From Bolinopsis microptera (taxonomy: Eukaryota > Ctenophora > Tentaculata > Lobata > Bolinopsidae), in the NCBI RefSeq assembly GCF_026151205.1, contig NC_087074.1, positions 11,441,226 to 11,505,225 on the forward strand: a stretch of 64,000 nucleotides of DNA, in the 5' to 3' direction. The translations under genes and the position numbers were made by a program. How positions within the stretch are numbered: the stretch's first letter is position 1; each line of letters begins with the position of its first letter. This document shows, one piece after another, positions 1-64,000 of the stretch. The notes under the pieces are model-generated. The model saw only the letters and a list, made by a program, of their open reading frames with translations, ran no database searches and had not been told where the DNA came from.

Positions 1-1305
1 ATGAGAGGTATCACCCTTCTTTGGTACAATTATCACGATGCCTTTCAACCAGTCGTCAGGCACTGCTTCTGAATTCCAAACTTTAGAGAACAATTTCTCC
101 ATCCTATCCACAAGACCACTTGCCCCATACTTTAACTGCTCATTAGAGATTTCGTCAATCCCAGCACTTTTGTGATTCTTCAATTTTTTGAGACAGTTTA
201 AAATCTCAAGTCTTGTGGGGGGACCATCACCATCACCAAGATAAGGAAAGCATGGAACCACTTCAAGATGGTCCAGGTCAGACATATCCGCATTCGTGGG
301 AGGAGGGTTTAATAGCTCCGAAAAATGTTCTCCCCATCTCTCTCTCTGAGCAGAGGGATCAGCAATCAACTTCCCGGATTTGTCTCTTACAGCAGTTGAT
401 TTTCGATTCTTCTTACCAGACAGTGTTTTTATCCGTTGCCAGACTTCCCTTTGACGGCCATGGACAGCAGCTGTTTCCAGATCTGCTGCAACTCTAAGAG
501 CCCAATTCTCGTCGTCTTTCCTGCAGCTCTTTTTGACAAGTTTGTTGGCCCGAGAATACTCGCTCCTATTGTTGTTGTCATTAGGCGCCATTTGTTTAAT
601 CTTACTGCGTTCTGCAATAAGGGTTTTTGTCTCCTGAGACAAATGCTGCTGCTTTCTGCGCCGGGGGCGCTCACCCAGTACCTCCATAGACACTTCTTTA
701 ATAGTATCCTTAACTAATGTCCATTCTCCATCAAGATTCTCCTCCATTGGTAGGCAGCTAAAACGATTTTGAAGAGCAATGCAGTACTCTTCAACCTTGG
801 ACTGATCTCTAAGATTCTCAATTGCTGGAGATATCCTACGAGAGGCGTTCATTTTTTGAACTGCCATAAGTTTGACTCTAAATTGACCCCGAACCAAATA
901 ATGATCGGAGCCAATGTCTGCACCCCTGCATGATCTTACGTCAAGTAGAGAGTGACTCCACTTGGTAGAAATACAGACATGGTCAATCTGATTTACTGTG
1001 CGGCCATCTGGAGACTTCCAACTTCCTTTATGAATATCACGATGCTGGAAAAGCGTCCCACCGATTGTCAACTGATGTAATGCACAGAAATCTAATAGTC
1101 GAAGGCCGTTGTCATTTGATGAAACGTGAAGGGAATGCTTACCAATCACACCGGACCAAGCTGAGTTATCTTGGCCAATGCGAGCATTTAGATCTCCAAG
1201 TAAAAACTTCACGTCATGAGCTGGTAGTTCATCAAATGCCCCAGATAGCTGCTGATAAAAGTCATCCTTTACCCCGACTGCTGCATCCTCAGTTGGAGTA
1301 CTAGT
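1..1305 (-). mobile_element. LINE retrotransposon fragment: endonuclease C-terminus, linker and start of reverse transcriptase
   Basis: Read on the minus strand, one frame stays open from about 1305 to the window edge. It begins inside an APE-type endonuclease: PTEDA, then FLLGDLNARIG, IDHVCISTKW and the GSDHYLV catalytic block, which is the usual end of LINE endonucleases. A basic linker follows, then the start of a reverse transcriptase (GIDEISNEQLKYG, then a PDDWLKGIVIIVPKKGD block). The RT core would continue left of position 1. The first half of the endonuclease is missing: the expected YAPTEDA reads STPTEDA and similarity stops there, so this copy is 5'-truncated, as is typical of target-primed insertion. 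The part that remains is open and may be a recent insertion. It is a different subfamily from the LINE at 53.4-54.9 kb. It lies downstream of the visible NOX exons. Confidence 0.9.
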
Positions 1306-2190
1306 AAAAATTCTTGTTTTCTTATTCGTACATTAAGAAAGGAATCTTTCAATCAGACATTAGGGAGGGGAAGGTGATGTCCGCTTTAACATCAGGGTTC
1401 TATTATACAGGCCTAGCTGTAAAGCTATGATCTGGGATATTAACCTCATTAGCAGGTACAATCTAGGGCTTAGTACGACAATTAACCCCCATGTTATTAT
1501 ACTGAGATCAATTGACTCAGTGTAATTGCATGGGGGGTCAATTGTAAGCCGGGGGCTTACAATAGGCTAGGGGGGGGGGGGGTCATTTGTCGCCCACCCG
1601 CTTTAATCTCCCCGTCCCCAAAACTGCTTCCCTCTTAAATTCAGAGTTTCAAGACCATTCTCATAGTCATATACCTGGATTGACGAGTAAACTAGTACAG
1701 TAGGGAGTAAAACGAAAGATTAGTTGTCGTTGTAGCAGCTACAACGTAGCTTATTAGAAAGTTAACTTTGTAGCTTTTTAGAAAGTTCGGAGTAATCACT
1801 CAGGTATAGTATCTTACACATTTACTGATATATTATAATAATAAGCGATAAATAGGCATTTATTGCTCAATTGAGGTGAAGTTAAGTGTGTTAATTTCTC
1901 CACGGGCAGGTTCATCAGAGCTTTCCAAAGGTAGGTTTTAACCAGCCATCTCATTTCTGGAAGTTTTTGTAGCTTTTAATCAGATTAAGGAGGGGTAGGG
2001 GGGGTCCTACCTGTAAAGATATGATCTAGGATACTCACTTCATTAGCAGGCACATAGAGATTTCAGACAAATTCTATTGACTTATTGACATTCCTACTAT
2101 ACCTAGTAATATCGTATTTATTATATTCTTTGAAAGAAATAAAAAGATGTAATATCAATGTATATTCTTGTGGTTATTGTATAAATTCTA
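1306..2190. other. Non-coding spacer, no gene seen
   Basis: This stretch has no open frame of note on either strand. It holds a short poly-G run near 1570 and two similar short segments (around 1375-1460 and 1985-2060) sharing a block about a tract of G, a 'gtaaagatatgatct' type string and 'cattagcaggcac', so it looks like decayed repeat DNA. I searched it by eye for the missing NOX C-terminal exons (FYW-CRD, GVFLCGP motifs) and did not find them. Confidence 0.5.
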
Positions 2191-2195
2191 TCTAA

Positions 2196-2580
2196 AGATT
2201 TTTCGCTGTCTCAGGTTTTCTTAAATTTTGTCTCAGGATTTTTCGCTGTCTCAGGTTTTCTTAAATTTTGTCTCAGGATTTTTTGCTGTCTCGGGATTTC
2301 TTAAATTTTGTCTCAGGATTTTTCGCTGTCTCAGGTTTTCTTAAATTTTGTCTCAGGATTTTTTGCTGTCTCGGGATTTCTTAAATTTTGTCTCAGGTTT
2401 TTTCGCGCGTCTCAGGTTTCTTAAATTTTGTCTCAGGTTTTTTCGCTGTCTTGGGATTTCTTAAATTTTGTCTCAGGTTTTTTCGCTGTCTCGGGATTTC
2501 TTAAATTTTGTCTCAGGATTTTTCGCTGTCTCAGAATTGCTTAAATTTTGTCTTAGGATTATTCTGCTGTCTTAACTTTT
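2196..2580. repeat. Minisatellite, about 40 bp unit, about 9-10 copies
   Basis: A unit of about 40 bp alternates TTAAATTTTGTCTCAGG with TTTTTCGCTGTCTC and a variable 'aggttttc' or 'gggatttc' end. Copies differ by a few substitutions and one short insertion (near 2402, 'cgcgcgtc'). It has no open frame and lies between the LINE fragment and the last visible NOX exon. Confidence 0.9.
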
Positions 2581-3618
2581 GCACCTGTGTCTCAGGAATT
2601 TTTGCAAATCTAATCCTAAGATACGAGGCTGGGGGAGGCCTTTATAAATAAACTAACTTGCTGATTCTCTCGTAAGCTCGTGATTACGTGTTTTCTGCCC
2701 AAATTTCAAGTGTGTTATTTAACATAATAGGATATGGGATATATGATAGTTAGCATATTGTTATTTATAACTTAATAAAGTGGTCATAATTTTACCAATT
2801 ACTGTTCTCCGAATGAGATAAAATCACATTCTTTCACTGAAGGCAGAGTTATATAATCATATTGGCGATAGCGGATTGCAAAATAGCTAACTATAATTTA
2901 GAAATATTGCATATTTTGTAATAGACATCATGGAGACAAGCCATTTTCAGCTACTAAAGGTTGAAATAATTATCGATTGAAAACTGATGTTTATACAAAA
3001 TATCTTGAACATAAGCAGTAAGGTATTTTACCAAACAAACCCAAAACTTTTTTGGTTCAATATTTATTTTGCAGAGTTTACACAATATGTGCATTGTGCA
3101 ATGTGCATTGTGCTTCATAGTTTGTTGGTGAGGCCAATTTTTAGCGTTTACCCTCATAAAAATTTGAATTAGTATTGGGCTTAGAACCAAGAAGGAAAAT
3201 TTTTTACAATTTACATTACTTTTTAAATATTAATTTAGAAGCAAATAGTTGTATTACTTTTGACTTTTCAGTTTTGCATTACTTCGTTAGTAATGACTAT
3301 GATTTGTTTCAAACAGGTGCAATACTTAAATGTGTCATCTCACAACTCTCTTTCGAATAAAACATTTCAGCAAGGCCAAAAAATAATTCATCATATAATA
3401 TATAATAAATAAATAAATAATTAAACAAGTGCTTCTAAACTCACCATTTAAAGAAAATGTCAATATAAGACCCAAAACCAGTGGCTCACGACATGAAGTT
3501 ATGGGTCGAAATCAAAGAGTGAGAAAATAGTCTGTTCAAATCATTTCTGGCAGAAATCGGCCACAGTATTACGTAATTTACCTTTTGATAATCTCAACGA
3601 GATACTATTTAAAGATTA

Positions 3619-3960
3619 TTATATGCTAATTATGTTAAATTTGCTAATTTTTCTAATTATAATGATTTTGCTAATTATAAAGATTTTTTTAGTTATACTA
3701 ATTTTGCTAATTATACTAATTTTGCTAATTATACTAATTTTGTTAATTATACTAATTTTGCTAATTATACTAATTTTGCTAATTATACTAATTTTGCTAA
3801 TTATACTAATTTTGCTAATTATACTAATTTTGTTAATTATACTAATTTTGTTAATTATACTAATTTTGCTAATTATACTAATCATACTGATCATACTAAT
3901 TATGATAATTATACTTGTTATACTAATTATACTAATTGCATTAACTAGGTATACTAATTG
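3619..3960. repeat. AT-rich minisatellite, 18 bp unit
   Basis: About 15 copies of an 18 bp unit reading approximately TTTTGCTAATTATACTAA, with degenerate ends. Because 18 is divisible by three, both strands stay open here and give low-complexity Ile/Leu/Ser peptides, which are not genes. The array ends about 60 bp before NOX exon 4024-4106, in the intron downstream of it. Confidence 0.95.
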
Positions 3961-4023
3961 CATTAATTACACATTTAGATACTTATTATACTAATTTAAA
4001 TTCTAATTATACTGTTTACTCAC

Positions 4024-7000
4024 CACACTGATTTTAATATGGATGCATACGGTGTTACTCCGACTCCAGCTCCAATTAAAACCGTAGTCTTGTACTTGAA
4101 TATGTCCTGAGATCATATAATGTAAGGTGAAACTCACAGGTCTCTCGTGAATAACAGCTGATACATTCTTATCAATTATTCTTTGGTTGACTGGTTGGGC
4201 TATGAGTTCATTATAGGATATACAGCAAGTTGAGTTTGCACAGAAAATGTGCAACTAACGTCTGATGGTGTCCCATAAGGTCCATCAACAGCTATCTTAA
4301 AGTTCAGCTCTGCTCTCTTTCCCTCTTTGGTAGTCTTGTCTTTAGAATGACCGGCTACAGCTTTCAGTAGGGAAGCTGTATAAATGGTTGGGTTAGACAA
4401 TATATTTAGTTTTCTTCAAACTAAGTCGACAAACTAAGTCGACGAACTAAATTTGTAGCTTGTGTGTTGATAACAGTTGCTCTCTTATCAGTAAAATCGT
4501 TTAATTGCACTGCGACCACCGTGTAGCCTTGTAATACAAGTTAAGTACATGATGGAGGACACAGATTTACTGCAGCGTTTATCAGGACACTCTATATTTT
4601 TCAACGAAGCGAATGAGGATTTCAACGCTTTAATTTCGAATGTTGCAGAAGCCACGAACTGTGAAAATAAAATAAGGTTTTCAGTTGAAAAGTTTGAAAA
4701 GCCAGTCAAGAAGGTTTTATCAAATTTGATGTATAATATGTACTATCAGTTGAATTCTGTCGTCGGAGAAACTCTGAATGCAATGAAAGATGTTGCTCAG
4801 GAATTGATGAGTTTTCTCATCCGATCACAAGAGTCGGTTATCAAACTGCAGAGGGAACTTCTTGAAGCCAATCAGTTGGAATCCGTTCAGACCGCAATAA
4901 AATCTACTGTTCAGGACATTGTTCAAGCTGAGATCAAGTCATACAGTCAAGCTGTGTTAAAAGCCTCGCCGAACACTACAATAACGGAGGAGAGCCTGAA
5001 AAAAGTTGTGCAGAAGGCTATGTCAGAAGAGGATCGCAGCAGGAATGTTCTTATTTTTGGTTTAAAGGAGACAGATGAAGAGAAACTATCAGACAAAGTA
5101 GACGAACTGTTTGAACAGATTGAAGTGAAACCCCACTTTGAAGCTGTAAGGATTGGAAGGAAATCAGCTGACAAGACCAGACCTGTCAAAATTTTGTTAT
5201 CAAATTCGAATACTGTACATCAGATTTTATCAAAATCGAAAAACCTGAAACTGAGTGAGCACCACAAAACTGTGTTCATTTCACCAGATCGGTCACCTGA
5301 GGAGCAAGCCGGACATCATCTGCTCGTTTTGGAGATGAAAGAGAAGGCAAAGAAGGATTTTTTCTTGTGTGTGACTTAACGGGTGATACTCGTAAATTTT
5401 GTGTTCTAATTATATAAGACCGTCGACGAGTCTAACTCGGCGCACGTCTTGGTAGTTTATAAACCTTAGGTGTGACACAATTTTTTATCTTTTATTGTCA
5501 AATAAAGTACATTGGTTCTTAAATTTTTATGAGATCCCCAGTTTATATATTTTAAATAAAAACTTTCTGCTCTGAGGAGGAGAGAAAGTTTTTGTGGAGA
5601 GCCGCTCAGACATGGGCACCGTATTGTGTAAATTATTTAGGTATATTTTATGCAATATCTTTGTCGCATACGAGCGGGGTAGTAAATATTGTGTTTCGTT
5701 TCGTTTCGTTTCGTATGTCTCCAAAAACTGAACGAAAGCTTAAAAAGATAAACTGGAGAGAACAGGACATATTAATACACAACAATACAATTTACTACTA
5801 ACACCAGGTAAACATCCTGGTAATAACTCACCTGTCCAGTCACCCGATTTCCTGATATGCACGGAGAGATAGTCCTCTTCAGGAGCTGAAGTTAGGGTGA
5901 AGGGATGCCACTCAAATATAGACAACTCACTACATTGCAGGAACACGTACTGGAGAGGGTGTGGTGGGTTTTTATTTGTATCGAGAGGTCTGATTATATT
6001 GACATGACTTGGCAGCAGTTTAGGAACTGTTAAAATAGCTTTAATAATTAGGATTGAGTATTAATCATTTATTCTGTATGAACTATAACCATATTAACAT
6101 GAATTAACTATAGATGTGACTAGTAGATTCTTCACCACTTTGACTACGCGTCATGTTGTGCTGTATTTCTCACCTGGCCAGCATGCTGTTTCCAGCCCTT
6201 CTTCCTCATCCGTAGTTCCAGACAAGGTCCAGGATGCTCAATAGCCTTGTACACAACCGCCGGGTTGAACCGCCTTGACCACCGTACAATCCGGTCAATA
6301 GTGTATATTATCAGGGGCACACCGACCCACCAATACGACTGAAGATTTTATGTAAGAGAAGAATAAATTTCTCTGTGAAGAAAATATACAACATTAATCT
6401 CATTACAGCATCTTTAAAATAATTAAATGTGACAAGGAGTTCAAGGATCAATAATTAGTGAGATGAGGAACAATCGAAAAATTATCAGACACACCAGTCA
6501 TTGAGTCACGACGAGACTAATATTTCCAAAAGAGCCAGACCACAGTTAAACCAACCTTGGAGTAGTTGACATAGCCAGGACCCTTAAAAGCTAAATCTTT
6601 ACAGATGGTGGTCCCCGGAAGACTAGACACTGTTTTGTCGTAAGTGTCACAGAGGTAATTACACCACTCCTTGCCCTCCCCAATCATACACTCTGGTCCT
6701 TGCAGTGATTTTATCATCTGACTGAATATAATTGTGTCAATAAAATTATAATATTATGAGAATTACCATTGATAATATGAGTAATACCATTATTATTATG
6801 ATATTGTTTCATTGGGTTCATTTGACGAAATAGAACTAGAAGCAACAACATTTTGTTGACAAGAACCCGATAACATCAATTAATTACTGTTTGCATTTCT
6901 AACCCAGAAGCGTGAACAAGAAGGCAGATGAAGAAGACGATAAAGAGATGGTGCGTGAACCAGAACACCTCAAAGAAAGATCTTCGAACTATCTTTATAG

Positions 7001-9423
7001 ATGAGGTGACCATGAGAAAGAGACAGATGTCTATTATCACACCCGTCAATCCACCCACTGAAAATTAGACACTAGACAGGTTAAGAGTGTTGATACGTAT
7101 TATTATGTGTTATAATCAGCACTTCTTGACAAAGCTGAAGGTTATAATCACTACCAACATTAAGGTTTGAGATTAAACTGCACTAATATAATGATATAAA
7201 AACAATAAATGTTCAAAGCTTTTCAAAAGCATATTCTCCGACCGATTTAGCTACACGAAAGAATGTAACAGGAAGGAACAATTCGTCGAATATTGGCCAC
7301 GAGAAACTAGTATTAATGTAACCAGCAACATCATTTTCAGCGGGACGGGCACAATAAACACGATCCTTGGAGCACTTGCAACTTACCTGTTCCAAACAGA
7401 ACGGTATACACCGTCTAAAAGTGGTTGTAGTCAATTAAAAATCTATAGATATCATTCAGTTACCTGCTAACAGTATGCCAAATGCTTATTAATTTTCATT
7501 TGCTTGATTCTCACTATTTCTCAAATTTTGAAAAATAGTTAAATGATAAAATATGATATAATAGCAATGATTGGATTTGTAATAATAAAACTCACATCTT
7601 TCTTATCCACGAAAGACGACTTTGCTAGCTCGTCAGTAGTGGTGCCATTGAGCACTATCCTCTCCAGGGAAAAGAAGGAGATCGCAAACTCCACATTAAA
7701 GGTGTGTGCAAGAGTGTGTATTACTGAAAAATAATAATTGCACCGAATGGGAAATTAAAGCCAAGATTAGATTCTTCTCAATAAAATGTAACTATGAAAT
7801 TAAACCACATAAAAACTTTTAAACATTTGCTGACCTGTATGAAGAACAATAGACCAAGCACATAATTTGTGAAGTGACAGATTGTGATTTATCAGCCTTC
7901 TTATGACCCTTGGGCAATACTGAAATGTATAAGGCTACAGTAAATGGCTACAGTCAATGGATAGAGTAAATGGCTATTGGCAAGGTAGTTCATATTGCGA
8001 TAGTATGGTGTCTTTTAACTGATGTAACAGCATAATCAATCAAAGAACTAAGACATTGTAAGAAATATAAATTAGGGAATTGGGATCAACGTTGGCAAAT
8101 AACCTGCACAATTTGTCAATTGAGTCAGTAATTTTGACTAACCGGACTGTTGTGAATAAGGGAGAGGAAGTTTCTGCAGACGCACAACACGATTAGTGCG
8201 CAGTTCAAGTTAAGACATGCTGCAGATCCTCTTGCAAATGGCAAGCCTGCCTGGTTAATGAAGAGGAAAAATGGAAATCCCATAACATGTTTTTAGAAAA
8301 TGGTTCATATTATATAATATACAGTAAAACCCCTATTTACCGCACCCCGATTTACTGCGCCCCGATTTACTGCATGTATTTACTTTCCCCCAAATTATTC
8401 TTCACAATTCACTTAAAAATTTGTTCAACAATTTCGATCTTTTTTCGGACAGTTTGGTCAGAATTTTTCGACAATTTCAGTTTTTTGTACGAGGGTCGCC
8501 CTAAAGACATAATTTATGATATTATTATCTGTCCAGGTCTGATTATTTCTTTAAAATATCATCCGATTCCAATGCAAAGTGTTTGGCAACTCAAGTGGAA
8601 TGAAGCCGCTCTTCAGAATTTGAATCACTTAGACGTTCACGTTTAGAGGAGGGTGATTATCACTAAGATGTAGTGGACTTTATTGACGTGATCCCTTATT
8701 ATAGTATTAATACTGAGGATGCGACCCCTTACGCAAGCTCATTAGCTCACTTCAAGGTGTGTTTGTTAGCTCATGTGCTCGAATCACATACTTTTAATCA
8801 GAATGTGTTCTCATATTACCCCTTAACTCCTCTCATGCTTTCTACAATACTTCGCTCTGTCAGGGTACAAGAAGGATCGGCACTACAGGAGCAATAATAT
8901 GTGATTCGATATGAATTTACTGATCATACAATTTTAGGACACGTGATATTCACATGTTCTAATAATACCATGTACCATATAATACAAAGGCAGCAAGAAT
9001 TGCTTATAAAATATCACATCTATAGATTTTAGGCCTTATCCACCCGTTTTAGACCTTAAAAACCAAAACCCCCGATTTACTGCAAACCCCAATTTACTTA
9101 AAACCCTGATTTACCTCAAACCCCGATTTACCGCAAACTCTGATTTACCGTAAACCCCGATTTACTGCGGGTATTTGCTTTCCCCAAAGTCTGCGGTAAA
9201 TCGGGGTTTTACTGTATATAATAGTTCTAAGTAGTTACATTGAAATTACACTACATGTGCCCAGTCTATTATTGCTATCTCTATTTTAATAACACAAAAT
9301 AATAGAATAACTTACTCCAATGATCTTCCTTAGGTATGTATACTTTGTCAGCGTGTCGTACTGGTAGTAATCGTATGCAAACAAGAATATGTTTAGAGCG
9401 AGCCAGATTAACTGAAAAATCAT
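4024..9423 (-). CDS. NOX: NADPH oxidase, NOX1-4 type, 11 exons, C-terminal end missing
   Basis: Membrane flavocytochrome that passes electrons from NADPH through FAD and two haems to oxygen, making superoxide. Minus-strand exons joined in phase: 9316-9411, 8143-8250, 7835-7919, 7596-7723, 7387-7414 (28 nt microexon), 6904-7057, 6556-6721, 6174-6338, 5832-5949, 4260-4375, 4024-4106. Visible motifs, in order: WLALNIFLF helix 1, [20 protein letters not shown] and [11 protein letters not shown] (haem His in helix 3), [25 protein letters not shown] with VHASG (haem His in helix 5), [15 protein letters not shown] (FAD, HPFT), [10 protein letters not shown] and [19 protein letters not shown] (NADPH). 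No EF hands or peroxidase domain are seen. The start may be the Met at 9423, which reads straight into the first exon, or a further 5' exon spliced at 9412. About 130 C-terminal residues are not found in 1-4023 and may lie left of the window. Calling it NOX2-like rather than NOX1, 3 or 4 is not justified. Confidence 0.93.
4549..5379 (+). mobile_element. LINE ORF1-like protein, 276 residues, inside a NOX intron
   Basis: A complete open frame on the plus strand lies in the NOX intron between exons 4260-4375 and 5832-5949. The N-terminal 110 residues are helical and probably coiled-coil. From about residue 165 comes a block typical of the RRM-like region of LINE ORF1 proteins: [28 protein letters not shown], then [15 protein letters not shown]. 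It stops at KKDFFLCVT, short of the usual C-terminal basic segment, and no endonuclease or RT follows. A polyadenylation-like AATAAA occurs near 5501. It therefore looks like an internally deleted LINE copy or an ORF1 caught alone. Domestication is possible because the frame is intact, but nothing else supports it. Confidence 0.8.
5380..5831. other. Intronic DNA of NOX with short TTTCG repeat
   Basis: Follows the LINE ORF1 and ends at the NOX exon donor at 5831. It has a run of four TTTCG units near 5695-5714. I see no coding exon in it. Confidence 0.5.
8322..9214. mobile_element. pogo/Tigger-like DNA transposon remnant with 24 bp terminal inverted repeats, TA target duplication
   Basis: The ends read CAGTAAAACCCC at 8322 and its reverse complement GGGGTTTTACTG ending at 9214. 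The match continues to about 24 bp with one mismatch (8321-8344 against 9192-9215), and TA dinucleotides flank both ends (8320-8321, 9215-9216). The TIR resembles pogo/Tigger ends. Inside each end the motif CCCCGATTTACTGC recurs several times, making clustered sub-terminal repeats (about 9065-9165). Two open frames lie inside (8287-8646, 8673-8897), but no DDE transposase motif was recognised, so it is probably non-autonomous. It sits in the NOX intron between exons 9316-9411 and 8143-8250. Confidence 0.85.
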
Positions 9424-9521
9424 AAATGATTAAGGTTGTGTAGAAGAAGATATTTGATAAGGAAAGAAAACTAATAAATTTTCAAAGTTGATTGAGTTAA
9501 GGGGGTCTTATTAAAATTATC

Positions 9522-9992
9522 TCGATATCAACTTTATAGTTGTTTCTAATAAAAAGAGTGATATCTATCAGCTGCTTTTGGTCCCATGGAAAAATATTGT
9601 TCCTAGCCGATATTATCGCTGGTGAAAGGTCAGCGCTTATGTGTAATTGTATTGCGCGAGCGATTTTCAATCGTGCGTTCTGAAAATAAAGTCGATTTTT
9701 GTCAATTTTTAGAGGTCCAAGATTTTCAAAATCGAATTAAAAATCTTTAAAGGCCTATCTCAAAATTCTGGCCCTAGAGTTTTCTTCTAGCTGATCCAAA
9801 GAACATATCCTGAAAGTGTGAGGGTGATTGCTCAAAAAATGTAGGAGAAGATAGATTTACACAAAATACAATTACACAAAAGCACTGACCTTTGACCGGC
9901 AATAATTTCGGCTAGGAACAATATTTTTCCATGGGACCAAAAGCAGCTGACAGATATCACTCTCATCCATCAGAACTAACTATAAAGTCGAT
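9522..9992. repeat. Foldback (long inverted repeat) element, arms about 128 bp
   Basis: The left arm 9522-9650 and the right arm 9866-9992 are reverse complements over about 128 bp with roughly 10-15 percent mismatch. A shared core is CAGCTGCTTTTGGTCCCATG (left 9570-9589). The spacer of about 215 bp is unrelated. There is no coding frame. It lies just upstream of the first visible NOX exon, so it could form a large RNA hairpin in a NOX 5' leader or upstream transcript. Confidence 0.85.
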
Positions 9993-11137
9993 TTCTTAAG
10001 AAGCTAGAAAACTTACCAAAAAAATAGTCTTTGGACCATGGGCATAGAACAGAAATTTGAGCTGTTTTGTAGAAAGCATTCTTGACTCTGTTGCTGTACT
10101 TAAATTACCTCTCACAGAGCTCAAGCCATTAAACTGTAAATATGAATTTAAATTAGGTTGTTTAGTTGTGTTTTATTTTCTGCAGTTAAGTGCTCATAGA
10201 GTCAGTCATCATTGCCCTCAATTATTTTCCTCTCATTTTAGTCATATTTAAATATTCTTTGGTTCTACTTCATCGCTCATACTCATGTATGATCGCTATC
10301 ATCAGAACCCTGTATTAGGAGCTGCATGATAAAATCAAACTTTCTCGTTTTGTACCATTGTTTTCTGGAGAACATGACCTTTTTCACAATACTAAATTTG
10401 TATTTTTGGAATAATTAGTGAGTTTCATTTTAGTGCCATATTTAATGACACGCTTTTGAGTTTTGGAGCTACAAAAGCAGCTAATTTGAGCTGTGCCATA
10501 ATGTCTGCTGATTGGATATGCTTAAACTTTTTTCAAAGTTTCCTTTTAAGTGTTTGAATGTTCGGTTAAAATTTTGTTACAATTGGAACAATTGAACAAA
10601 AATTCAATTTTATGCCATTTATTACAGAGTACCTCCTACCTGTATTCAAAAATGTTTCAAGTTGTGTAAATTGTGTATAATCATGTATAATGCGCCAAGA
10701 TTTGGAAGACTGTCCATAAAATGTATCAATCAATGAAACAAGAAATTTCAATGAAACAAGAAATTCAATTTTTAGCAAATTTTACAGAATAATAATATGT
10801 AAAACGATTCATAAAAATATAATGCTCATTTGAATTTGGTGTATGAGTTTTTGTCCTTGACTACCAGTTTAATTGTGAAAGGACAGGTAACTTTAGAAAA
10901 ACAAAATTTAGTAAAACAAAATTTAAATTAACGGGGCAAGGAATGTGCATGCCTGAAAGCTTTTGCACACACCGATACGCTAGTTCAGTTTAGATTTTAG
11001 AGACAATGCTCATATTAGGACCAAAAGAAAATTGTAAGCAGACATTAGGGGTTCTGTTTCTCTTAAAAAAATTGTTTCTCTGTTTATAGTTGTTATGAAT
11101 GTAATTACTGTGGGTTGTAGTCTTGAACACAATTATA
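9993..11137. other. Non-coding spacer upstream of NOX
   Basis: No exon with recognisable protein similarity is seen on either strand. A possible splice donor with a short Met-containing frame at 10019-10047 (minus) was tested as a NOX first exon and fails on reading phase. The rest is plain AT-rich sequence. Confidence 0.45.
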
Positions 11138-11903
11138 CAGGGTGGGCCAAAAGTCAGTACCCATACGTTGGCCTTAATAGCTCCGCCGTGTTTTATATTT
11201 GAGAGCTGTTGCTTTGCAGATGGCATACTGTACTTACTGGTTCGAGGATTCCGTCGTCAAAATTTGAAAATTCGTATATTTTAGACCACGCCCATCCAAT
11301 ATTAAAACACCTATATTGTTTTCTCTGAACATGCTGACGCCTAATTTTTTCAGAGACGGTAGATTATCAAATGTTGCATATGATCTGAAAACATGAGGCA
11401 AAACAGATTAGAAATGACGAAGTTATCAAGCATTTTCTGTATCTCGTTAACAATATTGACTGGGTGATTATGTGACACCGTGACACGACACCTTAATTGG
11501 GCACCCTTAACAATTCTCATAATGTTTAACGGGGTAGTTAACGGGGGCACCTTATCACGTGATTAGGTAAACCAATCACCTGATCACACGTAATGAATAA
11601 ACTCGTTATGCTTCATATCTCGGTAATCTGAGAAGCCACAGTTCTAATTCTTTCAGGACAAACGTAATTCGAATGGCCAAACACAATTCAATAACATTTA
11701 GCTTGATCCGACTATCCAAACTATCAAATAAATGTGAAAATGAACCTCCATTTGAAAAAAATGAACGCGAATATTTTTCGAGTTGACAAATTCCTCGAAC
11801 CAGTGGTGGTACTAAGTCATACCAGAAAGAAGTATTTAAATTGGGCACTCAGTGACTGAGCTATAAAGGCCAACGTATGGGTACTGACTTTTGGCCCACC
11901 CTG
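11138..11903. mobile_element. mariner-like non-autonomous element, 46 bp terminal inverted repeats, TA target duplication
   Basis: The left end CAGGGTGGGCCAAAAGTCAG at 11138 and the right end are reverse complements over 46 bp with one mismatch (11138-11183 against 11858-11903), flanked by TA at 11136-11137 and 11904-11905. The CAGGGTG-CCAAAAGT start is the mariner-family pattern. The 766 bp body carries no transposase frame that I can recognise. The near-perfect TIRs suggest recent activity. Confidence 0.88.
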
Positions 11904-12111
11904 TAGTATGATGAAATATAAATATGACCTTATTAGTCACGTGCTATACCATATGCGAGTTTTAAACTTTTATTTAACAGTCTATGGTCTATAACTCTTA
12001 GGCACATTGTTTTCTATTTGGTGTGAAAATATAACATATAAGTTAGAGCAGACGTAATCCCGCTGAGTTATGGCTGTTATTGACATTTATAATGAACGCG
12101 CGGCACAGGAA

Positions 12112-12688
12112 GACCAAAGTGCAAAGAAACTGCTGCTAACTGCTACTCAATGCCTATAACTGCTAATAACTGCTGCTAACTGCTACTAACTGCTACTAAC
12201 TGCTGCAATCGCGCCCACGCATTGCGCGCGCCATTTTCAGCAGTTAGTAACAGTTTGCAGCAGTTTTCAGCATGCAGCAGTTGCGCGCGGCGTGTGTTGC
12301 GCAGTAAAGACACATAAAACTGCAGCAAACTGCTGCAAACTGCTACTAACTGCTACTAACTGATACTAACTGCTACAAAACGCGCGCTCAATGCGTGGGT
12401 GCGATTGCAGCTAGTAGCAGTGCAGTTATTTGTAGTTAGTCGCAGTTGTCAGCTTACCTGGGGACCTCAGGCTATCATGTTCATAAACATAGAATAGAGA
12501 TTCGGCGGAATGACAGGCTGAGCGCGGCCCAGTAATTTGCAGCAGTTTCACATAGCGCTTGTTTCGGCGGATGCGCGCTACTGCAAGCGAGAGGGCTCTG
12601 GTTAGAGCAATGCAGCAGTTAGCAGCAGTTAGTATGTAGTAGCAGTGAGTACCTTAGCAGTTATCAGCAGTTTCTTTGCACTTTGGTC
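12112..12688. mobile_element. Inverted-repeat element filled with CTGCTAACTGCTACTAA repeats
   Basis: The ends read GACCAAAGTGCAAAGAAACT at 12112 and its reverse complement ending at 12688. The similarity continues inward through degenerate ACTGCTGCTAACTGCTACTA repeats on the left and their complement (AGCAGTTAGTAGCAGT) on the right. The whole element is one imperfect palindrome. No clear target duplication and no coding frame. A middle part (about 12555-12615) matches a segment at 15540-15590 (GCGCGCTACTGCAAGCG), so its interior is shared with other local repeats. Confidence 0.75.
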
Positions 12689-13099
12689 CTTTTGTTATGT
12701 GCAGTGTCGGGTGCCCATTGACAACAATTAAATTGTAAATGCTTTTGCGCGTAGTTCCCGTCGAAAATTTGACAAAAACGCTTGCAAATTGACAATATTC
12801 ATACTTCGATAAAGTATATCATATATCAAATGGGTATTTTCTGGTAAACGTTAAATGGTAGTGGCCGCGCGCCAGATCATCAAAATGCGCGAGCATTTCT
12901 AAAATTTATTATGTCGCCGCGCCTCACGTTTTGTACAATAACAAATTGACTGTCCATATTTTGTAACAAAATCTAAAATTCCATTACATCGTTTTCTATA
13001 TGTTGAAATATCATTTTAATTGAAGGGGACAAGCTTTTAACAACAATATCATACGGCTTTCTTTTCTTCTCACTGTAACACTTAGAAAGAAATTGAAAA

Positions 13100-13505
13100 G
13101 TAAGACGAAGATTCAACAGCGGGACAGAGAATGAACACTGAGACAGAGAATTAATACTAAGACGGAGGATGAACAGAGAAACAGAGAATGTACAGTGAGA
13201 CAGAGAATTAACGCTGAGGATGAACAGTGAAACAGAGAATATACAGTGAGACAGAGGATTAACGCTGAGGAATAACAGTGAAACAGAGAATGTACAGTGA
13301 GACAGAGAATTAACGCTGAGGATGAACAGTGAAACAGAGAATATACAGTGAGACAGAGAATTAACGCTGAGGAAGAACAGTAAAACAGAGAATATACAGT
13401 GAGACAGAGAATTAACGCTGAGAAAGAACAGTGAAACAGAGAATGTACAGTGAGACAGAGAATTAACGCTGAGGATGAACAGTGAAACAGTGAATGGACA
13501 GTGAG
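13100..13505. repeat. Minisatellite, about 51 bp unit, about 7 copies
   Basis: Unit built from GAGACAGAGAATTAACGCTG followed by a variable GAGGATGAACAGTGAAACAG part. It directly abuts the 91 bp array that follows. No coding frame. Confidence 0.92.
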
Positions 13506-13963
13506 TACTGGGTCAATAAAATGGGACCTTCATTCAAATCAGTAAAATAAGGTGGGCTGGGAGAGCTGCACAGACTCCACTACCATTTAATATTAGCCTG
13601 TACTGGGTCAATAAAATGGGACCTTCAAATCAGTAAAATAAGGTGGGCTGGGAGAGCTGCACAGACTCCACTACCATTTAATATTAGCCTGTACTGGGTC
13701 AATAAAATGGGACCTTCAAATCAGTAAAATAAGGTGGGCTGGGAGAGCTGCACAGACTCCACTACCATTTAATATTAGCCTGTACTGGGTCAATAAAATG
13801 GGACCTTCAAATCAGTAAAATAAGGTGGGCTGGGAGAGCTGCACAGACTCCACTACCATTAAATATTAGCCTGTACTGGGTCAATAAAATGGGACCTTCA
13901 AATCAGTAAAATAAGGTGGGCTGGGAGAGCTGCACAGACTCCACTACCATTTAATATTAGCCG
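13506..13963. repeat. Tandem repeat, 91 bp unit, 5 copies
   Basis: Five units begin with TACTGGGTCAATAAAATGGG at 13506, 13601, 13692, 13783 and 13874. The first is 95 bp because of a 4 bp insertion, the rest 91 bp and nearly identical, which points to recent expansion. The unit contains AATAAA, but no gene reads into it. Confidence 0.97.
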
Positions 13964-16641
13964 TATTTTCTCGGAAATGAAAAATTTAGGCAAACACGAT
14001 ATAATTATTTTTGGGTTGATTGATATAATTTATAAATACAACTGCAAAAAATTATTCCAACTTTAAGCAAAAAAAGAGACATTTTGACCACCTTTTTGGA
14101 TTTTTACTCGGGGGAATCCGATCCTGAAATAATAGCGGCCAGTTAATTGTGACATGCCATACCATTAGGTAGTGCGCCATCGACAGTAAGCCGCGCGTGC
14201 CGACTGTAGGATGGTTTTTTAGCGCTAATTTCGGCCAGCACAATTTTCTTCAAACAAATAGATATTAAGTATCCTTCCCGACCTTCGATTGCAACAAAAA
14301 TTGGTAAGCTTACTCATAGACTTACAAGGAAGGTGTCCGAAAAGTTTAAAGCATATCCAACCATCAGACATTATGTTATAGCTAAAAGCAGCGTATTTTG
14401 CCCCATTTTGATCACTATATCAACTCCGATATCCACCAAATTTTTCGGACAGTTGTGAAAGCCCTATTGGAAGGTCGTCGCCAATTTTCAGAATGATCTC
14501 ATTCAAGGAACTGAAGATATATCCAAATAATACGACAAAAATCAACGAATTTGGTCAAATTGCGCGACTTTTACAGCTAATTTTGCTCCAAAAGCCGCGC
14601 ACCATCAAATATTGCACCTAGGCGAAACTCACTGATCTTTCCAAAAAGGTATGACAAATTTGGTATTGTAAAAATTCTCACAGTCTCTAGAAAACAATGG
14701 TACAAAAATTTTCAAAATCCGAGCAAGTTTATTTTTATGGTGCACCTCCTAATACCATCATGTGCGGTTGTGTTTCAGCTATCTTTATGAAAATTTTGCC
14801 AACAATATTAATTTGCTCAAAAGTTTGAAAAACATGGTTTTTTGGCCCCAAAATCAGTTTTTTGCAATTTTACCCGGGGAACTGAGCGGTTTCACTAATT
14901 TACTCGCCATGCATTATAGGAAAAGCGCGCTATTTTTATGTCGCATTGGATATAAAGATAACCAATGATATTTGATATTGCAATGTTTAAGTCACGTGAT
15001 ATTAAATAGTATAGCGCTTGAGATCAGATGACAGATACAAACTTTGAACTTTTGTTCCTTCCTTTTTCGCACTCGCTCTCTGCATTCTGCTTTTTGATAA
15101 ACCTATTGCTCATGCTTGCAGTTTGTTGAATATCTCTGTCATCTGTCATCTGTTTGACGGATGTTACTCGTCTAAATTTCTTCGAAGTAGCGCGCGCCGC
15201 TTTTTTTCTAGAAATAAATAGCGAAGTAGCACGCGCCGGGCCAGACCATTAACAATACAATGGTCAATCATCTTTCGTCTGTCATCTTTCATTTTTGCCT
15301 TTAATTGATATCTTTCTTGTAGTACGCTTTTGTTATGTGATGGTTTCTTGTCATACGTTGTATGACCCGCCGCGCACGAAGCGCGCGGCTCCCCTGTATC
15401 GTCAGGACGATAAAGTGATAGTGAAACGACCGTGGGGGTCGCAACGTGATACAATGGTCATTCAGGGCCACCTATAGGACGTGTTTAAAAAGTCACGTGA
15501 CAGTCGAGTGGTTCACCTAACCATGTGCTTTCGCGCCGTGAGGCGGGCGCGCGCTACTGCAAGCGCAAGGGCTCTGGATAGAGCAATTCGAGTGGTTAAT
15601 GCATAATGGCGCGCGCTCTGTCTGAGCCGAAAGCACATTAAAATTGATACTACGTTGTACGTTTGAAATTAATGTTTATAACTTGCTTGATTCTGCACTT
15701 AAAGTTTTGACGGATGTTACTCGTCTAAATTACTTCGAAGTGCTACGAAATAGCGCGCACCGGGCCAGACCATTAACAATGGTCAACCTAAGCACTAAGT
15801 AGATGGCCCCTTATCTAAATCTAATTCTACGCAGATGTAGCCGTAGGGACACATAAACAAAAATTAATGGAAATAATTACCGGACTTTATAATTCGAGAA
15901 CCTTAATCTGTGACAATTATGTCCAATAAGGTATTAACGATTTGCACATAAAATTTAAAGTAAAACATCGTAAATCGAGTAAAATAAAGTAATAGTTGTA
16001 CAATTTGAGCAATAATAATATATAATTTTCTTGTAGCGCGATGCGTTACTGTGCCGCGCCGCGCACTCAATGAGGCTTCTCACAGCTAGATCGGCGAGAT
16101 GCGCTACTGTGCCGCGCCGAGCTGAATTGACATCGTCAATTAAATAATTTTCTTACCGGCCGGACTCTATTTGGACATTCATAATTGGAAGCTGGAGGCC
16201 CTAGTAGCGTTCATTTTAATGTCCGTTTGGATAAAGTCTGTCCGTTTACGAAGTCATTGTGACTACTTTTAGTTTGAAATTTCGGTCTAAATTATATTAA
16301 CATTTTTACTGCTCAGTGACTGATTTTTTTGCTCATTGTAATAAAAATAGACCGAAAAATTATCTGCTAAAATTGGGGGACAACGCCCAAAAAGGCAAAA
16401 AGGTAGACAAATTTCGAATGTTTAATTGCTTTGATTGCCTTTGAGTTTGAGCGTTCATTTTAATGTCCGTTAAAAACTATGCCTATTCACGCAATTGGCA
16501 ATGTCCAGTCAAATAACGTCCGATTCATAAGGACCAAAAACATTGCATCCTTATGAATAACATCAATAACAATATTAATTCAATGACGCAAACATAACGT
16601 ATGCTAAATGCTAAATTTATAAAAGACCACCGGCTGGACGT
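13964..16641. other. Gene-poor spacer with dispersed duplicated segments
   Basis: No protein-coding exon is supported. Local duplications are visible: about 15160-15270 and 15705-15785 share GACGGATGTTACTCGTCTAA, a CTTCGAAGT block, GCGCGC and GGGCCAGACCATTAACAAT; 15540-15590 matches the middle of the element at 12112-12688; and 16034-16055 and 16096-16120 share TACTGTGCCGCGCCG. The frequent GCGCGC and CACGTG strings set it apart from the flanking AT-rich DNA. VIRMA transcription ends in its right-hand part. Confidence 0.55.
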
Positions 16642-19600
16642 CTAGCGGAAGTTTCTCTGCTGGCGGAGATATTGGGGGTTGTTGTTGTTGTTGTTGTTGT
16701 CTCTATACCGCGCTCCTCTTCCACCACCTCCACTAAACCTGTCTCTGCTGTACCACGTGTTACCATGACGACCCCCCGTGTCAGCCACGTGACGCTGATT
16801 GTTTGTGTCTCCCTAGCAAGGGGAGTGGGTTTAGATTTTAGTTTTAAATACCGGGTACCGCTTTGTTTTTTATATCTTCTTTAACATTTAAAAACAGCTC
16901 AGAAAATCTGTACCCATAAGAGTTCATGATGTTACAGAACTGAATGGCTATTTAAAGGAAACTACATTTACCAGAACAAAATCACAGTAACACCAAAATA
17001 AAAAGTACACAGACCTGGTACCAAGTGCCGCCGTGTTGGTTGCTCCTATCACTGGTAACAGCTCGGTTATAGTACACAGAGTGCTGCCCCTGGTGGTGGT
17101 AGTTACCAGGGTGAGAGTTCCGGTCCCGACCCCACATCAGGGGCGAGGGGTGCTGGAGGTCGGCGTTACTGTAACGTTCTTGTAACACTGGGATCTGGGG
17201 AGACATTTTCTGTTGTCTTGTTAGTGACAGTGTTATCAGCTTGTAGTGATGTTAAGGTGTTGTTTCTGTTGTCTTGTTAGTGACAGTGTTATCAGCTTGA
17301 AGTGATGTTAAGGTGTTGTTTCTGTTGTCTTGTTAGTGACAGTGTTATCAGCTTGTAGTGATGGTAGGGTGTTGTTTCTGTTGTCTTGTTGGTGACAGTG
17401 TTATCAGCTTGTAGTGATGTTAAGGTGTTGTTTGTGTTGTCTTGTTAGTGACAGTGTTATCAGCTTGTAGTGATGTTAGGGTGTTGTTTCTGTTGTCTTG
17501 TTAGTGACAGTGTTATCAGCTTGTAGTGATGTTAGGGTGTTGTTTCTGTTGTCTTGCTAGTGACAGTATAATCAGATTGTAGTGATGTTAGGGTGTTGTT
17601 TCTGTTGTCTTGTTAGTGACAGTATAATCAGCTTTGCAATGATGTTAGGGTGTTGTTTCTGTTGTCTTGTTAGTGACAGTGTTATCAGCTTGTAGTGATG
17701 TTAGGGTGTTGTTTCTGTTGTCTTGTTAGTGACAGTGTTATCAGCTTGTAGTGATGTTAGGGTGTTGTTTCTGTTGTCTTGTTAGTGACAGTGTTATCAG
17801 CTTGTAGTGATGTTAGGGTGTTGTTTCTGTTGTCTTGTTAGTGACAGTGTTATCAGCTTGTAGTGATGTTAGGGTGTTGTTTCTGTTGTCTTGTTAGTGA
17901 CAGTGTTATCAGCTTGTAGTGATGTTAGGGTGTTGTTTCTGTTGTCTTGTTAGTGACAGTGTTATCAGCTTGTAGTGATGTTAGGGTGTTGTTTCCAGTG
18001 CAGGTGAGTGGTGAGCGAAACACGTGAGATTATTTACACGTTTAACAGCGAACTCAATAAACATTTGTGAACTTCAATTTGACAAATAACAATAGGCCAC
18101 CCTATAGTCTATAGTCTAGCTATCTGATGTAATCCCGATACCTGGTTAGTTGGTGGGAGAGTGGGTCCAGTCTTGTGTTAGTTACCTGGTTAGTTGGTGG
18201 GAGCGTGGGTCCCGTCTTGTGTTTCTCCATCTCAATAAAATCATCAACGTGCATGGAGGGGGGTCTACTGGTGTTCTGTTTACGGGACCTGAGGTTTGTA
18301 ACATTAATTAGCTTGGTAATTAGTGACTAATTGAAGTGTATACAGTTGATATAACCACAGTTTCAGAGAGTAATTATGAACCAACTAATCAATCAGTAAT
18401 TAATGAATAATTATCATGTGAACTGTTAATATCATCACTCTACCTGAACACGTCTCTGACAAAGTCATTTCCTCCAGCTAGGCGCATCATGGAGGTCTTG
18501 GTGAGACGACCTCTACCGTAGTTACCACCTCGCTCTGGGAAAGGAGATGATCAGTGACTAATTACTGTCTAATTAGTGACTAATTACTTAATTACTGTCT
18601 AATTAGTGAGTAATTACTGCCTAATTAGTGACTACTTAATGTCTAATTAGTGACTAATTACTGTCTAATTAGTGACTAACTACTGGCTAATTAGTGACTA
18701 ACTACTGGCTAATTAGTGATTAATAATCATTGACTAGCAGAGATAGTAACCTTACCACTGGCTGATTGACAGGACAATATTTAACTAGGAATCGTAGGAA
18801 GGCAGATATATAACAGGTATCCGATAAAACTACTAACTGTCCATATCTCTAGCGTTGACATGTTCACCCTCCCCCAGTCCAGCAACCCTCTGTTCTTTCT
18901 TCTCCTTGATGTAGGTGACCCCTCCCAGGGTAAGATGGGACTCCAGAGCCTCCTTTAAGTCGTAGTCAGGGAGAGTGCTCTTAGAGAGATCTTCTAGATC
19001 GACTCTCACGTGACCCTGATCACGTGTTACTGTTACAACTTACACTTCATGATGTGCGGAAGTTAACTGACAGAACTGACAGGACGCACCAAACTTTAAC
19101 TTAAATATCAAAATGAGAAAATGTGAAGGGTAAATTCAAATTAAAGGTCTTCTTCTAACTTGTTAAATGTTAGGGATGTTAATAGATTAAATATCAACGT
19201 TTAATAAAACTCTACCACTACCACTACCAGGTAAACTAATCTATGATTAACTGTTGGAACTGATTTAAAAAAGTAAATGTAAACTAACAGTCTGATTATC
19301 ACTGTCCTCCTCGTATGAAGGAGGTTGCCAGAAGTTAGAGCGAGGCTGAGAAACACAGATCTTCCTTGTCTCCCACTGGTCCTTACCTGACCCTCTTATC
19401 GGAGCCACCGTCACATCTGGAGGAGATAAGGGGTGAGATAATCTTACAATCAACAAACTTTTACCTGCTTTTTAAATGTCACTTAATTAATCTGTCCGAC
19501 AGCAGTATATTCTTGTATTTGAGGTGATATCTCAAATTTGGCACATAGAAATTCACCCAAACTTGCCCAAATTATTTGTCTGAAAGCTATCTTACTATCT

Positions 19601-21378
19601 AGAAAGTTTCAAGAAAATCGTATCGTTGGATCTCCAGATATATGCCTTGGAACCACTGCAAACCACCGAATTGGAGATATTTCTTGTGATATCTCAAATT
19701 TAGCACATAGAAACTCGCTAGAACTTACACAGATTATCCAAGCGATAAAGAAAAAACATGAAACCAATAACAGTGGTCCTATAACTAAAGTTATCTTCCT
19801 AAAGCAGTACCTCGTTGTACATGTCTATCAGAGGGAGGGTCGTTCAACTTGCTGAGGAGCTCTACGATATCAACAGAGAGGTCTGATCCAGGCCCCAGTA
19901 TCAGAGACAACTGTTTCAACATGTCAATACCGTCCTCACCCAGCAGGGACCTTGCCATGTCGTACATACTTCTCTCTCCGTCTCTCTGAGAGGTAATGGT
20001 GAGGAGGCAGGCTTGTTTTGATGATAGTTTGACCGTTTTAAGAAATGTATTCACGACTGAGAGGGAAAATCACGGGCTAAATTGTAATTTGCAATAAGAT
20101 CGTAATAAGTCCGGAAAATGTTATGAATTAGAGATGAGGTGATGTTACCTGTTCAGTGAGTCTGTGAAGGAGGTCGAGGAGAAGAGAAGAACACGTGTCA
20201 TGTTCCTGAGTTACAGAGGGATCTCCACAGAGCCGACCTAGAACCACCCTGTACTCTCCACCCTGGATACTTACCCGCACTGCTTCCTGACCTGAATCAA
20301 CGGCATTAGCGACTTATATTTAGAATATGGAGGGTCATCAATTACTCCACCGCTCACACTTGAGGGTCAACAATTACTCCATCACTCACACTTGAGGGTC
20401 AACAATTACTCCATCACTCACACTTGAGGGTCAACAATTACTTCACCACTCACACTTGAGGGTCAACAAGAAATATTCTTAACAGGTATTGAAACTATCG
20501 AGAAAAACATGGTCTTATTCCGAGATAAAGTGAGCAGCTAACCAAGATGATGATCGACTAGAGTCCAGATGGTTCTGAGCCTGAGAGTGATGGTAGTGTA
20601 GGAACCCTGGTTAAGGTTGGCTAGCAGGGTCTGTGCCATTGTTTGGAGCATGTCAGTCGGAGGGACACTGTTTACCAACATCTGGGAGATACCTGTACAA
20701 ATATGAAGTTAAAGGACTTGAAATACATTTAAAAATACGAACTGTTATGTAAGTTCGGTTTGAGTCAGAAAATTGATGGTTCCCGCCAAATGTCATTTAC
20801 CAATGAGCTTCCGCCAATGGCATATCAAAGCCCAGAATCATTGTCACTCATCACGATTCAGAATTCATCTTATCACCAATATTGAATATTTAGATCTATA
20901 TTTTCTGTATCTTTAAATTTTGGAGTAACGCTGAATCTAACCAGGCTCAGCGGGGTTGAAGTCTAACATTGAGACGAAAGGATCGCACAGCCCAAACAAA
21001 CATATCAGTGCGGGCTGAGACAATCCAGCAGAGTCACATGTAGTTCCTTCTAGAATCTTCTCGAACACTTCTTTGTTGCATATCAGGTAGTCCATTATCG
21101 CAGCTGGGAGTTAGTTTGTTTAGAAGGGTGGAGTTGAAGTGAATCCTATCAAAAGTCTAAGCAAAGTGTAACATTTTGCAAAAATTCAAAACACACGATT
21201 TAAATTTCAAGTTTAATCCACAATGAAACCAACCTTTACTAGATCCCACATAGGAGAGATATGAGATGAACTGTAGCACGGAAGGGGTTTCATTGAAGGC
21301 TGTGAAAAGAAGCTCCACTATTTCTTCTGAGAAATAATTGCTCAAGTCACAGATCTGTCCAAGGAATCGGCGCACCAC
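16642..21378 (-). CDS. VIRMA: Virilizer (VIRMA), 3' exons 18-28 with stop codon
   Basis: VIRMA is the scaffold of the nuclear m6A writer complex (WTAP, HAKAI, ZC3H13, RBM15) and guides METTL3/METTL14 mainly to 3' UTR sites. Exons on the minus strand, all GT-AG and in phase: 21234-21378, 20942-21103, 20543-20692, 20149-20291, 19811-19985, 19289-19416, 18838-19015, 18444-18534, 18186-18288, 17015-17209, 16642-16812 (TAG at 16642-16644). Strongest matches to the human protein from memory: RRFLGQICDL in the ARM-like part, VRVDLEDLSKSTLPDYDL against VKVDLIELSEKCCSDFDL, and the hallmark RKQNTSRPPSMHVDDFI. The C-terminus is Gly/Arg/Asn-rich (RGGNYGRGR, GGGGRGARYRDNNNNNN) and ends QRNFR, as expected for the RNA-binding RGG tail. 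The upstream exon 17 lies 24.8 kb away. Confidence 0.92.
17210..17992. repeat. Minisatellite, 56 bp unit, about 14 copies, touching a VIRMA splice acceptor
   Basis: Unit contains CTTGTTAGTGACAGTGTTAT then CAGCTTGTAGTGATGTTAGG and TGTTGTTTCTGTTGT. On the minus strand each unit ends in AACAAGACAACAG, which is exactly the acceptor used by exon 17015-17209 (AG at 17210-17211). The array therefore looks like repeated copies of the 3' splice-site region. Confidence 0.93.
18545..18725. repeat. Degenerate CTAATTAGTGACTAATTACTG repeats
   Basis: A short unit of 17-21 bp with the theme CTAATTAGTGACTAATTA, about 8 degenerate copies, begins about 15 bp upstream of the acceptor of VIRMA exon 18444-18534. 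Confidence 0.8.
20325..20470. repeat. Minisatellite, about 32 bp unit, 4-5 copies
   Basis: Unit GAGGGTCAACAATTACTCCA followed by TCACTCACACTT, in a VIRMA intron 30 bp upstream of exon 20149-20291. Confidence 0.85.
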
Positions 21379-21426
21379 CTGAAAATTCCGATTGTTTATA
21401 TTTCCGCAAATATAGAATGAAAAGTA

Positions 21427-21499
21427 GCCGAAATAGCTCAGTTGGGAGAGCGTTAGACTGAAGATCTAAATGTCCCTGGTTCGATCCCGGGTTTCGGCA
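21427..21499 (+). tRNA. tRNA-Phe (GAA anticodon)
   Basis: The 73 nt sequence folds as a standard tRNA: acceptor GCCGAAA paired with TTTCGGC, D arm GCTC/GAGC with AGTTGGGA loop, anticodon stem TTAGA/TCTAA with loop CTGAAGA (anticodon GAA), five-base variable loop, T arm CCTGG/CCGGG with loop TTCGATC, discriminator A. Internal A and B boxes (TAGCTCAGTTGG, GGTTCGATCC) are intact and a TTTTT pol III terminator follows at 21503-21507. There is no intron and no encoded CCA. It lies in VIRMA's largest intron, on the opposite strand, 48 bp from the acceptor of exon 21234-21378. Confidence 0.98.
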
Positions 21500-21509
21500 G
21501 TCTTTTTGT

Positions 21510-22840
21510 CCAACTACTATTTTGTGGTTAAAACAATCATCAACATTGAAAGTGAAATAATATAATTTACGATTTAAGTATCATCATTTTGATAAGTAGC
21601 TTGAATACCGAAAATTTAGTATATTCTTATTGAGCACGAGTGTGAACAAGTAAACCGAGCTCAACGAAATAGTTTTCAAGCTCAAATGTTTTCATTGCAT
21701 CGGGTTCTCAGGTTGCAATCACACAAAACTTATGCTATACGAAGATTTTTCGTTGTTTAAATCATCATCATAATGATGGATTTGATAAATTAACCTGATT
21801 ACAATTTACACAGCTTCAATATAGTTTCAGTCGTGAAACTTAGTGGACAGACGGATCTCGACTTTCGAGTGGTAAATTGATATCGAAAGGCTCTTGTCAG
21901 TAGTGTGTAAACACTGGCAGATATCACAGTCTCGCTGGTTATTATGGTCGATGCAGTTTTTCGTTGGTTTTAAGTTTATGCCTTATGGTGGAATCTAAAT
22001 GTTAGCGTGATGGCCATTCATCAAGCTGTCTCACGTGTTCGCTGTTAGCGTGATCACTGATCAGTACAGTCGAGTCGGACTTCCAATGTTCATCTTAATG
22101 AGTGATAGATGGACATGGAGCTTGTGATTGAGAATGGGGTATGATTGTTACCGCTCAAACAGAGGATCCGGCTTGTGGTCTGTGGAGAGAACCCTTGGCG
22201 CCGTACGTGAAGTGGGATTATGAAAGTCACCTAGGTGCAACTCCAGGACATCCACGCAGAGGCGAAAATTGCTCGATGCAGTCCAAACTAAAGTTCAAAC
22301 CACTTCCATATTTGCTCCTTGAGAAACCGAGGCGGCAATTTTCAGTGCAGTGATGGCTAGCTAGCTATGCTATCTAGCTCAAAAGTGCTAGCTTAGCTAT
22401 ACGTACTATTGCAGCCGGGTAAGTAGCGCAAAATACCAAGCTGGAAGAGCTGTGCGCGTTACAAATTAGTAATCCATGTGTACAAAACGTGACTGTTCCA
22501 TTAGATATGAGTTGTTGTCTTTTAGAATGGAATACACTGAAAACCAAATGGTCATGATTTACACGCTGTCTAGGCTAGGAAATGAGGTTTGAAATGAGGT
22601 TATCTTAACTCTAGAAGCAGTGCAAAGAGACTTTCTCCAAGAGATCCGAGCCGATTACGATCTGGTGAAAAGACCGACAACAGCTGAACGTTGGTCCGAG
22701 ATTGAAAGCTTCACGTGGGGTTGCAAGTCCCAGGAATCGGTTCAGAAAATATTAGAGGATTAAGGACTAAAGTAATCGTGAGCATGCCTATCAAGGGCCC
22801 CTCTCGGCTGGGAAAAAACTGATGACGACATGGAAAGACC
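21510..22840. other. Intronic DNA of VIRMA, possible retroelement relic
   Basis: A plus-strand open stretch at about 22616-22762 reads VQRDFLQEIRADYDLVKRPT, then WSEIESF, and ends in a stop. It is reminiscent of gag-type or transposon proteins but not assignable. The rest shows no frame. The hAT MITE at 22841 inserted into this sequence. Confidence 0.35.
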
Positions 22841-23202
22841 CAGTGGCGTAACTTTGCCTGTTGGCGCCCCCCCCCCCCCCCCGCTCAGTGACGAAAAGTG
22901 CCCCCCCCCCCCCCTAAAATTTGTTGTGTCCCTAATAAAAAAATTAAAAAAAAAAAAAAAAGGTCGGTACTTTTTCTCTCGCCCCCCCCCCCCCCCCCCA
23001 CAGCTTTTTGCGCCCACTGAAGCAAAAAAGGTACCCCAAATATTTTTCGCGTCCTACAAACGCTAAATTGGACAGGAAAATACACAAATAAGGCGTTTTT
23101 TCAGTGAAAGGGCCTAAAATTCAAGAAAATTGAGCCCCCCTTATACAGCGCCCCCCCCCCCCCCGCACAGCGGGGTCTGCGGGGCCCTAAGTTACGCCAC
23201 TG
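22841..23202. mobile_element. hAT-type MITE, 362 bp, with 8 bp target duplication
   Basis: Terminal inverted repeats CAGTGGCGTAAC (22841-22852) and GTTACGCCACTG (23191-23202) are perfect over 12 bp. They are flanked by the direct repeat GAAAGACC at 22833-22840 and 23203-23210, an 8 bp target duplication typical of hAT. The inside is low complexity: several long C runs and a poly-A run. The two open frames seen across it are artefacts of those runs. The intact duplication means that the pre-insertion sequence is readable. Confidence 0.95.
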
Positions 23203-23514
23203 GAAAGACCTGACACAGAGTGCGATAGTTTACCTTTATCACAAGTTTAAAACAAGAATCATGCCTATAAGCTGGGAATCACCGTGGGAGAATACCACGG
23301 TTCTCGTTCGCCACAAACAGGGCGTTCTTCCGGAATAGTGGGATCATCATTTCCCCCGTCCGGTCGAATGCTAGGTGCTGCTTTCCCTCGTCATACAGCT
23401 TCATAGTTTCTTTGGGGGACAACTTTTAAGTAGTATTCTTTTGCCAGAGAAGCACCTTATAAGGCACGGATTAGAACGAGTTTCATTTCTACTAGTCATT
23501 CAGATTGTGATATT

Positions 23515-24440
23515 GAGTCAGGTTGTTGCACCTAATGTCCAGGTGGCAGGTTGTTGCACCGCAGCACCTAATATCCAGGTGGCAGGTTGTTGCACCTTAG
23601 CACCTAATATCCAGGTGGCAGGTTGTTGCACCTTAGCACCTAATATACAGGTGGCAGGTTGTTGCACCTCAGCACCTAATATCCAGTTGGCAGGTTGTTG
23701 CACCTTAGCACCTAATATCCAGTTGGCAGGTTGTTGCACCTTAGCACCTAATATCCAGTTGGCAGGTTGTTGCACCTTAGCACCTAATATCCAGGTGGCA
23801 GGTTGTTGCACATCAGCACCTAATATCCAGGTGGCAGGTTGTTGCACCTCAGCACCTAATATCCAGTTGGCAGGTTGTTGCACCTCAGCACCTAATATCC
23901 AGGTGGCAGGTTGTTGCACCTTAGCACCTAATATCCAGGTGGCAGGTTGTTGCACCTCAGCACCTAATATACAGGTGGCAGGTTGTTGCACCTCAGCACC
24001 TAATATCCAGTTGGCAGGTTGTTGCACCTTAGCACCTAATATCCAGTTGGCAGGTTGTTGCACCTTAGCACCTAATATCCAGTTGGCAGGTTGTTGCACC
24101 TTAGCACCTAATATCCAGGTGGCAGGTTGTTGCACATCAGCACCTAATATCCAGGTGGCAGGTTGTTGCACCTCAGCACCTAATATCCAGTTGGCAGGTT
24201 GTTGCACCTTAGCACCTACCATCCAGGTGGCAGGTTGTTGCACCTTAGCACCTAATATCCAGGTGGCAGGTTGTTGCACCTTAGCACTTAATATACAGGT
24301 GGCAGGTTGTTGCACCTTAGCACCTAATATCCAGTTGGCAGGTTGTTGAACCTCAGCACCTAATATCCAGGTGGCAGGTTGTTGCACCTTAGCACCTAAT
24401 ATACAGGTGGCAGGTAGTTGCACCTCGGCACCGAATTTGT
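23515..24440. repeat. Minisatellite, 36 bp unit, about 25 copies
   Basis: Unit of 36 bp (GCACCTAATATCCAGGTGGC then AGGTTGTTGCACCTTA) with a G/T polymorphism (GGTGGC or GTTGGC) arranged in a higher-order pattern: a block of about 10 units occurs twice. The unit length is divisible by three, so both strands stay open over 300 codons (APNIQVAGCCTL on plus, ILGAKVQQPATW on minus). There is no signal peptide, no similarity and equal openness on both strands, so I treat it as non-coding. Confidence 0.93.
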
Positions 24441-25555
24441 GTCCTAGCCGTACATGGTTATAGCTGCTTCCCTGAAAATCTTCTCTTACATATTTTTGTG
24501 TGAAAATCATTACTTTCTGCAATGACAATATCAATTTTCTAAGAACATTAACAACATATTTACCATACTATTTACCATACTAGTTAGTGTTATAATATGT
24601 AACATACTAGTTAGTGTTGACTAGAAGTCTGGCAAAGCTTCACATGTGAGTAGCACAAGTTTTTTTGTAATTCTGTGTACTTTTGTTCTCAAGTAGTTTC
24701 AAGTTGGATATTAAACTGTTTACTGCTGGATATATAGCATTAGCATTTATTAATTCATTCAGAAGATTAAAACTTGGTAAATGTTAATTGTTAAGTCGCA
24801 AGTGTGGGTCCTCAGTTAACTTTAGCTGATGAAAATATGACGACATGAGAAATGCAGCCACATTTCTTGTTAAAAAACTGTGAAAAATATTACTCTACAC
24901 GTACAACAGCTTGATGTATTCGCTTTTGATTATTGCCTGTTTTATTATAGTGACGGAGTTTATGAGTTTATGTTAATCCGGATTCCGGAGTTCACTTTCG
25001 ATGATCTACATATTATTATTGTAACTAATAATTTGAGGTTCACCTATGGGCTATGACGCAACACTGAAGATATCATGAACTGTAATTAATGCCTGAACAA
25101 TTTACAACAACTCGTTTTGTCTGATTGTATTGGGAATCATTATATTCTCAGCATGAACAGTAAACACGCTGTAATTACATCGCATCAGGAGACAGTTTAA
25201 ACCTTATCATTATATTGAATATAAACAAGATAAAACCACAAAACGAGTAAGCAGCTTAATATCTCCAGACTGTTCCATTGTGACTTTGATTGAGGAACAA
25301 TACTTGTATATCTTTGGCTTTGTTCCAACTGTACCGGAGTACATCAGCTTCAGTAAAGGGTAAATTACCCCGTATGTATCATGGCTGCATGGTTTGATAC
25401 TATTCATTGGTTATCTTGCTTTTGGTTACATCATATCTTTACCCGTTGATAACATCACGATTCCCGCCATCTTACAAGAAGTGCCTCATTTCTCATAGTT
25501 GGTGTCCCTCTACATGTCCCACCAGTTACCCTTGTAGTGAGATAAGTGCTCCCTG
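24441..25555. other. Intronic/intergenic DNA before the receptor cluster
   Basis: No supported exon. It should contain the promoter of the gene starting at 25556, but no TATA box or other element could be picked with confidence. Confidence 0.4.
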
Positions 25556-26341
25556 ATGATGACACTTGTAACACTTACACTGGTGTTGGGTCTACCAGTC
25601 CTGCTAGTCTCCCTCTGTAACAACGGAGAGTATGAACACACCAACTCCACCACACACACCACCACCTGTAGAACCTGCTCACCGGACAGTGCTACCTCAG
25701 AGTGTTCTAGATCTTTTTTACCCTTTTTACCGGTGGTCACAACTCCTAGTAACTCTGTTACAACGTTAAAAACAGAAGAGCACATTTTAAAAGATAACCC
25801 CATACCAGCAGAGAATATAACACAGAATCATGTTGTAATAGTGGAGCCAACAACAACAGCTGATATTAACGCAGTGGATCTGACAGCAGTGGAGCAAGAT
25901 GTACCTGAGCCTTTAACAGCTGAGCCAAATACAGTATTAAAGCCCTTAACGACTAAGCCAAATACAGTATTACAGCCCTTAACGACTAAGCCAAATACAT
26001 TATTGAAGCCCTTAACAGCTGAGCCAAATACAGTATTAAAGCCCTTAACAGCTGAGCCAAATACAGTATTACAGCCCTTAACGACTAAGCTCCCAACATC
26101 AAATGATACAACGAAGCAGGCCGAAGAAAAAATTGCCAAAAACCAACAAAACAAAACTACAGATCATGAGAATCCAGCGACGCAGCCAAAATCTACAGTT
26201 TGGATATGGTCTATTGCAATAACCATGTTATTACTAATAGTAGCGGGGATTGTTGGTTACACGGTCAGGAAAAGATATAGGGTGGGAGACAGCATTGAGT
26301 ATGTGACACTACTTGATGTCAAATCCGGTGAATACGTGTGA
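25556..26341 (+). CDS. Putative type I membrane receptor, one Cys-rich module (cluster gene 1)
   Basis: Family unrecognised. The 261-residue intronless frame has a signal peptide (MMTLVTLTLVLGLPVLLVSL), then a Cys module, CNNGEYEHT-CRTCSPDSATSEC (residues 21-50), that matches modules in the genes at 42206 and 44352 (C--G-YEYTDP---TCK-CPDG-IS). The stalk is Thr/Pro-rich and includes five 11-residue repeats of the type EPNTVLKPLTT (about 25915-26085). A transmembrane helix lies at about residues 213-236 (IAITMLLLIVAGIVGYTV), followed by a short basic tail with SIEYV and a terminal SGEYV. The two EYV motifs link it to the other cluster tails, and the C-terminal -EYV also fits a class III PDZ ligand pattern. 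It lies antisense to VIRMA in its intron 17. A surface receptor or adhesion role is inferred only. Confidence 0.72.
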   Translation: MMTLVTLTLVLGLPVLLVSLCNNGEYEHTNSTTHTTTCRTCSPDSATSECSRSFLPFLPVVTTPSNSVTTLKTEEHILKDNPIPAENITQNHVVIVEPTTTADINAVDLTAVEQDVPEPLTAEPNTVLKPLTTKPNTVLQPLTTKPNTLLKPLTAEPNTVLKPLTAEPNTVLQPLTTKLPTSNDTTKQAEEKIAKNQQNKTTDHENPATQPKSTVWIWSIAITMLLLIVAGIVGYTVRKRYRVGDSIEYVTLLDVKSGEYV

Positions 26342-26420
26342 ACACTTTAACTAAATATATGCAGTATGACGTCATACGTGTGAACAGTTTAACTAAATTT
26401 ATGCAGTATGACGTCATAAA
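26335..26420. repeat. Two-copy 42 bp direct repeat at the 3' end of cluster gene 1, with two perfect CRE sites
   Basis: The stop-codon region (ACGTGTGAACA) plus the following 30 bp is repeated once. Each copy contains the palindrome TGACGTCA (26367-26374 and 26409-26416), a perfect cAMP-response element. The second copy repeats the Tyr-Val-stop codons outside the frame. Whether the CRE palindromes act as regulatory sites is unknown. Confidence 0.7.
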
Positions 26421-26994
26421 AAGTTAAAGCCTTCATTTATCACGGAATCTGAATAACTGTACATTTTTTGTTTACCTAAAATCCGCGGGGGTTTACTATA
26501 CGTTTAGTGCAAGTTGACCTTCTTTTCTCATAATTTTACAACCAATAAAATGTGTAATGTTATTTTATCAAATGAATGACACTCGGAAATGACCAGTAAT
26601 ATTTTAAATGTCTGTTTTTCTGAAACAAAGGAGTTGGTATTTCTAGTCTTGATTGTTGGTTTGATTAATATTATTGATATCATATAAAAGCAGATTTAAA
26701 GTACAAATAACATCATGTTTAGCATTTAACTGAATAAAAATAATAAATCTGTCAAATTGACAGAGACCACGTTAACTGATATGCTGATTATAAAGTACAT
26801 TAATTATTCGTACCGTAACATGATACTTACATACTGCCTGTCTTGTACACATCTTAAAACAAAAGATTAACCAAACAATTAATTTAAAAGAAGACTAACC
26901 TATTAACACCCAAACTTGTAATTGTCTCTGTTTTCCAATTTTTAGTCTCACAAGAAACGTCAACTTTACAAAATATACTATCAAGACATTTTAA

Positions 26995-27250
26995 TTGTAC
27001 AGGGGTTTCAGGAGACAGATATAACATTATACAGGGGTTTAAGGAGACAGATATAACATTATACAGGGGTTTAAGGAGACAGATATAACATTATACAGGG
27101 GTTTAAGGAGACAGATATAACATTATACAGGGGTTTAAGGAGACAGATATAACATTATACAGGGGTTTAAGGAGACAGATATAACATTATACAGGGAGAC
27201 AGACATAACATTATACAGGGGTTTAAGGATACAGATATAACATTATACAG
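26995..27250. repeat. Minisatellite, 32 bp unit, about 8 copies
   Basis: Unit ACAGGGGTTTAAGGAGACAG followed by ATATAACATTAT; one copy is internally deleted. In VIRMA intron 17, non-coding. Confidence 0.93.
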
Positions 27251-29094
27251 CTATTATTTGAACAGTAACACAACATGTCCGGTATTATGACGCACTGGAT
27301 AGTTCAAGATATTAACAGCAAGATTACCCTTGCTAGGGCCTAGTATTGTTGTTTATCCATTCTTTGATACTTTTTATCCAGTTCTGTCGCTCTAATTGAA
27401 CTGCATGTAGTATCCAAACTGTGTATTTATGCTGTGTGTATCTAATCATCATCATTTATATTGCATCTAAAACTTAAAATTGAAGTTTTGCAGGCTCCAT
27501 AAATCATATCCTACATTCAAAGAAACCATGATTAACTTAGCGCTCAAATTCAGTATACTTAATTAAATTGAAGTATGTTAATTAAAAACTACCTTTGGAT
27601 GAAACGCATCGCATCATCATAAATTACTAAATTACTTGGTCCGCCCGGTAATTACAGATTACAAAGGGAGGATGCATATTAAAAAAGGAACCACGGAGCC
27701 CAACTCAATATTACAATACTGCAGCTGTCTGCAGCTTTGAGAGCTCCCTGAGGTTCCCTGGGTCTTGTGAATAATCATTAACCTGGTTAGTAAGCGGTGA
27801 TAATATATTGCTGTGGTCCTTTACCTCCCCCCCCCCCCCCCCACCACCTTCAGACTGCTTGACGATCTAAATGTTGAAAAGACAAGAAAAAAGGAGTTAT
27901 ATAGATGTAGCAGCTATTGTCAGATTGAAACCTGCCGTTTATTATTTAACAATCCAGAAGGTAGATGAGTTATGAGGGTCCGGGTGAGAGTCTTCTTATT
28001 CTTAGTGAGTTAGTGGCTGGCTGGAGGCATGAGCAGATATTTACGATATTGTGATTGGATGGATCGTAAAATCACGTGGTAAGGGTCTCGGCACAATTAG
28101 CTAGCACAGTTCCTGTCCTCATTTCTCATTACCTCAGTTCAGTTAAACCGCTCAATATTTCGGTTGTTGTAAAGTTAAGTAAGTTTAAAGACACGAAACC
28201 TCGATATAGGTTTCAAGAGAAGACAGCAGAGATCGTTAGAGAATGGCGAGTTCCTGCTTTCTTATCTTCATTGCTGTGGAGATAATCAGAACTACTGCTG
28301 CTAATGAAGGTATTCTTTAATGATATTTTAGTGGGCTACATTATTACAATTCTGAGAATTAACTATGGGCGACATTCTTAAATTCATGATAACATCAATC
28401 GTTGCTCAGTAGTCATGAGTTAAACATACAAATAACAGGTTGGTTACCAGTCAAACGTGAGGTGGAAATAGAGTGGGATCTTGAGAACTTCTTATGAAGT
28501 CAGATAACAAAAAGTGACCCTAGAGTTTAGACTTATAGATATTATAGTGATAATGCAGTGCAGAGGCACATATTAGGTGCGGTAAAAAAATCGAAATTAT
28601 GCGGTACCGCACCCGACTATAAAGGTAAAATGTGCGGTAAGGTGCGGTAAATTTTTACCAATTATGCGGCAAATGTGCGACGATTTTTCGAAATTTGTGC
28701 GGGAATTGTGCGGTTTTCTTTTGCATTTTCTGAAGGACTTTGGAAATTCTAAACGTGTAACCGCCGCTCTTATCAAAAATAGGTCTGTTTATGTGTTACT
28801 GAGGGTGTAGTTCTTTACTAAGACCATGATTGAACCTATATTGAGATTCAGTTGTCTGAGAACAGTGACTTGATCTGGTAGAGATCAGGAGACAGTTATT
28901 TGAAGACGCCTCTTGATAGAGTCGATCAGATCCGATGCCTGATCGCAAATATCAAATATGTGACACGCTTGTTGGCATTGATCGTCAGTACTTGTAAACC
29001 ATTTGATCCAAGATCCATTAAGCCCACTATAAAGCCAACGCTACAACGATAAAAAGGGCTGCAGGTATGATCGAAGTACGGTAACGACGAGGGT
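27251..29094. other. Intronic/intergenic DNA
   Basis: Holds a poly-C run (27827-27842), a degenerate GTGCGGTAA repeat patch (28575-28700) and a possible signal-peptide exon at 28243-28309 reported separately. No other coding sequence is supported. Confidence 0.45.
28243..28309 (+). CDS. Possible orphan first exon encoding a signal peptide
   Basis: ATG at 28243 opens MASSCFLIFIAVEIIRTTAA, then NE and a GTATTC splice-donor-like sequence at 28310. The peptide is a good secretory signal. No matching second exon was recognised downstream, and the neighbouring cluster genes are intronless, so this could be chance or the relic of an intron-bearing relative. Confidence 0.3.
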
Positions 29095-29365
29095 TCCATA
29101 ACGCCTGGGTCACGGTCCCGAAAGGGCCTGGGTCATGGTCCCGAAAGGGCCTGGTCACGTGGTAACCGGGTCACGTGCCTAGGCATGAGTTCCAAAGGGC
29201 CTGGGTCACGGTCCCGAAAGGGCCTGGGTCAGGGTCCCGAAAGGGCCTGGGTCACGTGGTAACTGGGTCACGTGGCCTAGGTATGAGTTCCAAAAGGGCC
29301 TGGTCACGGTCCCGAAAGGCCTGGTCAGGGTCCCGAAAGGGCCTGGGTCACGTGGTAAACCGTCA
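29095..29365. repeat. GC-rich repeat patch based on CGGTCCCGAAAGGGCCTGGG
   Basis: About ten degenerate copies of a 23-25 bp unit (CACGGTCCCGAAAGGGCCTG), interspersed with CACGTGGTAA segments arranged as two larger units (about 29100-29195 and 29196-29300). It is much more GC-rich than its surroundings. Open in one frame, but only because of the repeat. Confidence 0.85.
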
Positions 29366-31475
29366 TTCGGTGTTGTAAAGTTAGTAACGTTAGCCTATAA
29401 TGCAGTGAAAAAAAAACTTTGTATCTTATATCAACTAAATTTGCACAGTTCCGAAATAGTAACGGTGATTACAAAATATGTTCGCACTAAATAGTCTAGT
29501 TGTTTATAAAAAAAGACTTTTGAATTATTGATAATGATAAATTTATGAACTTGTGATATCTTAGAAGTTGAGTGGGAAATCGTACTTTTCTTTGCAAAGA
29601 TTTCCGATGCATAAAATTTCCTAATTTATATTTAAAACATAAAATTGATAATTTTGTTTTACCTAATTATTCAGGTGTTTCGCGGATCAATTGACACAGC
29701 ATTTTCGTGACCTAATATTTTAAGATGTCCAATGTTTTGTATCATGATTCTTGTAAGTTGTACTTTATTTAATATTCATTCTTCTGATGATCCCGGTTTT
29801 CGTTATATAGAAGTCAAAAATTTAGTAACAATCACCGATTTATCTTTTCTTTACTCTAAACATTCTTTGTTGCCATTTGTTCGAATTCTTGATTCATTAT
29901 TCTGCATACCGCTGACCCGCATACCGAAAGTTGGTAAAATAATGAAATCAAATATGCAAATCGTAGAGCTACTTAATAACATTAATCCACAAATTCTTCG
30001 CTACTCATATACATGTAAATTCAAATTCTACGCCCAAACGTTTGTCATTTTGCAACAGACGTTTTTAAACCCAGCTGAAATAATGTATTAAAATTATACC
30101 AAATTTTAAAACTTAATTTTATTTTTCAAGCGTAGTAAAATCGCGCAAAGATAATTGCTAACTGGAGCTGTACCTACAGATCTTGGGTGGAGTCGATGAT
30201 CTAATGTATTCTCAATAGACTTTGGTATCACACGTGACCCACACCCACCAATGAAAACTGAGGATACCCCAATAAAACATTAGGAGTGATACAGTGATGA
30301 GCGTCAACTAAAATTGTTTCTTTCATGCGCTAAATATCCATTGTCAGATTTGCACGTGGTAGAACAAGTACAAAAGATACCTTGATTAAAGTGTACGACC
30401 TGCAAAGCAGAGTTAATCTACTGTGATCCTTTTGTCGCCTGTATTTTACTCTTGTCGTAAGGATAGGTAGGAGTCGATAATTTTAATCGTAATAATCTTT
30501 GATTCATTAGTTCAATCCAGGTCATTACTAATTTCAAAAAAGGTTCTAAAAATCTTTCTTTTTATACTGTAAAGCTGTAAACAGTGAAGGTCTTTTGTAT
30601 CAATCTCCTTTGAGGGGTTCGTTTTTAAAACTTTTATAAGAATTAAGCTACTTATCACAGCCACATATTCGAATACTGTAAAATATCTATATTATACCGT
30701 GCTTCTTTAATCTTCATACCGGGTACCTCGATAAACCGGGCATTGTCCCCAAAACTTTTAGTTAATTAGCTTGTGTTGTGCAAGAAACCGGGCATTGTCC
30801 CCAAAACTTTTAGTTAATTAGCTTGTGTTGTGCAAGAAATGTAATTTATCGTAGCTCATAATACCACACTTGGTGGTGATCTGAGTATTATATCGAGCTG
30901 TATTCCACCAGAATACGTGTGCATATATATAATTATATTAATTTCCGTGGCTGTGGTTGCAATGCGCCTAGTCTACTGGAATGATTCTTCGGAATTTCGC
31001 TGGATTGTACAACTTTCGTCTTGGTAGATTCCAAACACAAGGAAATTTTTCCTTTGGTTGGTAATATACTCAATGATGGAAGTATAGTGAATTGGCTATG
31101 CCCCGCTTACTAGTTTAGCTCTTTCTAGTCCCCTGCTATACGGCATGTAAACAGGGATTGGCTAGTTAGAGGCGGTCCGTGTAGGCCTTACACTGTGCTT
31201 TCAGCAATACTCATATATTATATATTATATAAGGCCCTAGTAATATACAAAACGCCTGACAGGTTATTTCTCCCGGGAGGCCCACTATATAGAGGTTTAA
31301 CTGTATTTAAAATAAGTGAAAAGTTAGGAAAGCATCTACGACATGATGCAGATACGATAATAAGTTCACGTTATGATGCTTGAAGTTTGAATTATGGTAT
31401 TGCCCATGATAAGATTATACAAACTAACTAACCTAAACACAATCAGATGGATGACTCAGTGCAATAGTCGGGGGA
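29366..31475. other. Intronic/intergenic DNA upstream of the mucin-like gene
   Basis: Contains a 52 bp tandem duplication (about 30733-30836: AAACCGGGCATTGTCCCCAA onward, twice). Near 31284-31303 it also has a string, GAGGTTTAACTGTA, that resembles a pogo/Tigger terminal repeat without a clear partner. The 119-codon frame at 29732-30091 has no similarity and AT-rich codon use, so I do not call it a gene. Confidence 0.45.
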
Positions 31476-34400
31476 ATGAAGACCTTGTATGTCTTCACGA
31501 AATTTCTAAGTCTCGTAATTTGGATCGAGGTTTCTCAATGTTTGCGTTCAACAGCAACTCCAAATACCCTACTTCAAGAGGCAAACGCAACAACATCTCC
31601 AAAGAACACACCAGAAATTTCAACAGCAACTCCAAGGATTCCACTTGAAGTGAACACGTCGATATCGACAGAAACTTCAACGGAGTCATCGTCGAAAAAG
31701 TCATCCTCCGATCATGTAACCACATTTTCCACTAGTACTTCATTCACTTCGGTCTCCCTGAAAACATCTGCAAATACTACAAAGATGACAAGAGACGTGA
31801 CCGAAGTCAGTGTGGTATCTTCGAACAGGACCTCTCTACCGGGCGTACAGTCGACAACATTCATAGGATCGACAGTGCAAGCCAATGGTAAATCAAAAAC
31901 AACAGCATATCTGAGGGTCCAGCCAGAGATTGTAACAACAACCCCAACAGCAACTCCAAGGATCCCACTCGAAGAGAAAACTACAGTATCTGAAAGGGTC
32001 CAGCCAGAGATTGTAACAACAACCCCAACAGCAACTCCAAGGATCCCACTCAAAGAGAAAACTACAGTATCTGAAAGGGTTCAGCCAGAGATTGTAACAA
32101 CAACCCCAACAGCAACTCCAAGGATCCCACTCGAAGAGAAAACTACAGTATCTGAAAGGGTCCAGCCAGTGATTGTAACAACAACCCCAACAGCAACTCC
32201 AAGGATCCCTCTCGAAGAGAAAACTACAGTATCTGAAAGGGTCCAGCCAGAGATTTTAACAACAACCCCAACAGAAACTCCAAGGATCCCACTCGAAGAG
32301 AAAACTACAGTATCTGAAAGGGTCCAGCCAGAGATAGTAATAGCAACTCCAACAGAAACTCCAAGGATCCCACTCGAAGAGAAAACTACAGTATCTGAAA
32401 GGGTCCAGTCAGAGATTATAACAACAACCCCAACATCTCAAAAATCCCCATCAGAAGTTAAGACATCAAAAGCGCTGATATCGACAGAAAGTTCAACGGA
32501 GTCATCGTCGAAAAAGTCATCCGATCATGTAACCACATTTTCCACTAGTACGTCATTCACTTCGGTCTCCCAGAAAACTTCTGCAAAAACCACAACTTCA
32601 AATTCCAAATTACCAATAAGATCTACTAAAAACTCTCCATCAACTTCATCAAAAAGACCCAGGACAACACCAAAGACGGTTGAAGATGTAACTGAAGGGA
32701 GCGTGCTATCAACGAACAAGACCTATCTACCAACTGTCCAACCAACAACGTTCATAGGATCGGCTGTGCAGGCCGATGAAAAATCAAGCACTCACCCGAA
32801 ATCAACAAAACATGCAACGTACAAAGGTTCATCGGATATAAAAGTTTCAGTTTCTGGAATGTCTATAGAGGAACCAAAAACATCATTCTTATCGATCGAG
32901 AAATCGAAAGAGAGCACCTCATCCGGTAGTGATCACAGTACCAAATTTTCCACTAGTACTTCATTTTCTCATGCCACTACATCAAATTCCAGAGTACCAA
33001 TAGGATCTACTAAAAACTCTCCATCAACTTCATCAAAAAGACCCACGACACCACCAAAGACGGTTGAAGATGTAACTGAAGCGAGCGTGCTATCAACGAA
33101 CAAGACCTATCTACCAACTGTGCAACCAACAACGTTCATAGGATGGGCTGTGCAAGCCGATAAAAAATCAAGCACACATGGGAAATTGCACAAAACATCA
33201 ACTCACAAAAGCATCAAGGAGAAAGAGTTTACAAATAAATCGGAAACGTCTACAGAGGAGACTAAAACATCTGAAAAATCGAGCGAAACATCTGAAACAG
33301 TTACTGAGAATAGATACACAACATCTGTGCAAACTGAAAGCCCAACCTTTGTCAATGATATTGACAACATCAAAGAGCAGCCCATGACGAAAGTTGTCTC
33401 CACAAACACATCCTTGACTCTGGAGACCAAGACAAAGCTTCCTACAACAAACGCACCCACGACAAAAGAATCCTCTACAAAGACTCCCACAAAAAAGGCG
33501 CCCACAACTGCGACCAAAACAAAGGTGCCAACAGATAAGCCGACAACAGAGAAGCCGACAACAAAGAAGCCGACAACAAAGAAATCCACAACAGAGAAAT
33601 CCAAAACAGAGAAGCCCACAACAGAGAAGCCCACGACAGAGAAGCCTACAACAGAGAAGATCACAATAGAGAAGACCAAACCAGAGAAGCCGACAACAAA
33701 AAAGCCGACAACAAAGAAATCCACAACAGAGATGTCCACAACAGAGAAGCCGACAACAAAGAAATCCACAACAGAGAAATCCAAAACAGAGAAGCCCACA
33801 ACAGAGAAGCCCACGACAGCGAAGCCGACAACAGAGAAGATCACAATAGAGAAGACCAAACCAGAGAAGCCGACTACAGAAAAGCCGACAACAAAGAAAT
33901 CTACAACAGAGAAATCCAAAACAGAGATGTCCACAACAGAGAAGCCGACAACAAAGAAATCCACAACAGAGAAATCCAAAACAGAGAAGCCCACAACAGA
34001 GAAGCGCAAGCCCACGTCAGTGAAGCCTACAACAGAGAAGATCACAATAGAGAAGACCAAACCAGAGAAGCCGACAACAGAAAAGCCGACAACAAAGAAA
34101 TCCACAACAGAGAAATCCAAAACAGAGATGTCCACATCAGAGAAGCCGACAACAAAGAAATCCACAACAGAGAAATCCAAAACAGAGAAGCCCACAACAG
34201 AGAAGCCGCCAACAAAGAAATCCACAACAGAGAAATCCAAAACAGAGAAGCCCACAACAGAGAAGCGCAAGCCCACGTCAGAGAAGACTACAACAGAGAA
34301 GATCACAATAGAGAAGACCAAACCAGAGAAGCCGACAACAGAAAAGCCGACAACAAAGAAATCCACAACAGAGAAATCCAAAACAGAGAAGCCCACAACA

Positions 34401-36878
34401 GAGAAGCGCAAGCCCACGTCAGTGAAGCCTACAACAGAGAAGATCAAAATAGAGAAGACCAAACCAGAGAAGCCGACAACAGAAAAGCCGACAACAAAGA
34501 AATCTACAACAGAGAAATCCAAAACAGAGAAGCCCACAACAGAGAAGCCCACGAAAGAGAAGCCTACAACAGAGAAGATCACAACAGAGAAGACCAAACC
34601 AGAGAAGCCGACAACAAAGAAGTCCACAACAGAGAAATCCAAAACAGAGACCACAACAGAGAAGCCGACAACAGAGAAGACAAAAACAATGAAGTCCACA
34701 ACAGAAAAGTCCACAACAGAGAAGCCCAAAACAGAGAAGGCTACAACAGCGAAGTTCACAACAGAGAAGTCAACAACAGAGAAGTCCACAACAGAGAAGC
34801 CTACAACAGAGAAGCCCAAAACAGAAAAGGCTACAACAGAGGAGTCAACAACTAAAAAGTCCAAAACAGACAAGCCCAAAACAGAAAAGCCAACGACAGG
34901 GAAGCCCACAACAGAGAAGATCACAACAGAGAAGAACAAAAAAGAGAAGCCGACAACAAAGAAATCCACAACAGAGAAATCCAAAACAGAGAAGCCCACA
35001 ACAGAGAAGCACAAAACAGAAAAGGCTACAACAGAGAAGTCCACAACGAAGAAGTCCACAACAGAGGGGTCAACAACAGAGAAGCCCAAAATAGAAAAGG
35101 CTACAACAGAAAAGCCAACGACAGAGAAGCCTACAACAGAGAAGATCATAACAGAGAAGGACAAAACAGAGAAGCCGACAGCAAAGAAATCCACAACAGA
35201 GAAATCCAAAACAGAAAAGCCCACAACAGAGAAGCCTACAACAGAGAAGATCACAATAGAGAAGACCAAACCAGAAAATCCGACAACAGAGAAGCCGACA
35301 ACAAAAAAATCCAAAACAGAGATATCCAAAACAGAGAAGCCCACAACAGAGAAGCCGATAACAAAGAAATCCACAACAGAGAAATCCAAAACAGAGAAGC
35401 CCACAACAGAGAAGCCCACGAGAGAGAAGCCTACAACAGAGAAGATCACAACAAAGAAGACCAAACCAGAGAAGCCGACAACAAAGAAGTCCACAACAGA
35501 GAAATCAAAAACAGAGAAGCCCACGACAGAGAAGCCTACAACAGAGAAGATCACAACAGAAAAGACCACAACAGAAAAGCCGACAACAGAGAAGACAAAA
35601 ACAATGAAGTCCATAATAAAGAAGTCCACAACAGAAAAGTCCACTACAGAGAAGCCCAAAACAGAGAAGGCTAGAACAGAGAAGTTCACAACAGAGAAGT
35701 CAAAAACAGAGAAATCCAAAACAGAGAAGCCCACAACAGAGAAGCCGACAACAAAGAAATCCACAACAGAGAAATCCAAAACAGAGAAGCCCGCGACAGA
35801 GAAGCCTACAACAGAGAAGACCAAACCGGAGAAGCCGACAACAGAGAAGCCGACAACAAAGAAATCCACAACAGAGAAATCCAAAACAGAGAAGCCGACA
35901 ACAGAGATGCCCACGACAGAGAAGCATACAACAGAGAAGATCACAACAGAGAAGACCACAACAGAGAAGCCGACAACAGAGAAGACAAAAACAAAGAATT
36001 CCACAACAAAGAAGTCCACAACAGAAAAGTCCACAACAGAGAAGCCTACAACAGAGAAGCCAACAACAGAAAAGTCCACAACGAAGAAGTCCACAACGAA
36101 GAAGTCAACAACAGAGAAGCTCGAAACAGAGAAACCAACAACAGAGAAGCCCAAAACAGAGAAGGCTACAACGAAAAAATCCAGAACAGAGAAGTCCAAA
36201 ACAGAGAAGGCTACAACAGAGAAGTCAACAACAAAAAAGTCCACGACAGAGAAGTCCACAACAAAGAAGCCCACAACAGAGAAGCCTACAACAGAGAAGA
36301 CCACAACAGAGAAGACAACAACAGAGAAGCCGACATCAGAGAAGCCTACAACAGAGAAGACCACAACAGAGAAGCCTACAACAGAGAAGCCTACAACAGA
36401 GAAACTAACAACAGAGAAGACCACAACAGAGAAGCCTACAACAGAGAAGCATACAACAGAGAAGCCTACAACAGAGAAACTAACAACAGAGAAGACCACA
36501 ACAGAGAGGTCCACAATAAATAAATCCTCAACAGGAAAGTCCACAATAAATAAGTCTGAAACAGAGAAGCCCACAGTAAAGAAGTACACCATAGAGAAGT
36601 CAACAATAAAGAATTCCACCACAGAGAAGCCCAAAACAGAGAAGCAGACAATCAATGACATCACCGAGCCAGAAGAGTCCAAAAATTCAACAGTGGCCCT
36701 GTCGAAATCGTCCGAATCATCAGGAGAAAATCCGAGCAATACTGCACTTCATTTTCTTCTTATCGTTATAGCTGTTGCTGGAACTGGTTCTCTCATATAC
36801 ATCGGCCTGATCGAGTCTGTTTCAAAAAGGCCAGCACCTTCAGCCCTAATGGTTGATCCAACAATTTCAAATGTCTAA
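31476..36878 (+). CDS. Giant mucin-like type I membrane protein, 1800 residues (cluster gene 2)
   Basis: Single intronless frame. Signal peptide MKTLYVFTKFLSLVIWIEVS then QC; the WIEVSQC ending resembles WIKVQRC of the gene at 40507. Next come about seven 27-residue repeats around VQPEIVTTTPTATPRIPLEE (31910-32440), then a duplicated Ser/Thr block (HVTTFSTSTSFTSVS; SKLPIRSTKNSPSTSSKRP; about 32480-32770 and 32930-33150). After that lie about 200 pentapeptides of the type TTEKP/TTEKS/KTEKP (33530-36520). A transmembrane helix follows at about residues 1756-1778 (HFLLIVIAVAGTGSLIYIGL), then a 20-residue tail ending ISNV, a class I PDZ-ligand pattern. The Thr density implies heavy O-glycosylation with alternating charge (Glu-Lys). 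A cell-surface mucin or glycocalyx/adhesion role is inferred. No Cys modules are seen. Copy number in the array may be misassembled. Confidence 0.75.
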   Translation: MKTLYVFTKFLSLVIWIEVSQCLRSTATPNTLLQEANATTSPKNTPEISTATPRIPLEVNTSISTETSTESSSKKSSSDHVTTFSTSTSFTSVSLKTSANTTKMTRDVTEVSVVSSNRTSLPGVQSTTFIGSTVQANGKSKTTAYLRVQPEIVTTTPTATPRIPLEEKTTVSERVQPEIVTTTPTATPRIPLKEKTTVSERVQPEIVTTTPTATPRIPLEEKTTVSERVQPVIVTTTPTATPRIPLEEKTTVSERVQPEILTTTPTETPRIPLEEKTTVSERVQPEIVIATPTETPRIPLEEKTTVSERVQSEIITTTPTSQKSPSEVKTSKALISTESSTESSSKKSSDHVTTFSTSTSFTSVSQKTSAKTTTSNSKLPIRSTKNSPSTSSKRPRTTPKTVEDVTEGSVLSTNKTYLPTVQPTTFIGSAVQADEKSSTHPKSTKHATYKGSSDIKVSVSGMSIEEPKTSFLSIEKSKESTSSGSDHSTKFSTSTSFSHATTSNSRVPIGSTKNSPSTSSKRPTTPPKTVEDVTEASVLSTNKTYLPTVQPTTFIGWAVQADKKSSTHGKLHKTSTHKSIKEKEFTNKSETSTEETKTSEKSSETSETVTENRYTTSVQTESPTFVNDIDNIKEQPMTKVVSTNTSLTLETKTKLPTTNAPTTKESSTKTPTKKAPTTATKTKVPTDKPTTEKPTTKKPTTKKSTTEKSKTEKPTTEKPTTEKPTTEKITIEKTKPEKPTTKKPTTKKSTTEMSTTEKPTTKKSTTEKSKTEKPTTEKPTTAKPTTEKITIEKTKPEKPTTEKPTTKKSTTEKSKTEMSTTEKPTTKKSTTEKSKTEKPTTEKRKPTSVKPTTEKITIEKTKPEKPTTEKPTTKKSTTEKSKTEMSTSEKPTTKKSTTEKSKTEKPTTEKPPTKKSTTEKSKTEKPTTEKRKPTSEKTTTEKITIEKTKPEKPTTEKPTTKKSTTEKSKTEKPTTEKRKPTSVKPTTEKIKIEKTKPEKPTTEKPTTKKSTTEKSKTEKPTTEKPTKEKPTTEKITTEKTKPEKPTTKKSTTEKSKTETTTEKPTTEKTKTMKSTTEKSTTEKPKTEKATTAKFTTEKSTTEKSTTEKPTTEKPKTEKATTEESTTKKSKTDKPKTEKPTTGKPTTEKITTEKNKKEKPTTKKSTTEKSKTEKPTTEKHKTEKATTEKSTTKKSTTEGSTTEKPKIEKATTEKPTTEKPTTEKIITEKDKTEKPTAKKSTTEKSKTEKPTTEKPTTEKITIEKTKPENPTTEKPTTKKSKTEISKTEKPTTEKPITKKSTTEKSKTEKPTTEKPTREKPTTEKITTKKTKPEKPTTKKSTTEKSKTEKPTTEKPTTEKITTEKTTTEKPTTEKTKTMKSIIKKSTTEKSTTEKPKTEKARTEKFTTEKSKTEKSKTEKPTTEKPTTKKSTTEKSKTEKPATEKPTTEKTKPEKPTTEKPTTKKSTTEKSKTEKPTTEMPTTEKHTTEKITTEKTTTEKPTTEKTKTKNSTTKKSTTEKSTTEKPTTEKPTTEKSTTKKSTTKKSTTEKLETEKPTTEKPKTEKATTKKSRTEKSKTEKATTEKSTTKKSTTEKSTTKKPTTEKPTTEKTTTEKTTTEKPTSEKPTTEKTTTEKPTTEKPTTEKLTTEKTTTEKPTTEKHTTEKPTTEKLTTEKTTTERSTINKSSTGKSTINKSETEKPTVKKYTIEKSTIKNSTTEKPKTEKQTINDITEPEESKNSTVALSKSSESSGENPSNTALHFLLIVIAVAGTGSLIYIGLIESVSKRPAPSALMVDPTISNV

Positions 36879-37340
36879 ATATCATAATATTAGATATCAA
36901 TCTCTCATCTGATAATTGTCATAATTATTCATAATTATACTCGACCAATTTTTAGATATTGAACAAAACCTGGTTTAAGGAAATAATAATTGTATATAAT
37001 TTATTCCATTTAAAGTTTGCTGACTTAACAATAATTGCACTACATAGAAATTTTAGGAGCATGTGTAATTTGTTCAAGAGTATAATAATTGAGTAATTGA
37101 TATTAATTGTAAATTACGGGAATATGTTGTTAGATATGCAAATAATATGAACATATCGTTAAATATGCGATTTGTAAATGGTAGTCGTGCCTCATTGACA
37201 ATATTACTATAGATGACAATATTATTGTGATGTTACAAGACTTATTGAATGAGAACTGGCAATGAAACTGTTTTAAAGAATGCCTGTATTTACATGACGA
37301 GCCATAACGACTGAAAGCTTTGCAAGTAAGAAAGATCCTT
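36879..37340. other. 3' flank of the mucin-like gene
   Basis: AT-rich sequence, presumably 3' UTR and spacer. No exon recognised. Confidence 0.4.
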
Positions 37341-37438
37341 CGGCTTCCTGTAATTGGCTGGTTGCACTTGTGTAACATTGTGGCTGTTGGAATACACCGA
37401 AGTAAAATAAGTGTCTAGATTAAAAAAAAAAAAAAAAA
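37341..37438 (+). mobile_element. 3' tail of a SINE with poly-A
   Basis: CGGCTTCCTGTAATTGGCTG at 37341, continuing to GAAGTAAAATAAGTG and a run of 16-17 A. It matches the end of the longer copy at 52567-52648 with a few substitutions. The 5' part is missing, so this is a 5'-truncated copy. Confidence 0.85.
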
Positions 37439-37947
37439 GTACAAGTAGATCAAGTTTCAAGTTTTGTGAATGTTTTGCGACCTGTGTCTGACCAGTCTAC
37501 GATATGATTTTATATTTTTCTGAGACAATAATTTAATTTTAGCTTAGTAGTGATAGAATTGGGATGTGAATTTTTATTTAAGTTGTTAAATTTAATTCTA
37601 ATTCTAATTATTATTCAATCGTTTGAATGTCTGACATAAAATATCAATCACTCGATAATGTTTGTTAGTTTAATATTCTGTGAGCTTTTAATGATACCGG
37701 ACGAAATTACAATTTTAAGTCACTCAACACCTAACATAATATCTTTGGTATTTGGTAAAACTGTAAGGTAAAACCACTTTGAATTGCATTTACACGGATT
37801 GTCTCTAAATGTACTTTTTGAGTAGTTTGCCGTTGCAAATTATGATAAAACCTCTCTCATGATCAGCACTACAATCTCCGGCAGGGTCAGCTTTTAGTCT
37901 ACTTGAAATCGTGCATATTGTTATCAATAATTGTAGTCAGTCCCGTT

Positions 37948-38529
37948 ATGAGACTCTCATCAATTCTCATCATATTTCTGGTGTTCTGTCAGGCTGAAAT
38001 GCTTATTAGACGTGGAGAACAAACCGTGAATCCAAAACATCCAACAAAGTCGCCCGCAAAAGAGGATCATAATACACCACCTCAGAAAATGAAGACTGAA
38101 GTGTTTGAACAACCAGACAGCTCGACCACAAAGCACGTGATAGAGCACGTGACAGAACACGTGATAGAACACGTGACAGAGAAAAATAGAAGAAACAGAG
38201 AAGAAGATAAGCTCTCTAATAAGAAGGGGTCCCCTGAGTTAAGCCTGCAGGAGAAAGTGCTGATATCAGTTCTCCTACTCCTCCTTTTAGTTGTTACAAG
38301 TCTATCCATCACATGGTCCTGGAACAAAGCTCAAACCTCACTCACTAATCCTGAGAGAGGACCCGAGGATTCAGATAATATCAATAATCTGTCTGCTTTC
38401 TCGACATTATCTAACTCTGTATTTGAGGTGGTAGAGCTTCAGGAACTACATCTTGAGGAGAGTGGAGAGAGATCTGTGAGAGAAGGTGGGGGAACATCAG
38501 CTTCACTATTCAACCCCGCCTCAAATTAG
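37948..38529 (+). CDS. Small putative type I membrane protein (cluster gene 3)
   Basis: Unrecognised. The frame opens at 37903, but the Met at 37948 gives the better signal peptide (MRLSSILIIFLVFCQA), so I chose it. The ectodomain is short and polar, without Cys, and includes four tandem copies of HVIE/HVTE (coded by repeated CACGTG-containing units, 38132-38180). A transmembrane helix (VLISVLLLLLLVVTSLSI) precedes a tail of about 70 residues that is acidic and Ser-rich (NNLSAFSTLSNSVFEVVELQ) with no Tyr, unlike the other cluster members. Grouping with the cluster rests on position, orientation, lack of introns and topology. Confidence 0.6.
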   Translation: MRLSSILIIFLVFCQAEMLIRRGEQTVNPKHPTKSPAKEDHNTPPQKMKTEVFEQPDSSTTKHVIEHVTEHVIEHVTEKNRRNREEDKLSNKKGSPELSLQEKVLISVLLLLLLVVTSLSITWSWNKAQTSLTNPERGPEDSDNINNLSAFSTLSNSVFEVVELQELHLEESGERSVREGGGTSASLFNPASN

Positions 38530-38843
38530 AAGCTGGCTACTGGCGGTGAATCACAGTACTACCAAAACAGTTTGTCCGAATTTTATTTTAACTTTCAACA
38601 CAATATATAATTTACATGTGATTACTCTAATTAACAACCAATAAACAGTTCTATTTTTAACTCCTTACAGAGGTAAGACTGATGAGAAACACTGGGCCAA
38701 CTCTGTTTGAACCTTGTATTTGAGTACCACTTAATTTGACCCTGTCTAACTGAAGAGTCTGTAAATACTCCGTCACCTCTCCACAGTACACCCAAACTAA
38801 CCATACACTTGCTCAGCGTCTAGTTTACAGTTTTAACTTTGCA

Positions 38844-39512
38844 ATGCGTCCCTTAGCAGTAATACTCGTAGTGAGACTGTTATTATGTTCAGTGTGGTTT
38901 GTTACAGTCAGTGAATGTTTCCCACGTGGTTCAACGGCTCAACAGAAAGTTCAACAGGAGGTGTTGTCTGGAGAGGAGCAAGGAGGACCTGAGATGGAGA
39001 CTGTAGTCACGGAGACTGTAGTCACGGACACTGTAGTCACGGAGACTTCAACACCTGACAACGGAGTACAAGTCTTAACCACGGACAATACATCAGATCA
39101 TACAATATATCCAGGGACAGTGTCGGCTACTACAACATCTTTTTCGTTAAGGACTGATACTCCTCCAAGTAAACCAGTGATAACCGGTTCATCATCAACA
39201 ACAAATAGTTCCCCTTCCGAAGGGACAGTAGCCATCAGCCTGCTGCCATATACGTCAAGAGAATCAACATCTAAGGAGCTACCGGAAATTTCCACTGACG
39301 AAAAGACCTCCGTTTTGCCAAAATTAGAGCCTGCCTCAACAGAGCCAGTTGGATCCAAAGAGAGAACCCTAAGATTAACAGTGCCCACAACAGTACTGAT
39401 AGCATCTGCCTCCGCAGTTCTGCTAGGTGTGTTCGGCTACGCCAACTTCCGCTACTGGAGAAAGAGACGTCAGGAGATGAACTTTAACATCTCGTACGTG
39501 TCCCGGCCTTGA
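38844..39512 (+). CDS. Small Ser/Thr-rich type I membrane protein (cluster gene 4)
   Basis: Unrecognised, 222 residues, intronless. Signal peptide MRPLAVILVVRLLLCSVWFV ending in TVSEC, like WIEVSQC in the mucin-like gene. The ectodomain is Ser/Thr/Pro-rich with a four-fold TVVTET repeat (38998-39045) and no Cys pairs. Transmembrane helix at about residues 178-200 (VLIASASAVLLGVFGYANF). The short tail YWRKRRQEMNFNISYVSRP has a single SYV tyrosine motif. Probably a minimal member of the same family, with the Cys module lost or never gained. The function is unknown. Confidence 0.62.
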   Translation: MRPLAVILVVRLLLCSVWFVTVSECFPRGSTAQQKVQQEVLSGEEQGGPEMETVVTETVVTDTVVTETSTPDNGVQVLTTDNTSDHTIYPGTVSATTTSFSLRTDTPPSKPVITGSSSTTNSSPSEGTVAISLLPYTSRESTSKELPEISTDEKTSVLPKLEPASTEPVGSKERTLRLTVPTTVLIASASAVLLGVFGYANFRYWRKRRQEMNFNISYVSRP

Positions 39513-40506
39513 GGACATAAGGACGATTCTTTTAGAACTTAGAAATTAGATATCTAGTACTCACTACTCTGTATTAAACTTAAAGACAATTTGTAGTGAA
39601 ACATTGGGGAGGGTTGAATTTAGGATATTGTCTTTAATGATTGTGTTTTAAATAATCCAATACTGTGTTCGGCTATTGTGATTGCGAACAGTTAAACCTC
39701 TATTCATCGTGCTCAAAGATTTACCGGACCTAACCCACCTCTATTTATGTATTTATAAGTTATAGCCATCAATATTTCCGTCCCCGAGAAGCACGGTAAA
39801 TATAGATTTGTATGTTCAATTCACATTTTGATTTAAATTTGTATTGAATCGTGTGATTATCATTATAATATTCTTTCATTAATTGTAAGAAATTTGTCCC
39901 ATCAATATAACGATATAATGGTTTGGACGATTAAGATGGTCTGGTCAGTGGTCAATGTCCGCGTCAAAAAAGCGCAAAGTTCCTGCTTACTGTAAAAGTA
40001 TGTCTGATCCTCAAATTTTCACCCATCCGCTATTATACTAGATAGTAATATTTGTATCTTTTTATGCATAATATTAATTCTTCTTCTTTAACCGTGTACA
40101 GTTCGTACTAATTGTTACCCCCTGACTCAACCAGCAATTCACCAATTTTAAGTTTGAAATTTTTACCTCATCGGTTAACTGGTTAAGGGATGTAATGGGG
40201 TTTAAATTGTAAGGACTTCATTACGTAATGACGTATTGGGAGGGGGTAAGCTGACTGTACTAGAACGCAGTTTTCAAGTGCAGTCCCGTCCGAGTTACAG
40301 CTACAAACAGACGTACCCTGTCTAGATTCATCCACAAACCCTTTATTAGTAGTTCACAGTGCGGTGGTATCATCCACACAATTAAAGTACCCCAAATTGG
40401 TGCGAATCCTTTAGTTGAGTACCCCAAAGGTAGTCGTAGCTCGTTCCCGTCTATGTTTCAACCCAAGTTGGAACATTTCTCTTTTACTCGTTAAACTTGT
40501 TGAGCA
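39513..40506. other. Spacer between cluster genes 4 and 5
   Basis: No exon or recognisable element seen. AT-rich. Confidence 0.4.
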
Positions 40507-41190
40507 ATGCGGCTATTACCACTTATCTCGGGATTGCTACGCCTTGCAGTCTGGATTAAAGTACAGAGATGTGAGAATGTCCCGGACCAGGCTGCAAAAA
40601 CCACGTCTCCCTCTCCTTCTTCTTCAGACATTTTTACTAGTCCTAACGGTGTCCCAACCAAACTGCAAACTAGTGGAGGATACAACACACACCCTACATT
40701 ACAGAACAGCAGCAGTCCTCTCAGGAACATTACAGAGACCAGATCGGAGGAGTCAGCTTCAGAATCATCTCCCTCCAACACGAAGGAGTGGGGAACTGAA
40801 ACGCCTTCCTCCAAAGAGCCTATGCTGAACTGCAAGTTTGAATTATGCTTGGTACTGATGATCCTAGTCCTAGTAGTCGGAACTGTGATTACTGCTCTAG
40901 TGTACTGTGGACGGAGGAACAGACACCACACCATCCAACACACCGTGTATACATCTCCTGGTTCTGAACTTAACACTGGTTTGAAGAGTGGATCTTGTGC
41001 TCTGACACTGATGGACGATACTAACGTGTACGCTGATGCTGTAGATTTAGAAACTGAGGGCATTGCAAGGAGGGTAGCAAGTACGGACAACTCTGTTAGA
41101 CCAGAGAAACCTGCTAAACCTGCCAAACCTGTTAGATTAAACCATAACTATGTCAACATAAGCATACAGACTTGTTACACTAAACCATAA
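40507..41190 (+). CDS. Small type I membrane protein with YVNI tail motif (cluster gene 5)
   Basis: Unrecognised, 227 residues, intronless. Signal peptide MRLLPLISGLLRLAVWIKVQ then RC, resembling that of the mucin-like gene. Ser/Thr/Pro-rich ectodomain (residues 25-108). Transmembrane helix at about 111-134 (CLVLMILVLVVGTVITALVY). The tail of about 93 residues has tyrosines in HTVYTSPG, TNVYADAVDLE and NHNYVNISIQ. YVNI is the classical pYxN type recognised by Grb2-like SH2 domains; actual phosphorylation here is inference. The tail also has PAKPAKPV repeats. The coding end lies in the first copy of a 43 bp tandem repeat. Confidence 0.65.
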   Translation: MRLLPLISGLLRLAVWIKVQRCENVPDQAAKTTSPSPSSSDIFTSPNGVPTKLQTSGGYNTHPTLQNSSSPLRNITETRSEESASESSPSNTKEWGTETPSSKEPMLNCKFELCLVLMILVLVVGTVITALVYCGRRNRHHTIQHTVYTSPGSELNTGLKSGSCALTLMDDTNVYADAVDLETEGIARRVASTDNSVRPEKPAKPAKPVRLNHNYVNISIQTCYTKP

Positions 41191-41250
41191 CTATGTCAAC
41201 ATAAGCATCCAAACTTGTTACACTAAACCATAACTATGTCAACATTACCA
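41143..41250. repeat. 43 bp tandem repeat, about 2.5 copies, spanning the stop of cluster gene 5
   Basis: Each unit carries AACCATAACTATGTCAACAT, which codes HNYVNI in the first copy. The unit is not a multiple of three, so the second copy is read in another frame and supplies the stop (TAA at 41188-41190). Extra tyrosine-motif copies thus lie outside the frame. Confidence 0.85.
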
Positions 41251-42205
41251 GCTTACACAAGTGTTGAGAATTAGTGAAGGGTATAATATCTGGACTACAG
41301 CGAGATTGGACTGTTATTAATTATTATTTCAATACGAGGTTAGTATGATATGAATTGAGATGTTTATGAAAGTCAGTCGAAAAACCTGTTATTTCTTTAT
41401 ATATTATCAATTTCGATCTCTACCCATGAAACGGCTCATTTTTATTTGTTCTTGAATTATTAATGATTACTGTTGTATGTTTATAAATTAATTTACATAA
41501 ATTATCATAGTTAAGTGAAATGCTCGGTAAGTTCCATTGTCATGATTAAGATCAAAAAGTTGTCAAAAGTCAAAACAAATCGTGATTTACTATGAAAAAA
41601 CTGTTCGTATCATCTCCTAATTTGTTTCAGTCTAGCGCTTTGTTGGCAATGGACCCAACCTATTACAAATCATGATCTAGATATAAGCTGTAATTTACAT
41701 CATACACAGTGTATGTATTATATTATACTGATGATACAATTCTCTAGAAAGAGTAAGATGATAATAAGATAATAGAAGTAAAATTCCGGCGGCTACGATT
41801 AGTATTAGTCATGTTACGTAATTATTCTAAGAATTCTAACCTCGTGGTTTCATCCAAGTCACAAAGGTATAAAGTATCATAATCAGAACATGCAATGGAA
41901 CGGAATTATATCTTGAGAAGACAATGAAATTGTTTCTAGGCCGGACTCCATAACAAGACCCTTACACTCGTCATTGTGAGACTCCATGGTCTAACAGTAA
42001 TAAAGTGACACACCACTCTGCACTGTAACACAATACCACAACAATGAAACAGATTGATGAGTAGTACCTTCGTATCCGCTCAACACAAATCATCGGTATT
42101 TCAGTTTGACCAACCTTTCCCGGTACTGCACAAATCATTGGTATTTAAATTTACATAAAAAGCGTAGACATGTAATATTAGGTTGAGCAGCCGGTTATTT
42201 GTTGG
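41251..42205. other. Spacer between cluster genes 5 and 6
   Basis: No exon recognised. It should hold the promoter of the gene at 42206; an AT-rich TTTACATAAAAAG string near 42149 is the only TATA-like candidate. Confidence 0.35.
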
Positions 42206-43114
42206 ATGATGCAGGCAGTTTTGTTAATATCGTTGTTTGTTACAGCCTCTATACAATCTCAAGACTGTGAACCTGGAGAGCACGAATACACCGACCCAGC
42301 TAACAACTCCACGTGCAAGGTCTGCCCTGATGGTTTTATCTCTGCGCACGACAAAAAGGACATTTGCCAGTGGGTTGTTAAGAAGAAGCGGACTTGTGAG
42401 GCCGGGGAATACAGAAGTTACAAATCCCACACGTGTAGCCCATGTCCAGAGGGGACGACTAGTAAAGCTGGAGCTGTCAAGATGCAGGAATGTAGGTCCG
42501 GTAATGTAACCGCTCCTCCGGGCCAACTAACTGACAGGGTAACAGAGAGAGCTCCTATAAACACGACCACGGCACACGAGGTGACTAGGCCACAGGTTCC
42601 AGTAACATTGCGCAGACCAGTACACAGACCAGTAACCAGGAAGCCAGTTGTACCCGAACAGTGGAGGCCTGGAATAGGACTGGTAGTGGCCCTGACTGTG
42701 GTTCTGGTGGCAGGAACTTCCTCTGCAGCTTTCATCTGCTGGCAGAGGGCATCTGAGAAGGCATCTGAGAACTTAATAGCGGCCAGACCGAGACCGAAAC
42801 AGTTTAGAGTAAGACTTTCAACCATTAATGCTTCCAACTGTTCTTCTGTTTTCAGTAGTGACGGTGATTTCCAACGTGGTAACGGAAGACCGGAGAGTTA
42901 TATTACTGCAGAGGAGCTCCAACGTGAGAGGACTGAAGCAGAGTATTTTGATAATGTGGGATCTTTTCAGGAGTCAGACTACGTCATCGCAGACTCAACC
43001 TTAGCAGGGTCCCAACCTGAACCACAACCCGGATATGTTAATAATTCCAGTAAAGTTGGACTCCATAAAGCTGAGTCCACAGCGACGCTGGACGATGCGT
43101 CTGAATACGTGTAG
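42206..43114 (+). CDS. Putative receptor with two ephrin-receptor-like Cys modules and tyrosine tail (cluster gene 6)
   Basis: 302 residues, intronless. Signal peptide to about residue 18. Two Cys modules: residues 21-55 (CEPGEHEYTDP, TCKVCPDGFIS, C) and 64-96 (CEAGEYRSY, CSPCPEGTTSKAGAVKMQEC). The pattern C-x-G-x-Y/F ... C-x-x-C-P-x-G-x-x-S ... C is that of ephrin-receptor-like GCC2/GCC3 or TNFR-like repeats. Thr/Pro-rich stalk, transmembrane helix at about 156-179, then a tail of about 120 residues with tyrosines in ESYITAEE, AEYFDNV, SDYVIADS, PGYVNNSS and the terminal SEYV. PGYVNN fits a Grb2-type pYxN site. It is the closest relative of the gene at 44352. Ligand and pathway are unknown. 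Coding-like remnants of a longer tail follow the stop. Confidence 0.8.
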   Translation: MMQAVLLISLFVTASIQSQDCEPGEHEYTDPANNSTCKVCPDGFISAHDKKDICQWVVKKKRTCEAGEYRSYKSHTCSPCPEGTTSKAGAVKMQECRSGNVTAPPGQLTDRVTERAPINTTTAHEVTRPQVPVTLRRPVHRPVTRKPVVPEQWRPGIGLVVALTVVLVAGTSSAAFICWQRASEKASENLIAARPRPKQFRVRLSTINASNCSSVFSSDGDFQRGNGRPESYITAEELQRERTEAEYFDNVGSFQESDYVIADSTLAGSQPEPQPGYVNNSSKVGLHKAESTATLDDASEYV

Positions 43115-43440
43115 GCGACCCTTATTTCAGCTGGATTTATGGTGAATCTCTCATATCCGGAGTATGCTGAAACAGCTGTACAAAACAACAGTACACACGA
43201 GGACGGAGGAGATGCCGGAGGGAAATGAATACGTGGGCCCAACATCAGACAAAAGAGATGAAGACGGGTAACTTGGTTCTGGAGACGAGGACGATGTTTA
43301 CTCAGAGGGATCAGAGGGTTTATAAGAGAAAAGTGAGGAAGAGAGAGGAACGTCAGAATCTGAACAATGCGAAGGTTAGAGGGACCTGGATAATCAGTAC
43401 GTGAACATGTATACCATTAATTATTAGCTGAGCAAAATAG
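43115..43440 (+). pseudogene. Relict tail segments downstream of cluster gene 6
   Basis: Behind the stop at 43112-43114, separate frames still read tail-like peptides: LSYPEYAETAVQNNS, EMPEGNEYVGPTSDKRDEDG (compare MPEGSEYVEP in the gene at 44352) and RDLDNQYVNMYTINY followed by a stop. They are broken by frameshifts and stops. This suggests that the ancestral protein had a longer tyrosine-rich tail, or that alternative 3' sequence is used. Confidence 0.55.
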
Positions 43441-44351
43441 CGACTAATTATATTAAATAATGTGCTGTTCAAATAATGATTAAAGTTGTACCATGTTGGA
43501 AGACTGTGACCCGAACTATTTTATTTTTAATACGATTACTGATTTTTCACAGTAGCTCATAAAGTCATAAGACTTGATGAAACAGGTCTGAGAAACTGCT
43601 ATCTTATAATGCTGAGTGCTATAGCGACAACATTGTTATAGCAATAACATTGCTATAACAATCAGATGTTGCCTGCGCGGCGGGTAGCAACACTGTATTT
43701 GATGAGGGTAGGAGCTAGTTTAAATTTTACAAGAGATAATCTTCAATTGCAATAAAATATTGATCAGAATGTTTAAATTTCAATTTTGTAGCGAATACTC
43801 GAATATTACAATTTAAACACGAAATAACAAAAGCAATTTGAATCGTTGATCCGTGGATTCGTGATCTTTCATGTGCATTCTTTTTTGCTCACTTTTTTTT
43901 GCTCACTATTTAACAGTAAAGTTTAAAAGTAATTAAAAAAATATAAATACGAATTATTTCGTTGTTTGTGGCATAACTATTAATCAAAGGTTTTTTAACT
44001 ACATCAATAATTATTAATGGTATTGCATTAGTTTACGGCAGTTAATATTCTCTGTTTTTTACTACTTGTTCAAAGAGTGTTGGTGTCAACATAAATTTAA
44101 CCACTGTACCATTCGAATTAAAATAGAGAACTGGTAAAATAAGTCACCACGATAGATATCATGAATTGTAATTCTGTAACATTAAACCATTGTTTTTTAA
44201 TATGACATCAGCTGACATGGCCAATATTTTCTTAGAGTAGCTACAGGAGTAAAGGTTGCACCATAAATCATCAGTAACGCTGCAATTATACAAATGCCAC
44301 ACCAGTACACTTCTACACTACTCTCAAACGTTTTGATATTCTGATATTTTA
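43441..44351. other. Spacer between cluster genes 6 and 7
   Basis: AT-rich, no exon recognised. Confidence 0.4.
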
Positions 44352-45944
44352 ATGCAATACTTGTCAGCTCTTCTAGTTTTCCTGCATCTAGCAGTCCCGA
44401 TAGAGTCCAGCTGCAAGCATGGAAAGTACGAGTATACGGACCCAGTGACCAACCAAATAACCTGCAAGATTTGTCCAGACGGCCAAATTTCAGGACACTC
44501 TAAGAAGCACACCTGCCAACTTATCCATGATAGATCAAGAAACTGTACGGCAGGATCATATGGCTTCAAAACCATGGGCTGTATCTCTTGTCCTGCTGGT
44601 AGAATGAGCCCTGCTGGAGCTGTTAAAGTTCAGGAATGCAAGAAAGCTGTTACAAACCAGACTGTAACGAATGAGGCTGCCACTCAGCTGCTGACCACAC
44701 CCGAGCGACAGGAAACATCATCAATAAGACCATCAGTTCATCCAACCATACCAAAGATTCCTACTACTTCTCCACCCGAGGGGACAACAGAGCCTTTAAA
44801 TCACATGACAACACCAAATATACCAACTAAACCTTTACCAAAGGAGCTTACATCTAACACAACAACCAAAGTAACCCAACCAAAGATACCGGCAACAAAG
44901 AAGCCAGTGTCAGCTGCGCCTCCAACAAAAGCACCCACTAAGAAAGGGCCCCCCGTAGGCCTAATAGTGAGCCTGCTGTTAGTGTTTCTAGTAGTTATGG
45001 GGTCAGCCGGCTACATCGTCTGGAGGGTCACTTCACATCGCAGACAGGGCGGAGGTCTTCCACTGATCGAGCCTAATGGGTTCACAAACCCCACTCTTGT
45101 AGACGACGAAACCCCAGTTTCTCAGGGATTTGGACTTCGCAGATATAAAAGACAGGACAGTAACTACGTTTGTACGGATGAGCTGAAGCTGGAGAGTGAA
45201 TATGTGGAGGCGTCACAGGTCAGGATATCTAGCCAATACGAGGTGCTGCAGCTGAAGGATGACGGAAATCAAGGGAATGCTTCCGGATCGAAATGCAGTG
45301 CTGTTGAGAATACTCCAGAGTCAGAGTATGTCCTTTCTGACCTAAAGAACACTCCAACAAAGCAATCTGAGTATGTAAATACCTATTCAGTTGGAGCTAA
45401 GCCAAAAGCTCAACCGGAATCCGAATACGTTGTTGCAAGCCCATTCCATGCAGGATCACAGCCAACAGAAAATAACCAAGAATCTGAATATGACGTCCCC
45501 AGAAATCTAAATAATATTACAACTCCAAGAGAGCACCCTCAGTACATGAACACAGTTGGATCCAAGCCTACAAAGTTAACTCAACCAGAATCTGAATACG
45601 TCGATGCCAATCCATTCCACACAGGACCACAACCTACAAAACCGGAGTACGTTAACACAGGTCTTGGTCTCACCCAACCAACTAACACGGATATGAAGGA
45701 AGAGTCCGAGTATGCTTACGCTAGTCAGGGTCAACTCAGATTCCTACGGAACCGTCCAGAACCCGCAAAAGCTTCAACAAGCAGGGAGCAGGGGAGCTGG
45801 GGTCAGGGGGCCATGCCTGAGGAGCAGGGGAGCTGGGGTCAGGGGGCCATGCCTGAGGGGAGCGAGTATGTGGAACCCACATTCCAGCAATCTATATACG
45901 AGAATGAGGAGGGAATTTACTCTCAGTGTCGGAATGACAGCTAG
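44352..45944 (+). CDS. Putative receptor with two Cys modules and long multi-tyrosine docking tail (cluster gene 7)
   Basis: 530 residues, intronless. Signal peptide to about residue 20; Cys modules 21-55 (CKHGKYEYTDP, TCKICPDGQIS, C) and 65-96 (CTAGSYGFK, CISCPAGRMSPAGAVKVQEC), as in the neighbour at 42206. Thr/Pro-rich stalk 100-200, transmembrane helix about 201-225. The tail of about 300 residues has at least 13 tyrosines in a repeated context: SNYVCTDE, ESEYVEAS, SSQYEVLQ, ESEYVLSD, QSEYVNTY, ESEYVVAS, ESEYDVPR, PQYMNTVG, ESEYVDAN, PEYVNTGL, ESEYAYAS, GSEYVEPT, SIYENEEGIYSQ. YVNT and YMNT fit Grb2 or PI3K-type SH2 sites, YDVP and YVEP the Crk type; this comes from known SH2 preferences, and use here is inferred. 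There is no kinase domain, so an outside tyrosine kinase would be needed. An 11-residue duplicate (EEQGSWGQGAMP) lies near the end. Confidence 0.82.
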   Translation: MQYLSALLVFLHLAVPIESSCKHGKYEYTDPVTNQITCKICPDGQISGHSKKHTCQLIHDRSRNCTAGSYGFKTMGCISCPAGRMSPAGAVKVQECKKAVTNQTVTNEAATQLLTTPERQETSSIRPSVHPTIPKIPTTSPPEGTTEPLNHMTTPNIPTKPLPKELTSNTTTKVTQPKIPATKKPVSAAPPTKAPTKKGPPVGLIVSLLLVFLVVMGSAGYIVWRVTSHRRQGGGLPLIEPNGFTNPTLVDDETPVSQGFGLRRYKRQDSNYVCTDELKLESEYVEASQVRISSQYEVLQLKDDGNQGNASGSKCSAVENTPESEYVLSDLKNTPTKQSEYVNTYSVGAKPKAQPESEYVVASPFHAGSQPTENNQESEYDVPRNLNNITTPREHPQYMNTVGSKPTKLTQPESEYVDANPFHTGPQPTKPEYVNTGLGLTQPTNTDMKEESEYAYASQGQLRFLRNRPEPAKASTSREQGSWGQGAMPEEQGSWGQGAMPEGSEYVEPTFQQSIYENEEGIYSQCRNDS

Positions 45945-46012
45945 GGTGAGGGACACAGTCTAGTGTGAGGGACAATGACGTTATGATAGTGATATCTCTT
46001 ATTATCGACGCC

Positions 46013-46177
46013 TCGACGGGGTCAAAAGGAAAGGTCCGTGATTTTGATAATCAGTACTTTCATCTCATGGATCCGGACGCTCTCATCATATTATTGAAAA
46101 GAACAAATTTAACATTAAAGGCTGACAAGAGTTATCTAGTCCCCAGTCCCCCTTCACACTCCGGATATACAACTTAA
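46013..46177 (+). pseudogene. Relict tail-like segment downstream of cluster gene 7
   Basis: After the stop at 45942-45944 another frame reads KGKVRDFDNQYFHLMDPD and continues to SGYTT. RDFDNQYFHLM corresponds to RDLDNQYVNMY behind the gene at 42206, at a similar distance. Both genes therefore carry the same post-stop homologous piece. No good donor/acceptor pair joining it to the main frame was found. Confidence 0.45.
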
Positions 46178-46202
46178 AACTTACTGAAAGTTCTAAACTG
46201 AC

Positions 46203-47272
46203 CTGATTGACGTTAGTGCTGCAGCTGGGTAGAAGAGACTGAATGTGTAGCTGAAGGTCCCCCCAGAAAGGGAGCAGGTGAGCTGCCCATGTGTCTCTAT
46301 AGTGGAGCAGTACTTTCTCTTCTTCTGAACCTGGATTTGTTTTATCACTAATCGACCGGATACAGTGTGAGAACTCGTATTATTATGAATATTTGTGTAA
46401 CTGTGTTGTGTTTGATTTCTAGCTTTTAAGAGACTTTATTATATAACTTATTTTAATTGGTGTCGGTGATTTTAAACTTTGCATAAGTTTCAGGATACTG
46501 ATTATTGCAGTTTTGTAGGTTTTTTTTATATCAGTGATTTTAAACATGTGGTATAAGGTGATTTAGCAATTCGGTACTCTGTCGGTGGACAATTAATGCA
46601 GACGTTAAGGCACACTTGCCTTAAACATCCCTTTACTAAGCGAGCAAAAGTTTAAAGCTGTTACGTAGAAGAAACTGTTATTTAGCTAATTATTGATTTC
46701 TTCTTTGAAAGTAAATTGTCAATTTCTTGTTTTCTAGCATAACTGAAATACGAAACATACAGAAAACACGCGTTACCAAGTTCAATGTGAGAGATGATGG
46801 GCAGGGTTTGGGGGAGGAGCTCACAGAACATCATGAGAGAGCTGATAAACGCTTGCGGAGTAGAGGTGGAATAGTCCAGAACTTCCTGAACCAGCTTAGT
46901 CCAGCTGGTGTCACTTGAGAGACTTGATCCTGAGTGAGGTTCTCATTCTGAGCTAGTTATTGTTTAATTTTATTCAAATCAAAAATAGAACATAAATTAA
47001 CATCTTAAAGATCGGATAATTAGGCAAGTGAAGTTTCACTGCAGATTAACAAGGCGGATAATAGATAATTGCTAACGCCACAAATACCGAGTCTGAAATG
47101 CTGAACAATAATAATAACAATTAATTAACCATCATCTCACCAGTGGTAAAGGTAAGTAAAATGTTAGCGATGGTATGCTGCAGAGTGGACATGGTGTTAG
47201 CTATAGTAGCTGGAGGAGGAAGTGAGAAAAGGAGGGTGTGTAGTTGTAGCAGCGGCTTCACTATCGACATAT
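46203..47272 (-). CDS. VIRMA: Virilizer (VIRMA), exons 15-17
   Basis: Three minus-strand exons in phase: 47141-47272, 46777-46929, 46203-46330. They read NMSIVKPLLQLHTLLFSLPP, NILLTFTTG (human: LHMLLCSIPL, DILLTFTQG), then SSDTSWTKLVQEVLDYSTST, FISSLMMFCELLPQTLP (human: NTWSLMLKEVLSS, FFSGLILLSELLPLPLP), then HYRDTWAAHLLPFWGDLQLH. This is the middle alpha-helical (ARM-like) scaffold. The exon group stands alone between two giant introns: 9.9 kb upstream (47273-57148) and 24.8 kb downstream (21379-46202). Exon 17 ends in phase 0 and exon 18 (21234-21378) starts in phase 0, and the human protein is continuous across that junction, so the long-range join is supported by both phase and homology. 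Confidence 0.9.
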
Positions 47273-48268
47273 CTGAAATAAATATGTCTACATTTCTCAA
47301 TTCTCATTCACCATCAGCTGCATTATAGGTATCTGAATAAACTTGTCTGCATTACTCATTCTTATTTCATTCCATGTTTGGGGTTTCGATTTGTACGTTT
47401 TAATTCTGATTTTTAAATTATGCAGCTTTATATAAATCTGGTAGTATATAGTAGTATAATACCACTATATACTATATTATATAGTATTATATAGTACTGC
47501 GCCTAATTAGTAATTTCGGATTTACTTATTTTATAATTATTGTTTCATGGATTTCTACTGCCATTAAATGCTGTTCTGATGAACTGTCCATCGAAAACAT
47601 GGAACCTTTTGAGCATTTAGCGCTAACCATCGCGTTTAGAATATCGCAAAAGAACCCAAAACTGGCCACGAAATAAGAACTTTAGAGCTTTAGGTCCTCA
47701 AATTAGGATCGTAAAATACATAATCAATATTAAACATTTTTGTCTCTTGACACCACTTTGAGAAACTAGTACAAAGAGTATTGCTAATACCAAAAATCCT
47801 TAAAACATCCTTTTTTTTCTTCACGGAACATATTAACTAAATTCCATAGTCCTACAAACGTTTCTTACCATAAATTATGTATACGAAGTTGATTGTTCCA
47901 CGATAAGACCGCTAAGTTTTAACAATAGAAACAATGTGGATTTATGAATTATCTGAAACTAACATCTATCACAAACAAAATACATGCAGACTCTATTTAA
48001 AATCATGGAAATTCAGATTTCAAGGATCTCATGTGCCCCTTAAACTTACCTTATATAAATTGGACAAATTATCTAATAATATGGACAATTTCACTAGAGC
48101 AATAGGGAGATTACCTTACAATGCACAAATTATAAGCCGTTCTAATTCTATATATAATCGTTATTTTCTGCGAGTCGACATTTACGACAAGTCAACCAAT
48201 TCATTAATTAATACTTGAATAATCAGAGACACTCAAAATTATGTTTATCTCATTCTGAACAGAAAGTG
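47273..48268. other. Intronic DNA of VIRMA
   Basis: No exon recognised. A short AT-rich palindromic patch lies near 47440-47500 (ATAGTATAATACCACTATA). A plus-strand frame at 47934-48218 has no similarity and is not called. Confidence 0.4.
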
Positions 48269-51200
48269 TTAATTATAAAGGTTATAATTAGTTTTAGCTT
48301 TTCGTCCATGACCATCTGTTTTACAGAATTCACCATCATTTTTAAAAATCCATCGACACACTCGGCATTTCTGAATCTCGCTCCGAATGGAATCTTCGTT
48401 GAATTCCTCTCGAGCAAACAGTTTCCTGCACCCAGTACACTGAAGATCGAGAGAGGTAGCCTCTGTTAAAATATTGTGAGGCAAGCAGGAGTGGAATATA
48501 TATTCAGTTTCTACAGGAAGAGCGTCATACGACCTGAAATAATCAACATATCTCCCTGATGCTTCTGAAACCATCTCCATGTCAACGCCTGTCTTCAAGG
48601 TCTCGTACAGGGTAAACATGTTTAGAGTTCCTGCTGCCCAATATATCACCAGTCTTTCTTCCAACGGTCGTTTCTCCCAAACATTCCGCCCACCGTCTCT
48701 AGTGTTTCCAGTAGAGTAGAAGTTTGGTGAACATTTCAGGGAATTTCTGGGAATTCTCCTCATGCACGTTTTCCATCCTTTCAGCAGGTGAACAGAGTTA
48801 ATATCTATGTTGTTCCTCTCCTTATTCCGGGGACTGATTCGCCAACTCAGCACATTAATCAGCTGAACATCAACAACATGTGCCAGCCAAGTACCGTGCA
48901 TCTTGTGGAATGTGTCCGCCTCATCTCGGCAGTCAAACATCAGTTTGACTGGAGTGGGGCTCTCTAGAACATCTCTCAAGCCACTGTCGAAGGCTGGTCT
49001 TCCCATGGTGGTTATATCAAACACGTACACGGTGCAGTCGTTTGTTCCTATGAAGATGACATCCATGGGCCCGGTTCTAGCGAGGTTATGTTTCTGGCAA
49101 ACAACTGAGACATAATCTTCCGACTGCAAATCCCTAGCAGCTTCAGCAACGTCCCCTACATCGTCCAACCACACTATGTTGGGTTCCCCTTTGTCAACCT
49201 CGATACAAACATCACACATCTTCACTAACTTCCCTCTATTTGTGGCCTTAAGTTCCTTTAAGATAAAGAGCTTTTCACAACATCCACACTTCTGCTTTTC
49301 ATATCTTCTTCTGAGCTTATTTTGTCATTCAGAATCTTCATCGGTAGGAATTGATTGTAAATGTACCTTTTGTGTGGCAAATTCTCATATGATCTCAGAT
49401 AGTCAACAAACTTCTGGGATGCTTTGAATATTAGATCCGTATCTATTCCGAATACCAGCTTATAGAAAAGTGAAAACAGATTGGCGGTCAGAGCAGATTT
49501 CCAATTTTCTCTAGCGGTTTGTTTCTTGAGTTCCTCATCATCCCCAAATTCTTCGACATCTTGCCTTAAAGTGTAGCATCCCTTCTTGATGTAAGTGTGA
49601 ATCGACCTGACCAGGCCATTGAGTCTTGTCGTTTTTGCTGAACCATTTTTATATTCACTTTTCTCGCGAAACATCACCTCGAGTAGCTGTATATCTAAAA
49701 CTCGTGCCAGCCAAACATTATGCATCTTATGTAAAGTATCAGAACTGTCCCTGCAATCGAACATAAGCTTCACACAATTGGATCCTTCTAGAATGTCCTT
49801 TAACCCCGCCTCAAAAACAGCGTCACCAAGAAGCTTCACATCAAAAACATACACTTTTGAATCATCTGTTCCTATGAATATGGTGTCAAGAGGAACACTT
49901 CGAGCTTGACGAGTTGACTTTTGGCAAATAACTGCGATCGTTTTCTCTAGTTTCAACTCTTCGATAGCGTCCATCAGAGTGAATTTATCGTCCACCCAAA
50001 GGACATTAGGTTCATCTTGATCAACTATCCTGCATATCTTGCACTTCAGGCGCCCGTTATCCTGCAGTAAGCCGAAATCTTCAGAGGGAAGATTCTTTTT
50101 ACAGCATACACACAATTGACCGATCTCATAAGATGTGTATGTGCGGGCTAAAACATCTGATGGAAGGAACGGATGACAGAGGTACTTGCTGGGGGGTAAA
50201 CTCGCACATGATCGCATATGATTTGCATACCGTTCCGATGCCGCAGCCAAGAATTTCAGATCTTTGGCTTCCTTGAGAGAATCAAATAGTGAGAATATGT
50301 TGAGAGTACTTGCTGTCCAAACTTTTACAATTTCTTCCCGAATCGGCCGTTCTGCCCATACATTTTGTCCGCCGTATTTTTGTTCGTAGTAGTCTCTATC
50401 TAAGCACTCGTCATCTTTCATGAATGGGGAAGCTTTCTTACGTTTGTTTGCGATATATTTTTTGATACAGCTTTTGAAACCTTTGGTTCTAAAGATCGAC
50501 ATATCAGGAGATTCATCTGTGTTTAATACAAGGCTTTTTCGGTGCATTACCTCCAAGATTTGAACGTCGAAAAAATTTTGAAGGCAAACACTATGCATAA
50601 CGTTCAACGTATCTGCCGCATCTGGGCAGTTGAAAACAAGCTTTATGATATCATTGCTTTCTAGAAGTTGTCGGAGACCCAAATCAAAAGACTGGTCACC
50701 GAGAGCAGTAATATCGAAGACAAACACTTCACTCTCTTCTGTGCCGATAAATATTATGTCTAGTGGGTTACTTCGTTCCAGACGAAACGGTTGAAGAACA
50801 GCCGTTATCATCTTCTTCCTGCAGAGTTTCTCAATCGCGGTAGCCACATCATAGTTAACGTTGTCAACCCAGAATACTTCAGGATTTTCTATGTCTATCA
50901 ACTTGCACATTTTGCATTTCCTTTCAGTTTTGGAAACAGCATCCTCTCCAAAATGCACTGCTAAGAAAAGCTTTTTGCATCCCGAACAAACTAATTTTGT
51001 ACCTGAAGTCTGCAAATCGCAAACTATCACATTTTGAGGCAGAAACGGATGGTCATAATATTTATTTTCGGGCATAATTTCGTAGGATCTAAAATAGTCA
51101 GCGTACCTCTCCGACGCCTCTCGGGCTAAAGACAAGTCTTCACTCTTTTTGAGAGTGTCATATAAAGCCATGATCAAAATGGTTTTATAATGGTCTGGTG

Positions 51201-51798
51201 GGGGCGGAATCTCGTTGGTCCGATCAAGAAAAGGACTGCCTTTCAAGAATTGTTCGCAGCTCGTCTTCAAACTCCTAAGAGTTTTTGTTGCCATGGCTCC
51301 TGATTTTTCTCCAGCGCTAATATGTTTTTCCAAGTTCAAGACTTCTAGAAGCTGCACGTCCATTACATTTGACAGTTTAACGTTAAAGAGATGGAAAAGA
51401 GCATCTGATGCTCGTTTACAGTCATACATGAGCTTTACCCAGGGCTGATTTTGCAATATCTCCCTCATCCCAGCTTCAAAGACCTCACTTCCTAAAAGCT
51501 TCATATCGAACAAAAATGTCTCTTTACTGCGTGTGTAAACCATCAATTCGCTAATCGAACCATGTCTCCCAAGATGTGCTGAAACTTCTCCTTTTCCTCC
51601 TTTCAGATGCAACACAAAAACTTCCTCATTTCTAATCTTTTGGATGGCTGCTCTTAAATCTTCACTGTTACCAACCCATTTGGTACTATCGTCTATGTCC
51701 CAAGACGTCATAGTGCTGGTAGGAAAAGAATGATTACAATAGCTATGGTTACTGCTAGTATGGCCAAGACATGATATATATGACGGAAAATTCAACAT
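48269..51798 (-). pseudogene. Four-repeat EXD1-like (inactive 3'-5' exonuclease fold) protein with zinc-finger linkers, one frameshift
   Basis: Two intronless frames, 51798-49258 (846 codons) and 49225-48269 (318 codons), belong to one gene. Four tandem repeats of about 280 residues each have a DEDD-exonuclease-like half (VYVFDVKLLG, then KLMFDCRDSSDTLHKMHNVW, then DIQLLEVM), as in the piRNA factor EXD1, and a helical half ending RYADYFRSYEIMP then HPFLPQNV. A CxxC-x(17-20)-CxxC finger follows each (CSGCKKLF then CKMC; CVCCKKNL then CKIC; CTGCRKLF then CRVC). The motif I DxE is absent in all four (for example VFVLHLKGG), so nuclease activity is unlikely, as in EXD1 itself. The third finger (CGCCEKLF then CDVC) is split by a one-base frameshift near 49300-49285. 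This may be a real lesion or a sequence error; if an error, the gene codes for about 1175 residues. The start could be the Met at 51798 or at MTSWDIDD (51711). It is nested in VIRMA intron 14 on the same strand. Confidence 0.7.
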
Positions 51799-52317
51799 TG
51801 TAACTCAAAAAGAAAAACTCAAAATCTTAATTTTCATTTCAGTTCAAGTGTTAATCGGTGGTCAGGCAAATAAATGTTCCATCATGTCAACAGAAAGTAC
51901 TAAGATGCTGTCTCGCAAATGCGAGAGAATGATTCAGAATGATTCATTGAAACATGTACAACAAAACCTAACTGACTACACAAAAAAGTATGTAAATTAA
52001 CAGAAAATGTTATAAGCACCACATGGTATAAGTTATCAAGTTACATAACATGTAAGCCACATAATAATGTAAAGTAACACCCCAGTTCCATGGCCGGATA
52101 TTATGCCAAATTATTAAGTCATTACATTCTTTAACGTAATGTGATCTCTAGTATAATATTATAGTCTATACAATTACTCAATATGCTTTATGACATCAGG
52201 ACTTGATGCAACAGTAATTTCAAATTCATACCAACAGTATGAAGTATCTAGCTATGGGGTACAGTTAGGGTTAAATAAGTCGTAGAACGATGTTAAAATG
52301 AACTCGAAAATTAATTG
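51799..52317. other. Upstream flank of the EXD1-like gene
   Basis: AT-rich, no exon recognised. It must hold the promoter of that gene if it is expressed on its own, because it lies inside a VIRMA intron. Confidence 0.35.
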
Positions 52318-52650
52318 TCAGCCCGACATTTCTCGTGGTACCAGGTTCGATTCCCCGCTCTGCCAAAAGCCGTGGGGTGAGCGTCGTCGACGCTCAGCTA
52401 AGGATCCTGGGTGGTCTATGCAGCCCCCCGGTCCACTCAGCCTAATACTCGAGAAATCGGGTGTGAGGGTTAAATGAGAAGCTGCCCATTGCAGTGAAGT
52501 CACGGGTGAAGAAAGTATGGTACACACTACCGTAACCGTCACTGGCCTAATGTATAATTGAATCGTTCGGCTTCCTGTAATTGGCTGGTTACACCCGTGT
52601 AACTAATATGGCTGCTGGAATCTCCGAAGTAAAATAAGTGTTAGATAAAA
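52318..52650 (+). mobile_element. tRNA-derived SINE, near full length
   Basis: The 5' part contains a pol III B-box-like string GGTTCGATTCC inside CCAGGTTCGATTCCCCGC followed by TCTGCCA, the 3' half of a tRNA-like head. The body follows and then a 3' tail from CGGCTTCCTGTAATTGGCTG (52567) to GAAGTAAAATAAGTG and an A-rich end. The tail matches the truncated copy at 37341-37438. The A-box half is not clear. Located in VIRMA intron 14. Confidence 0.75.
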
Positions 52651-53092
52651 ACCCTCTAGATTTACTTAATCATAGTTAACTTCCCAAACTGAGTGACTAT
52701 TACACTTACAGCACTGTCTACATGAGCTGCAGAGCTGATGGCTGTAACTATAACAACATTGATAATGATTGAGTCATGATTTTAAAACATTCGTTAGCGT
52801 TTGTGATTTCAAAAACACGAGAGAATCAGAACGGTACAGAAAAGTCTAGATAACATGTGATACATTTTATGTGTTATAACTTCAATAAGGTAATAATATT
52901 GTGTAATACAAACCTTACAACATTGAACCCTTTTATCGTAATTCTACAGAATTTGGGAAACTATACTTTCCATGCAAGTAGCTTTTTAAGATCAGGTTAC
53001 AAAATAATTCATTTTGTAACTTTTTTTACAATTAACGTCGGAAGAAAAGTAAAATAAACGTTAGAATAATGGCGTTAATTTAGTAAAGCCCT

Positions 53093-53184
53093 GGTCCCCT
53101 CATCATTGGTCCACTCCCGATCACGTAAAGCACACAGTCACGTGCTCCGATCACGTTATCGGGAGTGGACCAATGTTAGGGGAC
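53093..53184. repeat. Hairpin palindrome, arms about 33 bp
   Basis: The left arm (GGTCCCCTCATCATTGGTCC onward, 53093-53126) and the right arm (53153-53184) are reverse complements with only small mismatches. The 26 bp loop contains CACGTG-type strings. It may be a tiny inverted-repeat transposon relic. No target duplication evident. Confidence 0.8.
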
Positions 53185-53445
53185 CTTGCTCATTGCTGGG
53201 TCAGGCGTCCTCATTTTACTTTCTACTTGTATCTAGGCAATTGCGTCGTTGCTTAACAACAACAAGTTAAGAGATTAGCAACGCGCGTTGCCATGCTTCA
53301 TGATACGTCATGACTCTAGCTTTCACATTCACGCTATGACTATTCATAACTTTGGTTGTGATCGATACTTTTTGATGCGGTAAGAAGTACCTATCGTTTT
53401 GGGAATCTAAATACTTACATTACTACTACTACTACTATGTCGGAG

Positions 53446-54918
53446 CTAAGTCCGATCTACGCCAGAAAACCCCCTCCATATATCCCTGTCCCGCATCAGG
53501 GTTCGCAGTTCCTCTTTAGAGTTTGTCCCAACTTCCTTCAGTAACATAGACAAGTAGCTTTGTCTTGGTCGGCCTTGCTGTGCTCTACCGTGCGTAGGTT
53601 CCCATAAGACTAAATCACTGGCAAGTAGCTCAGGATGTCGGATGCAGTGTCCCGCCATTTTTAATCTCCTGCTTCGTAACTTGTTTGACAGCCTTGGGAG
53701 GCTACCATACAAAGTTATATTGCTGACCTTGTCCTTCCATGAGATACCCAGCACCATACGCAACATCTTTGTGTATGTCCCGTCCAAACTTTTCTCTTGA
53801 GCCTTTGTCAGTGTCCAGGTTTCTGATCCGTAGAGCAGTACTGATTCACAAGCCGCTATGAACAATCTAATCTTTAGGCTCTTTGAGAGTTTGGATTTCC
53901 AGATATCCTTCAGTCTATGTAGGGCACCCCACGCTTTTCCCTTTCTAACCCTTATCTCCCTATCTGTGCTCTCAATCCAGGAGCCTAAGTAGATGAAATC
54001 ATCTACATTTTCTATGGCTTCCCCGGATCGATTTTGTAGGTCGCTAGATCGATCCTCCATATTCAGTGTCATGACCTTGGTCTTGTCTTCGTTTATGTGT
54101 AGTCCCACGCTTGCTGCCGCCGATTCTACTCTGAGCAGGAACTCGTTAGCCTTGTCCATGTCCTCAGATATAAGTGCTATATCATCTGCAAAGTCCACAT
54201 CGGTGATGATCTTGGGCCCCATTCTTCTGCTTTTTCTACGTTCGAGGGTGAGTCCAAGTCGCTCCGCGTCATCGCCTATGGCTTGCCTCATACAGTAGTC
54301 GATGACTATTGCAAAGAGGTAAGGTGCTAAGGTATCACCCTGTAACACACCTGCAAGTATCTCGAACAATTCAGTTTCTCCGTCTGGAGTTAGGACTTTG
54401 GCCATTGTCTTCTCGTACATGAGCCGTATAAGCTGCACGATTTTGACTGGAATGCCGTAAGCTTCTAGAATCTTTAGCATTTTCCCACGATGTACACTGT
54501 CGAAAGCCTTCTTAAAGTCTATAAATGTCAGAACAGCTGGCAGTTTCCGACTCTTGACACCCTCTATAAGACGTCTCAGTACCAATATCTGTTGAGTTGT
54601 TGACCTTCCTGGTCTGAATCCATTCTGGTTTCTACGCAGAATTGTCTCGATTTCTGGCTTCAACCGGTTTAGAACCATCTTGTTTAGAGACTTGGCAACT
54701 AGGGATGACAAGCTTATTCCCCGATAGTTCATTGGTTCGCTAAGGTCGCCCTTCTTTGGAATTGGTATGATGTTGGCAGTTGACCATTGGTCTGGTTTCT
54801 CACCTTTCAATAGAGCATTGTTACAGAAGTCTAAGACAATTTGATCAAGGTCGCATCGTTTTAAGACTTCTGGGGCTATGTTGTCATTATCAAATAAAAG
54901 CCATACTTTATATAGCAC
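53446..54918 (-). mobile_element. LINE reverse transcriptase, 5'-truncated, 490 codons, intact frame
   Basis: The minus-strand frame starts just before NIAPEVLKRC and contains the RT blocks in order: IIPIPKKGD, NYRGISLSS, NGFRPGRSTTQQILVLRRLI, FIDFKKAFDSVHR, GVLQGDTLAPYLFAIVIDYC, DVDFADDIALIS (catalytic FADD), GLHINEDKTKVMTLN. A C-terminal region follows (YLGSWIEST, LLYGSETWTL, RRLKMAGHCIRH, RDRDIWRG). The endonuclease is missing, and similarity stops near 54890, so it is a truncated copy. The 3' end runs into a short (AGT)n tract at about 53421-53435, a microsatellite tail typical of several LINE clades. No frame breaks, so a young insertion; clade not assigned. Confidence 0.93.
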
Positions 54919-56460
54919 AGAGCTATTATATACGATGAATGATGAAAAGAAACAAGACTTGATTTTTTACTTTTTTAAATTTTCTCGAACAAAGCTTTCG
55001 ACTAGCGGGTTTCTAGTAATATTATATTATTTATTTAAGGCTTGTAAGCACAAAGTAGCCAAAAGGAACTCAAAGCAGGTAACCAGCACGTTAGAACAAT
55101 CATAACAATTGAATATTATCATAATGAACGGGTGTATACGCGATAATAGTTGGATATACTCAATGTTATATTTCGATGAATCAGTTCTTGTGAATTCGAA
55201 CCAAGTTATAGCATCGGACGAGGAACACAATATACGCCCACCAGCCTAGCTGATACTTATTGATTTTTGCAAATACCAGACCCGTTTGTTTCGGGGTTGT
55301 AAGATCAAGACGTGAAGAATGTTGTTTGAATTTAAGTATTGATTTTACTTTGCTTTCCGCGGAATGGTTCAGGACGGTTTCCCGAGAATATTCCTCCTGT
55401 TTATACAGCACGATATAATACGACTTCGACAACCTGACCATAGGTGCAGATTTCGTTTTGAGGTGAACTTTTAAGTTCCCGAGAAATTTTCTTATGTTTG
55501 CTTTTTTTTTCCTCCTCGGGCACATTCGTAACCTACGGGCCAGGTAAACCTAAACTACATATTGACCGTTATGTACGTCGGTATCTGTTGAGGAGCCAAA
55601 TCATCTGAAAAGCCCTAAACCTATATTTTGCTCAGGCACGTAGCCAGGATTTTTCTTTGGGGGGGGGGGGGGGGGGGGGCTGTCGGCGAGCGAAGCTGCA
55701 AGCTGTGGCAGGGGTCTGGGGGCGCGGCCCCCAGCGGGTTCCAGGTAAGGGGCGGACCCCATTGGCAGGGGCTAGGGCGGCGCAGCCCCCCGGAAAAATT
55801 TTGCGAAATAGGGTGTTTTAGGCTAAATTGAAAGTTTAATGAATTTACAAAAATGTATGGTTTGGCATAATCATTGCCTACAATCCTGACCTGAGTAATT
55901 TACCCCTTTGAGACTTTATTTTGGGTTGAAAATTGAGTTTATCGAAAGGAAGTGAAAAATCTCTGGTTCAAATTTGGATTTGAAGCCATGTTTAATTTTT
56001 TCTGTTGAGGTCAATTTTTTGCGCAGAAAGCGTTTGATTTTAGGGGAAAAAATTTATGTTTGCTTTTAATTTTTATGGTGCCGACGGCACCTGAAATCGA
56101 CGAAATCTGCAGGGGTGAACCTGACTACTTTACATCTCCATAAAAGTGCCAAATAACGGGTGTTCTGTCTAAAAATATGCCGATTTTGACCAGGAGGTGG
56201 GTCGACCCTTGGTAATGACTAATTGTATTCTTTGTCATGTCATGTCACATAGTGAAAAGTAAAGATCACTCAAAGCAGCTCGGATCTCCACTCCTGGGAA
56301 TGAACATGTTGCACATTCAGTGTATGAGCATGTATAATGAATAATGAATAATGACTGGATAATGAGCAGACACAGTGTCCTTACAGTTACACGTGTTGTG
56401 GTGCCTCTCAGCGCTGTCATTAAACACTATATTATTATAATATTATGTACTTAACACAGT
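54919..56460. other. Intronic DNA with transposon-like GC-rich patch
   Basis: At 55634-55800 a segment GGCACGTAGCCAGGATTTTT with a long G run, then GCGCGGCCCCCAGCGGG and related strings, resembles the end of a dispersed DNA transposon/MITE, but no matching opposite end was found. The frame at 55181-55525 (minus) shows no similarity. No supported exon. Confidence 0.45.
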
Positions 56461-57058
56461 CTTTATTAACGGCAACCCTTTAGAAGAAGTTCATGACTTT
56501 ATGACTTTAAGTACCTTGGATCCTTTATAGCCTCAACAAGCAGAGACATCAATGTCAGGAAAGGCCTCGCATGGAAAGCTTTACAGAGTCTAGATGCTTT
56601 TTGGAAATCTAATATGTCCAGGAAGATCAAGACTAAGATTTTTCGAACTGCAGTAGAACCTGTTCTGCTGTATGGTGCAGAAACCTGGACTCTTAAAAAG
56701 GCTGATATCAGAGCACTAGACGGTGTTTATACTAACTCCGTTCTTCACTAGACGGTGTTTATACTAACTCCGTTCTTTACGGAAAGATTCCATCGGTGAC
56801 AGATACTATAAAGACACGAAGACTTCGTTTTGCAGGACATGTCTACCGTCTACAGGACCAACCTGCTCAACAACTCCTTTTCTGGCAACCATCCTATGGC
56901 CAGCGTTATCGAGGACGACCACATAAGACCTTCCCGGACGTCCTACTTGAAGACACTGGAATGGAACCTGACCAGCTGCGTTTACTCATGTGTGATAGGG
57001 ATAAATGGAGAGAAGCGTTGACACGAAACTCGTTCCAGATTTCATCTGGATCGACCTA
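56461..57058 (+). mobile_element. Degenerate LINE fragment: C-terminal part of a reverse transcriptase
   Basis: The plus strand reads FKYLGSFIASTSRDINVRKG, AWKALQSLDAFWKS, VEPVLLYGAETWTLKKADIR, ALDGVYTNSVL. A 32 bp tandem duplication (56714-56745 and 56746-56777) then shifts the frame, after which it reads RRLRFAGHVYRLQDQPAQQL, LFWQPSYGQRYRGRP, CDRDKWREAL and a stop near 57055. It is homologous in layout to the C-terminal end of the RT at 53446-54918 but diverged and on the other strand, so it is a separate older insertion. It ends 90 bp from VIRMA exon 57149-57259. Confidence 0.88.
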
Positions 57059-57148
57059 GGCAGGCGGCAACACAATAAATACGCTAAGAGAACAGTCATA
57101 AGAAATACATGAAATAGGTTATTTTAGTACTTATTGTAAGAGACTTAC

Positions 57149-60100
57149 TGGCAAAGGAGTGGTTTTTGGAGAGAAGATAAGAGATGTAAGTGTAGCAGAG
57201 ATCCAGAGCAGGCTGGATCATGTTAACAACAGACAGCACTATGTCTCCGCACAGTACTCCTAGGGGAGACAAGGCCAATCATTATTAACAAAAAGTAAAT
57301 ACTTTTTAACTCAAAAAGTTTAACTTCTGTTCTTCTATTAAATAATAAAACTACTAGTACTACAAATAAACTAATCTAAAACTAATAAATCAACGAACTT
57401 AAATTAAATGTGCCTACCTTCCATCCAGGGTCGCTCCAGCATCTTACAAGTGGACTCAAACAGCTGTATAATAGTCTCAATAGCCCCACATTCAGTTAAC
57501 TGCAGGGCTAGCTGGTGCGGCATGGGCTTGTGTTGTAGGACCAGGTGTTCCACTATCCTCAGTGAGGTTGTCAGCCGCGGGAGACATGACTCGTCCTTCT
57601 GGGGACGAGAGTGGGGTGACATGGTGACTTGATAACCTAGTAACCTAGTAACTGTAATCTGTAAAGTAGACTAGTAACCGTACCTGTAACCTAGTAACTT
57701 AGTAACTAGTAACCTCACTGGTACCTATAACCTAGAATGTAACTAGTAACTGGTAACTAGTAACTGAGTAACCTTATAGTCAGCCGCGGAGACATGACTC
57801 GTCCTTCATGGGACGAGAGTGGTGGTGACATGGTGCTTGATACCTAGTACACCTTAGTAATCTGGTAATTGGTAACCATAGTCTGCGGGATACATGACTC
57901 CAGTTCTTCTCGGACGTAGTTTTTTGCATAAGATTACAGTTCAGGGAATCTTGATCTAGCTTGATCATTGTCATTAGTAGTCCTAGGCTCGAGTAACCCG
58001 ACAAACCTGCATATCTCGAAATTGACTGAGTTCCCGACAACCTCCGCATACGGGAGAATGTTGTGGTTTGTCCGAATGGTTTTGCCTGGACGGTAATGAG
58101 GTCTTCCTGTAAATGGTTGGTACTTAGTACTGGTAGATTGATAGATCCGGTCCTCGCTTGTACTGTACTGAATGGAGACTGTACAGTAGTAAGGAAGGTT
58201 TACCTTGATGAAGTGGACGGTACTGGTAAGTTGGTAGAACCTGATGGAAACTGGTCACCAACGCTGGTACTGTGACCTGGTAACCTGGTGACCTGATAAC
58301 CTGGTAACCTGGTAACCTGGTAACCTGGTGACCTACCTGTACAGTAAGGAAGGTAAGAAGGGCGGTCATGTTGTTCTCAGCAGATAGAAGAGTGAAGTAG
58401 GCTGCTCTACCAGCAGGTACCATCAAGAGAGCTGCTATGTAGGACAGGGCTGACACCATACTAGAGTCATCTGGGAGGTGAGGGTTGGTTAAACTTATTA
58501 TACTTAACTATTTAATAATATAAAAATATTAAATTAATATAAAAACAGTCAATAATATAATACCATTCAATACAATATTATTGTTTCCTAGTATGTAATA
58601 TGTATTCACTAATCTTACATTATAACTCTATTTCGCCAAACTAAAAGATCATTATAAATCAACACTTAATCACTTAATTTCAGGTACAGTATACAACACT
58701 TAATCATTTAATCATTTAATCATTTAATCATTTAATCACTTAATCACTTAATCACTTAATCACTTAATCACAGGTACAGTACACAACACTTAATCAACTG
58801 ACCAGTGAAGGGCTCCTTAACAGCCACAGCCAGCACCCTATCCAGCAGCTGGATAGCCTGGAGATGTACCGTCAGCAACAGTCCCAGACTGTGTGAGCTC
58901 AGCTTTACCCCGGCATGTTTTATCTGCCCGAAGGTGGGTAGTTCAGTGACCACCAGGTCCGGTTCCACGTTATCAAGCAGGGTTCTGATGAGGAGGTGGC
59001 AGGTGTCCGAGCGGGACGCTAGGAACATGCAACCGTTATATGAGCCAAGTAGAGTCATGATAAACTCCTGGGAGAATAGGTTCTGTTATTATAATGATTT
59101 CAAGTAGTAGTACGTGAAAGAAACGGTTCATGATTGAAACCAATGTCTTCAAATTCACATTAATTTATAATGATAATATTAAAGTAAAATTACTGTTTTT
59201 TTGGTGTAATTTTATTGCGACTTGTGTATACTGTAATTATAATAGTCCTGTAAATAAAAGAGACACAAATCAAACTATTCTCACATGAAGATCCTGGCTA
59301 AGATTGACACTACGTCTAATGACAGGTATACTCATAACCAAAGCTACACTCTCTATTGTCAGCATCCCCTCCAGCAGGGTCAGCAGGTATATGAACCCTG
59401 TAACATAACAAGGTCAGTTTCAACAACCTGGTAACCTGGTAACCTGGTAACCTAGTAACATGGTAACCTGGTAACCTAGTAACCTGGTAACCTAGTAACC
59501 TGGTAACCTAGTAACCTGGTAACCTAGTAACCTGGTAACCTAGTAACCTGGTAACCTGGTAACCTAGTAACCTGGTAACCTAGTAACCTAGTAACCTGGT
59601 AACCTAGTAACCTGGTAACCTAGTAACCTGGTAACCTGGTAACCTAGTAACCTAGCATCCCCTGCAGCAGGATCAGCACTCAGCAGGTACATATGAACCC
59701 TGTAACGTGAACACTAGTTTAAGTAGATGTTAGTTTTAGAAGATGAAAGTGGCCACAATTTCATCATTCATGATGATATGATAAATCATTGGGTAATTTC
59801 TGAGGGAACAGAGGATAAAAACCACGCCTAACAATCATCATAACAAGACCACATTATAATACCATCATTAGAGGTCTCAGGAGAAACTTTATCCTGAGGG
59901 AATGTCTTGATGTTAGGGAAAGCGAGACAGTGAGGTTTATCCAGGTACTGTTCCACCAAGGTAGAGAGAGCCTGGGAGATACTGTTGTACTCTCCTGTCA
60001 GTACTCTGCTGTTCTCGTCCATCCTCTACGGAGAAATTAACTGGTTTAGGGTCGGAGTCGGGGCTAGGGTCAGGAATAGGGTCGTGTCATCATTTTAACT

Positions 60101-63100
60101 TTCTTTTCCGAACAGGTACAAAATATATTCAAGTGCACACACTAATATAACATTACCTTGCTCTCTTGAGAGAGTTTTACACACTTCTGAGCGGACAACT
60201 TGATGCATAACAGTAGTTCGTACAAGTGCACCCTGTAATGGAGATAATCAATATTGAAAATTTCTTTGAAAAATAGTTAAGAAATGTCTACCACAAGATG
60301 GTTTCCACAACCTAGTAAGCAGTAACCTGGTAACACAGTAACCTGGTAACCTACCTGTTGAGGAGCACAGTAGCAGCATTGCTGACTCTCTCAGTTGGGG
60401 AGTGTAACAGTATCTCTGATAGCACCTGGTAACCTGTCTTGCCTACACCCACTAGAGTCATCTTTACGAACTCTTTCAGGGCTTTCTCAGAGTTGAAGGA
60501 AGACCCTATTGCCTGAGGGTCGTTGTGCGTTTAACTTTTTATTAAACTAGTAAATACAACTTTACAAAATCTTCTAGGAAGAAATGTTGAAAATCTTGTG
60601 TGGAAATTAATAAGAACTTCATAAAATTAGATATTTCAAGTGATTGGAACTATTAGAGATATAACGAGACATCATAACTTACAGTGGATGTTAGTATAAA
60701 TATCTCCGGGATTTCGACGCGGGATCATATTATCACTCAGCCCGGCCCGTGTTAGGATAAAACATTCAAGGTGATATTGACATCCCGCCCCGAGGAAATT
60801 TGAGATATCTCAACCCGCGGTCCCGCACTTTTTTTAGATCTGTAATGAATTGTTATATCATGCAATTCTCCGACACTTACAATAAATCACCTCGGATACA
60901 GTGCCTGATTTGTAAGAGAGAGTCGATCATATTTATGAACTCAGTTAGACGCGGCGATTCACGTGGTGCGCGGTCACGTGGTACCACTTGCACCAATTTG
61001 CATAGCGCCGAGTGCTATCCACGTGACACATCGAAGTAGCGCACCACAGATGTCCGGAACATGTGTAACGTATCCACTTATTTTGTACACGCAAATTCCT
61101 TTGGACGTTGCCATATCGCAGCTATAATTCTTTGGATTTCTCACGGCTCTCCTTAGCTCTTGTTCTCTGCTAAACGCAAGCTAGTTGCTATCGGGGTTCC
61201 ACTATGACAGATCGGTTTGGACATTCAGATTGATGAACTGCTTTCAGCAATAGATGTTCCGGACAGAGAGAGTTAGAGTTCAATCCCTTGCCACCCTCCC
61301 AAAATTAGCATAACATCTATAATCCCTTGTCGAAACTCGCCGGAGAGATGATTATAATCCATAAACACTTCACGCTAGGGAAATAAATGTAATCCCTCAG
61401 CTGGCGCTTCGGAGATATTACAATGACTCGAGATCACACAAAACTCGTCGTGTCGCGCACTCGTATGTGTTTATCAGATCATCCCGCTAGCGCGGGCTGA
61501 GCTGTTATATAATCCCTTTGCGTGGCGGGTTTATGTTATTATAATGACTTACAAACCCACATCTAACTGTCAACTTACCTTCAAAACAAGAGGTCTGGTA
61601 GGAGTACTGAGACTAGGTTCAGCTAGAGTTCTAACTTACCTTCAAAACAAGAAGTCTGGTAGGAGTACCGAGACTAGGTTCAGCTAGAGTTCTAACTTAC
61701 CTTCAAAACAAGAAGTCTGGTAGGAGTACCGAGACTAGGTTCAGCTAGAGTTCTCAGCAGTTTGTGTACCACATTCTCTTTCAGGAGGATGTCCACCACC
61801 TCCGGTGAGCAACTACAAAGGGCATCCATCAGCATCAAACCTGCGATAGGTAAAGGTTCAACATACCGACCAAGAATGAGTTTCTGTTGATTCTCAGAGA
61901 TGTTAGGAGAAGTTTGTTGTTAATCAGAAAAATTAAATCTAGTAAGTGTCCACTGATTTAGGCAAATATTAAGCATAACACCCCATTTCCCAACTAACCA
62001 GCTTTTAGTCCCCTAACATTGAGGCCAGGTTGCAGACCAGACAGAGCAGTCAGAGAGAGAGCTGACAGGACCCACTTCCCCAGCAGAGTTACCATCGACT
62101 TGAGATCTTCCTTGGTTACGTAGTGCAGGAAATTAGATACCAGCCCTGAAATTGGAGATGCGATATTACAGGATAATCTTAATCGGATTGGACAACACCT
62201 CATTTGAAATAGTGAACAAAAGTTTCCGCATCATCTGACAGAAAGGATAATATGTTTAACCAGAAGGGAGTTGATTACCATGGCATTGTTCGAGAGCCAG
62301 TATCCACTTAGCGGTTACTTCAGGGTTACTACCATGTCCTTGTACTAGTTTCGTTAACTTAGTTACATTCGGGGGAGCTTTAACAGTCCACGGTCTCTGG
62401 GGAGTGGGGTGTTAACTGTGTCACGAGAGCTTTGGTTTATTCATGTAGAGTTGTTCTTGTCGCTTATCCAGTATGTGCAATGTATCAAGTGGAATCGTTG
62501 TGAGTTTTGTGGAATCTTACCCCTTGGTTTTTAGATGCCATACGTTTAGCGTTTTTCTGGTAGAATGTAGCAGTTGGAGTGTGGAAGTAAGTCAAAGGAG
62601 CTGGCCTGTAAGTGTGGGGTTTTAATATTAATTACTTGAAACGTTCAGACAGAAACAATCATATTATAATGCTATGCTTATATTTTATATATTATATATT
62701 AGGGATGGTAATAAAGGTGGGATACCATTAGGGATGGTAATGAAGGTGGAATACCATTTTTCAATTCATTTAATTTTTGAGGACTCAATCTAGTCGTTCT
62801 CATCATGAGGAAACGAGATAAGATAGATTGAACCATGATCTGAAACGGTGTAGTCGGGACATGGTGACAAATATAGCGACCAAAATGATTGATAAGGTTC
62901 ACCTGAAGGAGTAGGGATCGTAATTAACACTGACGAATATCCAGGCCGGCACGGCCTCCTCCTCCTCCTCCGCCCCCTCCACCTGCTCCTCTCTCCGCTC
63001 CTCTCCCTTCTTCTCTCCTCCTCCCTCCTCTGTTACTGGCAGCTCCTCGTCTGATAACTCCTCGTAATCAGCTAAGGGAGGATGTGATTTAGGGATTCGC

Positions 63101-63374
63101 TTTATCGGACTACGTGTTGGTTTAAAATATCGAACTGGACCTTATCCAATGTTTGGTATAGTTAGTGTAACTTCGAAATTCAATAACAATGTAAAATTGA
63201 ATCACCCACAAGGTAATTAAAGATAGATACAGTACCTTTAGATGAGGTGGGTGGTTTAGGAGCATTGGCTCTGCTGGGGGAACCTTCAGGAGACAAACAC
63301 TCGTACAACGTGTCCACTTTATTACGCTCCTGGATAATGTGAGTTAGTAGAATAGAACGAGCACGGTCATTAGC
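57149..63374 (-). CDS. VIRMA: Virilizer (VIRMA), exons 1-14 of the visible part (5' end beyond window)
   Basis: Minus-strand exons, all GT-AG and in phase: 63236-63374, 62903-63071, 62521-62605, 62279-62396, 61999-62145, 61701-61840, 60355-60512, 60157-60232, 59863-60025, 59285-59397, 58803-59067, 58337-58470, 57418-57598, 57149-57259. Exon 2 gives an acidic Glu-rich stretch then VNYDPYSFRPAPLTYFHTP, matching human MTYDPYDRELVPLLYFSCP. Exons 4-5 give WILALEQCHG and SALSLTALSGLQPGLNVRGL, then KAG, matching ALNLQVALRQPIALNVRQL, then KAG. Later exons follow the human order (VMSIPVIRRS, LMVPAGRAAYFTLL, AIETIIQLFES, CKMLERPWMEG). The first exon (ANDRARSILLTHIIQERNKV) is assigned by phase and position only. 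The conserved N-terminal domain must lie right of 64000. Later exons are at 46203-47272 and 16642-21378. Confidence 0.9.
57599..58336. repeat. Intron with partial copies of VIRMA exon 13 and TAACCTGG/TAACCTAG repeats
   Basis: The start of exon 57418-57598 (GGCTGAC, CATGTCTCCCGCGG, AAGGACGAGTCATG on minus) is repeated at 57780-57835. There the acceptor AG is lost (CTGGGG became ATGGGA), so the copy is unusable. A more decayed third copy occurs near 57883-57915. Between them and up to the exon 58337-58470 donor lie degenerate TAACCTAGTAACCTGG repeats. Confidence 0.75.
58690..58798. repeat. Short tandem repeats AATCATTT / AATCACTT plus duplicated flank
   Basis: About 10 copies of the 8 bp motif TTAATCAC/TTAATCAT flanked by two copies of CAGGTACAGTA-ACAACACTTAATCA, next to the donor of exon 58803-59067. 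Confidence 0.85.
59423..59655. repeat. Tandem repeat of AACCTGGT/AACCTAGT, 8 and 16 bp periodicity
   Basis: About 28 copies of the 8-mer, often alternating G and A forms to make a 16 bp unit, begin about 25 bp upstream of the acceptor of VIRMA exon 59285-59397. A second partial copy of that exon's edge (CAGCAGGTA-ATGAACCCTGTAAC) follows at 59680-59706. Confidence 0.93.
60513..61578. other. VIRMA intron with decayed repeat DNA
   Basis: GC-richer than its surroundings. Repeated strings such as TATAATCCCT and ATTATAATGAC occur at irregular spacing from 61270 to 61550. No exon recognised. Confidence 0.4.
61579..61760. repeat. 61 bp tandem repeat, 3 copies, of the 3' end and splice donor of VIRMA exon 6
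   Basis: Three copies, with donors (minus-strand GTAAG) bordering 61701, 61640 and 61579. Each unit carries the last 50 or so coding bases of exon 61701-61840 plus CAAAACAAGAAGTC and the GTAAGTTAG donor. Reading past the first donor meets an immediate TAG, so only the exon-proximal donor at 61701 gives a long product. Confidence 0.92.
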
Positions 63375-64000
63375 CTTCAAAGTTTTTAAGCATTATAATA
63401 TTAATTATTATGTTGCTTGATAAGAGGCTATGTATGAATATACATGGGGCATGTGCAGTACACCTCCTATTTAGCCCTCTACAGCTGAGCTAGCTGGATT
63501 GTTTCTATTAATGTTCCAACTTCTAGGTAGTACCCACATTTATATGGTAATTATCTGGATACCCCGGCGGTAATATCTGGTAAATATGTCAGATATCTAG
63601 CTCGGTTCACCTCTCATTGGTTATTGTAATAGGGTAATTATATAATTACAGAGCATGCAGGATGAGTAATTACAAGGTTAGAGGCCTGCGTCACCCTGGC
63701 GACGGGACGTAAGTTTGGTAGATATTAAACCTAAATGAGCTAATCGATTTTCCGCCGGTAATTTCTGTACAAGCTTCTTTACCAGCTGTACTGTATCCAG
63801 TCAGTGTACAACTGCCGTGCCTAACTTAGTCGCGTCTCATAATGACCTTTACTATAATATATTATTATCTTGTTGTTGTTTGTTTTGAACTTTAAAAGTT
63901 TACCATGCTGTTGTGTAGCTTTGAAATTTGTACTGGCGTTTGTTTAGAATGATTTGACTTGATGCAAAGCTTTTAAAACAGAATCAGATAATTGAACCGT
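63375..64000. other. VIRMA intron, right edge of window
   Basis: No further VIRMA exon recognised up to the edge. The N-terminal domain exons should lie beyond it. Confidence 0.4.

Follow-up and report, generated by a model that had tools for sequence, protein, structure and literature searches.

Seven single-exon frames for probable cell-surface proteins lie antisense within one VIRMA intron of the ctenophore Bolinopsis microptera

A single intron of the VIRMA gene of Bolinopsis microptera holds seven single-exon reading frames (g1 to g7) on the plus strand, antisense to the host and 193–1800 aa in length, which are likely to be genes for probable single-pass cell-surface proteins, transcribed from within the intron. 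Rather than one family, this cluster rather probably combines at least two old groups with orphans, g6, g7 and perhaps g1 being related Cys-module receptors with tyrosine-rich tails and g2, g5 and perhaps g4 being mucin-like. All positions refer to the window, the whole stretch of 64,000 nucleotides that was analysed.

VIRMA is a housekeeping gene, an m6A writer. A PDB search matched the exons at approximately 46–61 kb colinearly to the human virilizer homologue (7yg4/7vf2), and those at 18.5 and 18.3 kb matched 7vf2 residues 1636–1667 (E 4e-8), showing that VIRMA also continues past the intron. The initial annotation of the host as multi-exonic VIRMA, on the strand opposite to the seven frames, was thus confirmed from both sides of the intron. 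Peptides of the VIRMA exons at 18.8–20.3 kb, including the predicted exon listed below, gave no VIRMA match when searched alone against the PDB, and a VIR_N (PF15912) profile search of the genome was uninformative, as neither the profile nor its controls matched anywhere. The extent of the intron was read from the splice sites, with donor CAG/gtcagt at 46203/46202 and an in-phase acceptor ...atccag/GGTGG at 20263/20262.

20263..46202, minus strand: VIRMA host intron, 25,940 bp; one exon ends at 46203 and the next begins at 20262, both in phase 0, exact ends predicted
20149..20262, minus strand: predicted VIRMA exon 3′ of the intron, an open frame from the phase-0 acceptor to donor CAG/gtaaca

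25556..26341, plus strand: g1, 261 aa; signal peptide, first half of a Cys module, Thr/Pro-rich stalk with 33-bp repeats, transmembrane segment (TM), tail IEYVTLLDVKSGEYV up to the stop
31476..36878, plus strand: g2, 1800 aa, membrane-mucin-like; TM near the C-terminus, 20-aa tail without Tyr
37948..38529, plus strand: g3, 193 aa; signal peptide, short ectodomain, TM, 69-aa tail without Tyr; orphan
38844..39512, plus strand: g4, 222 aa; signal peptide, Ser/Thr-rich stalk, TM, 21-aa tail
40507..41190, plus strand: g5, 227 aa; g2-like signal peptide, short stalk, TM, 93-aa tail with HNYVNI
42206..43114, plus strand: g6, 302 aa; signal peptide, two Cys modules, stalk, TM, tail with ESDYV, PGYVN and C-terminal SEYV
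44352..45944, plus strand: g7, 530 aa; signal peptide, two Cys modules, stalk, TM (residues 201–224), 306-aa tail with 17 Tyr

The seven intronless membrane-protein frames described in the initial annotation were all recovered at these positions. Each has an in-frame stop 3–99 nt upstream of its start ATG (stop-to-stop frames), and hydropathy gave each an N-terminal hydrophobic segment followed by one TM segment and a tail, the N-terminal segment of g2, g5, g6 and g7 being short or weak by this measure but resembling a signal peptide on inspection. When the non-coding intron sequence was simulated 100 times with a first-order Markov model, plus-strand ATG frames reached 141 aa at most and frames of at least 190 aa numbered 0.0 on average, and hence chance is expected to yield none of the seven. 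With the exception of low-complexity matches in g2, a Pfam search of g1 to g7 gave no family above its cut-off, and a search for COX1 (PF00115) found no mitochondrial gene. A ctenophore origin agrees with an iGluR ligand-binding domain, whose best PDB matches were ML032222a of Mnemiopsis followed by the Pleurobrachia-type chain 4zdm; another iGluR query matched vertebrate AMPA/kainate receptors.

The clearest relationship within the cluster is that between g6 and g7, which are 49% identical in the Cys region, with homology spanning module, TM and tail. Since pS in the Cys region is 0.78 (synonymous sites saturated) versus a pN of 0.34, the sequences indicate true, old paralogues with constrained amino acids, and the fast divergence originally proposed for these genes is not borne out. 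The Cys module said to be common to three members is exact in g6 and g7, while g1 has its first half only and is perhaps an eroded relative of the two; g1 has no full-length relative elsewhere in the genome, other matches falling on the low-complexity stalk. The idea of one local seven-member family therefore holds in part: g6, g7 and the eroded g1 form a local receptor subfamily with a common Cys module and tail, but g3, g4 and g5 lack relatives elsewhere in the genome, and g2 and g5 (g4 weakly) have a signal-peptide stretch alone in common. Even for g6 and g7 the description as local is incomplete, as their second Cys module belongs to a module family found genome-wide.

42395..42493, plus strand: second Cys module of g6 (residues 64–96), detected by an HMM of the dispersed module
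44544..44639, plus strand: second Cys module of g7 (residues 65–96), detected by the same HMM

The ectodomains of g6 and g7 (133 and 176 aa) consist of modules and stalk only, with no Ig match. In their spacing (C-x-G-x-Y ... C-x2-C-P-x-G-x2-S ... C) the modules resemble the short modules of the Ephrin_rec_like (PF07699) and TNFR (PF00020) types, but they differ in the family-specific end AVKxQEC and in the absence of Eph ligand-binding, FN3 and kinase domains. Membership of Ephrin_rec_like was rejected, with g6 at 19.4 bits (E 9e-4) and g7 at 9.7 bits, below the curated cut-off of 23.1 bits, as was identity with Eph receptors, since none of g1 to g7 has a Pfam match to an ephrin-binding domain or a cytoplasmic tyrosine kinase. 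The TNF receptor superfamily was likewise set aside (TNFR_c6 at 16.4 bits in g6, cut-off 29.4 bits; no match listed for g7). An AlphaFold model of g7 from three input sequences reached a pLDDT of 39.9 with a low-confidence ectodomain, and no fold is claimed.

45024..45941, plus strand: cytoplasmic tail of g7 with repeated SEYVxAS, YVNT, YMNT and SEYDVP; predicted disordered (low pLDDT)

Tyr-Val motifs do occur in five tails, as first noted, but are statistically meaningful in g1, g6 and g7 only. The g7 tail contains seven [DE]Y[VIL] sites versus a shuffled mean of 0.30 (a count reached in 0/2000 shuffles), and g6 and g1 contain two each, versus 0.11 and 0.17 after shuffling. Enrichment of the YxN motif is only nominal in g7 (4 versus 1.1 expected, p 0.018) and absent from g5 and g6. 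A single site, IEYVTL in g1, fits the ITIM/ITAM-type pattern (S/I/V/L)xYxx(I/V/L), and g5, g6 and g7 show no excess of Yxx[LIVM]. Multi-tyrosine docking proteins include p130Cas, Gab and LAT. The g7 tail is similar to these in its disorder, its repeated acidic-flanked Tyr sites and its YxN and YDVP motifs, but has no sequence homology with them, making this a functional analogy only. We infer that g7, and probably g6, may act as tyrosine-phosphorylated docking receptors recruiting SH2 proteins. The Cys modules and glycosylated stalk would bind an extracellular ligand, and clustering would lead to phosphorylation of the acidic-flanked tyrosines in the disordered tail by a kinase of Src or Syk type; the phosphotyrosines may then dock SH2 adaptors, of Grb2 type at YxN and of Crk/Nck type at YDVP.

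The second group centres on g2, which has the hallmarks of a membrane mucin: a long Ser/Thr/Pro tandem-repeat ectodomain (TTEKP-type, 15-bp unit, 33529–36645) with putative O-glycosylation, a TM segment and a short tail. The signal-peptide ending initially assigned to three genes is strongly similar in g2 and g5 and weakly so in g4, and is the only feature that g2 and g5 have in common; g2, g5 and perhaps g4 may thus be mucin-like membrane proteins with a common signal-peptide stretch. The end of the g5 tail is partly duplicated directly downstream of that gene.

The cluster could instead consist mainly of membrane mucins of mucus, epithelial glycocalyx or colloblast surface, with the Tyr-Val tails acting in trafficking or in binding to scaffolds (through -EYV at the C-terminus, which resembles a PDZ type III end) and not in receptor signalling. 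The Ser/Thr/Pro fraction of 0.37–0.48 in the ectodomains of g1, g2, g4, g5 and g7, the 1800-aa repeat protein g2, and the short or Tyr-poor tails of g2, g3 and g4 are all consistent with this. However, the paired Cys modules of g6 and g7 are conserved under constraint, and their long tails with strongly enriched acidic-Tyr-Val sites are unusual for a pure mucin, and we consider it unlikely that mucins account for most of the cluster. It is a little less likely still that some of g1, g3, g4 and g5 are spurious frames or decaying relics, to which the lack of relatives elsewhere in the genome, the half Cys module left in g1 and a weak codon signal would point. The codon-usage score barely separates coding from non-coding sequence in this intron and is too weak to decide, the true frame not being the best of six for g1, g4 and g5. 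Against relics stand frame lengths far above chance and, in every frame, a TM segment correctly placed after the N-terminal hydrophobic segment.

g6 and g7 have module relatives outside the VIRMA intron. Their second Cys module, a 31-aa unit (C-x2-GxYG...CxxCPxGxxS...AVKxQEC), recurs in single-exon receptors dispersed over ten chromosomes, at some two dozen loci, and the HMM of this module detects g6 (E 1.2e-8) and g7 (E 4.8e-10), with g1 to g5 and shuffled sequences negative. The dispersed receptors contain a signal peptide, a beta domain, Ig and Ig-like domains, Cys modules, a TM and a Yxx[LIV] tail; intact, recent and broken copies exist, relatives also occur in long open frames, and dN/dS between near paralogues is 0.27–0.57. 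Fold searches with one dispersed relative gave Ig matches. The N-terminal domain of that relative, searched as part of the whole, was matched by one galectin-3 fusion entry alone (Z 12.4, rmsd 2.6, 127 aligned), and no fold is claimed for it.

The dispersed receptors and g6/g7 are alike in the single exon, the 31-aa module, the TM and the tyrosine tails. In contrast, g6 and g7 lack the N-terminal beta domain and the two Ig-type domains, and have two modules only and acidic-Tyr-Val instead of Yxx[LIV] tails. As their ectodomains hold only modules and stalk, their sequences make them module relatives of the dispersed family, not full members. A literature search found no paper on this family, which is apparently large and undescribed. 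It is conceivable, at the speculative end of what we propose, that g6 and g7 represent short, outlying members of a phosphotyrosine receptor system confined to ctenophores, built of single-exon Ig/Cys-module genes and expanding by duplication and loss. Such a system would be an independent recognition system in a possible sister lineage of all other animals, and the part of it that lies antisense within the VIRMA intron could be held in check by host transcription.

It is improbable that the cluster itself is a polymorphic, rapidly evolving locus for immune or self-recognition receptors: clustered single-pass receptors with tyrosine tails, and dispersed relatives with recent and broken copies and the above dN/dS range, would fit, but g6 and g7 are old and constrained, self-comparison of the intron DNA found no similarity between cluster genes, which argues against recent local duplication or conversion, and grafted Mnemiopsis reportedly fuse without rejection. 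Allorecognition receptors of the Hydractinia Alr and Botryllus kind are marked by high allelic polymorphism and a graft-type function, whereas the present analysis covered a single assembly. The dispersed receptors (Ig domains, private Cys module, tyrosine tails) and the nested cluster together provide concrete candidates for immunity, adhesion or mucus biology, and the antisense nesting offers a clean case in which to ask whether transcription of an m6A-writer gene interferes with intronic receptor genes.

Ctenophore introns often harbour nested genes, and hence the nesting itself is not new. The Hormiphora californensis genome contains 2357 such genes in 1654 hosts, often several per host (PMC8527503), and the VIRMA cluster agrees with these in lying within a host intron. 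It differs in combining seven single-exon membrane-protein genes in one intron on one strand, and the available part of the Hormiphora account describes no such receptor cluster. Spliced-leader trans-splicing is common in that species (PMC8527503); the Hormiphora spliced leader is absent from the window, and in the B. microptera genome three sites match it with 3 mismatches, with spliced-leader-like sites ending in AATTTGAG.

The seven plus-strand single-exon frames proposed in the initial annotation were found at the following positions:

g1, 25556-26341 (+), single-exon frame
g2, 31476-36878 (+), single-exon frame
g3, 37948-38529 (+), single-exon frame
g4, 38844-39512 (+), single-exon frame
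g5, 40507-41190 (+), single-exon frame
g6, 42206-43114 (+), single-exon frame
g7, 44352-45944 (+), single-exon frame

All seven encode a hydrophobic N-terminal stretch and a single transmembrane (TM) segment, and their lengths (193-1800 aa) compare with a longest plus-strand ATG frame of 141 aa in 100 simulations of equal sequence amount and dinucleotide make-up. Each ATG is preceded by an in-frame stop 3-99 nt upstream, which fixes the starts, barring splicing from an exon further upstream. A score for codon usage, with glutamate receptors from this genome as the training set, was weak and did not settle g1, g4 and g5. The C-terminal end of g5 is duplicated by a 43-bp tandem repeat (41124-41245) just 3′ of its stop codon.

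The homology of g6 and g7 spans the signal peptide, both cysteine modules, the TM segment and the tail (score 282, shuffles 41 ± 6). What g1 (134 against g7, shuffles 46 ± 8) has in common with them is a signal peptide, one half of the first Cys module and the -EYV end. In the Cys region of g6 and g7, pS is 0.78, near saturation, and pN is 0.34, not saturated; by this comparison g6 and g7 are an old, constrained pair of protein-coding genes, which contradicts the description 'fast-diverging' for these best-supported members. A common stretch links g2 and g5 (LSLVIWIEVSQC / LRLAVWIKVQRC, score 47, shuffles 19 ± 4), which g4 joins weakly. No DNA-level similarity was found between the seven genes, and no relatives of g3, g4 or g5 were found elsewhere in the genome.

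A search of the genome assembly (264.65 Mb, 232 contigs; the window lies at C3:11441226-11505225) with g7 picked up its Cys module on contigs C1, C2, C3, C12 and C13, within long open frames, and a search with one relative (L026, 922 aa) pointed to some two dozen loci on ten contigs. The loci of this large, dispersed family of single-exon receptors (L046-L075) include:

C1: 25.28M, 25.56M, 25.57M
C2: 14.26M, 14.50M, 19.61M
C10: 16.18M
C12: 6.08M
C13: 9.73M, 11.07M, 12.24M

Their layout runs from an N-terminal beta domain through an Ig and an Ig-like domain and 1-23 Cys modules to a TM segment and a tail bearing Yxx[LIV] sites; the Ig domain scores above Pfam cut-offs at several loci. The predicted structure of one member (pLDDT 78.5) matches Ig proteins. 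An HMM built from 39 Cys modules of the family matched the second module in g6 at E 1.2e-8 and that in g7 at E 4.8e-10; g1-g5 and shuffled sequences gave no match. Copies are intact, near-identical (some ~90% identical) or broken by stops or split frames (e.g. C1:25.56-25.57 Mb, C2:14.50 Mb and C10:16.18 Mb), so that the evolution of the family looks like birth and death; dN/dS between near paralogues is 0.27-0.57.

The g7 tail (306 aa, 17 tyrosines) is predicted to be disordered and contains 7 acidic-Tyr-aliphatic sites versus 0.30 expected, such sites being enriched in g6 and g1 too. YVNT/YMNT and YDVP fit the SH2 preferences of Grb2 and Crk/Nck, and given these features we favour the reading that g7 and g6 may be tyrosine-phosphorylated docking receptors. 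The g2, g4 and g5 products appear more mucin-like.

Many ionotropic glutamate receptor (iGluR) genes of the same genome (L031-L042) are uninterrupted frames of 900 aa, and the single-exon state is thus not special to this cluster. An iGluR ligand-binding domain from this genome has ML032222a of Mnemiopsis leidyi as its best PDB relative, followed by the Pleurobrachia chain 4zdm, with fly and vertebrate chains far behind; a ctenophore source is well supported. The genome also has spliced-leader-like sites ending in AATTTGAG; spliced leaders of such kind are on record for ctenophores in passages of PMC8527503. The same passages give 2357 nested intronic genes in 1654 hosts for Hormiphora; nesting in introns is common in ctenophores, hence not new. 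Immune-domain surveys of ctenophores count Ig-set genes in the hundreds, and the Ig/Cys-module receptor architecture is not described in the parts consulted; nothing matching was found in open-licence papers on ctenophore receptors of this kind. The finding is taken as a lineage-specific version of a familiar type of protein, the single-pass receptor with Cys modules and a tyrosine-bearing tail.

The minus-strand host, VIRMA, has exons at ~46-61 kb with a colinear match to the human virilizer homologue (E 2e-6, 1e-5), and exons at 18.5 and 18.3 kb matching its residues 1636-1667 (E 4e-8). Splice-site reading predicts a single intron of 25,940 bp, enclosing the seven frames, between a consensus donor (46203/46202) and an in-phase acceptor (20263/20262), between which no VIRMA-like exons were seen. 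A tRNA-Phe (GAA) is predicted within the gene at 21427-21499 (+), and an array of 36-bp repeats at 23518-24567 has an open frame in either direction, of 349 aa on the minus and 324 aa on the plus strand. The preceding VIRMA intron holds, on the VIRMA strand, two long frames (48269-51804), in which there are repeats resembling DNA_pol_A_exo1 (E 4e-8) as well as zinc-ribbon-like fragments. By eye, frames at 53446-54966 (-) and 1-1332 (-) resemble non-LTR retrotransposon reverse transcriptase/endonuclease, a 294-aa frame at 4495-5379 (+), which gave no Pfam match, is LINE ORF1-like, and short frames at 5500-7700 (-) suggest NADPH-oxidase-like exons.
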